From positions 1 to 42,311 of the forward strand of contig NZ_MBLO01000027.1 of assembly GCF_001854805.1 (NCBI RefSeq): a DNA stretch of 42,311 nucleotides, in the 5' to 3' direction. The DNA is from Pseudofrankia coriaricola (lineage in GTDB: Bacteria; Actinomycetota; Actinomycetes; Frankiales; Frankiaceae). Within the stretch, counting starts at the first letter, position 1, and each line of letters begins with the position of its first letter. Shown here piece after piece: positions 1 to 42,311 of this stretch. The notes beneath the pieces are model-generated. The model had not been told where the DNA came from. It saw nothing but the letters and a program-made list of their open reading frames with translations, and did no database searches. A program made the position numbers and the translations under genes.

Positions 1-101
1 CTGGGTGGCTGGTCATAAAGAGGCCGGATGATCAGCAGAAGGATCCCCGGTGGTCTGCGCCGTGCGCAACAGTAGGGAGACTCCGGCCCTGCTGGGACGG
101 C

Positions 102-650
102 TCAGGTCTCGCGGCTCAGGACGACCTTGAGCGCACCGGTCTCGTCCGCGTTGGCGAACACGTCGTAGGCGCGGAGGAAGTCGTCGAGTGGGAAGTGATG
201 CGTGACGAAGCGGGCCGCGTTGATCTGTCGACTGGTCAGCAGGCGCAGCAGCGTCGGTGTGGAGTAGGTGTCGACGAGGCCGGTGACGATCGTGACGTCC
301 CGCGTCCACAGCCGTTCGAGGTGCAGGGTCGCCGGCTTGCCGTGCACGCCGATGTTGGCCACCCGTCCACCAGGTCTGATGAGATCGGCGGCGAGTTCGA
401 AGGTGGCCGGAATCCCGACGGCCTCGATCGCGACATCCACGCCCAGCCCGCCGGTCAGCTCCAGTACCAGGTCGCGGGGATCCTGTTCGCCGTTGTTCAC
501 GACCAGGTCCGCGCCGAACCGCTTCGCCGCGTCGAGCCGGCTTGTCACGAGGTCGATGGCGATCACGTGGCTTGGGCTGAACAGCCGCGCTCCGCTGATC
601 GCGGACAAGACGCGGCTGACACGGCCCGCGACCGCGATGGCCCCGCCCCA
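102..650 (-). pseudogene. Zinc-type alcohol dehydrogenase, C-terminal fragment
   Basis: The translation matches the cofactor-binding and C-terminal part of medium-chain Zn-dependent alcohol dehydrogenases (NAD(P)-linked alcohol/aldehyde interconversion). Recognisable stretches are SPSHVIAIDL, RLDAAKRFGAD and DVAIEAVGIPATF. The N-terminal GroES-like catalytic half with the zinc ligands is absent. Where the Rossmann GxGxxG should be, the frame reads VAGRVSRVLSAI, so the dinucleotide motif is destroyed, probably by small indels. The open frame runs on to about 764, but residues before about 650 do not look like ADH. About 180 residues remain, against roughly 340-350 in the family. I read it as a decayed remnant, not an active enzyme. 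Confidence 0.75.
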
Positions 651-777
651 TGACTGGGGCGCGCAGCAGTCGGGCCGCCTCCGCCTGGGCACGGTCGGAC
701 GTTCGGCCGCGTGGAGGGTGTCCGGTTGGACGCCAATTTCACCACCCGCTGAGTTTCTTGGCACCGATCGGCTAGCC

Positions 778-797
778 TTAACTCATCAAGTGTTGAA
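778..797 (+). promoter_or_regulatory. Possible TetR operator upstream of the regulator
   Basis: An imperfect inverted repeat, TTAACTC-ATCAA-GTGTTGAA, lies 13 bases before the TetR start codon, in the only AT-rich patch between the ADH remnant and the regulator. TetR proteins commonly bind such dyads to repress their own promoter. A TTGGCA about 10 bases upstream could be a -35 element. The symmetry is imperfect, so this is suggestive only. Confidence 0.3.
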
Positions 798-809
798 ATT
801 GGGGGCGGC

Positions 810-1481
810 ATGCCGATCGAGGATGCGGCCAGGCGCGTCGGACGGCGCCCCGGCCAGTCGGACGCACGGGCTGAGATCCTGCGCGCCGCGCGCGCGTTGT
901 TCGCCGAGCGCGGGTTCGTAGGCACCTCGATCAGGGCTGTGGCTGCCGGCGCCGGGGTCGATCCCGCCTTGGTGCACCACTACTTCGGTAGCAAGGAGGG
1001 GCTGTTCCGCGCGGCGCTGGAGATTCCTGTCCAGCCTGAGGAACTGGTGGAGGAGATCTTCGCCGCCGGCGTGGAGCAGGCTCCCCAGCGGTTGGTGCGG
1101 ACGTTCCTGCGGGTCTGGGATGCGCCCGAGACCGGTCCGGCGATGGTGAGCTTCCTGCGCACTGTGCTGTCACGGCAGGAGTCCGTGAGCCTGATGCGCG
1201 AGTTCTTCGCGGCCACCGTGGTGCGGCTCGCGGCGGGCAAGCTGCTCGGCGGCGTCGACCCCGCCGAGGCCGAGATCCGGATCGGGCTGGTGGCTAGTCA
1301 GATGCTTGGCCTTGCGGTGGCGCGCCGGGTGCTGGCCGTCGAACCGCTGGCCAGTATGCCCGCCGACCTGCTGGCGGCCATGGTCACGCCCACGATCAGC
1401 CGCTACCTCCTCGGTGAGCTCCCCGGCCCGCCCGACGTCACCGACGGCCCGCCCGCCGGCCCCGCCCTGCCCTTGTCCTGA
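810..1481 (+). CDS. TetR/AcrR family transcriptional regulator
   Basis: A 223-residue protein with a classic N-terminal TetR helix-turn-helix at residues about 18-65 (ILRAARALFAERGF, then SIRAVAAGAGVDPALVHHYF and GSKEGLF). An all-helical C-terminal ligand/dimerisation domain follows. The ATG at 810 has a G-rich stretch (GGGGGCGGC) just upstream and is preceded by a possible operator. It lies 32 bases upstream of a co-directional ABC exporter ATPase, with the permease overlapping that gene. The simplest reading is a local repressor of this export cassette that is released by its substrate. Ligand unknown. Confidence 0.9.
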   Translation: MPIEDAARRVGRRPGQSDARAEILRAARALFAERGFVGTSIRAVAAGAGVDPALVHHYFGSKEGLFRAALEIPVQPEELVEEIFAAGVEQAPQRLVRTFLRVWDAPETGPAMVSFLRTVLSRQESVSLMREFFAATVVRLAAGKLLGGVDPAEAEIRIGLVASQMLGLAVARRVLAVEPLASMPADLLAAMVTPTISRYLLGELPGPPDVTDGPPAGPALPLS

Positions 1482-1513
1482 TCTGGTTCCGCCTCCCAGG
1501 AGAGATCCCGTCG

Positions 1514-2479
1514 ATGATCGACACGCATGAGTCGGCGACCCAGCCAGCAATCCGGATCGAGGGGCTGGTGAAGAAGTTCGGCTCCTTCACCGCGCTCAAC
1601 GGGCTCGACCTGACCGTCGCCCGCGGGGAGGTTCAGGGGTTCCTGGGCCCGAACGGCGCGGGGAAGTCGACCACCATCCGAGTGCTGCTGGGACTGCTGC
1701 GCGCCAACGCGGGCACCGTGGAGCTGCTCGGCGGTGACCCGTGGCGACATGTTGTCGCGCTGCACCGGCGCCTGGCCTACGTGCCCGGCGACGTGGTGCT
1801 GTGGCCCGGGTTGTCCGGCGGGGAGGCGATCGACCTGCTCGGCAACCTGCGCGGCGGGCTCGATGAGACACGCCGCGCCGAGCTGATCGACAGGTTCGAG
1901 CTCGACCCGACCAAGCGGGGCCGCCAGTACTCCAAGGGCAACCGGCAGAAGGTCGCCATCGTGGCCGCACTCTCCTCCAACGTCGAGCTGCTCATCCTCG
2001 ATGAACCCACCTCCGGCCTCGACCCCCTGATGGAGGCGGTCTTCCAGGAGGAGATCGCCAAGGAGAAGGCGGCCGGCCGCACCGTCCTGCTGTCGAGCCA
2101 CATCCTCAGCGAGGTCGAGGCACTCGCCGACCGCGTCAGCATCATCCGGCAGGGCCGCATCGTGCGGACAGGCACGTTGCAGGACCTGCGCGGACAGACC
2201 CGGATCAAGATCACCGCGACGCTCGCCCGACCACCCGCGGACCCAGGCGACCTCCGTGAGATCCACGACGCCCGGCTCGACGGCACTCGGCTCACCGGCT
2301 CGGTCGATCCTGACCAGATCAACGCCGCGATGGCCGCGCTGGTGCCGCACCAGATGTCCATGCTCACCGTCGCGCCGGCCTCCCTGGAGGACCTCTTCCT
2401 CAGCCAGTACGACACCGACAGCGTCACTGCCGGCGACGCCGTTCCGCGCCAGGCGCCGACTGGACGGGCCCGGCCATGA
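1514..2479 (+). CDS. ABC exporter ATP-binding protein (drug-efflux type)
   Basis: A 321-residue cytoplasmic ATPase subunit of an ABC-2-type exporter. It has Walker A GPNGAGKST (residues about 45-53), Walker B LLILDEPTSGLDP, and the switch-histidine region LLSSHILSEVEALADR. The signature position reads YSKGNRQK instead of LSGGQ, a variant known in actinobacterial antibiotic-export ATPases. The C-terminal 90 residues form the regulatory extension typical of DrrA-like proteins. The ATG is preceded by AGGAGAG at 1499-1505. The stop overlaps the permease start (ATG at 2476), indicating translational coupling. With the permease it should export a hydrophobic compound; the substrate is not evident. 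Confidence 0.93.
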   Translation: MIDTHESATQPAIRIEGLVKKFGSFTALNGLDLTVARGEVQGFLGPNGAGKSTTIRVLLGLLRANAGTVELLGGDPWRHVVALHRRLAYVPGDVVLWPGLSGGEAIDLLGNLRGGLDETRRAELIDRFELDPTKRGRQYSKGNRQKVAIVAALSSNVELLILDEPTSGLDPLMEAVFQEEIAKEKAAGRTVLLSSHILSEVEALADRVSIIRQGRIVRTGTLQDLRGQTRIKITATLARPPADPGDLREIHDARLDGTRLTGSVDPDQINAAMAALVPHQMSMLTVAPASLEDLFLSQYDTDSVTAGDAVPRQAPTGRARP

Positions 2480-4065
2480 CCGCCTTCACCGGTACCCGCC
2501 CGCTGTTGAGGGTGGCGCTACGCCAGGACGCCCGCAACATCGCACCCTGGGTGATGCTCATCTCGGTGTTGTCCGCGTCGTCGATCCTCGCCTACTCGTG
2601 GATCTTCCCCGACGCGGCGGACCGCGCGAAGCTGGCCGCCACACTGGGCGGGAACCCCGCACTCGCGCTGATCTTCGGGCCCGCCCGCGACCTGACGACT
2701 GCTGACGGGTTCAACGCCTGGCGCGCGGGCGCCCTTGGCGCCTTCTTCGCCGGACTGATGGGGATCCTCATCGTCGTCCGCAACAGCCGCGCCGATGAGG
2801 ACTCCGGCCAGGCCGAACTGCTCGCGTCGGGCGTGCTCGGGCGCCAGGCCCGACTGGCCGTCGCCGTCCTGATGGCCGCCGCGGCCTCCGTCGCGCTCGG
2901 AGTCGTGTGCTTCCTGCTGACCATCGCTTGCGGCGGAGCTGTAGTCCCATCACTGATACTGTCCGCGACATTCACCGCCTCGGGCCTGATGTTCGCCGGG
3001 GTCGCGGCGATCGCTGCCCAACTCGGCTCCGACGCCCGAACCGCCAATAGCATCGCCGTCGCCGCGCTCGGCATCTGCTACGTGATCCGCGGCTACCTCG
3101 ACTCCAGTAACACGCCCGACTGGACTTCCTGGACCACCCCGCTCGGCTGGCTGTCCCGGACACGCCCCGCCACGGACAACAACCCCTTGCCGCTGCTCGC
3201 CGCGCTCGCGCTGACGATCGTCCTCGTGCTCGCCGGGTTCGCGCTGCACAGCCGACGCGACTACGGGCTCGGTATGATCGCGCCGCGGGCAGGCGCCGCC
3301 CGTGGGGGCGCGACGGCGAACGTGTGGGGTCTCGCGGTGCGGCTCCACCGCGGGGCGCTCGCGTCGTGGATGATCGCCTTCGTCGGCCTCGGCCTCATCT
3401 TCGGCAACCTCGCCACGTCCCTCGGCAGCGTCCTCGGCGACAACCCCGCCGCGGCCAAGGTCCTCGCCGCCGGCGCCACCGGCCCCGCCGCGCTCACCTT
3501 CGGGTTCCTCGTCACGATCCTGCAGATCGTCGGCATCATCGCCGCCGTCACCGGCGTGCAGGTGGCGCTCAGAATTTACGCCGAGGAGGTCGACTACCGG
3601 GTCGAGCCCCTGCTCGCCGGTGCCCTGCGGCGACAGATGTACCTGGCCAGCAACGCCGCCGTCGCGTTCGCCGCGCCCGCGGTCGCCCTTACGGTAGCCG
3701 GCACCGCGCTCGGCGTGGTCGCCGCCTCCCGGGACAGCTCGATTTCCGCGGGCGACGTCGTCACCCAGGCGCTCGTCACGATTCCCGCGGTGTGGACGCT
3801 CGTCGCGCTCGCGTTCGCCGCCGTGGGCGCCGCGCCCAGCAGGCGACTTGTCGGCTGGCTCGGCGTCGTCGCGACCTTCGGCCTGACCCTCCTGGGCCCG
3901 ACGTTCAACCTCCCGGGCTGGGCCCTGGACATCAGCCCGCTGCGCCACGTCCCGAACGTGACCGCCACAGCCCCCGACTGGGCCGGCCTCGGGTGGCTCG
4001 CGGGAATCGCCGCGCTGTTCCTCGCCGTCGCCTTCACCGGATTCCGCCGCCGCGACATCGTGTGA
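2476..4065 (+). CDS. ABC exporter permease (polyketide/antibiotic exporter type)
   Basis: A 529-residue integral membrane protein with about 12 hydrophobic segments arranged as two similar halves. This is the architecture of the single-chain permeases paired with DrrA-like ATPases (tetronasin-type exporters). Segments are visible at PWVMLISVLSASSILAYSW, AGALGAFFAGLMGILIVV and, in the second half, FGFLVTILQIVGIIAAVTG. The ATG overlaps the ATPase stop by four bases, so both subunits are made from one mRNA. It forms the membrane channel of the exporter controlled by the upstream TetR protein. Intact length; no sign of decay, unlike the genes that follow. Confidence 0.9.
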   Translation: MTAFTGTRPLLRVALRQDARNIAPWVMLISVLSASSILAYSWIFPDAADRAKLAATLGGNPALALIFGPARDLTTADGFNAWRAGALGAFFAGLMGILIVVRNSRADEDSGQAELLASGVLGRQARLAVAVLMAAAASVALGVVCFLLTIACGGAVVPSLILSATFTASGLMFAGVAAIAAQLGSDARTANSIAVAALGICYVIRGYLDSSNTPDWTSWTTPLGWLSRTRPATDNNPLPLLAALALTIVLVLAGFALHSRRDYGLGMIAPRAGAARGGATANVWGLAVRLHRGALASWMIAFVGLGLIFGNLATSLGSVLGDNPAAAKVLAAGATGPAALTFGFLVTILQIVGIIAAVTGVQVALRIYAEEVDYRVEPLLAGALRRQMYLASNAAVAFAAPAVALTVAGTALGVVAASRDSSISAGDVVTQALVTIPAVWTLVALAFAAVGAAPSRRLVGWLGVVATFGLTLLGPTFNLPGWALDISPLRHVPNVTATAPDWAGLGWLAGIAALFLAVAFTGFRRRDIV

Positions 4066-4257
4066 AATCCCACCGCCGCCATCCGCATGCGCCGACTCCC
4101 GCCGACGCGCCCGGCTGTCAATCCTGGCCATCCTGGACATGAGCCCAAAGATGGTCCCCATCGGCACACCGGAAAACCACCTCTTTACCCTGACCCCTCA
4201 GCCTGGATGCACCGATCCATTTCGGCGGTCAATCGAGTTGATCTGTAACGGCTATTG

Positions 4258-4353
4258 ACTGACGCCCAGGACGCACTCGGCTTTGCTCCCTCCGTCGTCT
4301 TCGAAGGCCCCATCGACACCGTGGTGCCCGGCGACGTCGCCACGCGTGGGAAA
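4258..4353 (+). pseudogene. DevS-like sensor kinase fragment
   Basis: About 30 codons in one frame read TDAQDALGFAPSVVFEGPID followed by TVVPGDVA. This matches the region just before the ATP-binding N box of DevS-type GAF histidine kinases. The intact kinase at 20577-22322 has DAEAGLGFAP and GPLDTVV at residues 469-490. Nothing of the kinase precedes or follows, so it is an isolated remnant bordered directly by a phosphatase fragment. Confidence 0.6.
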
Positions 4354-4361
4354 CCGCGGCC

Positions 4362-4424
4362 ATGGCTTGCCATCCCGGCGACGCTGTGATCGTGTACACG
4401 GACGGGCTGATCGAGGCCCGTTGA
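4362..4424 (+). pseudogene. SpoIIE-type phosphatase C-terminal fragment
   Basis: Twenty codons plus stop read MACHPGDAVIVYTDGLIEAR. HPGD and YTDGLIEAR form the conserved metal-binding core near the C-terminus of SpoIIE/RsbU PP2C-type phosphatases. The rest of the domain (normally more than 200 residues) is missing. It sits within 10 bases of a DevS-like fragment and meets a minus-strand patatin fragment at its 3' end. A complementary N-terminal SpoIIE piece lies at 22502-22681. Confidence 0.55.
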
Positions 4425-4553
4425 TCGCGCCGACCGAGGTGCCGACCACCAGGTCCGGCCGGATCCCGGCGTCGAGCAGGGCGCGAGCATGACCACCTCG
4501 CTTGCCCCGAGTACACCGCTGCCGCCGAGGACGAAGGCCACCGGCCGCGTCAC
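4417..4553 (-). pseudogene. Patatin-like phospholipase N-terminal fragment
   Basis: From a GTG at 4553, with GGGGAGC just upstream, the frame reads [20 protein letters not shown]. After one frameshift near 4483 it continues RALLDAGIRPDLVVGTSVGA. This is the glycine-rich oxyanion loop and the GXSXG nucleophile elbow (GTSVG) of bacterial patatin-like lipid acyl hydrolases. The protein ends there; the catalytic Asp and everything C-terminal are lost at the junction with the SpoIIE fragment. Non-functional remnant. Confidence 0.65.
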
Positions 4554-4961
4554 CGTCGCTCCCCACCGTCTAACGCCGGCTGGCGGCGGACGACGGCGAC
4601 CGGGCAGGTGGCGTGCAGCACGCACTGCGAGCTGGTGGAACCGAGCAGCAACTCGGCGAAGCCGCCGCGGCCCCGGGCGCCGACCACGAGCATCTGGGCG
4701 CGTGCCGCCGCGTTGATGAGCCGTGGGCGGCGGTGCCCATGATCAGGCGTGTGTTCACGTCGAGGCCCGTCCGGCCGGTGAGACCCGCGCTGGTCGACTC
4801 GTCCAGCACGGCCTGCGCGGCGTCGCGGAATACCTCGTCGCCGAGGCCGGTCCGGGCGGTGAGGGTCGGTGCTGGCTCCCAGGCGTGTCCACCGCCCAGC
4901 GCAGCGCCCGCTCGGCGTCCGCGGAACCGTCGATCCCCACGACGATGTCTGCTTCCGCCAC
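4550..4961 (-). pseudogene. Universal stress protein, frameshifted
   Basis: A GTG at 4961 follows an excellent Shine-Dalgarno (GGAGGAGATGAC). The N-terminus reads [20 protein letters not shown], a typical USP start. The frame then breaks. The middle ([20 protein letters not shown]) and the end ([40 protein letters not shown]) lie in two other frames. The ATP-binding signature G-2X-G-9X-G(S/T) is intact in the last part. At least two frameshifts, and probably a small internal deletion, separate the pieces. It is a recently decayed single-domain USP of the kind found in DosR/DevR regulons. If the frameshifts were sequencing errors it would be a normal gene. Confidence 0.75.
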
Positions 4962-5300
4962 GTCATCTCCTCCCACAGGAGTCGCACCAGGATTCTCGCG
5001 GGTGGTCTGCCTGACACTCGCGACTACAGCGAGCACGTCGCCCGGCGCATCTGGCCGGCGTGACCGGCGGCTTCTCCTCCCAGCCGGGGCCCCGCGGCAG
5101 AGGTCGGCGTCCGCGTCAGCGAAGGACCTGCCCGCGATCGCGGGAGGGTCGGCGGCCAGACGTTTCTGACCAACACACAGCGGCTAGACACTCCGTGGGT
5201 AGTCATCCCCGGCGCCCGGACGTCGACACCCCGCGTCTACGTGCGTAGCAGGCGAATCCGCGGATGGCGCGGCACCGCCTGACGGAGGGAGAAAGAGATC
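4962..5300. other. Intergenic, no gene supported
   Basis: About 340 bases between the divergent USP pseudogene and a small plus-strand gene. It presumably contains both promoters. I found no protein similarity on either strand and no convincing DevR-like box or hairpin. Confidence 0.4.
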
Positions 5301-5483
5301 GTGGTTGCTGATCAGGAGGCGCGCATCGCGCTTTTGGAAAGGCAGATCGTCGCGCTCACGGAGGCGGTCCGGGTCATCGCCCGTGGGCTTGAGTCCCCGC
5401 CCGTCGAGGATGAGCCCTTCGAAGCGACGGCGGAGCGGGCAGCCAGGCAGGCTCACGAAATGTTGCTCTCCGCCGGCCTGTAA
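5301..5483 (+). CDS. Small hypothetical protein (60 aa)
   Basis: A 60-residue protein starting with GTG at 5301, supported by GGAGGGAG at 5284-5291. Residues 5-27 (EARIALLERQIVALTEAVRV) are heptad-like and amphipathic, suggesting a short coiled coil. The C-terminal half is acidic then helical (EATAERAARQAHEMLLSAGL). No catalytic motif and no membrane segment are visible. I do not recognise a family. It lies among stress-gene remnants and may be one of the few intact survivors, for example a small adaptor or regulator; that is a guess. Confidence 0.5.
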   Translation: MVADQEARIALLERQIVALTEAVRVIARGLESPPVEDEPFEATAERAARQAHEMLLSAGL

Positions 5484-5581
5484 CCAGGGTCGCGGAGCCG
5501 GACCTGCCCACGAGGCGGCAACGACCCAGTTCCGGCCTCCCGGAGGGAAAGGATGTCCCGCACCGCCACGACCTTGCCTGT

Positions 5582-5667
5582 GGCCATGGCGGCTTCGCTG
5601 AGCTGCTGCTTGGTTCCACCAGCCGAGCCTGCATGCCGCGCGCCCGTGGCCGTCGTGCCCGGGGTAG
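5582..5667 (+). pseudogene. Universal stress protein C-terminal fragment
   Basis: The plus strand reads [17 protein letters not shown], then after a one-base shift RAPVAVVPG. This is the ATP-binding and last-strand segment of a USP, about 28 residues. It is the same segment preserved in the pseudogene at 4550-4961 but in opposite orientation. It runs directly into the FBP aldolase/phosphatase fragment. Confidence 0.6.
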
Positions 5668-5674
5668 ACACCCG

Positions 5675-6268
5675 ATGGAGCGCTTCTCGACAGATACGCC
5701 AGGTTCATCGACGTTGGGCGAGCAGGCGGAGGCGACGAGCACCCAGCGGCTGTCCCTGATCGCGGGGAAGTATGTCGGTAAGGACGATCGAGTGATGATC
5801 GTGCGCTGCCAGTCCGGGCTGCCCTCGATCGGCGAGGCGTTGGAGCCTTTCGCGCTGGCCTACACGGTCGGCGGCTCCATGCGCGGCTCGCACCACGCGC
5901 CACTGATGCCGGTCTCGACCGCCCAGGCGCACCCGTCCCGCTTCGACGGCCCCCCGCGGGTGGTCTGCCTCGGCTTCCAGATCACCGGCGGCCGGCTGAT
6001 CGGCCCGCGCGACATGTTCGACGACCCGGCCTTCGACCGGGCCCGGGCACAGGCCAACGAGGTCATGGACTACCTGCGCCGGCACGGCCCGTTCGAACCG
6101 CACCGGCTCGGCCTCGACGAGCTCGAGTACACCACCATGCCCGCGCTGGAGGACAGGCTCGCCGACCGCTGGCAGGCCCTGCCCGCCCCGGCGGCTCCCG
6201 CCGAAACCGCGCGGCGTCCAGCCGCCATTGATCTCCGTGCACGGCCCGGCCGTCAGCTCCGGTCGTGA
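5675..6268 (+). pseudogene. FBP aldolase/phosphatase, C-terminal fragment
   Basis: From about 5744 the frame matches the C-terminal third of the bifunctional fructose-1,6-bisphosphate aldolase/phosphatase (the archaeal/thermophile-type gluconeogenic enzyme). Diagnostic stretches are GKYVGKDDRVMIVRCQSGLP, YTVGGSMRGSHHAPLMPVS, RFDGPPRVVCLGFQ and HGPFEPHRLGLDELEYTT. The N-terminal two thirds, with the metal-binding and Schiff-base residues, are absent from a normal length of about 370-400. The ATG at 5675 merely opens the frame just after a USP fragment. A truncated, almost certainly inactive copy. Confidence 0.75.
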
Positions 6269-6346
6269 CGCCGACGCCCTGATCCGGACGAGTCCGCCCC
6301 GAGCGCGGAGAGGCCTCCGCTGGTCTTTCGAGCAGGGAGCGACGCT

Positions 6347-6869
6347 GTGCGAGCGACCATCGCGTTGGGACGGATCGCCGGGGTCCGGGTCGGGGTCCAC
6401 TGGAGCGTGCTGCTCATCTTCGGCATCATCACGTTCGGCCTCGCGCAAGACCGCCTCCCACAGGCGTATCCGGGCCGTGCCCTGGTGCTGTACTGGGTGG
6501 CGCCCTTGGCGCCGCGGTTGCCTTCTTCATCTCCCTGCTCGCCCACGAGGTGGCGCACGCCGTGATGGCCCGGCGCAACGGGGTGGCCGTGGATGACATC
6601 GTGCTGTGGCTGCTGGGGGCGTGGCCCGGCTGAAGTCGGAAGCGTCGAGCCCGGCGGCGGAGCTGCGGATCGCGGGCGTCGGCCCCCTGGTCAGCCTCCT
6701 GCTGGGCGGACTCTTCGCGCTGGGCGCCTGGCTGCTCGCCTTGGCGTCCGCGTCCGGGCTCCTAGTCGACGTGGTGGCCTGGCTGGCGGACGTCAACCTG
6801 CTGCTCGCCGTCTTCAACGCCCTTCCGGCCGCTCCACTCGACGGCGGACGGCTGCTGCGTGCCTGGATC
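6347..6869 (+). pseudogene. Site-2 protease (M50 family), frameshifted and truncated
   Basis: The GTG at 6347 follows AGGGAG. The first frame reads [20 protein letters not shown], the first membrane segment of M50 metalloproteases. A frameshift near 6496 leads to [18 protein letters not shown], with the zinc-binding HEVAH. A second shift near 6617 leads to GGVARL and then [17 protein letters not shown], with the third zinc ligand Asp in the LDGG motif. The actinobacterial homologues I know are about 370-390 residues, with two CBS domains at the end. Here the protein ends directly after [10 protein letters not shown] and is fused in frame to a PEP synthase tail. Intramembrane protease of the type near DosR-regulon genes in mycobacteria; inactive here unless the two shifts are sequencing errors. 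Confidence 0.75.
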
Positions 6870-7271
6870 ATGGCCGAGGTCCCGTCGGTGGCCTACTGGA
6901 TCCCCGCCTACGCCCGGCTCGGCATCGACGGGGTGTCGATCGGGTCGAACGACCTGACCCAGCTCGTTCTCGGCGTCGACCGCGACTCCGAGACGTGCGC
7001 GGAGCTGTTCGACGAGTCCGACCCGGCCGTGTTGGACGCCATCGCACGGATCATCGGAGCCTGCCGGGAGGCCGGGATCACCTCGTCACTGTGCGGCCAG
7101 GCGCCTTCCAGCCGGCCCGACTTCGCCGAACACCTGGTGCGGCTCGGCATCACGTCGGTGTCGGTGAACCCGGACGCGGTCGACGCGGCCCGGCGAGTGA
7201 TCGCGGCGGCCGAGCGACGATTGCTGCTATCCGCCGCCCGCGGCCGGACCGGCGCATCCCCACCCGGGTAG
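6870..7271 (+). pseudogene. PEP synthase C-terminal fragment fused to protease remnant
   Basis: About 134 codons match the C-terminal PEP/pyruvate-binding TIM-barrel end of phosphoenolpyruvate synthase (pyruvate + ATP to PEP). Motifs are [10 protein letters not shown], the near-invariant [20 protein letters not shown] and the catalytic-cysteine loop [20 protein letters not shown]. The ATP-grasp and phospho-histidine domains are absent from a total of about 800 residues. It is in frame with the site-2 protease remnant, so the junction near 6870 is a deletion or recombination point. The stop lies 50 bases before the convergent ATPase. Confidence 0.8.
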
Positions 7272-7320
7272 GTCTTGTCGAGTAGGCATGGGCGCGGTGC
7301 GTTACGCCCGTCCCGAACGG

Positions 7321-9135
7321 CTACGCGGCAGCGGTCCGTTCACGGCGGCGGTGGTCGGCTCGCCACAGTTCGTCGGCGCCCCAGACGAGGACGGGCATGG
7401 GCAGCAGGAGGAGCAGGTTCACAGGGTTGACGGCAACGGTGTCGAGCACGGGGTGCAGGAACGGCAGGTAGACGACGGCGGCCGCGAAGGCGACCTCGAA
7501 GAGGATGCCGTAGAGCGGGGTGGCGAGCGTCTCGCAACGCTCGAGGACCGCTTCCGGGGCGCCCTTGACGAAGGCGACGAACCGACCCGGCGCGGTCTCG
7601 TCCACCGTGGTCATCCGGCGCAGCCTTGGGTCGAACGGCGCCTCCAGGCGTCGCCGCGCGAGCCGCGAGGCGCGCCCGGTGTCCGCCCTCAGCCATGCGG
7701 CCGCCTGCAGCAGCCCGATCTCGGTGGGGTCCCCCCGGTCCTCGCTCTCCTCGGGCTCGCTGAGTTCGGCGTCCGGCTCGGGCAGCCCGGGCCGGACACT
7801 GTCGTCGCTGGGCTCCTCGGGTGGGATCCCCTGTCTCGTCTGGTACGTGTCGCCAGCGAGCTGGGCGTTCGAGCAGCTCGCCAGCGCCGTCCGGAGCGCC
7901 GCGAGCACGGGGGCCGACCGGTCCACCGCAGTCTCGTCGCCGCCGGTCGAAGCAGCCCAGTTCACGCCGTCGACGGCAAGGTCACCGGCTGTGGTCCACA
8001 ACCGGACCGGGCGCATCCGGTTCTCGGTGAGAGTGCCGGTCTTGTCCGTGCAGATGACAGTGGTCGAGCCGAAGGTCTCGACGGCGGACAGCCGGCGCAC
8101 GACCGCGCCGCGCCGGGCCAGCACCCGCACGCCGACCGCGAGCGCGAGGGTGATCGTCGGCAGCAGGCCCTCGGGCACGTTCGCGACCAGTAGCCCGATC
8201 GCGAACGTGAGCGCCTCGCCGAACGGCAGCCCGGCGGCCAGCCCGATCGGCAGGAAGGCGACCCCGACCCCGACCGCCACCGCGGCGATCAGCCACGCGA
8301 CCCGACGAACCTGTCGCTCCAGCGGGCTCTCGTCGCGCTGCACCCGCTCCGACAGCGCGGCGAGCCGGCCGATCTCGGTGTTCATCCCGGTCGCGACGAC
8401 CAGCACCCGCGCGGACCCGGCCGTGCAGGACGTGCCAGAGAAGACAAGGTCCTCGGCCGCGAGCAACGGGCCGGCGTCAGGTGTCTCGGCCGCCGAGCGG
8501 GCGACCGGCACCGACTCGCCGGTCAGCATCGACATGTCGACCTCGACGTAGCCGTCGAGAAGTCGCGCGTCGGCCGGCACCCGGTCGCCTTCACCAATCA
8601 GCAGCACGTCTCCGGGCACGATCTCCCGGACGGGCGCTCGCCGTTCGGCGCCGTCGCGCACGACGGTCGCCAGCGGCGGCAGGTAGGCGGCGAGCGCCTC
8701 GACGGCCTTCTCGGCGTGCTGTTCCTGGATGAACGCGACGGCGGCGTTGAGCAGCACGACGATGACGATCGCGACGGCCAGCGCCGTCGAGCCGGAGACC
8801 GCGGCGAGGACGGCGGCGAGCCACAGCAGCAGCGCCAGCGGATGAACGAGCTGACGGGCGATCTCACGCGGCCAGGTGCGCCCGCGCCGCCGGGACAGCT
8901 CGTTCGGCCCGGCGCTGACCAGGCGCCGGGCCGCCTCCCGCTCCGACAGACCGCTCCGCCCGGCGCGCAGATCACGCAGCAGCAGAGCGAGAGGCTCACG
9001 CGGGTCGGACACCGCCGCGGGACCAGGTTCGGCGGCGGTCCGGCCAGAGTCGTCGGGCGGCACCGGATCGGGATCCGTCGGTGGAACGCCGGAGGATTGC
9101 GTAGGCACCCTACGCTGACCGCTCGGCGGAGCCAC
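7321..9135 (-). CDS. P-type cation ATPase with large internal deletion
   Basis: A 604-residue frame of the P2-like P-type ATPases (usually about 900 residues). Present are M1-M2 (about 97-136), the actuator TGES (205-208), M3-M4 with VPEGL (about 279-337), the phosphorylation motif [10 protein letters not shown] (Asp364) and the nucleotide-domain KGAPE (524-528). At about residue 538 the sequence jumps to the last two membrane helices ([38 protein letters not shown]). The hinge TGD motif, GDGVNDAP and M5-M8, which contain the ion-binding residues, are missing. The deletion is exactly in frame. It cannot pump by the known mechanism, so it is best read as a pseudogene or regulatory remnant. A DevR-like box lies 37 bases upstream; the ATPase CtpF is a DosR target in M. 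tuberculosis. Confidence 0.85.
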
Positions 9136-9171
9136 GCGTCCAGCATCCGCGCGGGAGCGACGCGGCCGCGA

Positions 9172-9185
9172 CGGCCGATGGTCCC
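9172..9185 (-). promoter_or_regulatory. DevR-like box upstream of the P-type ATPase
   Basis: On the minus strand the sequence is GGGACCATCGGCCG, matching 10 of 14 positions of the mycobacterial DosR core GGGACTWWAGTCCC. It is 37 bases from the ATPase start. Found by eye; GC-rich chance matches are possible. Confidence 0.35.
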
Positions 9186-9242
9186 GCTGCGCAGTGAGGC
9201 TCGTCGCTGGCGCGTTGTGGTCCGTTCTGGCTCATCGGGATC

Positions 9243-9821
9243 TCATCCAGTCGTGCCGATGGGCGCTCCGGCGGTCTCCCCCGCCGCGCCGCCCGTCGCC
9301 GGGCGGGCGGCGAGGTCCGCTGCCCAACGACGGGCCTGGTCGGGCTCGCCGTCGCGCAGCGGCCCTCGAGTGCCAGTGACGTAGAAGCTGCGCCGGCCGA
9401 CGACGTTCGCGCCGCGCCGTCGCAGCAGGCGCGCCGCCTTCGCCGCGGCGGAGCCGGCCAGCGGGGAGCGCGCCCTGGTGTCGAAGACGGCCACGGCCGG
9501 CGCCGGGCGGCCAAGCTCGACGCTGGCCAGCCACTCCCGGATCCCGATGCCCGGCGAGATCACGCCGTTCTCGACGGCGGGGCCTTCGGCGTCGGCGGCC
9601 AGCTGGCGGGCGGCGTCCTGCCGGCTGTTAGGCCGGCTCATGCCCAGGACGTGGGTGGGGCCGCCGACGACCAGCAGGTCGACGTCGCTGGTCAGCGTGG
9701 TGGGCGCGGCGCCGACCTCGACCAGCTCGGCGTCCATCCGCTCCCCGAGGCTGGCCGCGACCGCCTCTGCGATCTCCTTGGTGTTGCCGAACATCGACTC
9801 GAAGACGACCAGTGCGCGCAT
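9243..9821 (-). CDS. Flavodoxin-like protein
   Basis: A 192-residue protein with a flavodoxin fold. The N-terminus MRALVVFESMFGNTKEIAEA contains the FMN-phosphate loop (residues 8-14), and VDLLVVGGPTHVLGMS is the typical third strand and isoalloxazine-contact loop. The C-terminal 25 residues are Gly/Ala-rich and probably disordered. ATG at 9821, with GGAGCGGG upstream. Likely a soluble electron carrier or FMN-dependent quinone reductase; partner unknown. It is divergent in length from classical flavodoxins (about 140-170) but belongs to the flavodoxin family common in actinobacteria. It stands alone between the ATPase and the ABC exporter. Confidence 0.85.
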   Translation of the reverse strand: MRALVVFESMFGNTKEIAEAVAASLGERMDAELVEVGAAPTTLTSDVDLLVVGGPTHVLGMSRPNSRQDAARQLAADAEGPAVENGVISPGIGIREWLASVELGRPAPAVAVFDTRARSPLAGSAAAKAARLLRRRGANVVGRRSFYVTGTRGPLRDGEPDQARRWAADLAARPATGGAAGETAGAPIGTTG

Positions 9822-10134
9822 CGTGCCCGCTCCATCCTCGTCGCGTCACGCCGCGACGTGCCGGGTGCCTCTCCATCGGCCTGGCGCCGTTTGCGGTCGC
9901 CACGCCCGGAGTGCCCAACTCCCATGTTTCTTCCGAGGGGACGAGTCGGGCAGGTCTCGCTCGTCCTTCCAGGACCGGCCGTTCGGCTCCCCGCGCCGAG
10001 GCGATCCGGCCGTGTGACAGGCCCGTCGGGCGGCGCGTTGCCGGTCGGTGTCCGCGCTCGTGACGACCTCCACCTCGATGCCGCCGGCCGGCACCAGATA
10101 TGCGACGTCTCGTTGGTTGGCATGGCTGGCCCTG
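9822..10134. other. Intergenic, no gene supported
   Basis: About 310 bases between the end of the FtsX permease and the flavodoxin start. A minus-strand stretch reads DVAYLVPAGGIEVEVVTSAD, which looks protein-like but has no start, no RBS and no family I recognise. Probably leader sequence plus a small remnant. Confidence 0.35.
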
Positions 10135-13095
10135 TCAGTCGGCGACGCGGACGGCGACGGCGGGGCGGATCGCGGCCGCCCGACGTGCTGGGCCGGCGCT
10201 GGCGAGCAGGGACGCGACGAGAGTCGCGCCGACGGTCGGGCCGATGGTCGCCCAGTCGACCGGGAACGCGACGTCGAGGCCGCCGAATGCCGGGCTGTTG
10301 GTGTACATCAGCCAGGAGGTGAGCAGGGACAGTCCGGCACCGAGCACGATCCCCTCGATCGCGACGAATGCGCTCTCGCCGAGGAAGGCCAGCGTCACCG
10401 TCCTGGACCGCACGCCGAGCGCCCGCAGGATGCCGATGGTGCGCCGCCGTTCCCGTACGGCGCGCACCATGACGACGCCCAGGCCGATGATGCCGACGAG
10501 CAGGCCCAGCGCGAGGTAGCCCTGCATGAGACGGAAGAAGCTCACGTTGGCGGCGAAGGTGCGCCGTACGTCGCGCTCGATCCGGTTGGCGATCAGCCCG
10601 TTGGCCAGGAACCGGCCTTGCAGCGTGGCGGCGAGCCGCTCGTCGCTCACGCCCGGTGCCGCGCGGATGAGCAGGCTGGTGTCCTGGGCGCCGTCGCCGT
10701 AGATCGCCCGCACGGTGTCGGCGCCGGCGAACACGGGGTAGGCCGGTGGCTGCGCCGGGAAGGAGTAGTACGGCAGCGCGTTCTCGACCTTCGCCGCGAT
10801 GATCTTCTTTTGGGCTCGGCCGGTTGCCGGGTCGGTGAGGGTGATGGTGGCGCCCGGTTTGACCTGATCGGTGTTCGGGCCGGTGGTGCTGTTGAAGTAC
10901 GGGTCGAGCACGACGTAACGGCTGTCGGCGACGATCCCCCGCCACGCCGCCTTCTCGTCGGCGCCCAGCGACGGCAGCCACGAGTCAAGGGCGAGCGGGT
11001 GGCTGGTCGCGGCGGCCGCGGGCAGCCCGATCAGTACGACTGGCAGCGGGGTGTCCGAACGCCCGGTCGGGTCGTCCGAGGTACCCCGGCCGATCGTCAG
11101 CGGGGTCACCTCGGTGATCTGGCCGGCCAGATCACCCGAGCGCAGCGTTAGCTGCGGATCATTGATCAGGGTCGACGGGGCGACGTCCGCGCGGATGGCA
11201 TAGCCGGCGGATGCCTCGACGACCGCCTGGTCGGTGCCCGCGCCGATGATGGCACCCATCTCGGTGATGATCACGAGGGTAAAGATGATCAGGGAGTACA
11301 TGAGCAGTGTGGCGCCGGTGCGGAACTTCCGGGAGGTCGGATAGGTCACCGCGAGCCGGGCGGCCAAGCCCGTCTCCCCCGCCCGGGCCGTGAGCAGGCG
11401 CAGCGGGCGCAGGACGATGTCCTGGTTCACCGACAGCAGCACCACCGCGGCCCCGGTGACCATGACTCCGAGGACGACGTAGGTCGCGGTCGAGCCGTTG
11501 TCGTACACGTCCGGACGCGCGATGTTCGCGAGCAGGCCCCAGGCCAGTACCAGCGCCGAGGCGACAGTCGACACCGCCCGGGTGCCGGCGAACCGGCGCG
11601 CCAGCGGCACGGCGAACAGCACCGCGAGTGCGGGGAACAGGTAGGTCGTCATGCCTTCGCTGCTGGCGACCGCCGGGACCGCGGCGGCGGTGCACAGCAC
11701 CGCGAGCAGCGCCGAACCGACCAGCAGCGATCGACGCGGCTTGCGGCCCACGCCGTCTGGCAGGTCCCGGATCGCGGCGATGATGTTGAGGCGGCTGACC
11801 CGTGCGCTGGTCGCCGCGATCGTGGCGAACGCGATCAGGAAGCCGGCGGCGAAGCCGTTGAACAGGCTGGTCGGCGTGATGGCGAAGGTCAGCTCCAGGG
11901 CATTGCCGCCGTCCTGGAAAGCGGCGAAGATCTGCGCCGCGACCAGCACCACCGCCCAGCCGACCCCGATGCCGGCGGCCACGCCGAGCGCCGCCGCCAC
12001 GACCCCGTAGATGCTGCCCTCCAGGAGGAAGGCACTGATCAGCCGCCGTCGGCGCATGCCCATCGCGCGCAGCATGCCCAGCTGGCCGCGCCGCTCGTCG
12101 GTGAGCATGACGAACACGTTCACCAGCAGCAGGACGCCGGCGATGATGCTGAAGCTGCCGATGAACAGGAACAGCGAGCCGAGCTGGCCGGCCACGTCCT
12201 CGGCGGTCGCGAGCGCGTCCTTCTTCGGGGTCGTCACCTGCGCGCCGGACGTCGTCAGGCCCCCCAGCGCGGTGCGGATCTTCTGTTCGACGGCGTCGGT
12301 GAGCGTGCTGCCCGACTCGACGCCGCCCCGGTTGGACACGAGTGTGATCGTCGACGGTGAGTTGTCACCGCCGGCCCGGGCCGCCGCGGCGGCCAGCGTG
12401 CCGGGGGCGACGAACAGATCACGGTTGATGTTGGCGAACCCCAGCGCGGCCAGGCCCCGGGCCGGCACCACCCGCTCGACCCGCAGCTGCGTCGGCTGGC
12501 CGTACAGATAGGCGGTGACGGTGTCCCCCGCTCGCAGCCCGAGGGAGTCCGCCAGCTCGGTGTTGACGACCGCAGAGCCTGGCGCGGGATTCGCGCCAGA
12601 CAGGTGGCTGCCGTCCCGGCCGTCGGCGCCGCGGTCGCCGAACGTCGCGGCGGCGGCGAAGTCGGCTTCGAAGACCTGTGCCTGCGGCTCGGCGACGCGC
12701 GCCGCGCCCGTGCCGCGGCTGACCGCCGCCTTGTCCGCGACCACGGTGAGTAGGCCGTCGACGTCCGGGTCGACGCGCAGCGCGGCCAGGCGCCGCGTGG
12801 CCGCGTCGCCGCGAGTCAGGTCGTTGGAGTAGACCTCCTCGTCGACCGGTCCCAGCGTGCGGAAGGCCGTGTTCCGCACCGAATGGTCGATCGTGTCGCC
12901 GACCGCGAAGCTACCGACGATGATCGCCGTGCCGAGCAGTGAGCCGGCTATGACGAGCACCGCCTCCAGCGGGCGGCGCGACACCTGGCGCAGCGCCAGC
13001 CTGCGTAGGAACGGTCGGACGGCAGCTACCGTGATCAGCGCGGCCGCTGCTGCGACCAGCAGGACCAGCAGTGGTCGAGTTAGTTCCGGATACAT
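10135..13095 (-). CDS. ABC transporter permease, FtsX/MacB family (two FtsX domains)
   Basis: A 986-residue membrane protein with an N-terminal anchor helix (about 5-25) and a large extracytoplasmic region. The first FtsX domain includes FIGSFSIIAGVLLLVNVFVM and the conserved QLGMLRAMGMRRRRLISAFL. A central hydrophobic block and a second extracytoplasmic domain follow. The second FtsX domain is at the C-terminus (LALGLLVGIIGLGVVMVRAV, TIGILRALGVRSRTV). The ATG follows GAGGAG. The upstream ATPase ends 24 bases before it, so the two form an operon. Such exporters act on lipids, peptides or lipoproteins by mechanotransmission; the substrate is unknown. It appears full length and intact. Confidence 0.93.
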   Translation of the reverse strand: MYPELTRPLLVLLVAAAAALITVAAVRPFLRRLALRQVSRRPLEAVLVIAGSLLGTAIIVGSFAVGDTIDHSVRNTAFRTLGPVDEEVYSNDLTRGDAATRRLAALRVDPDVDGLLTVVADKAAVSRGTGAARVAEPQAQVFEADFAAAATFGDRGADGRDGSHLSGANPAPGSAVVNTELADSLGLRAGDTVTAYLYGQPTQLRVERVVPARGLAALGFANINRDLFVAPGTLAAAAARAGGDNSPSTITLVSNRGGVESGSTLTDAVEQKIRTALGGLTTSGAQVTTPKKDALATAEDVAGQLGSLFLFIGSFSIIAGVLLLVNVFVMLTDERRGQLGMLRAMGMRRRRLISAFLLEGSIYGVVAAALGVAAGIGVGWAVVLVAAQIFAAFQDGGNALELTFAITPTSLFNGFAAGFLIAFATIAATSARVSRLNIIAAIRDLPDGVGRKPRRSLLVGSALLAVLCTAAAVPAVASSEGMTTYLFPALAVLFAVPLARRFAGTRAVSTVASALVLAWGLLANIARPDVYDNGSTATYVVLGVMVTGAAVVLLSVNQDIVLRPLRLLTARAGETGLAARLAVTYPTSRKFRTGATLLMYSLIIFTLVIITEMGAIIGAGTDQAVVEASAGYAIRADVAPSTLINDPQLTLRSGDLAGQITEVTPLTIGRGTSDDPTGRSDTPLPVVLIGLPAAAATSHPLALDSWLPSLGADEKAAWRGIVADSRYVVLDPYFNSTTGPNTDQVKPGATITLTDPATGRAQKKIIAAKVENALPYYSFPAQPPAYPVFAGADTVRAIYGDGAQDTSLLIRAAPGVSDERLAATLQGRFLANGLIANRIERDVRRTFAANVSFFRLMQGYLALGLLVGIIGLGVVMVRAVRERRRTIGILRALGVRSRTVTLAFLGESAFVAIEGIVLGAGLSLLTSWLMYTNSPAFGGLDVAFPVDWATIGPTVGATLVASLLASAGPARRAAAIRPAVAVRVAD

Positions 13096-13119
13096 GATCT
13101 CCTCATCCCCTGGGCGCGC

Positions 13120-13947
13120 TCAGACGGCCGACGTCAGCGCATCCGGCGCCTCGGGCGCCGAAGGAGACGAAGGTGCTGGCGGCGAGGCCGCCATCGAGGA
13201 GGCGGAGGGTGCCGAGGGCACTGGCCCGTTCGCGGGCGCGCGGCGTTCGTCGCTGATCAGCGCGCCGTCGCGCATGCGGATCAGCCTGCCCGCGGCAGCG
13301 CCGATCCCCGGGTCGTGGGTAACCAGGATGATCGTCTGTCCCTCGTCCCGGTTGAGCGTCCGCAGCAGGTCCATGACCTGCGCCGCCATCTCACTGTCCA
13401 GGTTCCCGGTCGGCTCGTCGGCCCAGACGATCGCCGGGCGGGCCACCAGGGCCCGCGCGATCGTCACCCGCTGCTGCTCGCCGCCGGACAGCTCGTTCGG
13501 CCGGTGCGCGCCGCGCGCACCCAGCCCGACCCGCTCCAGCATGTCGGCGGCTCGCCTACGGGCCTGCGCCGGAGCGACGCCGACGAGCAGCAGCGGAAGC
13601 TCCACGTTCTCGACCGCGGTAAACACCGGGATGAGGTTGAAGGCCTGGAAGACGAAACCCATCGTGCGGGCGCGGTGCTCGGTGCGCCTGGCGTCCGGCA
13701 TCGCGAACAGGTCGACGCCGCCGAGTATCACCCGGCCGCCATCAATGTCGTCCAGCCCGGACAGGCAGTTAAGCAGCGTCGTCTTCCCGGATCCCGACGG
13801 GCCCATGACCGCGACGAGCTCACCGGCCTCGACCTCGAGGTCGAGGCCGCGCAGCGCCTCCACCTCGACGGCGCCGGTCCGGTAGATCTTGCGTACGCCT
13901 TCGGCGCGTAGCAGAGGGGTGGCGGTCATCCCGCTCTTCTCGACCAT
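13120..13947 (-). CDS. ABC transporter ATP-binding protein, LolD/MacB type
   Basis: The ATPase partner of the downstream FtsX-type permease. It has Walker [10 protein letters not shown], a Q-loop ([20 protein letters not shown]), the signature [19 protein letters not shown], Walker [14 protein letters not shown] and the H-loop LVTHD. The last 40 residues are a Pro/Ala/Ser-rich tail, unusual for this family. The open frame extends upstream to 14202, but that part has no ABC similarity. I prefer ATG 13947, with ATG 13929 as an alternative; neither has a strong Shine-Dalgarno. A DevR-like box lies about 60 bases upstream of 13947. Confidence 0.92.
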
Positions 13948-14005
13948 GATTTCAGCGAACCATCGGCACCAAATCGCCACCATGTGCCCACCGTGTGCAC
14001 GCCTC

Positions 14006-14019
14006 GGGACCTTTGGACT
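14006..14019. promoter_or_regulatory. DevR-like box upstream of the ABC exporter
   Basis: GGGACCTTTGGACT, flanked by CCTC and GACC, matches 9 of 14 core positions of the DosR consensus. It lies about 60 bases before the ABC ATPase start. Position and motif are compatible with DevR control of the exporter operon; by-eye evidence only. Confidence 0.35.
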
Positions 14020-14041
14020 GACCCGGGGGGCGTATCCGCGC

Positions 14042-14218
14042 TCATCTGTCGTGGAGGAATACCTTGCCGAGCTCGTCGATTGGGTCGCCGAACCGGTCGT
14101 ACACCCGGGCGTCACATGCTTCGAGCGCGGCGGCTGACCGGCGGAGGTGATGCGCGCAGAGAAGAACGTCGGACTCCGCCGGCTGGCCATCTGGGGCGAC
14201 ACCGGTTGTTGGATGCAT
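14042..14218 (-). CDS. Small hypothetical protein (58 aa), weak
   Basis: A 58-residue frame from ATG 14218 with a central stretch [20 protein letters not shown]. The CxHH-R arrangement resembles the small actinobacterial zinc-ribbon-like proteins that carry a C-GHH motif. The first Cys pair typical of that family is not present, and no Shine-Dalgarno is visible. This may be a 3' remnant of such a gene. Low confidence. Confidence 0.3.
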
Positions 14219-14260
14219 CAGGGCCGCCTGCCGGACAGTCCCCTGTCGCGCAGCACGTGA

Positions 14261-14298
14261 AGCGGCCGGGACGCGTCCCGTGACGCGTCCCGGCCGCT
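14261..14298 (-). terminator. Strong hairpin terminator after the doxX-like gene
   Basis: A perfect 17-bp inverted repeat (AGCGGCCGGGACGCGTC and its complement) with a four-base loop lies about 65 bases past the DoxX-like stop. There is no clear U-tract, as is common in high-GC actinobacteria. Confidence 0.7.
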
Positions 14299-14363
14299 GG
14301 ATGCCGGACTGGCGGAGGAGTTCAGGATGCCGGGTGCCGGTTCGGTCACCGACGGCCGGACGT

Positions 14364-14945
14364 TCAGACCAGGTATGGGCGGTCGCGGACGATCGGGGTG
14401 CGGGCCCAGGCGCCGCCGAGGCCGAAGGACCGGCCGGCGTTCAGCGCGGCCAGCAGGATCAGGGTGAGCGCGTAGATGAGGTGGTCGTCCATGAAGACGT
14501 TGTTCTCGGGGGGCAGGACGACCGTCCACATCATGACGAGCAGGACCGTGCCGGCACCGGCGGCGGCGCGCATCCCGATCCCGAGGATCAGCGCGGTGCC
14601 GATGGCGGCGAGGCCAATCATGAAGAGGTAGTCGGCCCAGGCGGCGCCGGCGATGTCGTTGTAGAACGACTTGAACGGGCCGACCGCACCGTGTGCCAGG
14701 AAGCCTTCGGTGGGGCTGCCGCCATGAATCCAGGCCGCCTTCGACGCGGTCTCGTGGCCGAGGCCGAACAGCTTGTCGAGGAACGCCCAGAGGAAGACCC
14801 ATCCGAGACTGACCCTGGTCAGCGCGAGCACGATGTCCAGCGCCAGGCCGCGGGCGCCGGCACGCTGCCGGAACAGCGTCGAGAAAGGCGACGAGACGAC
14901 CGAGCCGGACCGCGCCCCGACCTTGGCGTTGGTGGTGGTTGTCAT
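14364..14945 (-). CDS. DoxX-like membrane protein
   Basis: A 193-residue protein with about four membrane segments. Visible hydrophobic stretches are LDIVLALTRVSLGWVFLWAF, DYLFMIGLAAIGTALILGIG, AGTVLLVMMWTVVL and LIYALTLILLAAL. This is the DoxX/DoxD fold (thiosulfate:quinone oxidoreductase small subunit and relatives). The sequence FLDKLFGLGHETASKAAWIH and the NNVFMDDHLIYA region are typical of actinobacterial members. The ATG at 14945 has a very good RBS (GGAGGTCGAAAGCAC); the frame continues upstream to 15299 but that part is not protein-like. Possible role: membrane redox or quinone-linked function under low oxygen. The actual substrate is unknown. Confidence 0.88.
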   Translation of the reverse strand: MTTTTNAKVGARSGSVVSSPFSTLFRQRAGARGLALDIVLALTRVSLGWVFLWAFLDKLFGLGHETASKAAWIHGGSPTEGFLAHGAVGPFKSFYNDIAGAAWADYLFMIGLAAIGTALILGIGMRAAAGAGTVLLVMMWTVVLPPENNVFMDDHLIYALTLILLAALNAGRSFGLGGAWARTPIVRDRPYLV

Positions 14946-15038
14946 GTGCTTTCGACCTCCCTGGTTTGTGTGGCTCTTAGACTCGCGCGGCCACGGCGCC
15001 CGGATCAGGGGCTGCGCGGGCCACCCGGGCAGTCGCTT

Positions 15039-15052
15039 CGGACTATCGGCAC
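15039..15052. promoter_or_regulatory. DevR-like box and palindromes upstream of doxX
   Basis: CGGACTATCGGCAC matches 10 of 14 core positions of the DosR consensus and lies about 95 bases upstream of the DoxX-like start. It overlaps a GGCACGTGCC palindrome (15048-15057) and is followed by GGGCCGATCGGCCC (15065-15078). The rest of the 430-base gap (14946-15379) holds no gene that I can support. Confidence 0.3.
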
Positions 15053-15183
15053 GTGCCGTCTGTAGGGCCGATCGGCCCACCTGCCGCGGGAAGGCCAGAG
15101 AGGCTCCGGGCGAGCCGACGGAAGGGCATGCCTCGGCCGGGCTGCCACTCGTCGTGGCCGAACAAATCAGCCGGAGACGCGGC

Positions 15184-15221
15184 GAGGCGCCTCCCGCCCC
15201 GGCTGGGGCAGGAGACGCCTC
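15184..15221 (-). terminator. Hairpin after the tandem USP gene
   Basis: A 17-position stem with two mismatches (GAGGCG-CTCC-GCCCC pairing with GGGGC-GGAG-CGCCTC) around a GGCT loop lies about 160 bases past the USP stop. It separates USP from the DoxX-like transcription unit. Confidence 0.5.
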
Positions 15222-15379
15222 ACGTACAGGACTGACGTCGAGCCGGCCTCCGATGATGGCGGCCCACCTGTCGCCGCTTAGGAAGATCTCAAGGATCATC
15301 TCGGCGGCCTCGCGTTAGCCCGGTCCATCGAGCTCGCCGGCACCGTAGCGAGAGACCAACGACCGCAGACTTCGGCCTT

Positions 15380-16354
15380 CTAGGTGGACAGGGCGGCGCC
15401 GGCCGTCGCGGCCGATTCGTCCACTGGGGCGGGAAGCCGGTCGGAGCGCACGACGGCGACGTCGCTGTCCGCGTGCAGCACGCACTGGTTGCTGACCGAA
15501 CCGAGCAACAGCCGAGCGAAACCGCCGTGCCCCCGGCTGCCGACGACCAGGAGCTGCGCCTCGCGGGCCTCGCGCAACAGGGCACGGATCGCAGATTCGG
15601 GCGAGACGACCGACTCGACGGTGAGGCGCGGGGCGTCGGCCAGGCCCAGCTTGACGGCCTGCGCGAGGACCTCGTCTGCCTGCTTGACCAGCAATCCCTG
15701 CGCCCCGACAAGCACTTCGGCGTACATCGGGTCATAGCCACCCCAGGCGTGGATCACCCGCAGCGGCACCTTACGGACGGCCGCGGCGTGCGCGGCCCAG
15801 CGCAGCGCCGTAAGCGACGGGTCCGACCCGTCGACGCCGACGACGACCGGCCGGCGGTCGTCGACCCGTGGGGTCTCGTCCTCCTTGGGCGGGCGGACGA
15901 CGACGACGGGCCCCGGCGCGTGGTGGACGACCCCCTGGCTGACCGAGCCCGCGGTCATCCGGTGGATCGGCCCATGGCCACGCTCCCCGATGACGACCAT
16001 GTCGGCATCCGCGGCCGCCGCGGTGAGAGCCGCGACCGGGTCGTCCAGGACAACGGTGCGCCGAAGCGTGACCGACGCCGGCGGCTCGCCCACCCGCCTG
16101 ATCGAACGCTCCAGCATCTCGGTAGCCGCCTTGGTCATCCCATCATGGTTGCCCTGGGCCACGGCGCGCAGCACGCCCGTCGGCAGCCCGTCCGCGGTCC
16201 AGGCCAGCAGGGCGGTCACCGTCGGGGCAGCACCCCGGCCGGCGCCGTCCGTCGCGGCGGACCACAGCGCCGCCTCTCGAAGCGCCCACCTCAGCGCGGC
16301 CTCCGAGCCAGGAGAGCCGTCAACTCCGACAAGAATGCGTACCGAGCTGCTCAC
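15380..16354 (-). CDS. Universal stress protein, two tandem USP domains
   Basis: A 324-residue protein of two UspA domains. Domain 1 starts VRILVGVDGSPGSEAALRWA and ends with the ATP-binding signature GERGHGPIHRMTAGS. Domain 2 starts RRPVVVGVDGSDPSLTALRW and ends GSRGHGGFARLLLGS. Both fit G-2X-G-9X-G(S/T), so both halves should bind ATP. Tandem USPs of about 300 residues are typical DosR-regulon members in mycobacteria. Start GTG at 16354, with GGAG seven bases upstream. This is the only intact USP in a window that contains three other USP fragments. Cytoplasmic; role in hypoxia or stationary-phase adaptation inferred from the family and from the nearby devRS. Confidence 0.92.
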   Translation of the reverse strand: MSSSVRILVGVDGSPGSEAALRWALREAALWSAATDGAGRGAAPTVTALLAWTADGLPTGVLRAVAQGNHDGMTKAATEMLERSIRRVGEPPASVTLRRTVVLDDPVAALTAAAADADMVVIGERGHGPIHRMTAGSVSQGVVHHAPGPVVVVRPPKEDETPRVDDRRPVVVGVDGSDPSLTALRWAAHAAAVRKVPLRVIHAWGGYDPMYAEVLVGAQGLLVKQADEVLAQAVKLGLADAPRLTVESVVSPESAIRALLREAREAQLLVVGSRGHGGFARLLLGSVSNQCVLHADSDVAVVRSDRLPAPVDESAATAGAALST

Positions 16355-16732
16355 GCCTCACGCTCCACGTCCGGTGCGGCACGTCGCCGTGCCCGCTGTG
16401 ACGGCCCACCACTTTCCGACACCGATCTGGGGCGATCGGGCGGAAGCAGAACTGGCCGGTGATCGACCTCCCTGACTGTTCCACCGGAATGGACCGACGA
16501 GACCGCGCCATGCGGCGGTCCACGAGGGTGCATTGGGCCGGCACGCCTGGGCCGGTTGGCCGGGTGGCAGAGCGCACCTCGGCGTTTCACCCGGCCTTCA
16601 GGGTCGGTCTTCTACCCCATTGGTCCAGTCTCGCGTGACGACTCGGACCATCCATCTCAGAGCCGTCCGGCCAAGAATGGACACGCACGGCGCCGACATG
16701 CAGAAGCAGGTCACAGCGTAGGGAGGCGCGCT
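16355..16732. other. Divergent intergenic region, no gene supported
   Basis: A 378-base region between the minus-strand USP and a plus-strand hypothetical gene. It must hold both promoters. I found no DevR-like box scoring above half the positions and no protein similarity. Confidence 0.4.
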
Positions 16733-17377
16733 ATGCGCCGCAACGCGACCGTCATCGCGACAGACTGGGCGCACCGCGACAGGACGAGCCCCACCGAAAG
16801 CCCGCCCCGCGGGACCGTCGAGAGGCCTGGGACGCCGGCCCTGCCGGACCGGTCCCACTCTCCAGGCGACGCGGCCGCCAACAGCGCGCCGCTCCACCGC
16901 CCGATCGGCCTGATGACCGAACGCGAGGAGTCGGACCGGTCCGGCCAGAACGGGCGGACCGGCCGACTCCTGGCGCAGATCGACCTGACCAAGGTGCTAG
17001 TCATCGGCGAGCTCGCCGCAGCGGGAACCGTGATCGCGATCCACCTGTTCGACCACCTGGACGGCCTGCGCGGCGGCCCCCGGGCACGGATCCAGATGGG
17101 CCCCGGTGGCTGGGTCAGCATGCGTGGCGGTGCCGTGGATATCCGCACCCGTCGGGCGAGGACCTCCATGGGCTCCCGACCCGCGCGGCGCCGACGCTCC
17201 GCCTGCCAAGACACGTCAAGCCAGGCGGCTCGCGGTCTACCGCACGACCGCAGGACCAGCGATCACCAGCCCTGTGGATATCGAGGCGGCCGCCAGCTCG
17301 TCACCGACCGCGCGGGCAGTGGCCGCCGGCCTTGGTGGGCGGTCCTGCTCGGCGCGAAGTCCGTCGAGACGCATTGA
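16733..17377 (+). CDS. Hypothetical protein
   Basis: The ATG at 16733 has a clear RBS (GGGAGG at 16721-16726). The 214-residue product is mostly low-complexity and rich in Arg, Ser and Pro. Two parts look conserved: a hydrophobic stretch KVLVIGELAAAGTVIAIHLF, followed by MGPGGWVSMRGGAV, and the C-terminal end RRPWWAVLLGAK. GPGGWVS and PWWA-type tails occur in small actinobacterial proteins of unknown function; here they are separated by about 90 residues of Arg-rich sequence that may be insertion or frameshift debris. No function can be assigned. Confidence 0.5.
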   Translation: MRRNATVIATDWAHRDRTSPTESPPRGTVERPGTPALPDRSHSPGDAAANSAPLHRPIGLMTEREESDRSGQNGRTGRLLAQIDLTKVLVIGELAAAGTVIAIHLFDHLDGLRGGPRARIQMGPGGWVSMRGGAVDIRTRRARTSMGSRPARRRRSACQDTSSQAARGLPHDRRTSDHQPCGYRGGRQLVTDRAGSGRRPWWAVLLGAKSVETH

Positions 17378-17456
17378 CTCTCGGCACACATCCCGGCCCG
17401 CCGCGGCTGATCTTCCAGTCGCGGCGGCCGACATCTGGCTGAAAAAGGAAGCGTCG

Positions 17457-18794
17457 ATGATTGGGATATCACCCGTCCGCCATCAGCCGTCCCGTTTCCC
17501 CGACAGGGTTGATGCCGCGTCGCACTGGGTCGATCTGGACGGACCGACGCACTATGTCGATTTCGGGGGCCCACAGCGCGGGCCACTGCTGGTCTGCGTG
17601 CATGGTCTTGGCGGTTCCCATCTCAACTGGTTCGCGCTCGCGCCCCGGTTGACCCTGTCGTGCCGTGTCCTGGCCGTGGACCTGGCCGGCCACGGCCTGA
17701 CCCAGGCCCTGGGGCGACGCACGACTGTCGAGGCCAACGTGCAGTTGCTCGGCAGGTTTCTTCGAGAGGTCGTGGGCACGCCCGCGATCCTGGTAGGAAA
17801 CTCGATGGGTGCGATGATCGCGGTCCTGGCGACCGCAGCCGACCCGGACGCCGTGGCCGGCCTCGTCCTGATCGACCCGGCTCTGCCCGCGCGACCGGGC
17901 GGACATCCAGGGGTATTGATGAGCCTGGGCATTCTTGGCTACGCGCTCCCTGGCGTTGGCAGAGCCCTCGTCACAGCATCGCGGCGCTGGGCAGGGGCCA
18001 CACGTGGCATCGAGTCAACCTTGAAGGTGTGCTGCGTTGACTCCACGCGGGTGCCGGCTGACCTCGTTGAGCGCTCCGTCGAGCTGGCCGAACGGCGCTT
18101 GTCCTATCCAGGTACCGAGTCTGACTTCCTGCACGCATTTCACAGCACCCTGCGGGCCCTGGTCACTCCCGCACGTTACGAGGCGACCATGGGCGGGATA
18201 CGGCAGCCGGTTCTGCTTCTCCACGGAGAGAAGGATCCACTGGTGTCGGTGGAAGCGGCCAAACGGGCCGCCCGCCCGCGGTGGGCGTTCGACGTGGTGC
18301 CCGACGGGCGAGGTGGTAGACGCGTTGCGGGCGTCCGTCCGCCGTCCACGCGACGAGCGCCGAAATTGCTGCCGGACGGAGCGTCGCCTCGTGACACGCC
18401 CATCGCAGCGCCGCCTCCGAGCCAGGTGATCCATCGATGCCGACGAGTATTCGCATGGGGTGGGTTGGTGCGTCAGCGCGGTCCATGGTGCACCTTCCGG
18501 GTCGCGGTTCGCTCGCTCGGTACCACTGTCCCTTTGGGCGCCTCGGCGGACATCGGCCGTCAGGCTGGCCGTCGCGGTGCGTTGGTCCCCGTCCCGGCGG
18601 GGCTGCAGTCTCCTGACACCGGCGACCATCGAGTCATGCGGGGTGGTCCCAGAGGTCCGTTCCTCCCACCAGACCGGACCGACCGCCTCAGGATCGTGCC
18701 GGATAACGCAGGCAGAGTGGTCACGCGAGCGAAGAACGGCCCGCGACACGGACTAGGAGGGTCGAGATGCCGCACTCCCGGTCATCCCCGATGA
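17457..18794 (+). CDS. Alpha/beta hydrolase, truncated before the catalytic His
   Basis: ATG at 17457 after AAAGGAAG. Residues about 1-285 form an alpha/beta hydrolase: oxyanion region VCVHGLGGSHLNW, the Asp-Leu-x-Gly-His loop AVDLAGHGLT, nucleophile elbow VGNSMGAM and catalytic-Asp region LLHGEKDPLVSVEAAK. The fold should continue from FDVVPD into a GHxP motif with the catalytic histidine. Instead it breaks at about 18310 into the antisense of a USP fragment. The frame stays open by chance to 18794, overlapping the SsgA-like start by 28 bases. The last 160 residues are therefore not hydrolase. Probably inactive; substrate unknown. Confidence 0.75.
   Translation: MIGISPVRHQPSRFPDRVDAASHWVDLDGPTHYVDFGGPQRGPLLVCVHGLGGSHLNWFALAPRLTLSCRVLAVDLAGHGLTQALGRRTTVEANVQLLGRFLREVVGTPAILVGNSMGAMIAVLATAADPDAVAGLVLIDPALPARPGGHPGVLMSLGILGYALPGVGRALVTASRRWAGATRGIESTLKVCCVDSTRVPADLVERSVELAERRLSYPGTESDFLHAFHSTLRALVTPARYEATMGGIRQPVLLLHGEKDPLVSVEAAKRAARPRWAFDVVPDGRGGRRVAGVRPPSTRRAPKLLPDGASPRDTPIAAPPPSQVIHRCRRVFAWGGLVRQRGPWCTFRVAVRSLGTTVPLGASADIGRQAGRRGALVPVPAGLQSPDTGDHRVMRGGPRGPFLPPDRTDRLRIVPDNAGRVVTRAKNGPRHGLGGSRCRTPGHPR
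18325..18456 (-). pseudogene. Universal stress protein N-terminal fragment
   Basis: From ATG 18456 the minus strand reads MRILVGIDGSPGSEAALRWA, then ALVAWTADGRPQ. This is very close to the first domain of the intact USP at 15380-16354 (VRILVGVDGSPGSEAALRWA). It stops after about 44 residues at the junction with the alpha/beta hydrolase. A DevR-like box lies 63 bases upstream, so the promoter of the lost gene may survive. Confidence 0.75.
18519..18532 (-). promoter_or_regulatory. DevR-like box upstream of the USP fragment
   Basis: The minus strand reads GGGACAGTGGTACC, 10 of 14 matches to the DosR core, 63 bases before the USP fragment's ATG. By-eye match. Confidence 0.3.
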
Positions 18795-19231
18795 AGAAAA
18801 TCAGCTGCGACTTGCGCATCGGCTTGGTCATGGACAACGGAGAGCGGCTGCCCCTGACGGGCCATCTACGCTTTGACCCTGCTGACCCCATCGCGGTAAC
18901 ACTCGTCGTTCGGATGCCGGCCGACGAGACCGTCGCATGGACGTTCGCGCGCACCCTGCTCATGGCAGGAGGTCCTCGACCAGCCTCGGTGGGCGACGTG
19001 CGGGTCCAGCCGGTCCACGGTAATAAACGACGGGTCATGACGATCACGCTGACTGGCCCGGATGGCCACGCGGATCTGGAACTGCCATCTCAGCGGGTCG
19101 CTGCCTTTCTGCGCCACACCTACGAGGCCGTTCCGCCCGAGGTGGAAGCCGGTCTGATCGACTGGGACGCCGAGTTTGGACCGCTACTGGGGCTTGGAGG
19201 TACCCGAACGGAACGTCCGACCGACATGTGA
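18767..19231 (+). CDS. SsgA-like sporulation/cell-division protein
   Basis: A 154-residue protein with an RBS (AGGAGGGTCGAG) before ATG 18767. The body matches the SsgA/SsgB family throughout: LPLTGHLRFDPADPIAVTLV, ETVAWTFARTLLMAGG, SVGDVRVQPV, MTITLTGPDGHADLELP, and a C-terminal FLRHTYEAVPPEVEAGLIDW. SsgA-like proteins are restricted to morphologically complex actinomycetes and help position FtsZ during sporulation septation. It has no membrane segment. It is followed after 57 bases by a ribosome-hibernation-like gene and lies convergent to devR, which suggests a link between low-oxygen dormancy and cell division; that link is inference. Confidence 0.85.
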   Translation: MPHSRSSPMKKISCDLRIGLVMDNGERLPLTGHLRFDPADPIAVTLVVRMPADETVAWTFARTLLMAGGPRPASVGDVRVQPVHGNKRRVMTITLTGPDGHADLELPSQRVAAFLRHTYEAVPPEVEAGLIDWDAEFGPLLGLGGTRTERPTDM

Positions 19232-19288
19232 CCCGCCTGGCGACCGGCGACTCACCCGACGGCGCCGCAGCACAGCCTGGAGGAATCA

Positions 19289-19666
19289 ATGACCAGTACT
19301 TCGCGGCTCGGTCCGGGAACCATCACGGTCCAGATCACCGGACCTGTTTCCCAGCCAGCACGTGACTACGCCGTGGAAAAGGTGAACGCGTTGGCACAGC
19401 TATGCCACGAGCCGATCCTGCATGCCCGGATCAGCCTCGACGCGGGCGGACGACCTGGCACCGTCCCCGCATCAGCGGCGGTGAGTCTGGACGTCAATGG
19501 GACACCGGTACGGGCACGGGCGGAGGGAACGACGCTACGTGAGGCGATCGACCTTCTCCAGGCGCGGCTGAGGACGAGACTTCTGCGATATGAGGACCGC
19601 CCGCACCGAGGCCAGCCAGTCCGGACGGGCCCGTCCGCCCGGCCCGAGGACGAGCACGAAGCCTGA
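19289..19666 (+). CDS. HPF/RaiA-like ribosome-associated protein, N-terminal domain only
   Basis: A 125-residue protein with strong RBS GGAGGAA before ATG 19289. It resembles the N-terminal domain of actinobacterial hibernation-promoting factors: TITVQITGPVSQPARDYAVE, then ARISLDAGG, AAVSLDVNGTPVRARAEG and TLREAIDLLQARLRTRLLRY. The C-terminal dimerisation domain of long HPF (total about 230-260) is absent. The mycobacterial DosR-regulon protein Rv0079 also carries a divergent HPF-like N-terminal domain, so a dormancy role at the ribosome is plausible. Co-directional with the SsgA-like gene, and probably the same operon. Confidence 0.7.
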   Translation: MTSTSRLGPGTITVQITGPVSQPARDYAVEKVNALAQLCHEPILHARISLDAGGRPGTVPASAAVSLDVNGTPVRARAEGTTLREAIDLLQARLRTRLLRYEDRPHRGQPVRTGPSARPEDEHEA

Positions 19667-19750
19667 AACACCGCCCCCGACCTCGTCGCCGGTTCGCGGG
19701 CGACCTGCCTGCCCGGCCCCAGCCGCCCCGCTAACCGGTACCAGCGCCCA

Positions 19751-20425
19751 TCACGGGGCCGAGCTCTCCCCTCCAAGGTGCTTGTACGCAAGGACGGCGG
19801 CCTGGGTGCGGCTGGTCAGCCCGAGCTTGTCCAGAATGCTCGACACGTAGTTCTTGACGGTCTTCTCGGACAGGTGGATGCGCGTCCCGATCTGACGGTT
19901 GGTGAGTCCTTCGGCGACGAGCCCCAGGATCTCGCGTTCGCGGGGGCTGAGCTCCGCCAGGACCGGGTCCTGCTTCGGTCCTTCGCGCAACCGGGCGAGC
20001 ACCCGCTGCGTGACCGACGGCGACAGCAGCGACTGGCCGGACGCCACCGTCCGGATCGCGCCCACCAGGTCAGTGCCGCGGATCTCCTTGAGCACGTAGC
20101 CCGCGGCGCCAGCCATGATGGCGGAGAAGAGGGCCTCGTCATCGTCGTAGGAGGTCAGGATCAGGCAGGCGACGTCCGGATGCGTCGACCGGATCTCGCG
20201 GCAGACGTCGATGCCGCTGCCGTCGGGGAGCCGGCCGTCGAGGATCGCCACGGTGGGCGTCAGGGCGGGTATACGCCGCAGCGCTTCCGCCGCGAGCCCC
20301 GCCTCTCCCACCACTTCGATGTCGTCATGACGTTCCAGGGTCCGCCGGAGACCATCCCGCACGATTTCGTGGTCGTCGAGGATGAATACCGTAATCTTCT
20401 CCACGCCGAGGACGATACGCGGCAC
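19751..20425 (-). CDS. devR: DevR/DosR-type response regulator
   Basis: A 224-residue NarL/LuxR-family regulator. Receiver domain: acidic pair DD17-18, phospho-acceptor Asp63 in ILDGRLPDGSGID, Thr91 in LILTSYDDDEAL and Lys113. LuxR-type HTH at about 159-215 (LSPREREILGLVAEGLTNRQ, LSEKTVKNYVSSILDKLG, RTQAAV). The LILTSY, GYVLKEI and TNRQI/EKTVKNYV blocks closely resemble M. tuberculosis DosR, the hypoxia/NO/CO dormancy regulator. ATG at 20425; GTG at 20404 (VEKITVFILDDHE) is an alternative that fits the family start better. The cognate kinase is just upstream, separated by a hairpin, and a DevR-like box lies about 40 bases before the start, suggesting autoregulation. Confidence 0.92.
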   Translation of the reverse strand: MPRIVLGVEKITVFILDDHEIVRDGLRRTLERHDDIEVVGEAGLAAEALRRIPALTPTVAILDGRLPDGSGIDVCREIRSTHPDVACLILTSYDDDEALFSAIMAGAAGYVLKEIRGTDLVGAIRTVASGQSLLSPSVTQRVLARLREGPKQDPVLAELSPREREILGLVAEGLTNRQIGTRIHLSEKTVKNYVSSILDKLGLTSRTQAAVLAYKHLGGESSAP

Positions 20426-20463
20426 GACTGGGGCCGATATCCGGCGATCGGAGTGGTGACCTC

Positions 20464-20477
20464 GGGACCTTCGTCAT
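20464..20477. promoter_or_regulatory. DevR-like box upstream of devR
   Basis: GGGACCTTCGTCAT, preceded by CTC, matches 10-11 of 14 positions of the DosR core and lies about 40 bases upstream of the devR start. In mycobacteria devR activates its own operon through such boxes. Located between the devS hairpin and devR. Confidence 0.45.
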
Positions 20478-20547
20478 GCGAGGCGCACGTCGAACGACCG
20501 CAGCGAGCGCACTTCGGCGGGGTCTTCGATGATCGCGGAAGGTCCTA

Positions 20548-20575
20548 CCGCCCCGGCTGCGCGCAGCCGGGGCGG
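20548..20575 (-). terminator. Perfect palindromic hairpin between devS and devR
   Basis: A perfect 28-bp palindrome (CCGCCCCGGCTGCG and its complement) begins two bases after the devS stop codon. It has no U-tract. It should terminate or attenuate devS transcription and reduce read-through into devR. Confidence 0.65.
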
Positions 20576-20576
20576 C

Positions 20577-22322
20577 CTAGATCGGAGCGGTCCAGCGCAG
20601 GTGGGTGCCGCCCCCGACGGGAACCGCCAGCGTGAACGTCCCGTCGAGTGACTCGGCACGTTCTCGCAGGTTGGCCAGGCCGCTGCGGCGGACCGTCTCC
20701 CCGATTCCCACGCCATTGTCCTCGGCGTCGACGACGACCTCGTCGTTCTCCAGGCGCACGCTGATCCGCAGCGTGGTGGCGCGGGAGTGGCGGGCCGCGT
20801 TGGACACCGCTTCCCGTATCACCGCGAGCACGTGGGTGACCAGCGTTTCACCGACGACCGTGTCCAGAGGGCCGGCACAGGTCACCGTCGGCGCGAAGCC
20901 GAGCCCGGCTTCGGCGTCCCTGGCGATCTTCTCGATCGTGGCGCGCAGACTGCCGCGCCCGAGCTGGGCGCTTCCCCGCAGCTCGAAGATCGACCGTCGA
21001 ATATCCTTGATCGTCGCGTCGATGTCCTCGACGAAGCCGTTCAGGCGGTCGGCGTTCGCGGTGCTCTCGTACTGCGCCACGTCCTGGACACCCAACGCGA
21101 CAGCGAACATCCGCTGGATCACGTGGTCATGAAGGTCACGGGCAATCCGGCCGCGGTCGGCGAGCACCACGAGCCGTTCTCGCTCGGACTTGGCGCGGGC
21201 GAGCTCGAGGCCAACCGCCACGTGGCCGGCGAAGCTCGATGCCATGTCGAGCTCCGCGGCCGTGAACGCCCGACGCCCGCGGGCGTGTCCCAGAAGCAGA
21301 ACGCGGCGGTCGGCGTCCGTGCCGGCTCGCAGCGGCACGGCGATGAGGGACCCGACGTCAGAGACTCGTTCCAGATCGCAGGCGTCCACGTCGGCATTGC
21401 CGGTGAGCACGGGGCGCTGTTCGGCGAAGACGCGCCCGGCCAGGCTGCTGTCAAGGGGGATCGCGTTCCCCCCGATATCTGCTCCGGCGGCGACCTCCAC
21501 GATCGCGGAGACGGGGTCACCGCCGCGGACGACCATGGCCGCGTAGTCGGCACGCGCGGTGGTTCGAGCCCGCTCGACAACCAGCACGATCGGGTCGGAC
21601 GGGTCCGCCATGACCTCGTGAGTCACCTCGGCCGACGCACTCATCCACTGGTGCCGCTGCTGCGCTTCGTCGAACAGCCGGGCGTTGTCGATCGCGACGC
21701 CGGCGGTGGCCGCCAGGGCGAGCGCGAGTTCCTCGTCCTCGGCGGTGAACGCCCGGCCGTCGCGTTTCTCGGTCAGGTACAGGTTGCCGAAGACCTCGCC
21801 CCGCACGGTGATGGGCACGCCGAGGAAGGTGTGCATCGGCGGGTGCCCCGGCGGGAAACCGACGGCGTTCGGGTCGCGGGCGATGTCGCCCACTCGGCGG
21901 GGACGCGGGTCGTCGATCAGAACGCCCAGCACACCGTGGCCAGTCGGTAGGTGGCCGATGTGTGCCACGTCCGCGGAGTCCATGCCGACGTGGACGAACT
22001 CCTCGAGAGTTCGATCCGGCGCCACCACCCCCAGCGCCCCGTATCGCGCGTCGAGGAGTTCGCAGGCAGCCTCGACCACCTGTCGTAGCAGCGTTGGTAG
22101 GCGCAGGTCGGTCGTGACCATCCGGTTGGCGCGCAACAGGCCGCGCAACCGGCCCTGGGTGGCCATGACGTCCTGGGCACGTTCGACCAGCTGGGCAAGC
22201 AGCTCATCGAGCTCGAGGCGACCAACGGTCGGAAACATCAGGTCGTCGCCGACGGAAGGCGACGCTGGTCGTCGTGCATCGGACGGTTCGACCCGAACCT
22301 CGGGCCGGGTGACTGCGTCCAC
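20577..22322 (-). CDS. devS: DevS/DosT-type GAF sensor histidine kinase
   Basis: A 581-residue cytoplasmic kinase: two GAF domains (about 70-215 and 235-375), dimerisation/phosphoacceptor helix and HATPase. GAF-A contains HIGHLPTGHGVLGVLIDDPR and GFPPGHPPMHTFLGVPI. His160 in HPPM sits where, from memory, the proximal haem ligand (His149) of M. tuberculosis DevS is found. The phosphoacceptor is His398 in RIARDLHDHVIQRMF. The N box is VIREAVSNAARHS (502-513), G1 DNGVGIG (535-541) and G2 SGLANLRERAESLDG. It therefore looks able to sense O2/NO/CO or redox through haem and to phosphorylate DevR. Start GTG 22322 has a weak RBS; ATG 22238 is an alternative. Confidence 0.92.
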   Translation of the reverse strand: MDAVTRPEVRVEPSDARRPASPSVGDDLMFPTVGRLELDELLAQLVERAQDVMATQGRLRGLLRANRMVTTDLRLPTLLRQVVEAACELLDARYGALGVVAPDRTLEEFVHVGMDSADVAHIGHLPTGHGVLGVLIDDPRPRRVGDIARDPNAVGFPPGHPPMHTFLGVPITVRGEVFGNLYLTEKRDGRAFTAEDEELALALAATAGVAIDNARLFDEAQQRHQWMSASAEVTHEVMADPSDPIVLVVERARTTARADYAAMVVRGGDPVSAIVEVAAGADIGGNAIPLDSSLAGRVFAEQRPVLTGNADVDACDLERVSDVGSLIAVPLRAGTDADRRVLLLGHARGRRAFTAAELDMASSFAGHVAVGLELARAKSERERLVVLADRGRIARDLHDHVIQRMFAVALGVQDVAQYESTANADRLNGFVEDIDATIKDIRRSIFELRGSAQLGRGSLRATIEKIARDAEAGLGFAPTVTCAGPLDTVVGETLVTHVLAVIREAVSNAARHSRATTLRISVRLENDEVVVDAEDNGVGIGETVRRSGLANLRERAESLDGTFTLAVPVGGGTHLRWTAPI

Positions 22323-22501
22323 GGCGGGAGCATAGCGAAACCGAGTTCAGCAGGCCGTCTGTTCTCCGCATATCTGCGCATGCCTCCGCCTCACCTCACG
22401 CTGCTGGTGCCGTGCGGCGCCGGGCGTGTCAAGTACCAAGGGACGTCATTGAAGGCCGGCCAGGTCCTCGCCTGCCCCGATGCGTTGGTCAACCGAGACC
22501 G

Positions 22502-22681
22502 CTACCGCCATGTCACGGCGTCATGGCCCGCGGCGTCGCCGATCGTCACCGCCAGCCGACCGTCGTCGAGGCGGAAGGCGTCGATCCAGTCGCCGCCGAT
22601 GGCACCGCGGCCGGCCGGACGTCGGCGCCAGCAGGCCTGAATTCCGCCGCCGTCCCGCCGATGAATGCGGTGGGCCGTCAT
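22502..22681 (-). pseudogene. SpoIIE-type phosphatase N-terminal fragment
   Basis: ATG 22681 with AGGAG ten bases upstream. The 59-residue product contains RPAGRGAIGGDWIDAFRLDD and GRLAVTIGDAAGHD, the start of a PP2C/SpoIIE phosphatase domain including the first metal-binding aspartates (GGDW..D and GDAAGH). It then ends in a stop. The rest of the domain is lost; a matching C-terminal motif fragment exists at 4362-4424. SpoIIE-type phosphatases act on anti-anti-sigma factors and are often neighbours of USP and GAF kinases in actinobacteria. Confidence 0.6.
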
Positions 22682-22785
22682 CGTCACACGCTCCTGTTCC
22701 GCCGTCCCGTTACCACTGAGATCACCTCCTGTGGCCGCGGGAGGTTGGCGGGTCCCAGGATTGCCCACGAGCGGTGCCGTCGACA

Positions 22786-22800
22786 GGGACTTTCGGTCCT
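22786..22800 (-). promoter_or_regulatory. DevR-like box upstream of the SpoIIE fragment
   Basis: GGGACTTTCGGTCCT, with GGGAC and GTCCT half-sites. The half-sites are spaced five instead of four bases apart. This is the most dyad-like of the candidate boxes in the window, 105 bases upstream of the SpoIIE fragment start. Confidence 0.45.
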
Positions 22801-22802
22801 GC

Positions 22803-23212
22803 CCGCACGTCTCATAGGTCTGATCGCCACGCACGCCTGGCGCAGACGCTTGAACCCCGGGCGCCGCTACCGCCCACCACAGCCGGGATGGTTGGCCAGC
22901 CTGCGGGAGGCGCCGGGGTGATGCCGGTCGGGAGGCGTTTCTGTCGCCGTCGTCGGCCGAGGTGGATGGGGAACGCAGGCGCCAGCAGCCACCGGACGCG
23001 GCCGGCCCGCCGCCGCGACCACGCCCGCGGTCATCTGACGGGATCGACTCGACGGCCTCATCCGCGAATACCAGCAGGCAGCGTGACCGGACCCGATCTC
23101 GGGCACCCACAGGCCGACGGAAAAGGACCCAACCAGGGCACTTCGCCGGCGGCCTGCCCGACTCTGTGGGAGCGCGGGGTGCGATTCCCCCGGGCCACCC
23201 GACCAGAGTTGC
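22803..23212. other. Intergenic, no gene supported
   Basis: About 410 bases between the DevR-like box and the end of the luciferase-like oxidoreductase. Reading frames here are long only because of GC bias. A tRNA T-arm-like segment at 23174-23191 was considered and rejected. Confidence 0.4.
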
Positions 23213-24130
23213 TCAGAGCGTGGCGAGTACGTCCAGAGTGTGCCGGCGGCTGGCCTCGCCCTCGATGCTCAGGACGGACGCACACAGGTCAGTCACCCCA
23301 GCGTCCGCGAAGCGCCGCAGACGTGCCCGCACTGTTGCCTCGTCGCCGATGACCGCCACGTCTACGGTGTTGCCGGTCTCGCCCCGCGACAGGATGCGAT
23401 CGTAGCTGGGGATGCCGGAATACGCGGAGAACAGCTCGGCCGCCCGCTCCCGGGCCGCGTCCACGTCGTCCACGACGGCGACCGGCACACCCGCGACCAC
23501 TCGGGGAACAGGTCTGCCCGCCGTCTCCGCGGCGGCATTGATCTTCGGTACTACGTGTTCGCCGATCGCGCGTTCGTCAGCCCACCAGGTGATCGTGCCG
23601 TCGGCGAGCCGGCCGGCGATCTCGAGCATCCGAGGGCCCAGCGCCGCGACGAGAACCGGCACCGGTGAGCCCTCGGGGACGTCGAGCATCGCGGCCACCG
23701 AAAAACGGTCACCCTCGTGCCTGACGTAGCCGGTTCCCGCGAAGCAGGCCCGGAGCACCTCGACGTACTCCTCCGTGTGCGAGGCGGGCCGGTCGTAGGA
23801 GAGCCCGTACATAGACTCGATCACGACCGGGTGCGACGGACCGATACCCAGCGTGAGTCGGCCGCCGGCGACCGCCTGCACCGTGAGCGCGTGTTGGGCC
23901 AGCGACATCGGGTGGCGCGGAAAGGTCGGTACCACGGCTGTGCCGAGCTCGAGCTCCTCGGTGACCCCGGCGGCCAGCGCCAGCGCGGTCAACGCGTCCA
24001 GGCTCCATGGCAGATGCGGCACCCAGCCGGTGGACAATCCCCGGGCCTCGGCGTCCCTGGCGTTGTCGAGCAGTTCCTTGGCGGTCGTGCGTTCGCCGGT
24101 CGTCCGCCCGATGAACACCCCGACCCGCAT
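23213..24130 (-). CDS. LLM class F420-dependent oxidoreductase
   Basis: A luciferase-like monooxygenase-fold protein of about 305 residues. It starts MRVGVFIG and continues with AEARGLSTGWVPHLPWSLDA, VTEELELGTAVVPTFPRHPM, GGRLTLGIGPSHPVVIESMY and PVPVLVAALGPRMLEIAGRL. This pattern is the TIM-barrel F420-binding family, in which coenzyme F420 mediates hydride transfer to diverse substrates. The frame is open to 24175. ATG 24130 matches the usual family start; GTG 24142, with a G-rich leader, is an alternative. No operon partner is evident: the next gene on this strand is an upstream MmyB-like remnant. Confidence 0.88.
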   Translation of the reverse strand: MRVGVFIGRTTGERTTAKELLDNARDAEARGLSTGWVPHLPWSLDALTALALAAGVTEELELGTAVVPTFPRHPMSLAQHALTVQAVAGGRLTLGIGPSHPVVIESMYGLSYDRPASHTEEYVEVLRACFAGTGYVRHEGDRFSVAAMLDVPEGSPVPVLVAALGPRMLEIAGRLADGTITWWADERAIGEHVVPKINAAAETAGRPVPRVVAGVPVAVVDDVDAARERAAELFSAYSGIPSYDRILSRGETGNTVDVAVIGDEATVRARLRRFADAGVTDLCASVLSIEGEASRRHTLDVLATL

Positions 24131-24443
24131 GCGGTTCCCGCTCACGCAGCCCCCATTCCCATGCCCGAGGAACATCCCACCCGATTCACAGCGTCACCCT
24201 GGATGCGTGAACCGGCGGCTGTGCCACGTGCGAGCGTGCCGCGCGCCCAGTTCCAATAATGTATACGATCTCGCGCCTGGGTTGGGGCGGAAGGCGCAGT
24301 TGTGTTGAGCTGGCCCGAGCCATGACAGGGGCCGTAGCGCAGGTTGGGCTTGCCGGAAATGCTATCCGCCCTGCTCAGGGCGGCCGCAGTCGTGCCGGCC
24401 GGTCGTGTGGCATCGACCGCTGTGGCCAACACAAATTTCGACG
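24131..24443. other. Intergenic, no gene supported
   Basis: About 310 bases upstream of the oxidoreductase, locally AT-richer (around 24255-24275, CAATAATGTATACG) and likely to hold its promoter. The upstream edge merges into the MmyB-like fragment. Confidence 0.35.
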
Positions 24444-24572
24444 CCAGGATATACCTCCGTGGTGCGCGGGGAATTCCATGGCCTCGAAGGTGAGGCCGAG
24501 CGCGCCGACCACGGGGTGGTAGAGGCGCTTGGCTCCGGTGCGGTGGAAGCGGACGTCCAGCCACCTCTCCGA
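24444..24572 (-). pseudogene. MmyB-type XRE regulator, C-terminal fragment
   Basis: The minus strand reads SERWLDVRFHRTGAKRLYHP followed by VVGALGLTFEAMEFPAH. This is the end of the PAS-like MmyB ligand-binding domain of actinobacterial XRE-family regulators (typically W..H.V..R..G.K...HP.VG.L.L..E). The helix-turn-helix part is absent and the frame has no start here. Remnant of about 43 residues. Confidence 0.65.
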
Positions 24573-24598
24573 GTTGTCCTCCCTTCGCCCTCGCGGCA

Positions 24599-25213
24599 TC
24601 AGGCCAGTTTCGACGCGACGCCCTCGTAGGCGAAGCCGATCAGGGCCGTCCCGCCCATCTGATATGTCCTGGCCGACTCCAGGGTCAGTCCGGACTTCTC
24701 GACCAGATCGTCGATCCGGCGGTTGAGGTGGCAGCCTCCGACGAACCTGCCCCAGGCGGGTGTGAGCCGGTCCTGCCAGCGAGCGACGGTGGGTTTGGGC
24801 GAGCGGCCGTGCTCGGTGAAGTGCAGTGTGCCGCCGGGCCGCAGCACTCGATGGATCTCGCGCAGCGCCAGTTCGGCGTCGGGGATGGTGCACAGCGTCC
24901 AGGTCATGAGGACATGGTCGACCGACGCGTCCGGAAGGAGCAGCGCCTGGCCATCGTCGCCGATGAACTCGATCATGAAGGGCGCCGCGGCGATGCGAGG
25001 CGCCGCGAGCTTGCGTCCGACGGCGGCGGGCTCGACCGCGAGCAGGCGAGTGACTCCCGCCGGAAGATGCGGGATGTTGCGTCCCGACCCGAAACCGATC
25101 TCCAGGACCTCGCCGGACAGCCCGGCCGCGACGCGCGCCCTGGCCTCCTCCATCGGTCTGCCGAGGACAAGATCGACAAGTCGGGGCAGCACCTGGTCGT
25201 CATAGAAGCCCAT
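24599..25213 (-). CDS. Class I SAM-dependent methyltransferase
   Basis: A 204-residue Rossmann-fold methyltransferase. Motif I is VLEIGFGSGRNIPHL (about 36-50), followed by LLAVEPAAVGRKLA (acidic residue for the ribose), DHVLMTWTLCTIPDAELALR (motif IV region) and VLRPGGTLHFTEHG (motif post-II). It resembles the small phosphatidylethanolamine-/menaquinone-type methyltransferases. ATG 25213 with GAGGAG six bases upstream; GTG 25216 is adjacent. It begins only nine bases after the upstream F420-type oxidoreductase stop, so it is the last gene of a three-gene operon. Methyl acceptor unknown. Confidence 0.9.
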   Translation of the reverse strand: MGFYDDQVLPRLVDLVLGRPMEEARARVAAGLSGEVLEIGFGSGRNIPHLPAGVTRLLAVEPAAVGRKLAAPRIAAAPFMIEFIGDDGQALLLPDASVDHVLMTWTLCTIPDAELALREIHRVLRPGGTLHFTEHGRSPKPTVARWQDRLTPAWGRFVGGCHLNRRIDDLVEKSGLTLESARTYQMGGTALIGFAYEGVASKLA

Positions 25214-25222
25214 CACGACTCC

Positions 25223-26284
25223 TCATCGGTAGGCCTGGGCGGAACCTGCGGGAGGCGCGGAACCTGCGGGAGGCAAGGCCGCGTCCGGCCTTGTTGGTGG
25301 GGCCGCGGCCACCAGGGTTGCCTCGATGGTGGGCCAGGGCAGGCCGGGTGGCAGCAAGACGGTGACGATGTCGGCTGCCTGGTCCCACGCCTTGAGCTGC
25401 TCGGTGACCTGGTCGACGGTTCCGTACGCGGCGAGCTGGTCGAGTACGGGCTGGGCGGAGGGCGGCACGGTCCCGCGCCGGGGGCTTGGCCGCGGGTTGG
25501 CGGCCATGATGGCGTCGACCTGTGGGGCGTAGCCCTGGTCGGACACCGACCGGGCATAGACGCCGCCCATGGCGGTGAGGTACCAGGCGGTACACGCGGC
25601 GGCGATGTCCCTGGCAGTGTCGGGGTTCTCGTCGGCGACGGTGATCGGTCCGGCCGCGACGGTGAGGGGCGCCCGGTGCGGAGCGATGGTCTCGCGCAGG
25701 CGGTTGAGCTGTTCTGCCGAGGATGCGAGGCGATCCCGGGCCATCAGCGCGGGGATCCAGCCGTCGCCGAGCTCGGCGGCCACCTGGGTCGTGCGCGGGC
25801 CGAGCGCCGCGACCCAGATGGGCACCTCGGAGGTGGGCGGCTGGCCTAGTCGCAACGGGTGCGCGCCCGGGAGGCGGCGCAGGAGGGCTGGCTCGCCGGC
25901 GAGCAGCGCGCGGACCTGGGTGACGACGTCGCGCAGCTTGGCGGCCGGATGCTCGAACGGGGTGTCGTGAAATCCCTCGACCAGCGCTCTCGTGCTGGTA
26001 CCCAGGCCCAGTCCGTACCGCCCTCCACAGACCTGTTGCAGAGTGGCGGCGGTCATCGCCAGCGTCCCCGGGGTGCGCCCCCACACCGACAGCACACCCG
26101 ACACGACCTGGATACGGCTGGTGCGCACCGCGATCTCGGTCACGATCGGGGTGGAGTCCAGCCCCCATCCCTCGGGTACCGCGAAGGTCTCGTACCCCAG
26201 CTGCTCGGCCAGCACCGCGGCCTTGACGATGACATCCCAGCGAGTCTCCATCGGCGTGAGCCCCACGCCTCGCCGCTCCGTCAT
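25223..26284 (-). CDS. LLM class F420-dependent oxidoreductase
   Basis: A 353-residue luciferase-like oxidoreductase starting MTERRGVGLTPMETRWDVIV. Family blocks are LAEQLGYETFAVPEGWGLDS, VLSVWGRTPGTLAMTAATLQ, GGRYGLGLGTSTRALVEGFH and SEVPIWVAALGPRTTQVAAE. The ATG at 26284 overlaps the upstream stop (ATGA), so translation is coupled to the hotdog-like gene. The last 20 residues contain a repeated PPAGSA, encoded by a 16-base tandem repeat, outside the conserved fold. F420H2-dependent reduction or oxidation of an unknown substrate is expected; only about 20-25% identity to the oxidoreductase at 23213 is apparent by eye. Confidence 0.9.
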   Translation of the reverse strand: MTERRGVGLTPMETRWDVIVKAAVLAEQLGYETFAVPEGWGLDSTPIVTEIAVRTSRIQVVSGVLSVWGRTPGTLAMTAATLQQVCGGRYGLGLGTSTRALVEGFHDTPFEHPAAKLRDVVTQVRALLAGEPALLRRLPGAHPLRLGQPPTSEVPIWVAALGPRTTQVAAELGDGWIPALMARDRLASSAEQLNRLRETIAPHRAPLTVAAGPITVADENPDTARDIAAACTAWYLTAMGGVYARSVSDQGYAPQVDAIMAANPRPSPRRGTVPPSAQPVLDQLAAYGTVDQVTEQLKAWDQAADIVTVLLPPGLPWPTIEATLVAAAPPTRPDAALPPAGSAPPAGSAQAYR

Positions 26285-27096
26285 GACGCCTCTTCCACGG
26301 GCATCCCGCACCCGGAGCGTGGCACGGTAAGCCACACGGCCCTGGCCGCCGCGAGCACCTCGCCACCGGCCCCCAGCAGCGCCGAGCCGGCCATCAGCTT
26401 GCGGCCGTCACGTCCGAGCGGCCAGGCGATCACCCGGCACTCGTCGCCGACCGCCGGCAGCGCCGCCACGGTGGCGGTCATCCGGCCAAGCAGGACGGCG
26501 GCATCGTCGCCGAGATCGGCAGCGTCGATGGCGGCGATCCCGCTGGGACAGTCCAGTGCCGCCCAGACGATCTCCGAGGGCACTCTGCCGCTGCCGTCCG
26601 CCAGCGAGGCATCCGGTGCCCACGGCGCCGCCCACACGTCCCGACCCGGCAGCCGCCCAGCGAAGATACGCAGGCCGTCGCCTGATCCGCGGCGTATCCC
26701 GCAGACGAAACACGCCGGGTACAGCGGGTCTTGGAAGTACCGCGCGCGGCCCTCTGCCGCGCGGGCCTCGGCCGCGGAGACGGTGTCGGGCACGCACAGC
26801 GTCGCCCCGTCCCGGGCGGGCTCGGCCTCGGCGACGAGTGCGCCGCCATGACGAGCCCGCACCGAACCGTCGGTATCGGCGTCGACGGCCAAGGGCGTGG
26901 CCAGCGGCGGAGGTCGGCGGAGGGTGACCGTCGCTGGTCCGTCGAGGTATGCGGCGAGGCGACCGCACATATAGCCACCGTTGGCGGTGCCGGCCGGACC
27001 ACCGAAGCGAGACGAGACCGTCAGGGTGGGCAGTACCCCGCGACGCATGTCCGTGCCGGCCGCTGGCGGGAGAGTCGGCCTTGAGGCGTGTGACAT
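26281..27096 (-). CDS. Hotdog/thioesterase-like conserved protein
   Basis: A 271-residue protein that I read as two hotdog-like halves. The first contains GTANGGYMCGRLAAYL and VTLRRPPPLATPLAVD, the pattern of actinobacterial acyl-CoA thioesterase-like proteins. The middle has ACFVCGIRRGSGDGLRIFAG, a CxxCG..R...DGLRI block. The second half has PSEIVWAALDCPSGIAA. It heads an operon with an F420-type oxidoreductase (overlapping stop/start) and a methyltransferase, suggesting it acts on an acyl-CoA or acyl-carrier substrate in the same pathway. No catalytic residue can be named with confidence. No Shine-Dalgarno is visible before ATG 27096, so it may be leaderless. Confidence 0.75.
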   Translation of the reverse strand: MSHASRPTLPPAAGTDMRRGVLPTLTVSSRFGGPAGTANGGYMCGRLAAYLDGPATVTLRRPPPLATPLAVDADTDGSVRARHGGALVAEAEPARDGATLCVPDTVSAAEARAAEGRARYFQDPLYPACFVCGIRRGSGDGLRIFAGRLPGRDVWAAPWAPDASLADGSGRVPSEIVWAALDCPSGIAAIDAADLGDDAAVLLGRMTATVAALPAVGDECRVIAWPLGRDGRKLMAGSALLGAGGEVLAAARAVWLTVPRSGCGMPVEEAS

Positions 27097-27257
27097 GGGA
27101 TTGACGCTAGGACTGCCGCCCCGGGCGGGCCATCGGGTGAACTACCGACACAGCGTCCCTCGTCCCCCCTGCTGGCCCGGTCAGCGAGCACGGGCATCGG
27201 GTGTTCGACCGATCCCTCATAGGAGCTGGCGCAACCGCTGTTCGGTTGCGGGGCTGT

Positions 27258-27401
27258 TCACGAGCCGGGGTGCGTGGCGAGTGGACGGGTGTGTGCGGTT
27301 GCCCGCTGCTGTTGCCGCCAGGCTCCGGGCGGATTTCCGTGGTGGCGGCGGAAGGCTGCCGCGAAGGCGAAGGGTGAGCCGTAGCCGATGGTGTCGGCGA
27401 T
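27258..27401 (-). pseudogene. AraC-family regulator, C-terminal fragment
   Basis: The minus strand reads IADTIGYGSPFAFAAAFRRH, then HGNPPGAWRQQQRA and a stop at 27258. This is the second helix-turn-helix and conserved tail of an AraC/XylS DNA-binding domain. Nothing upstream belongs to it; it begins head-on against another AraC fragment on the plus strand. Confidence 0.65.
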
Positions 27402-27699
27402 CGAGGATGAGCTCACGCTCAGGGACCTGGCGACTCACGCTCACACCAGCGTTCGCAACCTCACCCGCCGTTTCCAGGCCGAGACCGGCCTGAGCCCGCT
27501 GCAGTGGCTTCCCCACCAGCGGGTCGACCGGGCGCGGGTTCTGCTGGAGTCCACGACGCTGCCGATGGACCAGGTCGCCCGGCGCAGCGGCCTGGGTTCG
27601 GCCGAGTCACTCCGCCAGCATTTCGTCAGGCGAATCGGCGTGTCCCCCAGCGCCTATCGCGCGAGCTTCGCGCACTCGTCCGCACCGCTCGCGAACTGA
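27388..27699 (+). pseudogene. AraC/GlxA-family regulator, DNA-binding domain only
   Basis: About 103 residues with both helix-turn-helix motifs of an AraC domain: LTLRDLATHAHTSVRNLTRR, GLSPLQWLPHQRVDRARVLL and LPMDQVARRSGLGSAESLRQ with FVRRIGVSPSAYRASF. The GlxA-type amidotransferase-like N-terminal domain (about 200 residues) is missing. The ATG is supplied by the junction with the inverted AraC remnant and has no good RBS. Probably not expressed as a regulator, although the DNA-binding domain itself is complete. Confidence 0.65.
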
Positions 27700-27753
27700 G
27701 GGCCAGCCTGATGGCGGGCGCACGGGCGGTGACCGACGACGGATGATGCTCTG

Positions 27754-28524
27754 ATGAGCCGCATCGCGATTCTTCACCCGGGGGAAATGGGCGCGGCGGT
27801 GGGCCGGGCGCTCGTCGACTCCGGCCACGACGTGACCTGGCTGCGCACCGGACGAAGCGAGAGCACGCGCCGTCGCGCGGACGCCGCCGGGATGCGCGCA
27901 TCAGTCGACCTGCGCGACCGCGACGTCGTCCTGTCCATCTGCCCGCCCGCCGCCGCGGTGGAGACCGCCCGGACGGTTGCCAGCTTCTCCGGGTTGTACG
28001 TGGACGCCAACGCGATCAGCCCGGGCACCGCCTCCGAGGTCGCGGCGGTGGTCCACGCCCACGGAACCGCCTACGTCGACGGCGGGATCATCGGGCCGCC
28101 ACCGGAGCGACCCGGGACCACCCGCCTGTTCCTGTGCGGGGACCGAGCCGAGGAGGTGGCCGCGCTCTTCCGCGACACCCGCGTCGAAGCCGTTGTGCTG
28201 TACGGCGATCACACGGCCGCGTCGGCACTGAAGATGACCTACGCGGCGTGGACCAAAATCACCACCGCTCTTCTGATCAGCGCCCGCGGCGCCGCGAAGC
28301 ACTACGGGGTCGACGAAGCTCTAGCGGCGGAGTGGGTCCGGTCCCAGCCCGAGCTCGGCACCCGCCACGCCGCCGCACTCGACGCGGCAGCCCACAAGGG
28401 GTGGCGTTGGGAGGAGGAGATGCACCAGATTGCCCGCACGTTCGCCGAGGCGGGAGAACCAGCCGGCTTCGGCGACGCCGCCGCCCAACAGTTCGGCCGC
28501 TGGCCCCGCCCGGCCAGCTCCTGA
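27754..28524 (+). CDS. NAD(P)-binding 6PGDH-like dehydrogenase
   Basis: A 256-residue protein of the 6-phosphogluconate dehydrogenase/3-hydroxyisobutyrate dehydrogenase-like superfamily. The N-terminal Rossmann motif is IAILHPGEMGAAVGRALVDS (GxxGxG variant), then DVVLSICPPAAAVETARTVA and YVDANAISPGTASEV. The C-terminal helical domain has ALKMTYAAWTKITTALLISA, with a Lys at the position of the family's catalytic lysine, and ends in a DUF1932-like region. ATG 27754; a weak GATGATG leader precedes it. Likely reduces or oxidises a short-chain hydroxy acid or imine; substrate unknown. The downstream methyltransferase is co-directional after 150 bases. Confidence 0.85.
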   Translation: MSRIAILHPGEMGAAVGRALVDSGHDVTWLRTGRSESTRRRADAAGMRASVDLRDRDVVLSICPPAAAVETARTVASFSGLYVDANAISPGTASEVAAVVHAHGTAYVDGGIIGPPPERPGTTRLFLCGDRAEEVAALFRDTRVEAVVLYGDHTAASALKMTYAAWTKITTALLISARGAAKHYGVDEALAAEWVRSQPELGTRHAAALDAAAHKGWRWEEEMHQIARTFAEAGEPAGFGDAAAQQFGRWPRPASS

Positions 28525-28675
28525 CCGGGCGGTACACCCAACCCGCCGCCCAGCTATGACACACCCATCGCCTTCCGCGAACGCCCGACCCTGGATCACC
28601 AGGAATGCGACCCCGGACCAGGACCCGAGCTCACCGCCATCGGCTGAGGCCACACCTCCAGGGAGCAACCCCGCC

Positions 28676-29323
28676 ATGTCCGACCTCGACAGCCAGGTTC
28701 CCTACTGGGATGCCGTCGCGGCCACGAAGACGTTCACCCACCCGCTCGATCCGCGCTGGCTCGACGGGATCAGCAGGCACGCCGCGATCCTCGACTACGG
28801 ATGCGGCTACGGCCGCGTCCTGGCGGAGCTCGAACAGCACGGCTTCGACAACCTCACCGGCGCCGACACCTCGCCAGAAATGATCGAACGAGCGCGCGGC
28901 ACGCACCCCGTCACGCGCTTTGCCGTCCTGGATGCGCCACCGCTCGCGCCTTTCCCCGACGCCGGCTTCGACGCGGTCCTGCTCTTCGCCGTGCTGACCT
29001 GCGTTCCAGGCGACGCCGCGCAACACCGGTTGATCACTGAGCTGCACCGCCTGCTCAGGACAGGCGGAGTCCTTTACATCAGCGACTATCTGCTGCAGGA
29101 CGACGAACGCAACCGCCGTCGCTACGGCCGCTACGCCGACCGCCATGGCGGCAGCTACGGTGTGTTCGAAACGAGCGACGGCGCGGTCTGCCGCCATCAC
29201 TCCCGCGCGTGGCTTTCCACCCTGCTCGCCGGGTTCGAAACGGTCCGCACCCACCAGATAACGGTTGCCACCATGAACGGGCACGAGTCGACGGGTATCC
29301 AGATCCTTGCCCGCAAGCCCTAG
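28676..29323 (+). CDS. Class I SAM-dependent methyltransferase
   Basis: A 215-residue methyltransferase from ATG 28676 (AGGGAG upstream). It begins MSDLDSQVPYWDAVAATKTF. SAM motif I is ILDYGCGYGRVLAEL, followed by LTGADTSPEMIERARG, DAVLLFAVLTCVPGDAAQHR and ELHRLLRTGGVLYISDYLLQ. The earlier open frame from 28430 is not protein-like. The C-terminal SRAWLSTLLAGFETVRTHQI region is typical of small-molecule methyltransferases. Acceptor unknown. The 3' end is followed by an insertion-sequence remnant. Confidence 0.88.
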   Translation: MSDLDSQVPYWDAVAATKTFTHPLDPRWLDGISRHAAILDYGCGYGRVLAELEQHGFDNLTGADTSPEMIERARGTHPVTRFAVLDAPPLAPFPDAGFDAVLLFAVLTCVPGDAAQHRLITELHRLLRTGGVLYISDYLLQDDERNRRRYGRYADRHGGSYGVFETSDGAVCRHHSRAWLSTLLAGFETVRTHQITVATMNGHESTGIQILARKP

Positions 29324-29443
29324 CCGCACGATCAAGGTTCGGAACCCGCACCCACCACCAGCCGGGCCACCAGCTTCTGCCATTGCACGCGGCGCGGTGG
29401 ATCACTCGTTGAGGCAGGTGAAATTGGGGTCGGAGGCGCCGTA

Positions 29444-29758
29444 CTAACCCCAATCCGCGGCCGAGACGCGAAATACCTCCGCGCCTTTGACGACGTGTTC
29501 GCCGCCGAAGACATCCAGGTCGTGCGGACGCCGCCGCGGACACTCCAGGCGAACTGCTCGGCGGAGCGGTTCATCCGCTCCGTCCGCCAGGAGTGCACCG
29601 ACCGGATCCTCCTCTACGGCGAGTGTCACGCCACCGCCGTGCTCGGCGACTACGCCCGCCACTCCAACGATCACCCTCCCCCGTCTGATCACGTAGAGCC
29701 GCCCGGATCGTTTCATCCTTTTTGTTCCACTCATAGTGCGCCAGCTCCGTCGCGTTGA
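29444..29758 (+). pseudogene. Integrase-type transposase fragment (rve core)
   Basis: The frame reads [20 protein letters not shown], then [36 protein letters not shown] and [10 protein letters not shown]. These are the middle and last catalytic segments (with the final Glu in AERF) of a DDE rve-type transposase. The N-terminal half is absent; N-terminal halves of a very similar element occur at 39197 and 41747. The first codons lie inside an 8-bp inverted repeat (ATTGGGGT at 29423-29430, ACCCCAAT at 29447-29454). Inactive remnant. Confidence 0.75.
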
Positions 29759-29804
29759 CGCGGGCGACGGGGGCAGGGAGCGCAGCGACAGGAGGCGGCC
29801 GAGG

Positions 29805-30401
29805 GTGCTTGACGACCGGGAGAGGAACGACGGTGACGACCCGGAGTGGGCGTTCGAACGGTTCGTCGCCGTTTCGGGGGACCGGCTGCTGCTGACCGCG
29901 CTGTGGCTTGTCGGCGGTCACCGGGGCGAGGCGGAGGATCTGCTGCAGGGCGCGTTGGAACGCACCTATCGCCACTGGAACCGGGTCCGGGCGGGAAACC
30001 CGGAGGCCTACGTCCGTCGGGCGCTCGCCAACGCCGCGACCAGCCGCTGGCGCCGGCTGAGGGTCCGGGGCCACGAGGTGCCGCTGCTCGCCGAGCACGA
30101 GCCCGCCGGCCCCGACCTGCTCGACCACGCCACCCGGCTCACCCAGCGGGACGGGCTGGTCCGTGCGCTCCTGTCGCTGCCACCCCGCCAGCGGGCCGTC
30201 ATCGTGCTGCGCTACCTCCACGACCTGCCAGAGGGCGAGGTGGCGGCCACGCTCGGCTGCTCGATTGGCTCCGTCCGTAGCCAGGCGTTCCGCGGTCTTG
30301 CCAGGCTCCGCGACAGCCACCACCTGGTCGACATCGCCGACACCCTGCCCGGCGACGAGCCGGCCAGAGCGAACACACTGCGCAGGAGGAACACGCTGTG
30401 A
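29805..30401 (+). CDS. SigE-family ECF RNA polymerase sigma factor
   Basis: A 198-residue ECF sigma factor. Sigma-2: EWAFERFVAVSGDRLLLTAL, then HRGEAEDLLQGALERTYRHW and NPEAYVRRALANAATSRWRR. Sigma-4: LPPRQRAVIVLRYLHDLPEG, EVAATLGCSIGSVRSQAFRG. The sequence pattern is that of the actinobacterial SigE/SCO-type ECF family. I choose GTG 29805 because AGGAGG at 29790-29795 precedes it; the frame extends upstream to 29736 with low-complexity sequence. Its stop overlaps the start of a one-TM membrane protein (GTGA), a classic sigma/anti-sigma arrangement. Confidence 0.9.
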   Translation: MLDDRERNDGDDPEWAFERFVAVSGDRLLLTALWLVGGHRGEAEDLLQGALERTYRHWNRVRAGNPEAYVRRALANAATSRWRRLRVRGHEVPLLAEHEPAGPDLLDHATRLTQRDGLVRALLSLPPRQRAVIVLRYLHDLPEGEVAATLGCSIGSVRSQAFRGLARLRDSHHLVDIADTLPGDEPARANTLRRRNTL

Positions 30402-31486
30402 CCACGAACCACCTCGAGGACGAGATCCGCGCGACCCTGCGGACCGGGCTCGGACACCCGTCCGTCGACCCTGGGCTGGCGGAAGCGGTCCGTCATCGCG
30501 TCCAGCGCCGCCGTCGGCAGACCCGCGCCCTCGCCGCCATGGCCGTGGTCGCGGTCGGTGTCTCGCTACCGGTCGTCCTCCGCACCGACGGGGCTGAGCG
30601 CGACAGCCGGCCGGCGCTGGCGGACACCACCTCTGCCTTTGCCGCTCTGGACTGGGCGAACACCACCGTCGACCCACCGGCGGAGTGCGCCGCGGGCGGT
30701 GGCGCACCGCAAGTGACGCTCCGCCACGGCGGCGGGCTGGTATCCGGCGCGACCAGCGAAGGTCCTGGCGCGGGCATGCTGCTGGTGTTCGGCGGTTCCT
30801 CCGCCGGCCGTTTCGTCGCCGGGTCCACCGCCGAACACGCGGCTGTCCTTCTGTACTGCCGCCACCTTGACCCGGGCGGCCCCGCCGTCGATACCTCGTT
30901 CGTTCAAATCTACCGCGACGACCGCACGCTGCTCGCCACCCTCACCCCGCCCGCGGTCGACGGCCAGGTTCCGACCGGGTTTGCCGACCGGAAGGTCCGC
31001 GTCACCGGCAACGAGCTCTTCACCGCGGTCGACTACCCACCTGCGCAGGACACGCCCGGGCTGATCACCCGCCGTACCTTCGTCTGGCGGTGGAATGGCA
31101 CCGAGTTCACCCCGTTCCTCACCGGCGAGGAATCCATCCAGGTGGTCCCGAAGGCGTTCATCGACGTCTGGGCTGGCGACATCGCGCGCAGCGATCTCGC
31201 CGCGCCCCAGCGCGTAGCCCTCGAGATCGCCGGCGGCGAGCAGGGAACGGTCATCGGCACGCTGCTACACCTACACTGCTCCGGGAAGATGAAGCTCCTG
31301 TCGGCCGCGGCCGACGGCTCCGAGATCTACCTGGAGGAGCTGCCGGGGAACAACGGCTGCGCTCCGCCGCCCGTCCGCCTGACCATCGACGCCTCGGGCC
31401 GCCTGCACTACGACTATGTGCCGCCCACCGACTCCAGCTCGAACGTCCAGAACCTGACCGGCGGCGGCATCTTCACGAATCCCTGA
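30398..31486 (+). CDS. Single-pass membrane protein, putative anti-sigma partner
   Basis: A 362-residue protein translationally coupled to the sigma factor (GTG overlaps its TGA). The N-terminal about 45 residues are cytoplasmic (LEDEIRATLRTGLGHPSVDP, RVQRRRRQTR), one membrane helix follows (ALAAMAVVAVGVSLPVVL), then about 300 extracytoplasmic residues with several cysteines (PPAECAAGGG, LLYCRHLDPGG, LLHLHCSGKM, NNGCAPPPV). This topology suits a transmembrane regulator of the sigma factor, but no zinc-binding anti-sigma HxxxCxxC motif is visible in the cytoplasmic part. It could be a sensor or simply a secreted-domain protein. Terminator hairpin 12 bases after the stop. Confidence 0.75.
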   Translation: MTTNHLEDEIRATLRTGLGHPSVDPGLAEAVRHRVQRRRRQTRALAAMAVVAVGVSLPVVLRTDGAERDSRPALADTTSAFAALDWANTTVDPPAECAAGGGAPQVTLRHGGGLVSGATSEGPGAGMLLVFGGSSAGRFVAGSTAEHAAVLLYCRHLDPGGPAVDTSFVQIYRDDRTLLATLTPPAVDGQVPTGFADRKVRVTGNELFTAVDYPPAQDTPGLITRRTFVWRWNGTEFTPFLTGEESIQVVPKAFIDVWAGDIARSDLAAPQRVALEIAGGEQGTVIGTLLHLHCSGKMKLLSAAADGSEIYLEELPGNNGCAPPPVRLTIDASGRLHYDYVPPTDSSSNVQNLTGGGIFTNP

Positions 31487-31497
31487 TTCGCGTGGGC

Positions 31498-31518
31498 CCG
31501 GCCAGAAGGTCTGGCCGG
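31498..31518 (+). terminator. Terminator of the sigma/membrane-protein operon
   Basis: A perfect 9-bp stem (CCGGCCAGA / TCTGGCCGG) with an AGG loop, starting 12 bases after the stop codon. It lies between convergent genes. Confidence 0.6.
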
Positions 31519-31652
31519 CTGCGGCTCGCCGATCGGGCGGGAGTCCGCGTCGTTCCGATGGGACAGCAGCACGCCCTCGCCGCCGCCGGGTAGCACGACG
31601 TGATCCGCCGGGTTGAGGGGCTACGTCCTCGAGCTCCCCACCCGGTCGGCCT

Positions 31653-32324
31653 TCAATGCTCAACGGCTTCGGGTTGAGTATGCGCTGGTTGCTCGTCGAT
31701 GGGCTGGAGGCGGGTGAGCAGGTCGCGGCGGCCGTGGACGGTCAGCCCGATGCTGGTGGCCAGGTCGATGTCGATCACACCGGCGAGCAGGCCCAGGATG
31801 GCACGGGGTGGGCCGTCCAGGATCAGGTCGGGGTTGTCAGCGCGTCCGACTCGGCTGCGGACCTGTCCTTGGCCGACCTCGATGACGGCCTGCTTGTCTG
31901 ATGCGACGAGCTGGATGGTCACCGGCGGGGCGTCGGGATCGGTATCAGTCGTGAACCAGGCGGGGGCGTAGGCGAGCCAGCGTGCCTGGAACTCGTCTCC
32001 GGGCCGTTCGACGGTCATGTGGCGCAGTCCCCAGAGTCCGAGCGCCTTCAACACCGGTTCCAGCGCCAGGCCGTTCTCGGTCAGGGAGTACAGGACGGTG
32101 GCGACGGGGGGCGGTGCGTCCTCGCGGCTGATCAGCCCGGCGTCCTCGAGCTCCTTCAGACGGGTCGACAGGAGGTTGGTCGCGATGCCGGGCAGCCCGT
32201 TCTTCAGGTCGGTGAACCGGCATCGGCCCTGCAGCAGTAACTCTCGGGCGATCAGGAGCGTCCAGCGGTCCCCCACGACGTCGAGGGCGCGGGCGATCGA
32301 GCAGTACTGGCCGTAAGTCCGCAC
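31653..32324 (-). CDS. HxlR-family transcriptional regulator
   Basis: A 223-residue winged-helix regulator. The N-terminal HxlR domain reads YGQYCSIARALDVVGDRWTL, LLLQGRCRFTDLKNGLPGIA, TNLLSTRLKELEDAGLISRE and YSLTENGLALEPVLKALGLW. The conserved Cys8 near the N-terminus is a redox/electrophile-sensing residue in some family members. The C-terminal about 100 residues resemble an SCP2-like lipid-binding domain (DNPDLILDGPPRAILGLLAG), a known fusion in actinobacteria. Divergently oriented from a methyltransferase across an AT-rich 210-base region, which it probably controls. Confidence 0.92.
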   Translation of the reverse strand: MRTYGQYCSIARALDVVGDRWTLLIARELLLQGRCRFTDLKNGLPGIATNLLSTRLKELEDAGLISREDAPPPVATVLYSLTENGLALEPVLKALGLWGLRHMTVERPGDEFQARWLAYAPAWFTTDTDPDAPPVTIQLVASDKQAVIEVGQGQVRSRVGRADNPDLILDGPPRAILGLLAGVIDIDLATSIGLTVHGRRDLLTRLQPIDEQPAHTQPEAVEH

Positions 32325-32347
32325 GAGCTCACCCCAGGTGTCGATGG

Positions 32348-32395
32348 TTTAGTTTCTATATATAACGGTGGAGAAATTCTATCATCTGGACGTAG
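32348..32395. promoter_or_regulatory. AT-rich divergent promoter/operator region
   Basis: The only strongly AT-rich stretch in this part of the window (TTTAGTTTCTATATATAACG, then GAGAAATTCTATCATC) lies between the HxlR gene and the methyltransferase. It contains the palindrome TATATATA (32357-32364). HxlR proteins bind such AT-rich dyads. It is 25-70 bases upstream of the HxlR start. Confidence 0.45.
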
Positions 32396-32534
32396 TCTTC
32401 AACCGTGATCCTGTATGGCCGTGGAGCTGGTCGTCCCCGCGAACGCGGCGCGACGGCGATCACGCCTGCCGATGCCCCAGACCCCACCTAGTCGATCTGA
32501 CGGCAACCACCAGCGACGGAAGGGACCTCGTGCG

Positions 32535-33344
32535 ATGACCTACGGAGAAACGACGGTCGACCAGACGATCGAGCGGCTCCTGACCGAACATCCGGACCTG
32601 GACGCGTCGGCCGACGGTGCGCTGGACAACCTCGACCAGTTCCACATCGGCGGCGCCGACGCGGTCGACCTCCTCATCAGCGGGCTCGCCCTCGCCGAGG
32701 GCGACCGCGTCCTCGACATCGGCTCGGGTCTCGGCGGACCCGCGCGCCAGATCGCCCACCGCACCGGCAACCACGTCCTCGGCGTCGACATCACCCCGGC
32801 CTACGTCGACGCCGCCCGCGACCTGACCGCCAAGGCCGGACTAGCCGACCTCGTCCGCTTCCAGGTCGGCGACATCGCCACGTTCGAACCCGACCCGCCG
32901 TTCCAGGCCGCGATCACGATGCACGTCCAGATGAACGTCCAGGACAAGACCTCCTGGTTCGCGCACATCGCCCGCCGCCTCGCCCCCGGCGCACGCCTGG
33001 CCGTCTGGGAGGTCTGCCAGCCTCGCCAGCGGCAGGCCGACCCGCCCTGGCCGATGCCGTGGTCACTCGACGGCACCGACAGCTTCCTCGTCACCGCCGA
33101 CTCACTCCACGCCTCGATCGAACGGGCCGGCTTCACCACCACCGAGTGGACGAACCAAACGGCCTGGGCCCAGGCCTGGGTTACCAAGACCTTCTCGAAC
33201 GGCCTACCCACCGGACCCGCGCTGCCGATGCTCCTCGACGACGGCTACAGCCGCGTCATCAACTACACCGCCGCCCTCGACGACGGATCCCTCGAGGTCT
33301 GGCGAGGCTCCTTTACCAGGGACGCAGTCCAACCCACTCGCTGA
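32535..33344 (+). CDS. SAM-dependent methyltransferase (UbiE/sarcosine-MT-like)
   Basis: A 269-residue methyltransferase. SAM motif I is VLDIGSGLGGPARQIAHRTG (the GxGGPAR variant of glycine/sarcosine and tocopherol methyltransferase relatives), then HVLGVDITPAYVDAARDLTA, VRFQVGDIATFEPDPPFQAA and HIARRLAPGARLAVWEVCQP. The ATG at 32535 has GGAAGGGA about 8 bases upstream; the frame opens at 32415 but that part is not protein-like. Divergent from the HxlR regulator, so likely induced by the regulator's signal. Acceptor unknown. Confidence 0.88.
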   Translation: MTYGETTVDQTIERLLTEHPDLDASADGALDNLDQFHIGGADAVDLLISGLALAEGDRVLDIGSGLGGPARQIAHRTGNHVLGVDITPAYVDAARDLTAKAGLADLVRFQVGDIATFEPDPPFQAAITMHVQMNVQDKTSWFAHIARRLAPGARLAVWEVCQPRQRQADPPWPMPWSLDGTDSFLVTADSLHASIERAGFTTTEWTNQTAWAQAWVTKTFSNGLPTGPALPMLLDDGYSRVINYTAALDDGSLEVWRGSFTRDAVQPTR

Positions 33345-33594
33345 GGCTTTCGCCCAGGCAGCCGTCGCACGGCGCGGAAGGCCGCCTCATACCCCGGCTG
33401 CTCCCCGAAGACGAACCAGCCACCGCTACCTGACCTCGCCCGACCGGTGGGCTCCCGGTTCAAACCGGCTGCAGGCCTTGACCTGCGAGTCGAGGTGACG
33501 CTTGATTTGTTTGGTCGGACGTCGGCGATCGGATGATGAGCTTGGCTCTGAGCCCGTTCGACGTCGTGCCGGGCGTCCCAGGCTCGATGGTCCG

Positions 33595-33789
33595 CTACCA
33601 CCAGTCCCGCTGACCGCCCGCGCCGAGAACGCGGCGCGCCAGCAACCGCCGTAACGGCGGGATGCGCATGGGGCGTACCCAGAAGAGCTCCATCGTGTTG
33701 GGCACGGCCACCACCCCGCCCCAGCTCTGGCTTCCGGCGAACCAGACCGCCCCGGGCTCCGGCGTCGCCAGCCGCTGCCGATCCGTCAC
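33595..33789 (-). CDS. Small hypothetical protein (64 aa)
   Basis: GTG at 33789 is preceded by a strong Shine-Dalgarno (AGGAAGGA, five-base spacing). The 64-residue product contains GAVWFAGSQSWGGVVAVPNT, then MELFWVRPMRIPPLRRLLAR, and ends DWW. It is Trp-rich with a basic C-terminal helix and has no clear membrane anchor. I do not recognise a family. The upstream serine-recombinase remnant is close, so it may be cargo of an old mobile element. Confidence 0.5.
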   Translation of the reverse strand: MTDRQRLATPEPGAVWFAGSQSWGGVVAVPNTMELFWVRPMRIPPLRRLLARRVLGAGGQRDWW

Positions 33790-33859
33790 GGCCGTCCTTC
33801 CTGGGCACTGGCCGCGGCGCACGGGAAGCCGGCCATCCGCGCCCAGACAGTACCGCCCC

Positions 33860-34140
33860 GCCCCGGGCACCGCCGGCCGTCGGGGCCGGTCTCGTCGTAC
33901 ATCTCCCGCGCCAGCTGCACCTGACGAGGGCCGAGTTTGGGCTTCTGCCCGCCGGTGCGGCCGCGAGCCCGTTCATCGTTCGCTCGGACATCAGCGCGTG
34001 CTCGGCGATCGCGCCCAGGATCTGGAAGAACATGCCGCCGATGGCGGTGGAGGTGTCGATGCCCTGGTCGAGCGCGACCAGGTCGACGTCGCGGGCCTGT
34101 AGGCCGGCGGACAGTTCGAGGAGGTGTTCGAAGGACTGAA
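33860..34140 (-). pseudogene. Serine recombinase (resolvase) fragment, frameshifted
   Basis: One frame reads QSFEHLLELSAGLQARDVDL, then VALDQGIDTSTAIGGMFFQI and LGAIAEHALMSERTMNGLAA. This is the second half of the resolvase catalytic domain (IDTSTAxG..F.I..A.AE). A frameshift near 33970 leads to RTGGQKPKLGPRQVQLAREM, the linker to the C-terminal HTH. The catalytic serine region and the HTH itself are missing. Inactive Tn3/phage-type resolvase remnant. Confidence 0.7.
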
Positions 34141-34265
34141 CGCCATTGGGTGAGACCGGTGCGAGCGCGGAGGATCTGGCCCTGGCCGTCAGCTTCGAGG
34201 CTCATGTGCACACGAGTTCAGACGTCAGCGTGGACGTCTTCGGAGGTCGGCAACCGGGATGCCGG

Positions 34266-34316
34266 CGACAGGTGGAGCCGGCCGGCCCGGGTGGGGTCGG
34301 CCGGCTCCACCTGTCG
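34266..34316 (-). terminator. Terminator of the MFS exporter gene
   Basis: A perfect 19-bp inverted repeat (CGACAGGTGGAGCCGGCCG and complement) with a 13-base loop, starting about 45 bases after the MFS stop codon. One of the longest perfect stems in the window. Confidence 0.75.
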
Positions 34317-34361
34317 ACAGGCTTTCGCCTCTGCGTTGGGGGTGTGTCTTCGGGGTGTGGG

Positions 34362-35981
34362 TCAGGCCGCCGGCTCGGGTTCGGTCTGGAGCTGGGGTGC
34401 CGCGGCCGTCCGGGCGGGCAGGTAGCGCAGGGCGATGGCGGCGGCGGCGAGCAGGGTGGCGGTGGCGGCGGTGAGGGCGAGGTTGGTGCCGTGGATGAAG
34501 GCGCTGGCGGTGGTGTGGGCGATGGCTTGCCCGGCCGGGCCGGGGGTGTGGTGGGCGATCGCGGTGGCAGCGCCGATGGACTGTCCCGCGGTGGGCGCGG
34601 TGGCGGCGGGCAGCTGGTGGGTGAGGGTATGGGTGTAGGCGGTGGTGGCGATGCTGCCGAGGATGGCGATGCCGAGCACGCTGCCGAGGTTGCGGGTGGT
34701 GTCGTTGATCGCCGAGCCCACGCCGGTCTTGGCGGGGGGCAGCGCGTTCATGATGGATGTGGTGGCGGGTGCCATCGCCAGGCCCAGGCCGGTGGACATC
34801 ACCACGGTGGCGATCAGGTAGTGCGGGTAGGTGGACGCGGTGGTGGCGGTGGCGAAGAAGGCGAGCCCGCCGGCCATGACGAGTAGGCCGCCGGCCACGG
34901 TGGCCCTGGTCCCGAGCCGGGTGGCGAGGTGGGCGCCGAACTGGGAGGCGATGGCCAGGGCGAGCGCGGAGGGCAGGGCGCGGACGCCGGCGCCGAGCGG
35001 GGAGTAGCCGAGAACGAACTGGTAGATCTGGGTGAGTAGGAACGTCGCGCCGGTGAGCGCGAAGAACATTGTCATGATCGCGGCGGATGCGGCGGTGAAG
35101 CGGGGGTTGCGGAACACGGTGACGTCGACCATCGGGTGGTCACTGTGCAGCTGCCAGCCGGTGAAGGCGGCGAGCAGAGCCGCGGCGGCGGCGGCGCGGG
35201 CCAGGGTGGTGGTCGAGGTCCAGCCGGCGGCGGGGGCTTGGATGAGGGTGTAGGTCAGGGTACCCAGGCCGGCGATCGACAGCAGCGCGCCGGCGAGGTC
35301 GGGCCGGACCGGGCGCGGTGCGCGGGAGGCGGGTACCAGCAGTGCCCCGGCGGTCAGGGCGACCGCGACGACGGGCAGGTTGACCAGGAAGATCGACCCC
35401 CAGGAGAAGTGGGCCAAAAGCCAGCCGCCGGCGGTCGGGCCGATCGCGACACCGAGCCCGCTGACTCCGGACCACAGCCCGATCGCCTTGACGCGCTCGG
35501 CGGGGTCGGTGAACACGCTGGTGAGGATCGACAGCGTGGCGGGCATGACGAACGCGGCGCCCGCGCCCATCAGGGCACGTAGCGCGATCAGCTGTGCGGT
35601 GGTGGTGGTCAGCGCCGCGCCGAGCGAGCCGGCGCCGAACACGATCAGCCCGGCGGCGAGGGCGCGGTGTCGGCCGTAGCGGTCGCCGAGGGCGCCGGCG
35701 GGTAGCAGCAGGGCGGCGAAGGCCAGGGTGTAGGCGTCGACGATCCAGGCGAGGCCGCTCGCGGTGGGATGCAGGTCGCGGGACAGGGTCGGGAGGGCCA
35801 CGTTGACGATCGTGGTGTCGACCACGATCACCAGCAGGCTCAGGCAGAGTACGGCGAGGGTCGCCCACCGGCGGCGGAACGGGCCGGGCGCGCTCGCTGG
35901 CCGGGCGCCGAGGGAGGCGGGAGTCGCCGGGGCGCTCGGACGGGAGGGATGGGTGCGGGAGGGAGCGTGGATGGTGGTCAT
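34362..35981 (-). CDS. MFS drug exporter, DHA2 (EmrB/QacA) family
   Basis: A 539-residue protein with 14 predicted membrane helices. Helix 1 is LAVLCLSLLVIVVDTTIVNV with the DHA2 motif D-x-T-I-V-N-V-A-L-P. Motif A is AGALGDRYGRHRALA and motif C GLGVAIGPTAGGWLLA. The first 35 residues are a Pro/Ser-rich cytoplasmic extension. ATG 35981 follows GAGAGG. Upstream, 20 bases before the start, is a sequence almost identical to the operator of the adjacent TetR gene. Proton-coupled efflux of a drug or toxic metabolite, induced when the TetR protein binds ligand. Confidence 0.93.
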   Translation of the reverse strand: MTTIHAPSRTHPSRPSAPATPASLGARPASAPGPFRRRWATLAVLCLSLLVIVVDTTIVNVALPTLSRDLHPTASGLAWIVDAYTLAFAALLLPAGALGDRYGRHRALAAGLIVFGAGSLGAALTTTTAQLIALRALMGAGAAFVMPATLSILTSVFTDPAERVKAIGLWSGVSGLGVAIGPTAGGWLLAHFSWGSIFLVNLPVVAVALTAGALLVPASRAPRPVRPDLAGALLSIAGLGTLTYTLIQAPAAGWTSTTTLARAAAAAALLAAFTGWQLHSDHPMVDVTVFRNPRFTAASAAIMTMFFALTGATFLLTQIYQFVLGYSPLGAGVRALPSALALAIASQFGAHLATRLGTRATVAGGLLVMAGGLAFFATATTASTYPHYLIATVVMSTGLGLAMAPATTSIMNALPPAKTGVGSAINDTTRNLGSVLGIAILGSIATTAYTHTLTHQLPAATAPTAGQSIGAATAIAHHTPGPAGQAIAHTTASAFIHGTNLALTAATATLLAAAAIALRYLPARTAAAPQLQTEPEPAA

Positions 35982-36000
35982 GCCGGGAACCTCTCTTGAT

Positions 36001-36017
36001 TGATTGACCTATAAATT
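36001..36017 (-). promoter_or_regulatory. Operator-like box upstream of the MFS gene
   Basis: On the plus strand TGATTGACCTATAAATT. It shares TGATTGRCCTATMAAT with the box upstream of the TetR gene (36589-36602, read on the minus strand). Likely binding site of the neighbouring TetR protein, positioned to block transcription of the exporter. Confidence 0.6.
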
Positions 36018-36037
36018 GATGCCGAAAAAAAAGACGA

Positions 36038-36577
36038 TCAGTGGGCGGGCGGGGCGAACGCGTAGGAGCGCGGCAGGTCGATCGTGACGCCAATGGTCAG
36101 CAGCATCCCGGTGGCGAAGAACCGGGCGACCTGCTCCTGGTCGGCGCCCGTCATCTCCTTCACCGCGTCGAACAGCTCGACGAAGCGGCGGTGCACATGC
36201 GCTCGGATCTCCGGGTCGGCGGCCGCGGCGAAGCCCTGCATCCGGCACCGCATCAGGTCCTCGTCGGCGAGCAGGACCTGATAGGCCCGACCCAGCAGGC
36301 GCAGAGACTCAACCGGCGACTCCGCCGGGCGCAGCGCCGCGGCGAAGACCCCCCGGATCCGCTCATGCACCTGGTCCTGGCAGGCAAGGAACAACACCTT
36401 CTTGTTCTCGAACAACGCGTAGATGTAGGGCTGAGAGATCCCAGCCCGAGCCGCGATCGCCGCGGTACGCGCCGCGTGGTAGCCGTTCTCGGCGAACTCA
36501 GCCACCGCGGCCGCCAACACCTGCTCGCGGCGCTCCTCCATCGAGAGGCGCTGCTCATGGACTCGCCCAGTGGTCAT
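36038..36577 (-). CDS. TetR-family repressor of the MFS exporter
   Basis: A 179-residue TetR protein from ATG 36577. HTH at about 14-60: EERREQVLAAAVAEFAENGY, then TAAIAARAGISQPYIYALFE and NKKVLFLACQD. An all-helical ligand domain follows. The frame is open to 36613, but ATG 36577 fits the family and lies downstream of the operator. It is transcribed toward the MFS gene on the same strand, with 56 bases between its stop and the MFS start, and an operator sits before each gene. Confidence 0.9.
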   Translation of the reverse strand: MTTGRVHEQRLSMEERREQVLAAAVAEFAENGYHAARTAAIAARAGISQPYIYALFENKKVLFLACQDQVHERIRGVFAAALRPAESPVESLRLLGRAYQVLLADEDLMRCRMQGFAAAADPEIRAHVHRRFVELFDAVKEMTGADQEQVARFFATGMLLTIGVTIDLPRSYAFAPPAH

Positions 36578-36588
36578 GGGCCCATTAT

Positions 36589-36602
36589 TGATAGGCCAAT
36601 CA
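36589..36602 (-). promoter_or_regulatory. TetR operator, near-perfect palindrome
   Basis: TGATAGGCCAATCA reads as TGATTGGCCTATCA on the other strand: a dyad with only the central A/A pair mismatched, 12 bases upstream of the TetR ATG. Matching copy at 36001-36017. Confidence 0.65.
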
Positions 36603-36678
36603 TAAGATGTCAAGCCGAGCCACCGGCCGCCGCGGCTGACATCCCCCCGGCCCCGCCGACGACAAGGAGGACCCCTCG

Positions 36679-36846
36679 ATGCCCTCGCCTCGCACCCGCG
36701 CCGTGCTGGCCGCCACCATGGCCGCGGAGCGGCAGATCCAGGCCCGCGTCCTGGACGCCGCCGACACCCTCGACCCGAACGACGACAGCCTGACCGCCCA
36801 GCAGCTGCGCGAGACAGCGGACGACACCCTGTACCTGCCGAAAATC
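36679..36846 (+). pseudogene. Truncated small gene of unknown function
   Basis: ATG 36679 follows an excellent RBS (AAGGAGG). About 56 codons look protein-like and helical: RTRAVLAATMAAERQIQARV, then LDAADTLDPNDDSLTAQQLR and ETADDTLYLPKI. The frame then continues to 37377 only as antisense of the ThiF fragment, with no further coding character. I read this as the 5' end of a small gene cut at about 36846. Family not recognised. Confidence 0.45.
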
Positions 36847-36858
36847 ACGTCCGGCTTG

Positions 36859-37356
36859 TCAGGCGGCATGTTCGTATTCGTGCAGGATGCCGATCGCGAG
36901 GTTCGCCCGCCGGGCGTTGCGCGCGGCGAGGAGCCGCGGGAGGTTGGTGGCATCGACTCGGTCGTCGTCGATCAGAACGAGTTCGCCGACTCCGAGGTGC
37001 GCGAGGAACTCCGTGATGATGTTTCCTGCTCCGCCGAGACCGACGACCGCGACGCGCATCCGGGCGAACGCCTGCTGCCCAGCGGCGCCGAACAGCATCG
37101 CCTGGCGGTGCCACTGCGCGTCGCTGTCGGGGGCGGGCGCCGGCCGTGCGTGAAGCCGGACGAGATTGTTCCCGGTGATGACGGCGTCGGCGAGGGCGGT
37201 GTCGGCGAGGGCGGCGGGTGCCGTCGGAGAGCCAGAGGTCGCCCGTGGCGGCGTGTCGTCCATGGATCGACCAGGACTCGGCTCCACCACGCGGCGGTCC
37301 AGCAGGAGTGCACGCCGGTCGGCGGTGACCGAGGACCTGTTGCGTTGGCGGGGCAC
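36859..37356 (-). pseudogene. ThiF/E1-like adenylyltransferase fragment
   Basis: The minus strand contains QWHRQAMLFGAAGQQAFARM, then RVAVVGLGGAGNIITEFLAH, LGVGELVLIDDDRVDATNLP and RLLAARNARRANLAIG. This is the nucleotide-binding GxGGxG and D-x-D-x-V-x-x-x-N-L-x-R segment of the ThiF/HesA/E1 superfamily, which adenylates the C-terminus of a ubiquitin-like or sulfur-carrier protein. It ends at about 36870, before the catalytic-cysteine region. The N-terminal sequence resembles the linker of JAB/ThiF-type fusion proteins. Truncated at both junctions; an IS6-type fragment lies just beyond its 5' end. Confidence 0.7.
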
Positions 37357-37388
37357 AGCGGTCGGGCCAGCCGCTAAGGCATGATCGA

Positions 37389-37660
37389 TTGGTGCATCGT
37401 CGGAGTGTCCGTTCCGTGGTCGTGGCCTCGGAGTTCGCGGGGTTCCGGTTCCCGCCAGAGGTGATCACGTTGGCGGTGCGGTGGTATCTGCGATATGGCC
37501 TGTCCTACCGGGACGTCGAGGAGCTGCTGGCCGAACGTGGCATCACCGTCTACCACGTCAGCGTCTACAGGTGGTGCAGCGCTTCACTCCGCTGTTGATC
37601 GACGCCGCCCGGCCATGCCGCCACAGCCCAGGTAGCAGGTGGTTCACCGATGAGGCGGGG
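37389..37660 (+). pseudogene. IS6-family transposase, N-terminal fragment
   Basis: The frame reads FAGFRFPPEVITLAVRWYLR, then YGLSYRDVEELLAERGITVY and HVSVYRW. After a frameshift near 37570 it continues QRFTPLLIDAARPCRHSPGS and RWFTDE. This is the HTH and first catalytic-Asp region (RWFxDET) of IS6/IS26-like transposases. The remaining DDE domain is missing, cut by the small gene on the opposite strand. Inactive. Confidence 0.8.
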
Positions 37661-37677
37661 CGTTCGTCGTCTTCGGC

Positions 37678-37944
37678 TCAGCTGGCGGTCGGCACGGGTT
37701 CTGCTTCGGTGACCGTGGTCGCGATCTTCCACTGCCGGCCTCGACGCCACGGACCGGTGCGCTTCAAGCCGTTCTCGGCGAGCAACCTGTCGGCGGCCCG
37801 TTCGAGCTCCCCGAGGTCGGCCTCGTGATCAGGCCTGTCGAGTCGGGTGACGCCGGTGTTGCCGATGCACTCGCCATCGTCATGGCGATGGCGGCTGACG
37901 CGGACTTCGCCGGTGTCGTAGTCGGCTTGGGCGCGCAGGTCCAT
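37678..37944 (-). CDS. Small conserved-looking hypothetical protein (88 aa)
   Basis: From ATG 37944 the product is 88 residues, starting MDLRAQADYDTGEVRVSRHR. It has a helical middle DLGELERAADRLLAENGLKR and a Trp-containing end TGPWRRGRQWKIATTVTEA. The phrase LLAENGxxRTGxW recurs in small actinobacterial hypothetical proteins. No enzyme motif. RBS weak (AAAGGGA 14 bases upstream). Its 3' end overlaps the IS6 debris, so the C-terminus may be altered. Confidence 0.5.
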   Translation of the reverse strand: MDLRAQADYDTGEVRVSRHRHDDGECIGNTGVTRLDRPDHEADLGELERAADRLLAENGLKRTGPWRRGRQWKIATTVTEAEPVPTAS

Positions 37945-37985
37945 TTCTGTCAACGGGTCCCTTTTCGCTGGGAGGGCCGGCGTCA

Positions 37986-38026
37986 CGCGGCGACCAGACC
38001 GGGCTGTCGTCGGTCTGGTCGCCGCG
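37986..38026 (-). terminator. Terminator after the secreted-domain gene
   Basis: A perfect 15-bp stem (CGCGGCGACCAGACC and complement) with an 11-base loop, starting 9 bases after the stop of the minus-strand gene at 38035. Confidence 0.7.
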
Positions 38027-38034
38027 GCCTGGGC

Positions 38035-38430
38035 TCAGCCGAGCTTGGTCCACGTGCAGCGAGTCTGGAACGCGACATCGGTCGGCTTGATGGTCACGAC
38101 GCCGTGGCCTTGGACGTTGCCGTTCGCGAGGATCTCACCGAAGTCCCTGGACGTGCCGGACAGCCGCGCCCAGTAGCAGGAGTCCAGGACGTCCGCGCTG
38201 GCGTTCGTGATCTCGTAGGTACCCGGCTGGATGTTGCTACCGACCAGCCAGGTTCCCGGAGTGATCGTCGTCGCCGGTGCAGGCGCGGCGGGCACCGTGG
38301 TCGCGAGCAGGGGCGCAATATCGGGCCGCGGCACTTCCGGGCAGTAGGCGATGGCGACCGCGTACACGAAGTCCACCACCTCAGGCCGGGACACGAACCC
38401 TGTGCCTGACCGACTCCCGTCGCGATGCAT
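38035..38430 (-). CDS. Putative exported protein, beta-rich C-terminal domain
   Basis: A 131-residue frame from ATG 38430 (38493 is an alternative). The C-terminal 80 residues match a domain common in actinobacterial exported proteins: GTWLVGSNIQPGTYEITNAS, then DSCYWARLSGTSRDFGEILA and VVTIKPTDVAFQTRCTWTKL. The two Cys probably form a disulphide. The N-terminal part (VVDFVYAVAIAYCPE) resembles the DUF732-type helical region. No clean signal peptide is visible, so the N-terminus may be truncated or the start wrong. Function unknown; probably cell-envelope located. Confidence 0.6.
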   Translation of the reverse strand: MHRDGSRSGTGFVSRPEVVDFVYAVAIAYCPEVPRPDIAPLLATTVPAAPAPATTITPGTWLVGSNIQPGTYEITNASADVLDSCYWARLSGTSRDFGEILANGNVQGHGVVTIKPTDVAFQTRCTWTKLG

Positions 38431-38667
38431 CGACAACACGAGCCTCCCCAGGGGCACGCGCCGGCTTGTCCTGCTCGCCGATGACACGATCATGCCCGAC
38501 TGGCCGGCCAGCCTTGCCCTCCAGCCAATGGAACTGTGCCGGGCTGATCGAAGCCCAGCCGCGACGACGGGGTGCCCACCAATCCGCCTCCCGACCGCAG
38601 ACGGCGGGTCGGCGCGATGAGTGATAGGCTTGGCTTCGTTGCAGTTGTAGGTTCCTCGAACATATGG

Positions 38668-38694
38668 ACGCCCGCGGATTCTGACAGCGGGCGT
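38668..38694 (+). promoter_or_regulatory. Hairpin in the cold-shock gene leader
   Basis: Perfect 8-bp stem ACGCCCGC / GCGGGCGT with an 11-base loop, followed by GTTTGTCGTGTT, 100 bases upstream of the cold-shock ATG. Long structured 5' leaders are characteristic of csp mRNAs; this could act as an attenuator or thermosensitive element. TTGCAG (38639) plus ATATGG (38662) resembles a promoter with 17-base spacing, but it would initiate inside the stem. Confidence 0.45.
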
Positions 38695-38793
38695 TTGTCG
38701 TGTTCCGGCCAGTTCGGCAGTGGGAGCAACCGCACCGCAGCACCCCGGCCCGCGCCAGGCGGTCCCGGTTCAGCTCCCACGAAGGAGAAGCAC

Positions 38794-38997
38794 ATGGCTC
38801 AGGGCACTGTTAAGTGGTTCAACGGCGAAAAGGGCTTCGGTTTCATCGCGCAGGACGGCGGCGGCCCGGACGTTTTCGTTCACTACTCGGCGATCGACAG
38901 CGCGGGTTTCCGCAGCCTGGACGAGAACCAGCGCGTGGAGTTTGACGTCACGCAGGGCCAGAAGGGCCCGCAGGCGGAGCACGTCCGCCCGGTCTGA
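38794..38997 (+). CDS. Cold-shock protein (CspA family)
   Basis: A 67-residue single cold-shock domain: [20 protein letters not shown] with RNP-1 (KGFGFI), then [20 protein letters not shown] with RNP-2 (VFVHY), and [20 protein letters not shown]. It binds single-stranded RNA/DNA and acts as an RNA chaperone. Full length for the family. Strong RBS GAAGGAG at 38781-38787. It has a long structured leader and a perfect terminator downstream, forming a complete monocistronic unit. Confidence 0.97.
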
Positions 38998-39054
38998 CGC
39001 ACGCCGCTGGCGTCTGCGTCTCGGGCGCCTCAGCGTTGATCTTTAAACACCTGA

Positions 39055-39091
39055 ACAGCTGTGCGGGTCGGCATCCGACCCGCACAGCTGT
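39055..39091 (+). terminator. Cold-shock gene terminator
   Basis: Perfect 17-bp stem (ACAGCTGTGCGGGTCGG and complement) with a CAT loop, about 57 bases after the stop codon. Confidence 0.8.
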
Positions 39092-39115
39092 CGCCGTGTC
39101 CGCACTGTCGGTTCT

Positions 39116-39480
39116 GCCTGTACCGTGCCAGAACTCGGTTTCGGGGGTTTGACCTGCGACTTCTCCGCCAGGCGCAGCGGTTCATGATCTCTGTTCATGG
39201 TGGTTCGGCTGGTATATCTGGTCATGGTCCGGGTCTTCGGCTGGCTCGTCCTGCTCACCCGCAGCGACGCGGCGAGGACGGCGGAACTGCTGGTGCTGCG
39301 CAACGAGGTCTCGATCCTGCGCCGCCAGCTCGGACGACCCCGGTTCACCTGGCCCGGCCGCGCCCTCCTGGCCGCCTGACCCGGCTACTCCCCCCGGGAG
39401 GTCCGGTCGTGTCAGCTGGTGACCCCGGCGACGCTGCTGGCCTGGCATCGCCGCCTCGTCCGCCGACAGTGAACCTACCC
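39116..39480 (+). repeat. Left part of an integrase-type IS, copy 1
   Basis: About 365 bases similar to 41664-42030. Both begin with CCTGTACCGTGCCAGAACTC, share a non-coding leader and then encode the N-terminus of the same transposase (39197-39379 here): [20 protein letters not shown], then [20 protein letters not shown] and a stop at 39377-39379. Divergence between the copies is substantial (estimated 15-20% by eye), so they are old paralogous insertions, not a recent duplication. After about 39475 the similarity ends. Confidence 0.75.
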
Positions 39481-40276
39481 ACACCGGTCAGCGCGAGCAC
39501 CATGCCCACGAAACCTGACCCAACGGTCACCAGGTCCACGTCGTTCATCCCTTCGTCGGTCAACAAGGGCCTCGGCGATGAGGCCCTCACCCTTCTAGAG
39601 CCGGCGCGCCCCGCCTGCGTGCACCCTCCGTGCCCGGACCGTTTCACCCCGATTCGTCCCCGCAGGTCGCCGTGCCCCCGCCCGATGGGGCACATCAGCC
39701 GCGTCCGAGCGCGCATGCCGGGTCGGGTCCTTCTCGGTCCTGACCCGCGTCCACCGCGCAGCGTCGACGACGTTCCGTTGCAGCGAGCCAGACAGGTGGC
39801 CTACGGCCTGAGGCTCGTGCCGCCGTGAAGGGGTTGTCGCCTCGCCGAAGGAACTCACATCGCCGAGCCCCTACCCGCCACTCCATGTCCATCGCACCGT
39901 CGGCGTCCACGCCGACGGCTGGCCATCGAGCCCGGCGGGCATGGGAGATCGGCTGTCCGGCCCGACCGGGTGGCCCCGCTTCAACGACAAGGCGCATCAC
40001 GAGTCTTCTCACAGGCGGTTCGGGCGCCCATCAACCGCCACGGCCTCCCACGGCCTTGAGCCGTCCCCCGCCGCGGCCCCCGCGACAGGGCAGGCCGCGT
40101 CGAGGTCCCACGGCCTGGCACGCCCGGGTCCCGGTGAGAGGAAACGACTGGACGGCGAGCAAACGTCCGCCCACCGCGACACCTGCTCACAGCAGCCGAA
40201 TTGGGGCAGTTCGTTGTGAACGGAGCGGCACGGGTCGTTTAGGGTGACCAGAAAGGACATGTCGAGGGAGATGACA
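39481..40276. other. Long region without a supported gene
   Basis: About 800 bases of coding-like GC content but no frame with recognisable protein. A minus-strand stretch MNDVDLVTVGSGFVGMVLAL near 39548 is hydrophobic but has no usable RBS. Probably decayed sequence plus the promoter of the DUF574 methyltransferase (locally AT-richer around 40195-40245). Confidence 0.4.
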
Positions 40277-41095
40277 GTGACCACGAGCGCTGTGCCTGAC
40301 CCCGACAGCACCTACCAGCCCGTGCTCGACACCGCCGTTCCGCACTCGGCACGGGTGTGGAACTACTGGCTCGGCGGGAAGGACAACTACCCGGCCGACC
40401 GGGCGATCGGGAACCAGGTCCGCGAACTCTACCCGGAGATCATCAACATCGCCCGCGAGTCGAGGGCGTTCCTGGGCCGGGTGGTGCGGTTCCTGGCCGG
40501 CGAGGCCGGCATCCGCCAGTTCCTCGACATCGGTACCGGCCTGCCGACCGCCGACAACACCCACGAGGTCGCCCAGCGCATCGCCCCAGACGCACGGATC
40601 GTCTACGTGGACCGCGATCCCCTCGTTCTCGTCCACGCCCGGGCCCTGCTGACCAGCACCCCCGAAGGCGCGACCGCCTTCATGGACGCCGACGTCCGCC
40701 AGCCCGACGCCATCCTGGCCGCCGCCACCCGCCTCCTCGACTTCACCCAACCGATCGCGCTGATGATGCTCGGCATCCTCGGCAACGTCGCCGACACCGA
40801 CGAAGCCCACAGCATCGTCACCCGGCTCCTCCACGCCGTACCCGCAGGCAGCTACCTCGTGGTCAACGACGGCACGATCCCCACCGACGACACCGCCGCG
40901 GCGGCGCGCGAGGCGGGCCGCCGCCGCAACGAAGCCGGCGACCCGTACCACCCACGCACCCCCGAGCAGCTCGCCCGGTTCCTCGACGGCCTGGAACTCG
41001 TCGAACCCGGCGTCGTCTCCACCTCACTGTGGCGACCCGACCCCGGCACCAACCCCACCCCCGTCGACAGCCACTGCGGCGTCGCCCGCAAATAA
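40277..41095 (+). CDS. SAM-dependent methyltransferase, DUF574 (Methyltransf_19) family
   Basis: A 272-residue protein of the large actinomycete-specific DUF574 family. Diagnostic blocks are HSARVWNYWLGGKDNYPADR, VVRFLAGEAGIRQFLDIGTG with LPTADNTHEVAQ, ARIVYVDRDPLVLVHARALL and IALMMLGILGNVADTDEAHS. The family is structurally a SAM methyltransferase; physiological substrates are unknown. I choose GTG 40277 because GAGGGAG precedes it by six bases; ATG 40271 and the upstream GTG 40244 are alternatives. The gene is flanked by IS remnants on both sides. Confidence 0.92.
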   Translation: MTTSAVPDPDSTYQPVLDTAVPHSARVWNYWLGGKDNYPADRAIGNQVRELYPEIINIARESRAFLGRVVRFLAGEAGIRQFLDIGTGLPTADNTHEVAQRIAPDARIVYVDRDPLVLVHARALLTSTPEGATAFMDADVRQPDAILAAATRLLDFTQPIALMMLGILGNVADTDEAHSIVTRLLHAVPAGSYLVVNDGTIPTDDTAAAAREAGRRRNEAGDPYHPRTPEQLARFLDGLELVEPGVVSTSLWRPDPGTNPTPVDSHCGVARK

Positions 41096-41145
41096 CACTC
41101 ACAGTTGCGTTCGGCGACTGGCGGGATTGGTTCGCGACGCTGGAG

Positions 41146-41626
41146 ATGACGACCGCCGCAGTCAACAGCGCCCTGCAACGGGCCAGGGCCCGGCTCGGCG
41201 AGGCGGGGCTGCGCGAGGACCAGATCGACGAGCCCGCCGACCCCGGCGACCGCGCCCAGGTCGAGCGGTATGCCGTCGCCTTCGAGAGCGCCGACCTGGC
41301 GGCTCTGGAGAAGCTGCTGACCGATGACGCAGTCTTGGAGATGCCGCCGTTCCTCACCTGGTACGCCGGCCGCGAGCCCTACATCCGCTTCATGGCACGC
41401 CTCTTCACCCTCCGGGGCACGGGCTGGCGCATGGTGCCGACGCGGGCGAACGGGCAACCCCGCGCTGGCCGCCTACACACGCGCCCAGGACGGCGAATAC
41501 CACCTGCACACCCTCCAGGTCTTCACCGTCACCGCGTCAGGTATCAGCCGCAACAACGTCTTCCAGGACCAGGACCTGTTCGACTCCTTCGGCCTGCCCG
41601 GCAAGATCGGCGGCGCCGAGAAATGA
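41146..41626 (+). pseudogene. ECF sigma factor with SnoaL-like tail, truncated and frameshifted
   Basis: The first frame reads MTTAAVNSALQRARARLGEA, then DRAQVERYAVAFESADLAAL, EKLLTDDAVLEMPPFLTWYA and GREPYIRFMA. This is the end of sigma region 4 followed by the SnoaL-like domain of SigJ/SigG-type ECF factors. Near 41455 the frame shifts and continues NPALAAYTRAQDGEYHLHTL and QVFTVTASGISRNNVFQDQD with FDSFGLPGKI. Sigma region 2 and most of region 4 are missing. Not functional as a sigma factor. Confidence 0.8.
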
Positions 41627-41663
41627 CCCCAGGGAATCTTCCGCCAGCCTCGCCGCGACCCCT

Positions 41664-42100
41664 GTACCGTGCCAGAACTCGGTCTCGGGGCGTTGATCTG
41701 CAACTTCGCTGCCAGGCGCCGTGGCGGATGATCGTGGCTCAAGGTCGTGCGACTGGTGTATCTGGTCATGGTGCGGGTGTTCGGCTGGCTCGTCCTGCTC
41801 ACCCGCAGCGATGCGGCGAGGATGACGGAACTACTGGTCTTGCGCCAGGAGGTCGACGTGCTGCGTCGCCAGGTCGGGCGGCCTCGGTTCACCTGGCCGG
41901 ATCGCGCGGTCCTGGCCGCGCCGGCCCGACTGCTCCCCCGCGGGGCCCGGTCGTGCCGGCTGGTGACCCCGGCGACGCTGCTGGCCTGGCACCGCCGGCT
42001 GGTCCGTCGGCGGTGGATCTACCCGCACCGCACCGGTCGCCCGTCGAATGCACCGACAAGATCTTCCTCTACGGCGAACGCCACACCACTGCCGTAGACG
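41664..42100 (+). mobile_element. Integrase-type IS remnant, copy 2, with internal deletion
   Basis: The second copy of the element at 39116. The N-terminal transposase frame (from 41747) reads [20 protein letters not shown], then [40 protein letters not shown] and YPHRTGRPS. At about 42045 it jumps to [18 protein letters not shown], which corresponds to the C-terminal RQECTDR..LYGE segment seen at 29583. The whole DDE core is deleted. It ends against the gene at the window's right edge. Confidence 0.75.
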
Positions 42101-42311
42101 ACGTCCTGCACGGCCCCGAGGTGCGCGGTGAGCCCCTCGGCAAGGCCTCCGACCAGACCAGCCACGCTGCCGGCAAAGGTGGCGGTGACAAATCCGCTCA
42201 CCCCGGAGGCGTGGCCGAGCGCCAGCACCGGATGGTTGTCGTCGTACGTCTCATTGATGTCGTACTCGTCGTAGAACATGATCGCCCTGCCGATGGCGGC
42301 GCCCAGGAACG
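42019..42311 (-). CDS. Unknown protein, partial at window end
   Basis: The frame enters from beyond the right edge: [20 protein letters not shown], then [40 protein letters not shown] and [11 protein letters not shown]. It is hydrophobic and small-residue-rich with a Tyr/Asp-rich acidic patch, possibly membrane-associated. From about 42100 to the stop at 42019 the sequence is antisense of the IS remnant, so the natural C-terminus is replaced. Family not recognised. Confidence 0.45.

What the first reader, a model, noticed from the sequence alone, without database searches (positions are those of the whole stretch)
4250..22810. Decaying DevRS hypoxia/dormancy island with candidate DevR boxes
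An intact devS-devR pair is surrounded by families typical of the mycobacterial DosR regulon: USPs, a P-type ATPase, a site-2 protease and an HPF-like protein. Six sequences resembling GGGACTWWAGTCCC lie in upstream regions at 9172, 14006, 15039, 18519, 20464 and 22786, each 37-105 bases before a start codon. Many of the presumed target genes are broken while the sensor pair is intact. The system may therefore retain control of a reduced set: ABC exporter, DoxX-like protein, tandem USP, SsgA-like and HPF-like.
Basis: partly seen in the sequence, partly recalled or inferred. Interest (0 to 1): 0.7.

Follow-up and report, generated by a model that had tools for sequence, protein, structure and literature searches.

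The report
Partly decayed DevRS dormancy gene island
A soil actinomycete, probably a Frankia relative, carries a partly broken cluster of genes of the low-oxygen survival type, and its intact sensor-regulator pair still has conserved candidate DNA landing sites in front of itself and of several genes that remain.

Summary
Largely real, and more ordinary than it sounded. The devS-devR pair is intact: DevR keeps the phospho-Asp and the EKTVKNYVS helix of M. tuberculosis DevR, DevS the heme His. A relative (G006) has an intact island; against it the window's P-type ATPase lacks about 390 residues, the dikinase is a C-terminal remnant and a CBS gene is missing.

The box claim is half right. The six sites differ from GGGACTWWAGTCCC at 3-5 positions. 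Three (14006, 20464, 22786) are footprinted in relatives. Two (15039, 18519) lie 26 and 57 bases from better conserved boxes (15065, 18576). One (9172) was not conserved. The best box, GGGCCGATCGGCCC at 15065, was missed: it is the Streptomyces OsdR core and occurs once in 11.2 Mb.

Genome-wide counts do not exceed reversed-pattern controls; six USP genes elsewhere have no box upstream.

Best reading: a small local DevR regulon (devR, DoxX, ABC exporter, SsgA-like/HPF-like). DNA binding and hypoxic control are inferred. New member of a known kind.

The parts
19751..20425 (-). devR, NarL/LuxR-type response regulator, 224 aa
   Evidence: Response_reg + GerE; best PDB relative M. tuberculosis DevR 3c3w, E 5e-65, phospho-Asp and EKTVKNYVS kept; dN/dS against G006 0.16
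20577..22322 (-). devS, GAF-GAF-HisKA_3-HATPase sensor kinase, up to 581 aa (start may be 22238)
   Evidence: Pfam; first GAF matches DevS-type heme GAF structures, best E 1.7e-50, proximal His kept; dN/dS 0.25 over 553 codons
20462..20479 (+). DevR box upstream of devR, TCGGGACCTTCGTCATGC
   Evidence: TCGGGACCTTCG invariant in 5 of 5 aligned genomes while flanks diverge; rank 1 with the devR-promoter matrix
   Evidence: top OsdR-matrix score in window; only exact GGGCCGATCGGCCC in the genome; TGGGCCGATCGG conserved in G006 and G004; rank 11 with devR matrix
   Evidence: rank 9 with devR matrix; lies in the conserved DoxX promoter but varies among relatives
14364..14945 (-). DoxX-like membrane protein, 193 aa
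   Evidence: weak DoxX match, below cut-off; 89% and 85% identical homologues in G006 and G004; dN/dS 0.18
14004..14021 (+). DevR box upstream of ABC exporter operon, TCGGGACCTTTGGACTGA
   Evidence: RGTCCRAAGGTCCY (other strand) conserved in window, G006 and G003
13120..13947 (-). ABC exporter ATPase, intact
   Evidence: ABC_tran; 97% identical to G006 over 254 residues
10135..13095 (-). FtsX-type ABC permease, intact, 986 aa
   Evidence: 93% identical to G006 over the full length
9243..9821 (-). flavodoxin-like protein
   Evidence: weak flavodoxin matches; 80% identical to G006 over 172 residues
7321..9012 (-). P-type ATPase with an internal deletion of about 390 residues, frame kept (ORF could start at 9135)
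   Evidence: residues 1-504 and 894-946 of the 959-aa G006 protein meet at 7516/7515
   Evidence: rank 3 with devR matrix but absent from the G006 and G022 upstream sequences
6621..7271 (+). chimeric ORF: M50 protease piece fused to dikinase-type C-terminus
   Evidence: PF02163 residues 45-83, PF02896 residues 79-198
5714..6268 (+). C-terminal part of FBPase_3
   Evidence: profile positions 209-361 of 361
4550..5017 (-). USP fragment
   Evidence: PF00582 positions 73-141 only
15380..16354 (-). tandem USP, intact
   Evidence: two Usp domains; 89% identical to G006 over 277 residues
18310..18489 (-). N-terminal USP remnant, divergent from SsgA-like gene
   Evidence: PF00582 positions 4-42
18576..18589 (-). 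box candidate before SsgA-like/HPF-like, GGGACCAACGCACC on the minus strand
   Evidence: GGTGCKTTGGTCCC or near in window, G006, G004 and G003, not in the G005 sequence aligned; score only 7.1 with devR matrix
   Evidence: rank 7 with devR matrix but not conserved
18767..19231 (+). SsgA-like protein, intact
   Evidence: PF04686, E 1.2e-27; matches in the G003, G004, G005 and G006 islands
19289..19666 (+). HPF-like (S30AE) protein, intact
   Evidence: PF02482, E 2e-7; matches in the G005 and G006 islands
22747..22823 (+). relic promoter-like patch with box AGGGACTTTCGGTCCT at 22785-22800; the CBS-domain gene that follows it in G006 (called start about 355 bases away) is absent
   Evidence: 82% identical to G006 over 78 columns, E 1.5e-17, no clear similarity beyond it; CBS gene not found in window

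Best explanation
This is a two-component system of the DevRS/OsdKR type with a local set of target genes, partly eroded. Proposed working: DevS reads oxygen or redox state through a heme GAF domain (inferred), phosphorylates DevR (inferred), and DevR~P binds boxes of the form GGGACCTTYGGNC or GGGCCGATCGGCCC (sites shown, binding inferred). It acts before devR (autoregulation), the DoxX-like gene, the ABC exporter operon and, less surely, the SsgA-like/HPF-like pair. Genes for dikinase, ion transport and CBS functions have been lost or truncated; one box-bearing patch survives without its gene.
For: DevR and DevS homology with key residues kept. Box before devR invariant in 5 of 5 genomes aligned; DosR-type pattern upstream of devR in 7 of 13 relative loci, at a near-fixed place in 6 of 13. 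In 80 named actinobacterial loci the pattern is upstream of devR in 29 of 80 against 25 of 1450 control segments. The only exact OsdR core in the genome is at 15065; of 6 exact copies in 10 genomes, 4 lie in dev islands or just upstream of a devR homologue. Over nine island regions matrix sites are intergenic in 23 of 28, where 24% of bases are; a reversed matrix gives 11 sites. Local clustering: 3 of 28 and 2 of 10 pattern matches in 0.38% of the genome. Intact island in G006. Retained genes show dN/dS 0.12-0.34.
Against: Genome-wide pattern counts do not exceed reversed controls here: 28 v 28, 10 v 8, and 28 v 30 with one mismatch allowed; nor clearly in five relatives (29 v 24, 26 v 50, 21 v 39, 29 v 37, 16 v 27). 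Six USP genes elsewhere have no box upstream, and the window's tandem USP has no clear one. In 6 of 13 relative devR loci no DosR-type pattern was found upstream. The pattern tests were framed after the window had been read. The N-part of the truncated ATPase also shows dN/dS 0.22, so low dN/dS does not prove present function.
Confidence: 0.8

Rival explanations
1. The boxes are used mainly by one of the two closest DevR homologues elsewhere in the genome (C58, 75%; C245, 67%), and the window pair is auxiliary or on its way out.
For: Both homologues exist; their loci also hold box-like sites, CCAGGACTTTGGTCCTAG near the C58 devR homologue and GCGGGACTTTCGACCCGT before the C245 devS homologue; in G003 an exact OsdR core lies just upstream of a devR homologue outside the island.
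Against: The window devR has the strongest footprint and dN/dS 0.16; the boxes lie beside it. The DosR-type pattern itself was not found within 220 bases upstream of either homologue.
Confidence: 0.25
2. The island is a non-functional relic: sensor and boxes persist only because decay is recent.
For: The truncated ATPase still shows low dN/dS; a box-bearing patch without its gene; several fragments.
Against: devS, devR, ABC, DoxX, SsgA-like and HPF-like frames are open, and the devR, DoxX and ABC boxes are conserved in relatives.
Confidence: 0.15
3. The boxes are chance matches in GC-rich DNA.
Against: Footprints, intergenic placement and control-matched enrichment upstream of devR.
Confidence: 0.05

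Closest known systems
OsdK-OsdR (SCO0203-SCO0204) of Streptomyces coelicolor, Urem et al. 2016, PMC5069765 (abstract, sections 6 and 7 and found passages read)
   Same: Regulator amid a cluster with USPs, dikinase and nitroreductase; consensus AGGGCCGATCGGCCCT, whose 14-base core is at 15065; a site before the regulator itself; OsdR binds ssgB in vitro.
   Different: Here devS precedes devR, an SsgA-like/HPF-like pair lies beside devR, a DoxX-like gene and an ABC exporter are boxed, and the cluster is eroded. Nitrate reductase was not noticed but not searched for.
DevRS/DosT of Mycobacterium tuberculosis
   Same: EKTVKNYVS helix identical; heme-type GAF; half site GGGACC/T; Gly at the position of DevS Glu87, as in DosT (numbering and meaning recalled).
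   Different: Gene order, targets, and no genome-wide set seen here.
Intact dev island of an unnamed congener (G006, C1:3532001-3590000)
   Same: Same core genes and boxes; ABC, DoxX and USP2 about 89-97% identical.
   Different: Dikinase, P-type ATPase and CBS genes whole; NiFe-hydrogenase-type genes beside devR; the two gene blocks in another order.

Membership tests
DevR/DosR/OsdR response regulators | NarL-type receiver plus LuxR HTH with conserved phospho-Asp and DosR recognition helix | tested here: met
   which residues matter is recalled
DevR/DosR/OsdR response regulators | recognises GGGACC/T-type or GGGCCGATCGGCCC sites | tested here: inconclusive
   sites present, conserved and clustered; binding not tested
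DevR/DosR/OsdR response regulators | autoregulatory site before its own gene | tested here: met
   box at 20462 conserved in 5 of 5 genomes aligned; sequence evidence only
DevS/DosT/OsdK sensor kinases | tandem GAF, HisKA_3 and HATPase_c, proximal heme His in GAF-A | tested here: met
   residue identified by counting along the construct with recalled numbering
DevS/DosT/OsdK sensor kinases | heme binding and response to O2, NO or CO | not testable with these tools
   needs purified protein
DosR-type dormancy regulon | multi-locus regulon with USPs under boxes | tested here: not met
   no genome-wide excess of boxes; 0 of 6 USP loci outside the window boxed upstream; so only a local, DevR-like target set is claimed
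DosR-type dormancy regulon | hypoxic induction | not testable with these tools
   needs expression data

The most novel reading that the evidence does not exclude
In this lineage the DevR regulon has been stripped down to a local set in which one oxygen switch directly controls an SsgA-like cell-division/sporulation protein together with an HPF-like ribosome-hibernation protein, plus a DoxX protein and an ABC exporter, while the metabolic arm (dikinase, FBPase, P-type ATPase, CBS) decays and leaves a promoter without a gene: a regulon caught in mid-reduction.
Probability: 0.4. Interest if true: 0.55.

Novelty: new member of a known kind. Interest (0 to 1): 0.42.

Why it matters
It extends the experimentally studied DevR/OsdR dormancy switch to what appears to be the Frankia lineage and gives precise boxes to test. 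Decayed and intact islands in near relatives make the loss of a bacterial regulon observable gene by gene, and place an SsgA-like and a ribosome-hibernation-like gene beside the same switch.

Tried and rejected
The exact copy at C256:1290 and the near copies at C244, C254 and C234 were looked at only through ORF lists; I saw no dormancy-type neighbour.

A symmetric matrix from the 26 OsdR sites of Table 1 finds 15064 and 22785 but scores DosR-type half sites low (20463 scored 2.9, rank 129), so it cannot serve alone. With it no fetched region shows more than about a two-fold excess at threshold 10.

The second matrix used 35 distinct sites drawn from 31 of the 80 named loci, which I picked because they carry such sites (not all 31 gave one), so its scores favour GGGAC sites; one training locus (L101) is Pseudofrankia. 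At thresholds 6 and 7 it gives no excess in the window.

Genome-wide regulon: looked for and not found. Of the eight GGGACYTTYGGNC matches outside the window three lie inside ORFs called as genes (L042, L043, L046); for the rest I recognised no dormancy-type neighbour.

DoxX upstream boxes: of 17 matched places 13 loci were examined, own included; 8 of 13 have either an OsdR-matrix score of 9 or more or the DosR pattern within about 320 bases, 5 have neither. Some loci share a genome, and no control was run for that set alone.

M50 and FBPase pieces gave no match (E 1e-4) in the 20 island stretches searched, so their source is unknown. Assembly or sequencing error behind some frame breaks cannot be excluded; no reads were available.

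Print: 15 of 4,812 listed, none of them naming Frankia; 5 papers each, by title not on this subject; 10 of 87 listed. I saw listings only; the library is open-licence papers only.

The gene caller is a simple GC-position script and misses genes (SsgA-like and HPF-like in the window), so intergenic fractions are approximate.

Full report
Setting. The window is contig C27 of an 11.2-Mb, 280-contig genome.

Sensor pair. DevR (19751-20425, minus) has receiver and LuxR domains; its best solved relative is M. tuberculosis DevR (3c3w, E 5e-65). The aligned phospho-Asp, Thr and Lys are kept and the stretch EKTVKNYVS is identical (the roles of these residues are recalled). DevS (20577-22322, minus) has two GAF domains, HisKA_3 and HATPase_c. 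Its first GAF aligns with heme GAF structures of DevS and with 2vzw, which I recall as DosT; the proximal His and distal Tyr are kept, and the position of DevS Glu87 is Gly, as in 2vzw (residue numbers and the meaning of that Gly are recalled). Order is devS then devR, with 151 bases between.

Decay. In G006 a syntenic region carries USP2, DoxX, ABC ATPase, ABC permease, flavodoxin, an 840-aa dikinase, a 959-aa P-type ATPase, CBS proteins, devS, devR, HPF-like, SsgA-like and NiFe-hydrogenase-type genes. The window keeps ABC, DoxX, USP2, devS, devR, SsgA-like and HPF-like. Its ATPase joins residues 1-504 directly to 894-946, and only about residues 673-823 of the dikinase remain. The window also holds FBPase, M50 and USP fragments, with an in-frame M50/PEP-utiliser fusion at 6621-7271. 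The two gene blocks are in another order in G006. Against G006 the retained genes give dN/dS 0.12-0.34, but so does the N-part of the broken ATPase (0.22), so the break may be recent.

Boxes, site by site. None of the six sites is within 2 mismatches of GGGACTWWAGTCCC. (1) 20464: TCGGGACCTTCG is invariant in the window and in G003, G004, G005 and G006, in an otherwise diverging intergenic stretch. (2) 14006: RGTCCRAAGGTCCY is conserved in the window, G006 and G003. (3) 22786: an isolated patch of 78 columns at 82% identity to G006 contains it. In G006 the box points to a CBS-protein gene whose called start is about 355 bases away; the window lacks that gene, so the patch seems a promoter without its gene. 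The G003 and G004 sequences aligned there do not show it. (4) 15039: weak. Twenty-six bases away lies AGGGCCGATCGGCCCA (15064), the top OsdR-matrix site of the window, conserved as TGGGCCGATCGG in G006 and G004 upstream of DoxX. (5) 18519: not conserved; GGTGCKTTGGTCCC at 18576 is, in G006, G004 and G003, but not in the G005 sequence aligned. Its neighbourhood is also fairly alike in window, G006 and G004, and it scores only 7.1 with the devR matrix, so it is the least sure of the boxes I propose. (6) 9172: absent from the two relatives aligned.

Is it more than chance? The OsdR consensus core GGGCCGATCGGCCC comes from Streptomyces (PMC5069765). It occurs exactly once in this genome, in the window. 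Nine further genomes hold five copies, and none of the reversed control. Of all six, four lie in dev islands or just upstream of a devR homologue: the window; G006 before DoxX; G019, about 15 kb from devR on its contig, between genes that I read as acetate kinase and nitroreductase; and G003 before a devR homologue. Two (G020 C36, G003 C195) do not. The half-site pattern GGGACYTTYGK has 28 matches in this genome, 3 in the window; GGGACYTTYGGNC has 10, 2 in the window (Poisson 1.8e-4 and 7e-4). These patterns were written after seeing the sites, so the numbers are indicative. G003, G004, G005, G006 and G016 each have a GGGACYTTYGK match just upstream of devR.

Independent check of the motif. 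In 80 named actinobacterial loci with a DevR relative, the DosR-type pattern lies within 220 bases upstream of devR in 29 of 80, against 25 of 1450 control segments of the same loci. Across nine island regions (327 kb) 28 sites reach 12, 23 of them intergenic where 24% of bases are; the reversed matrix gives 11, 7 intergenic.

Results against. Genome-wide the patterns are no commoner than their reversed controls here, nor clearly so in five relatives. Ten USP matches exist in the genome, four of them in the window; the six elsewhere have no box upstream. The window's tandem USP has only a weak candidate near 16615. So I find a local, not a global, set.

Reading. The best-supported account is a DevRS/OsdKR-type oxygen or redox switch with a small local regulon: itself, DoxX, the ABC exporter operon, and probably SsgA-like plus HPF-like. 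Shown: genes, conserved residues, conserved boxes, loss of neighbours. Inferred: heme sensing, phosphorylation, DNA binding, hypoxic induction. OsdR binds the ssgB promoter in vitro (PMC5069765, passage), and M. tuberculosis DosR is linked to ribosome stability (a title seen in a reference list), so an SsgA-like/HPF-like target is in keeping with known biology. The five papers naming Frankia with DosR and the five naming Frankia with DevR are, by title, on other subjects (listings only).

Noticed in passing
window 6621-7271: In-frame chimera of an M50 protease piece and the C-terminus of a PEP-utilising enzyme, possibly a deletion scar.
   Followed up: partly
window 22747-22823: Isolated promoter-like patch, 82% identical to G006, with a DevR box but without the CBS-protein gene that follows it in G006.
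   Followed up: partly
L013 7191-11985 (G006): Genes with 4Fe-4S, cNMP-binding, 20-kDa NADH-oxidoreductase and NiFe-hydrogenase domains lie next to devR in the relative; no match to them was found in the window.
   Followed up: partly
G000 C256:1290, C244:51658, C254:40942, C234:163478: Perfect or one-mismatch GGGACTWWAGTCCC palindromes elsewhere in the genome, the first near ORFs that look LuxR-like to me; no dormancy genes seen beside them.
   Followed up: partly
G000 C58 (L023:9784) and C245 (L024:13792): The two closest DevR/DevS homologues have box-like sites nearby, so more than one DevR may share the motif.
   Followed up: no
G005 C97:58740-58786: Five GGGACCTTCGG matches at 9-base spacing, a short tandem repeat that mimics DevR boxes.
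   Followed up: no
window 23213-26266, 34362-35831, 40244-41095: Luciferase-like, MFS and Methyltransf_19 family genes outside the island.
   Followed up: no
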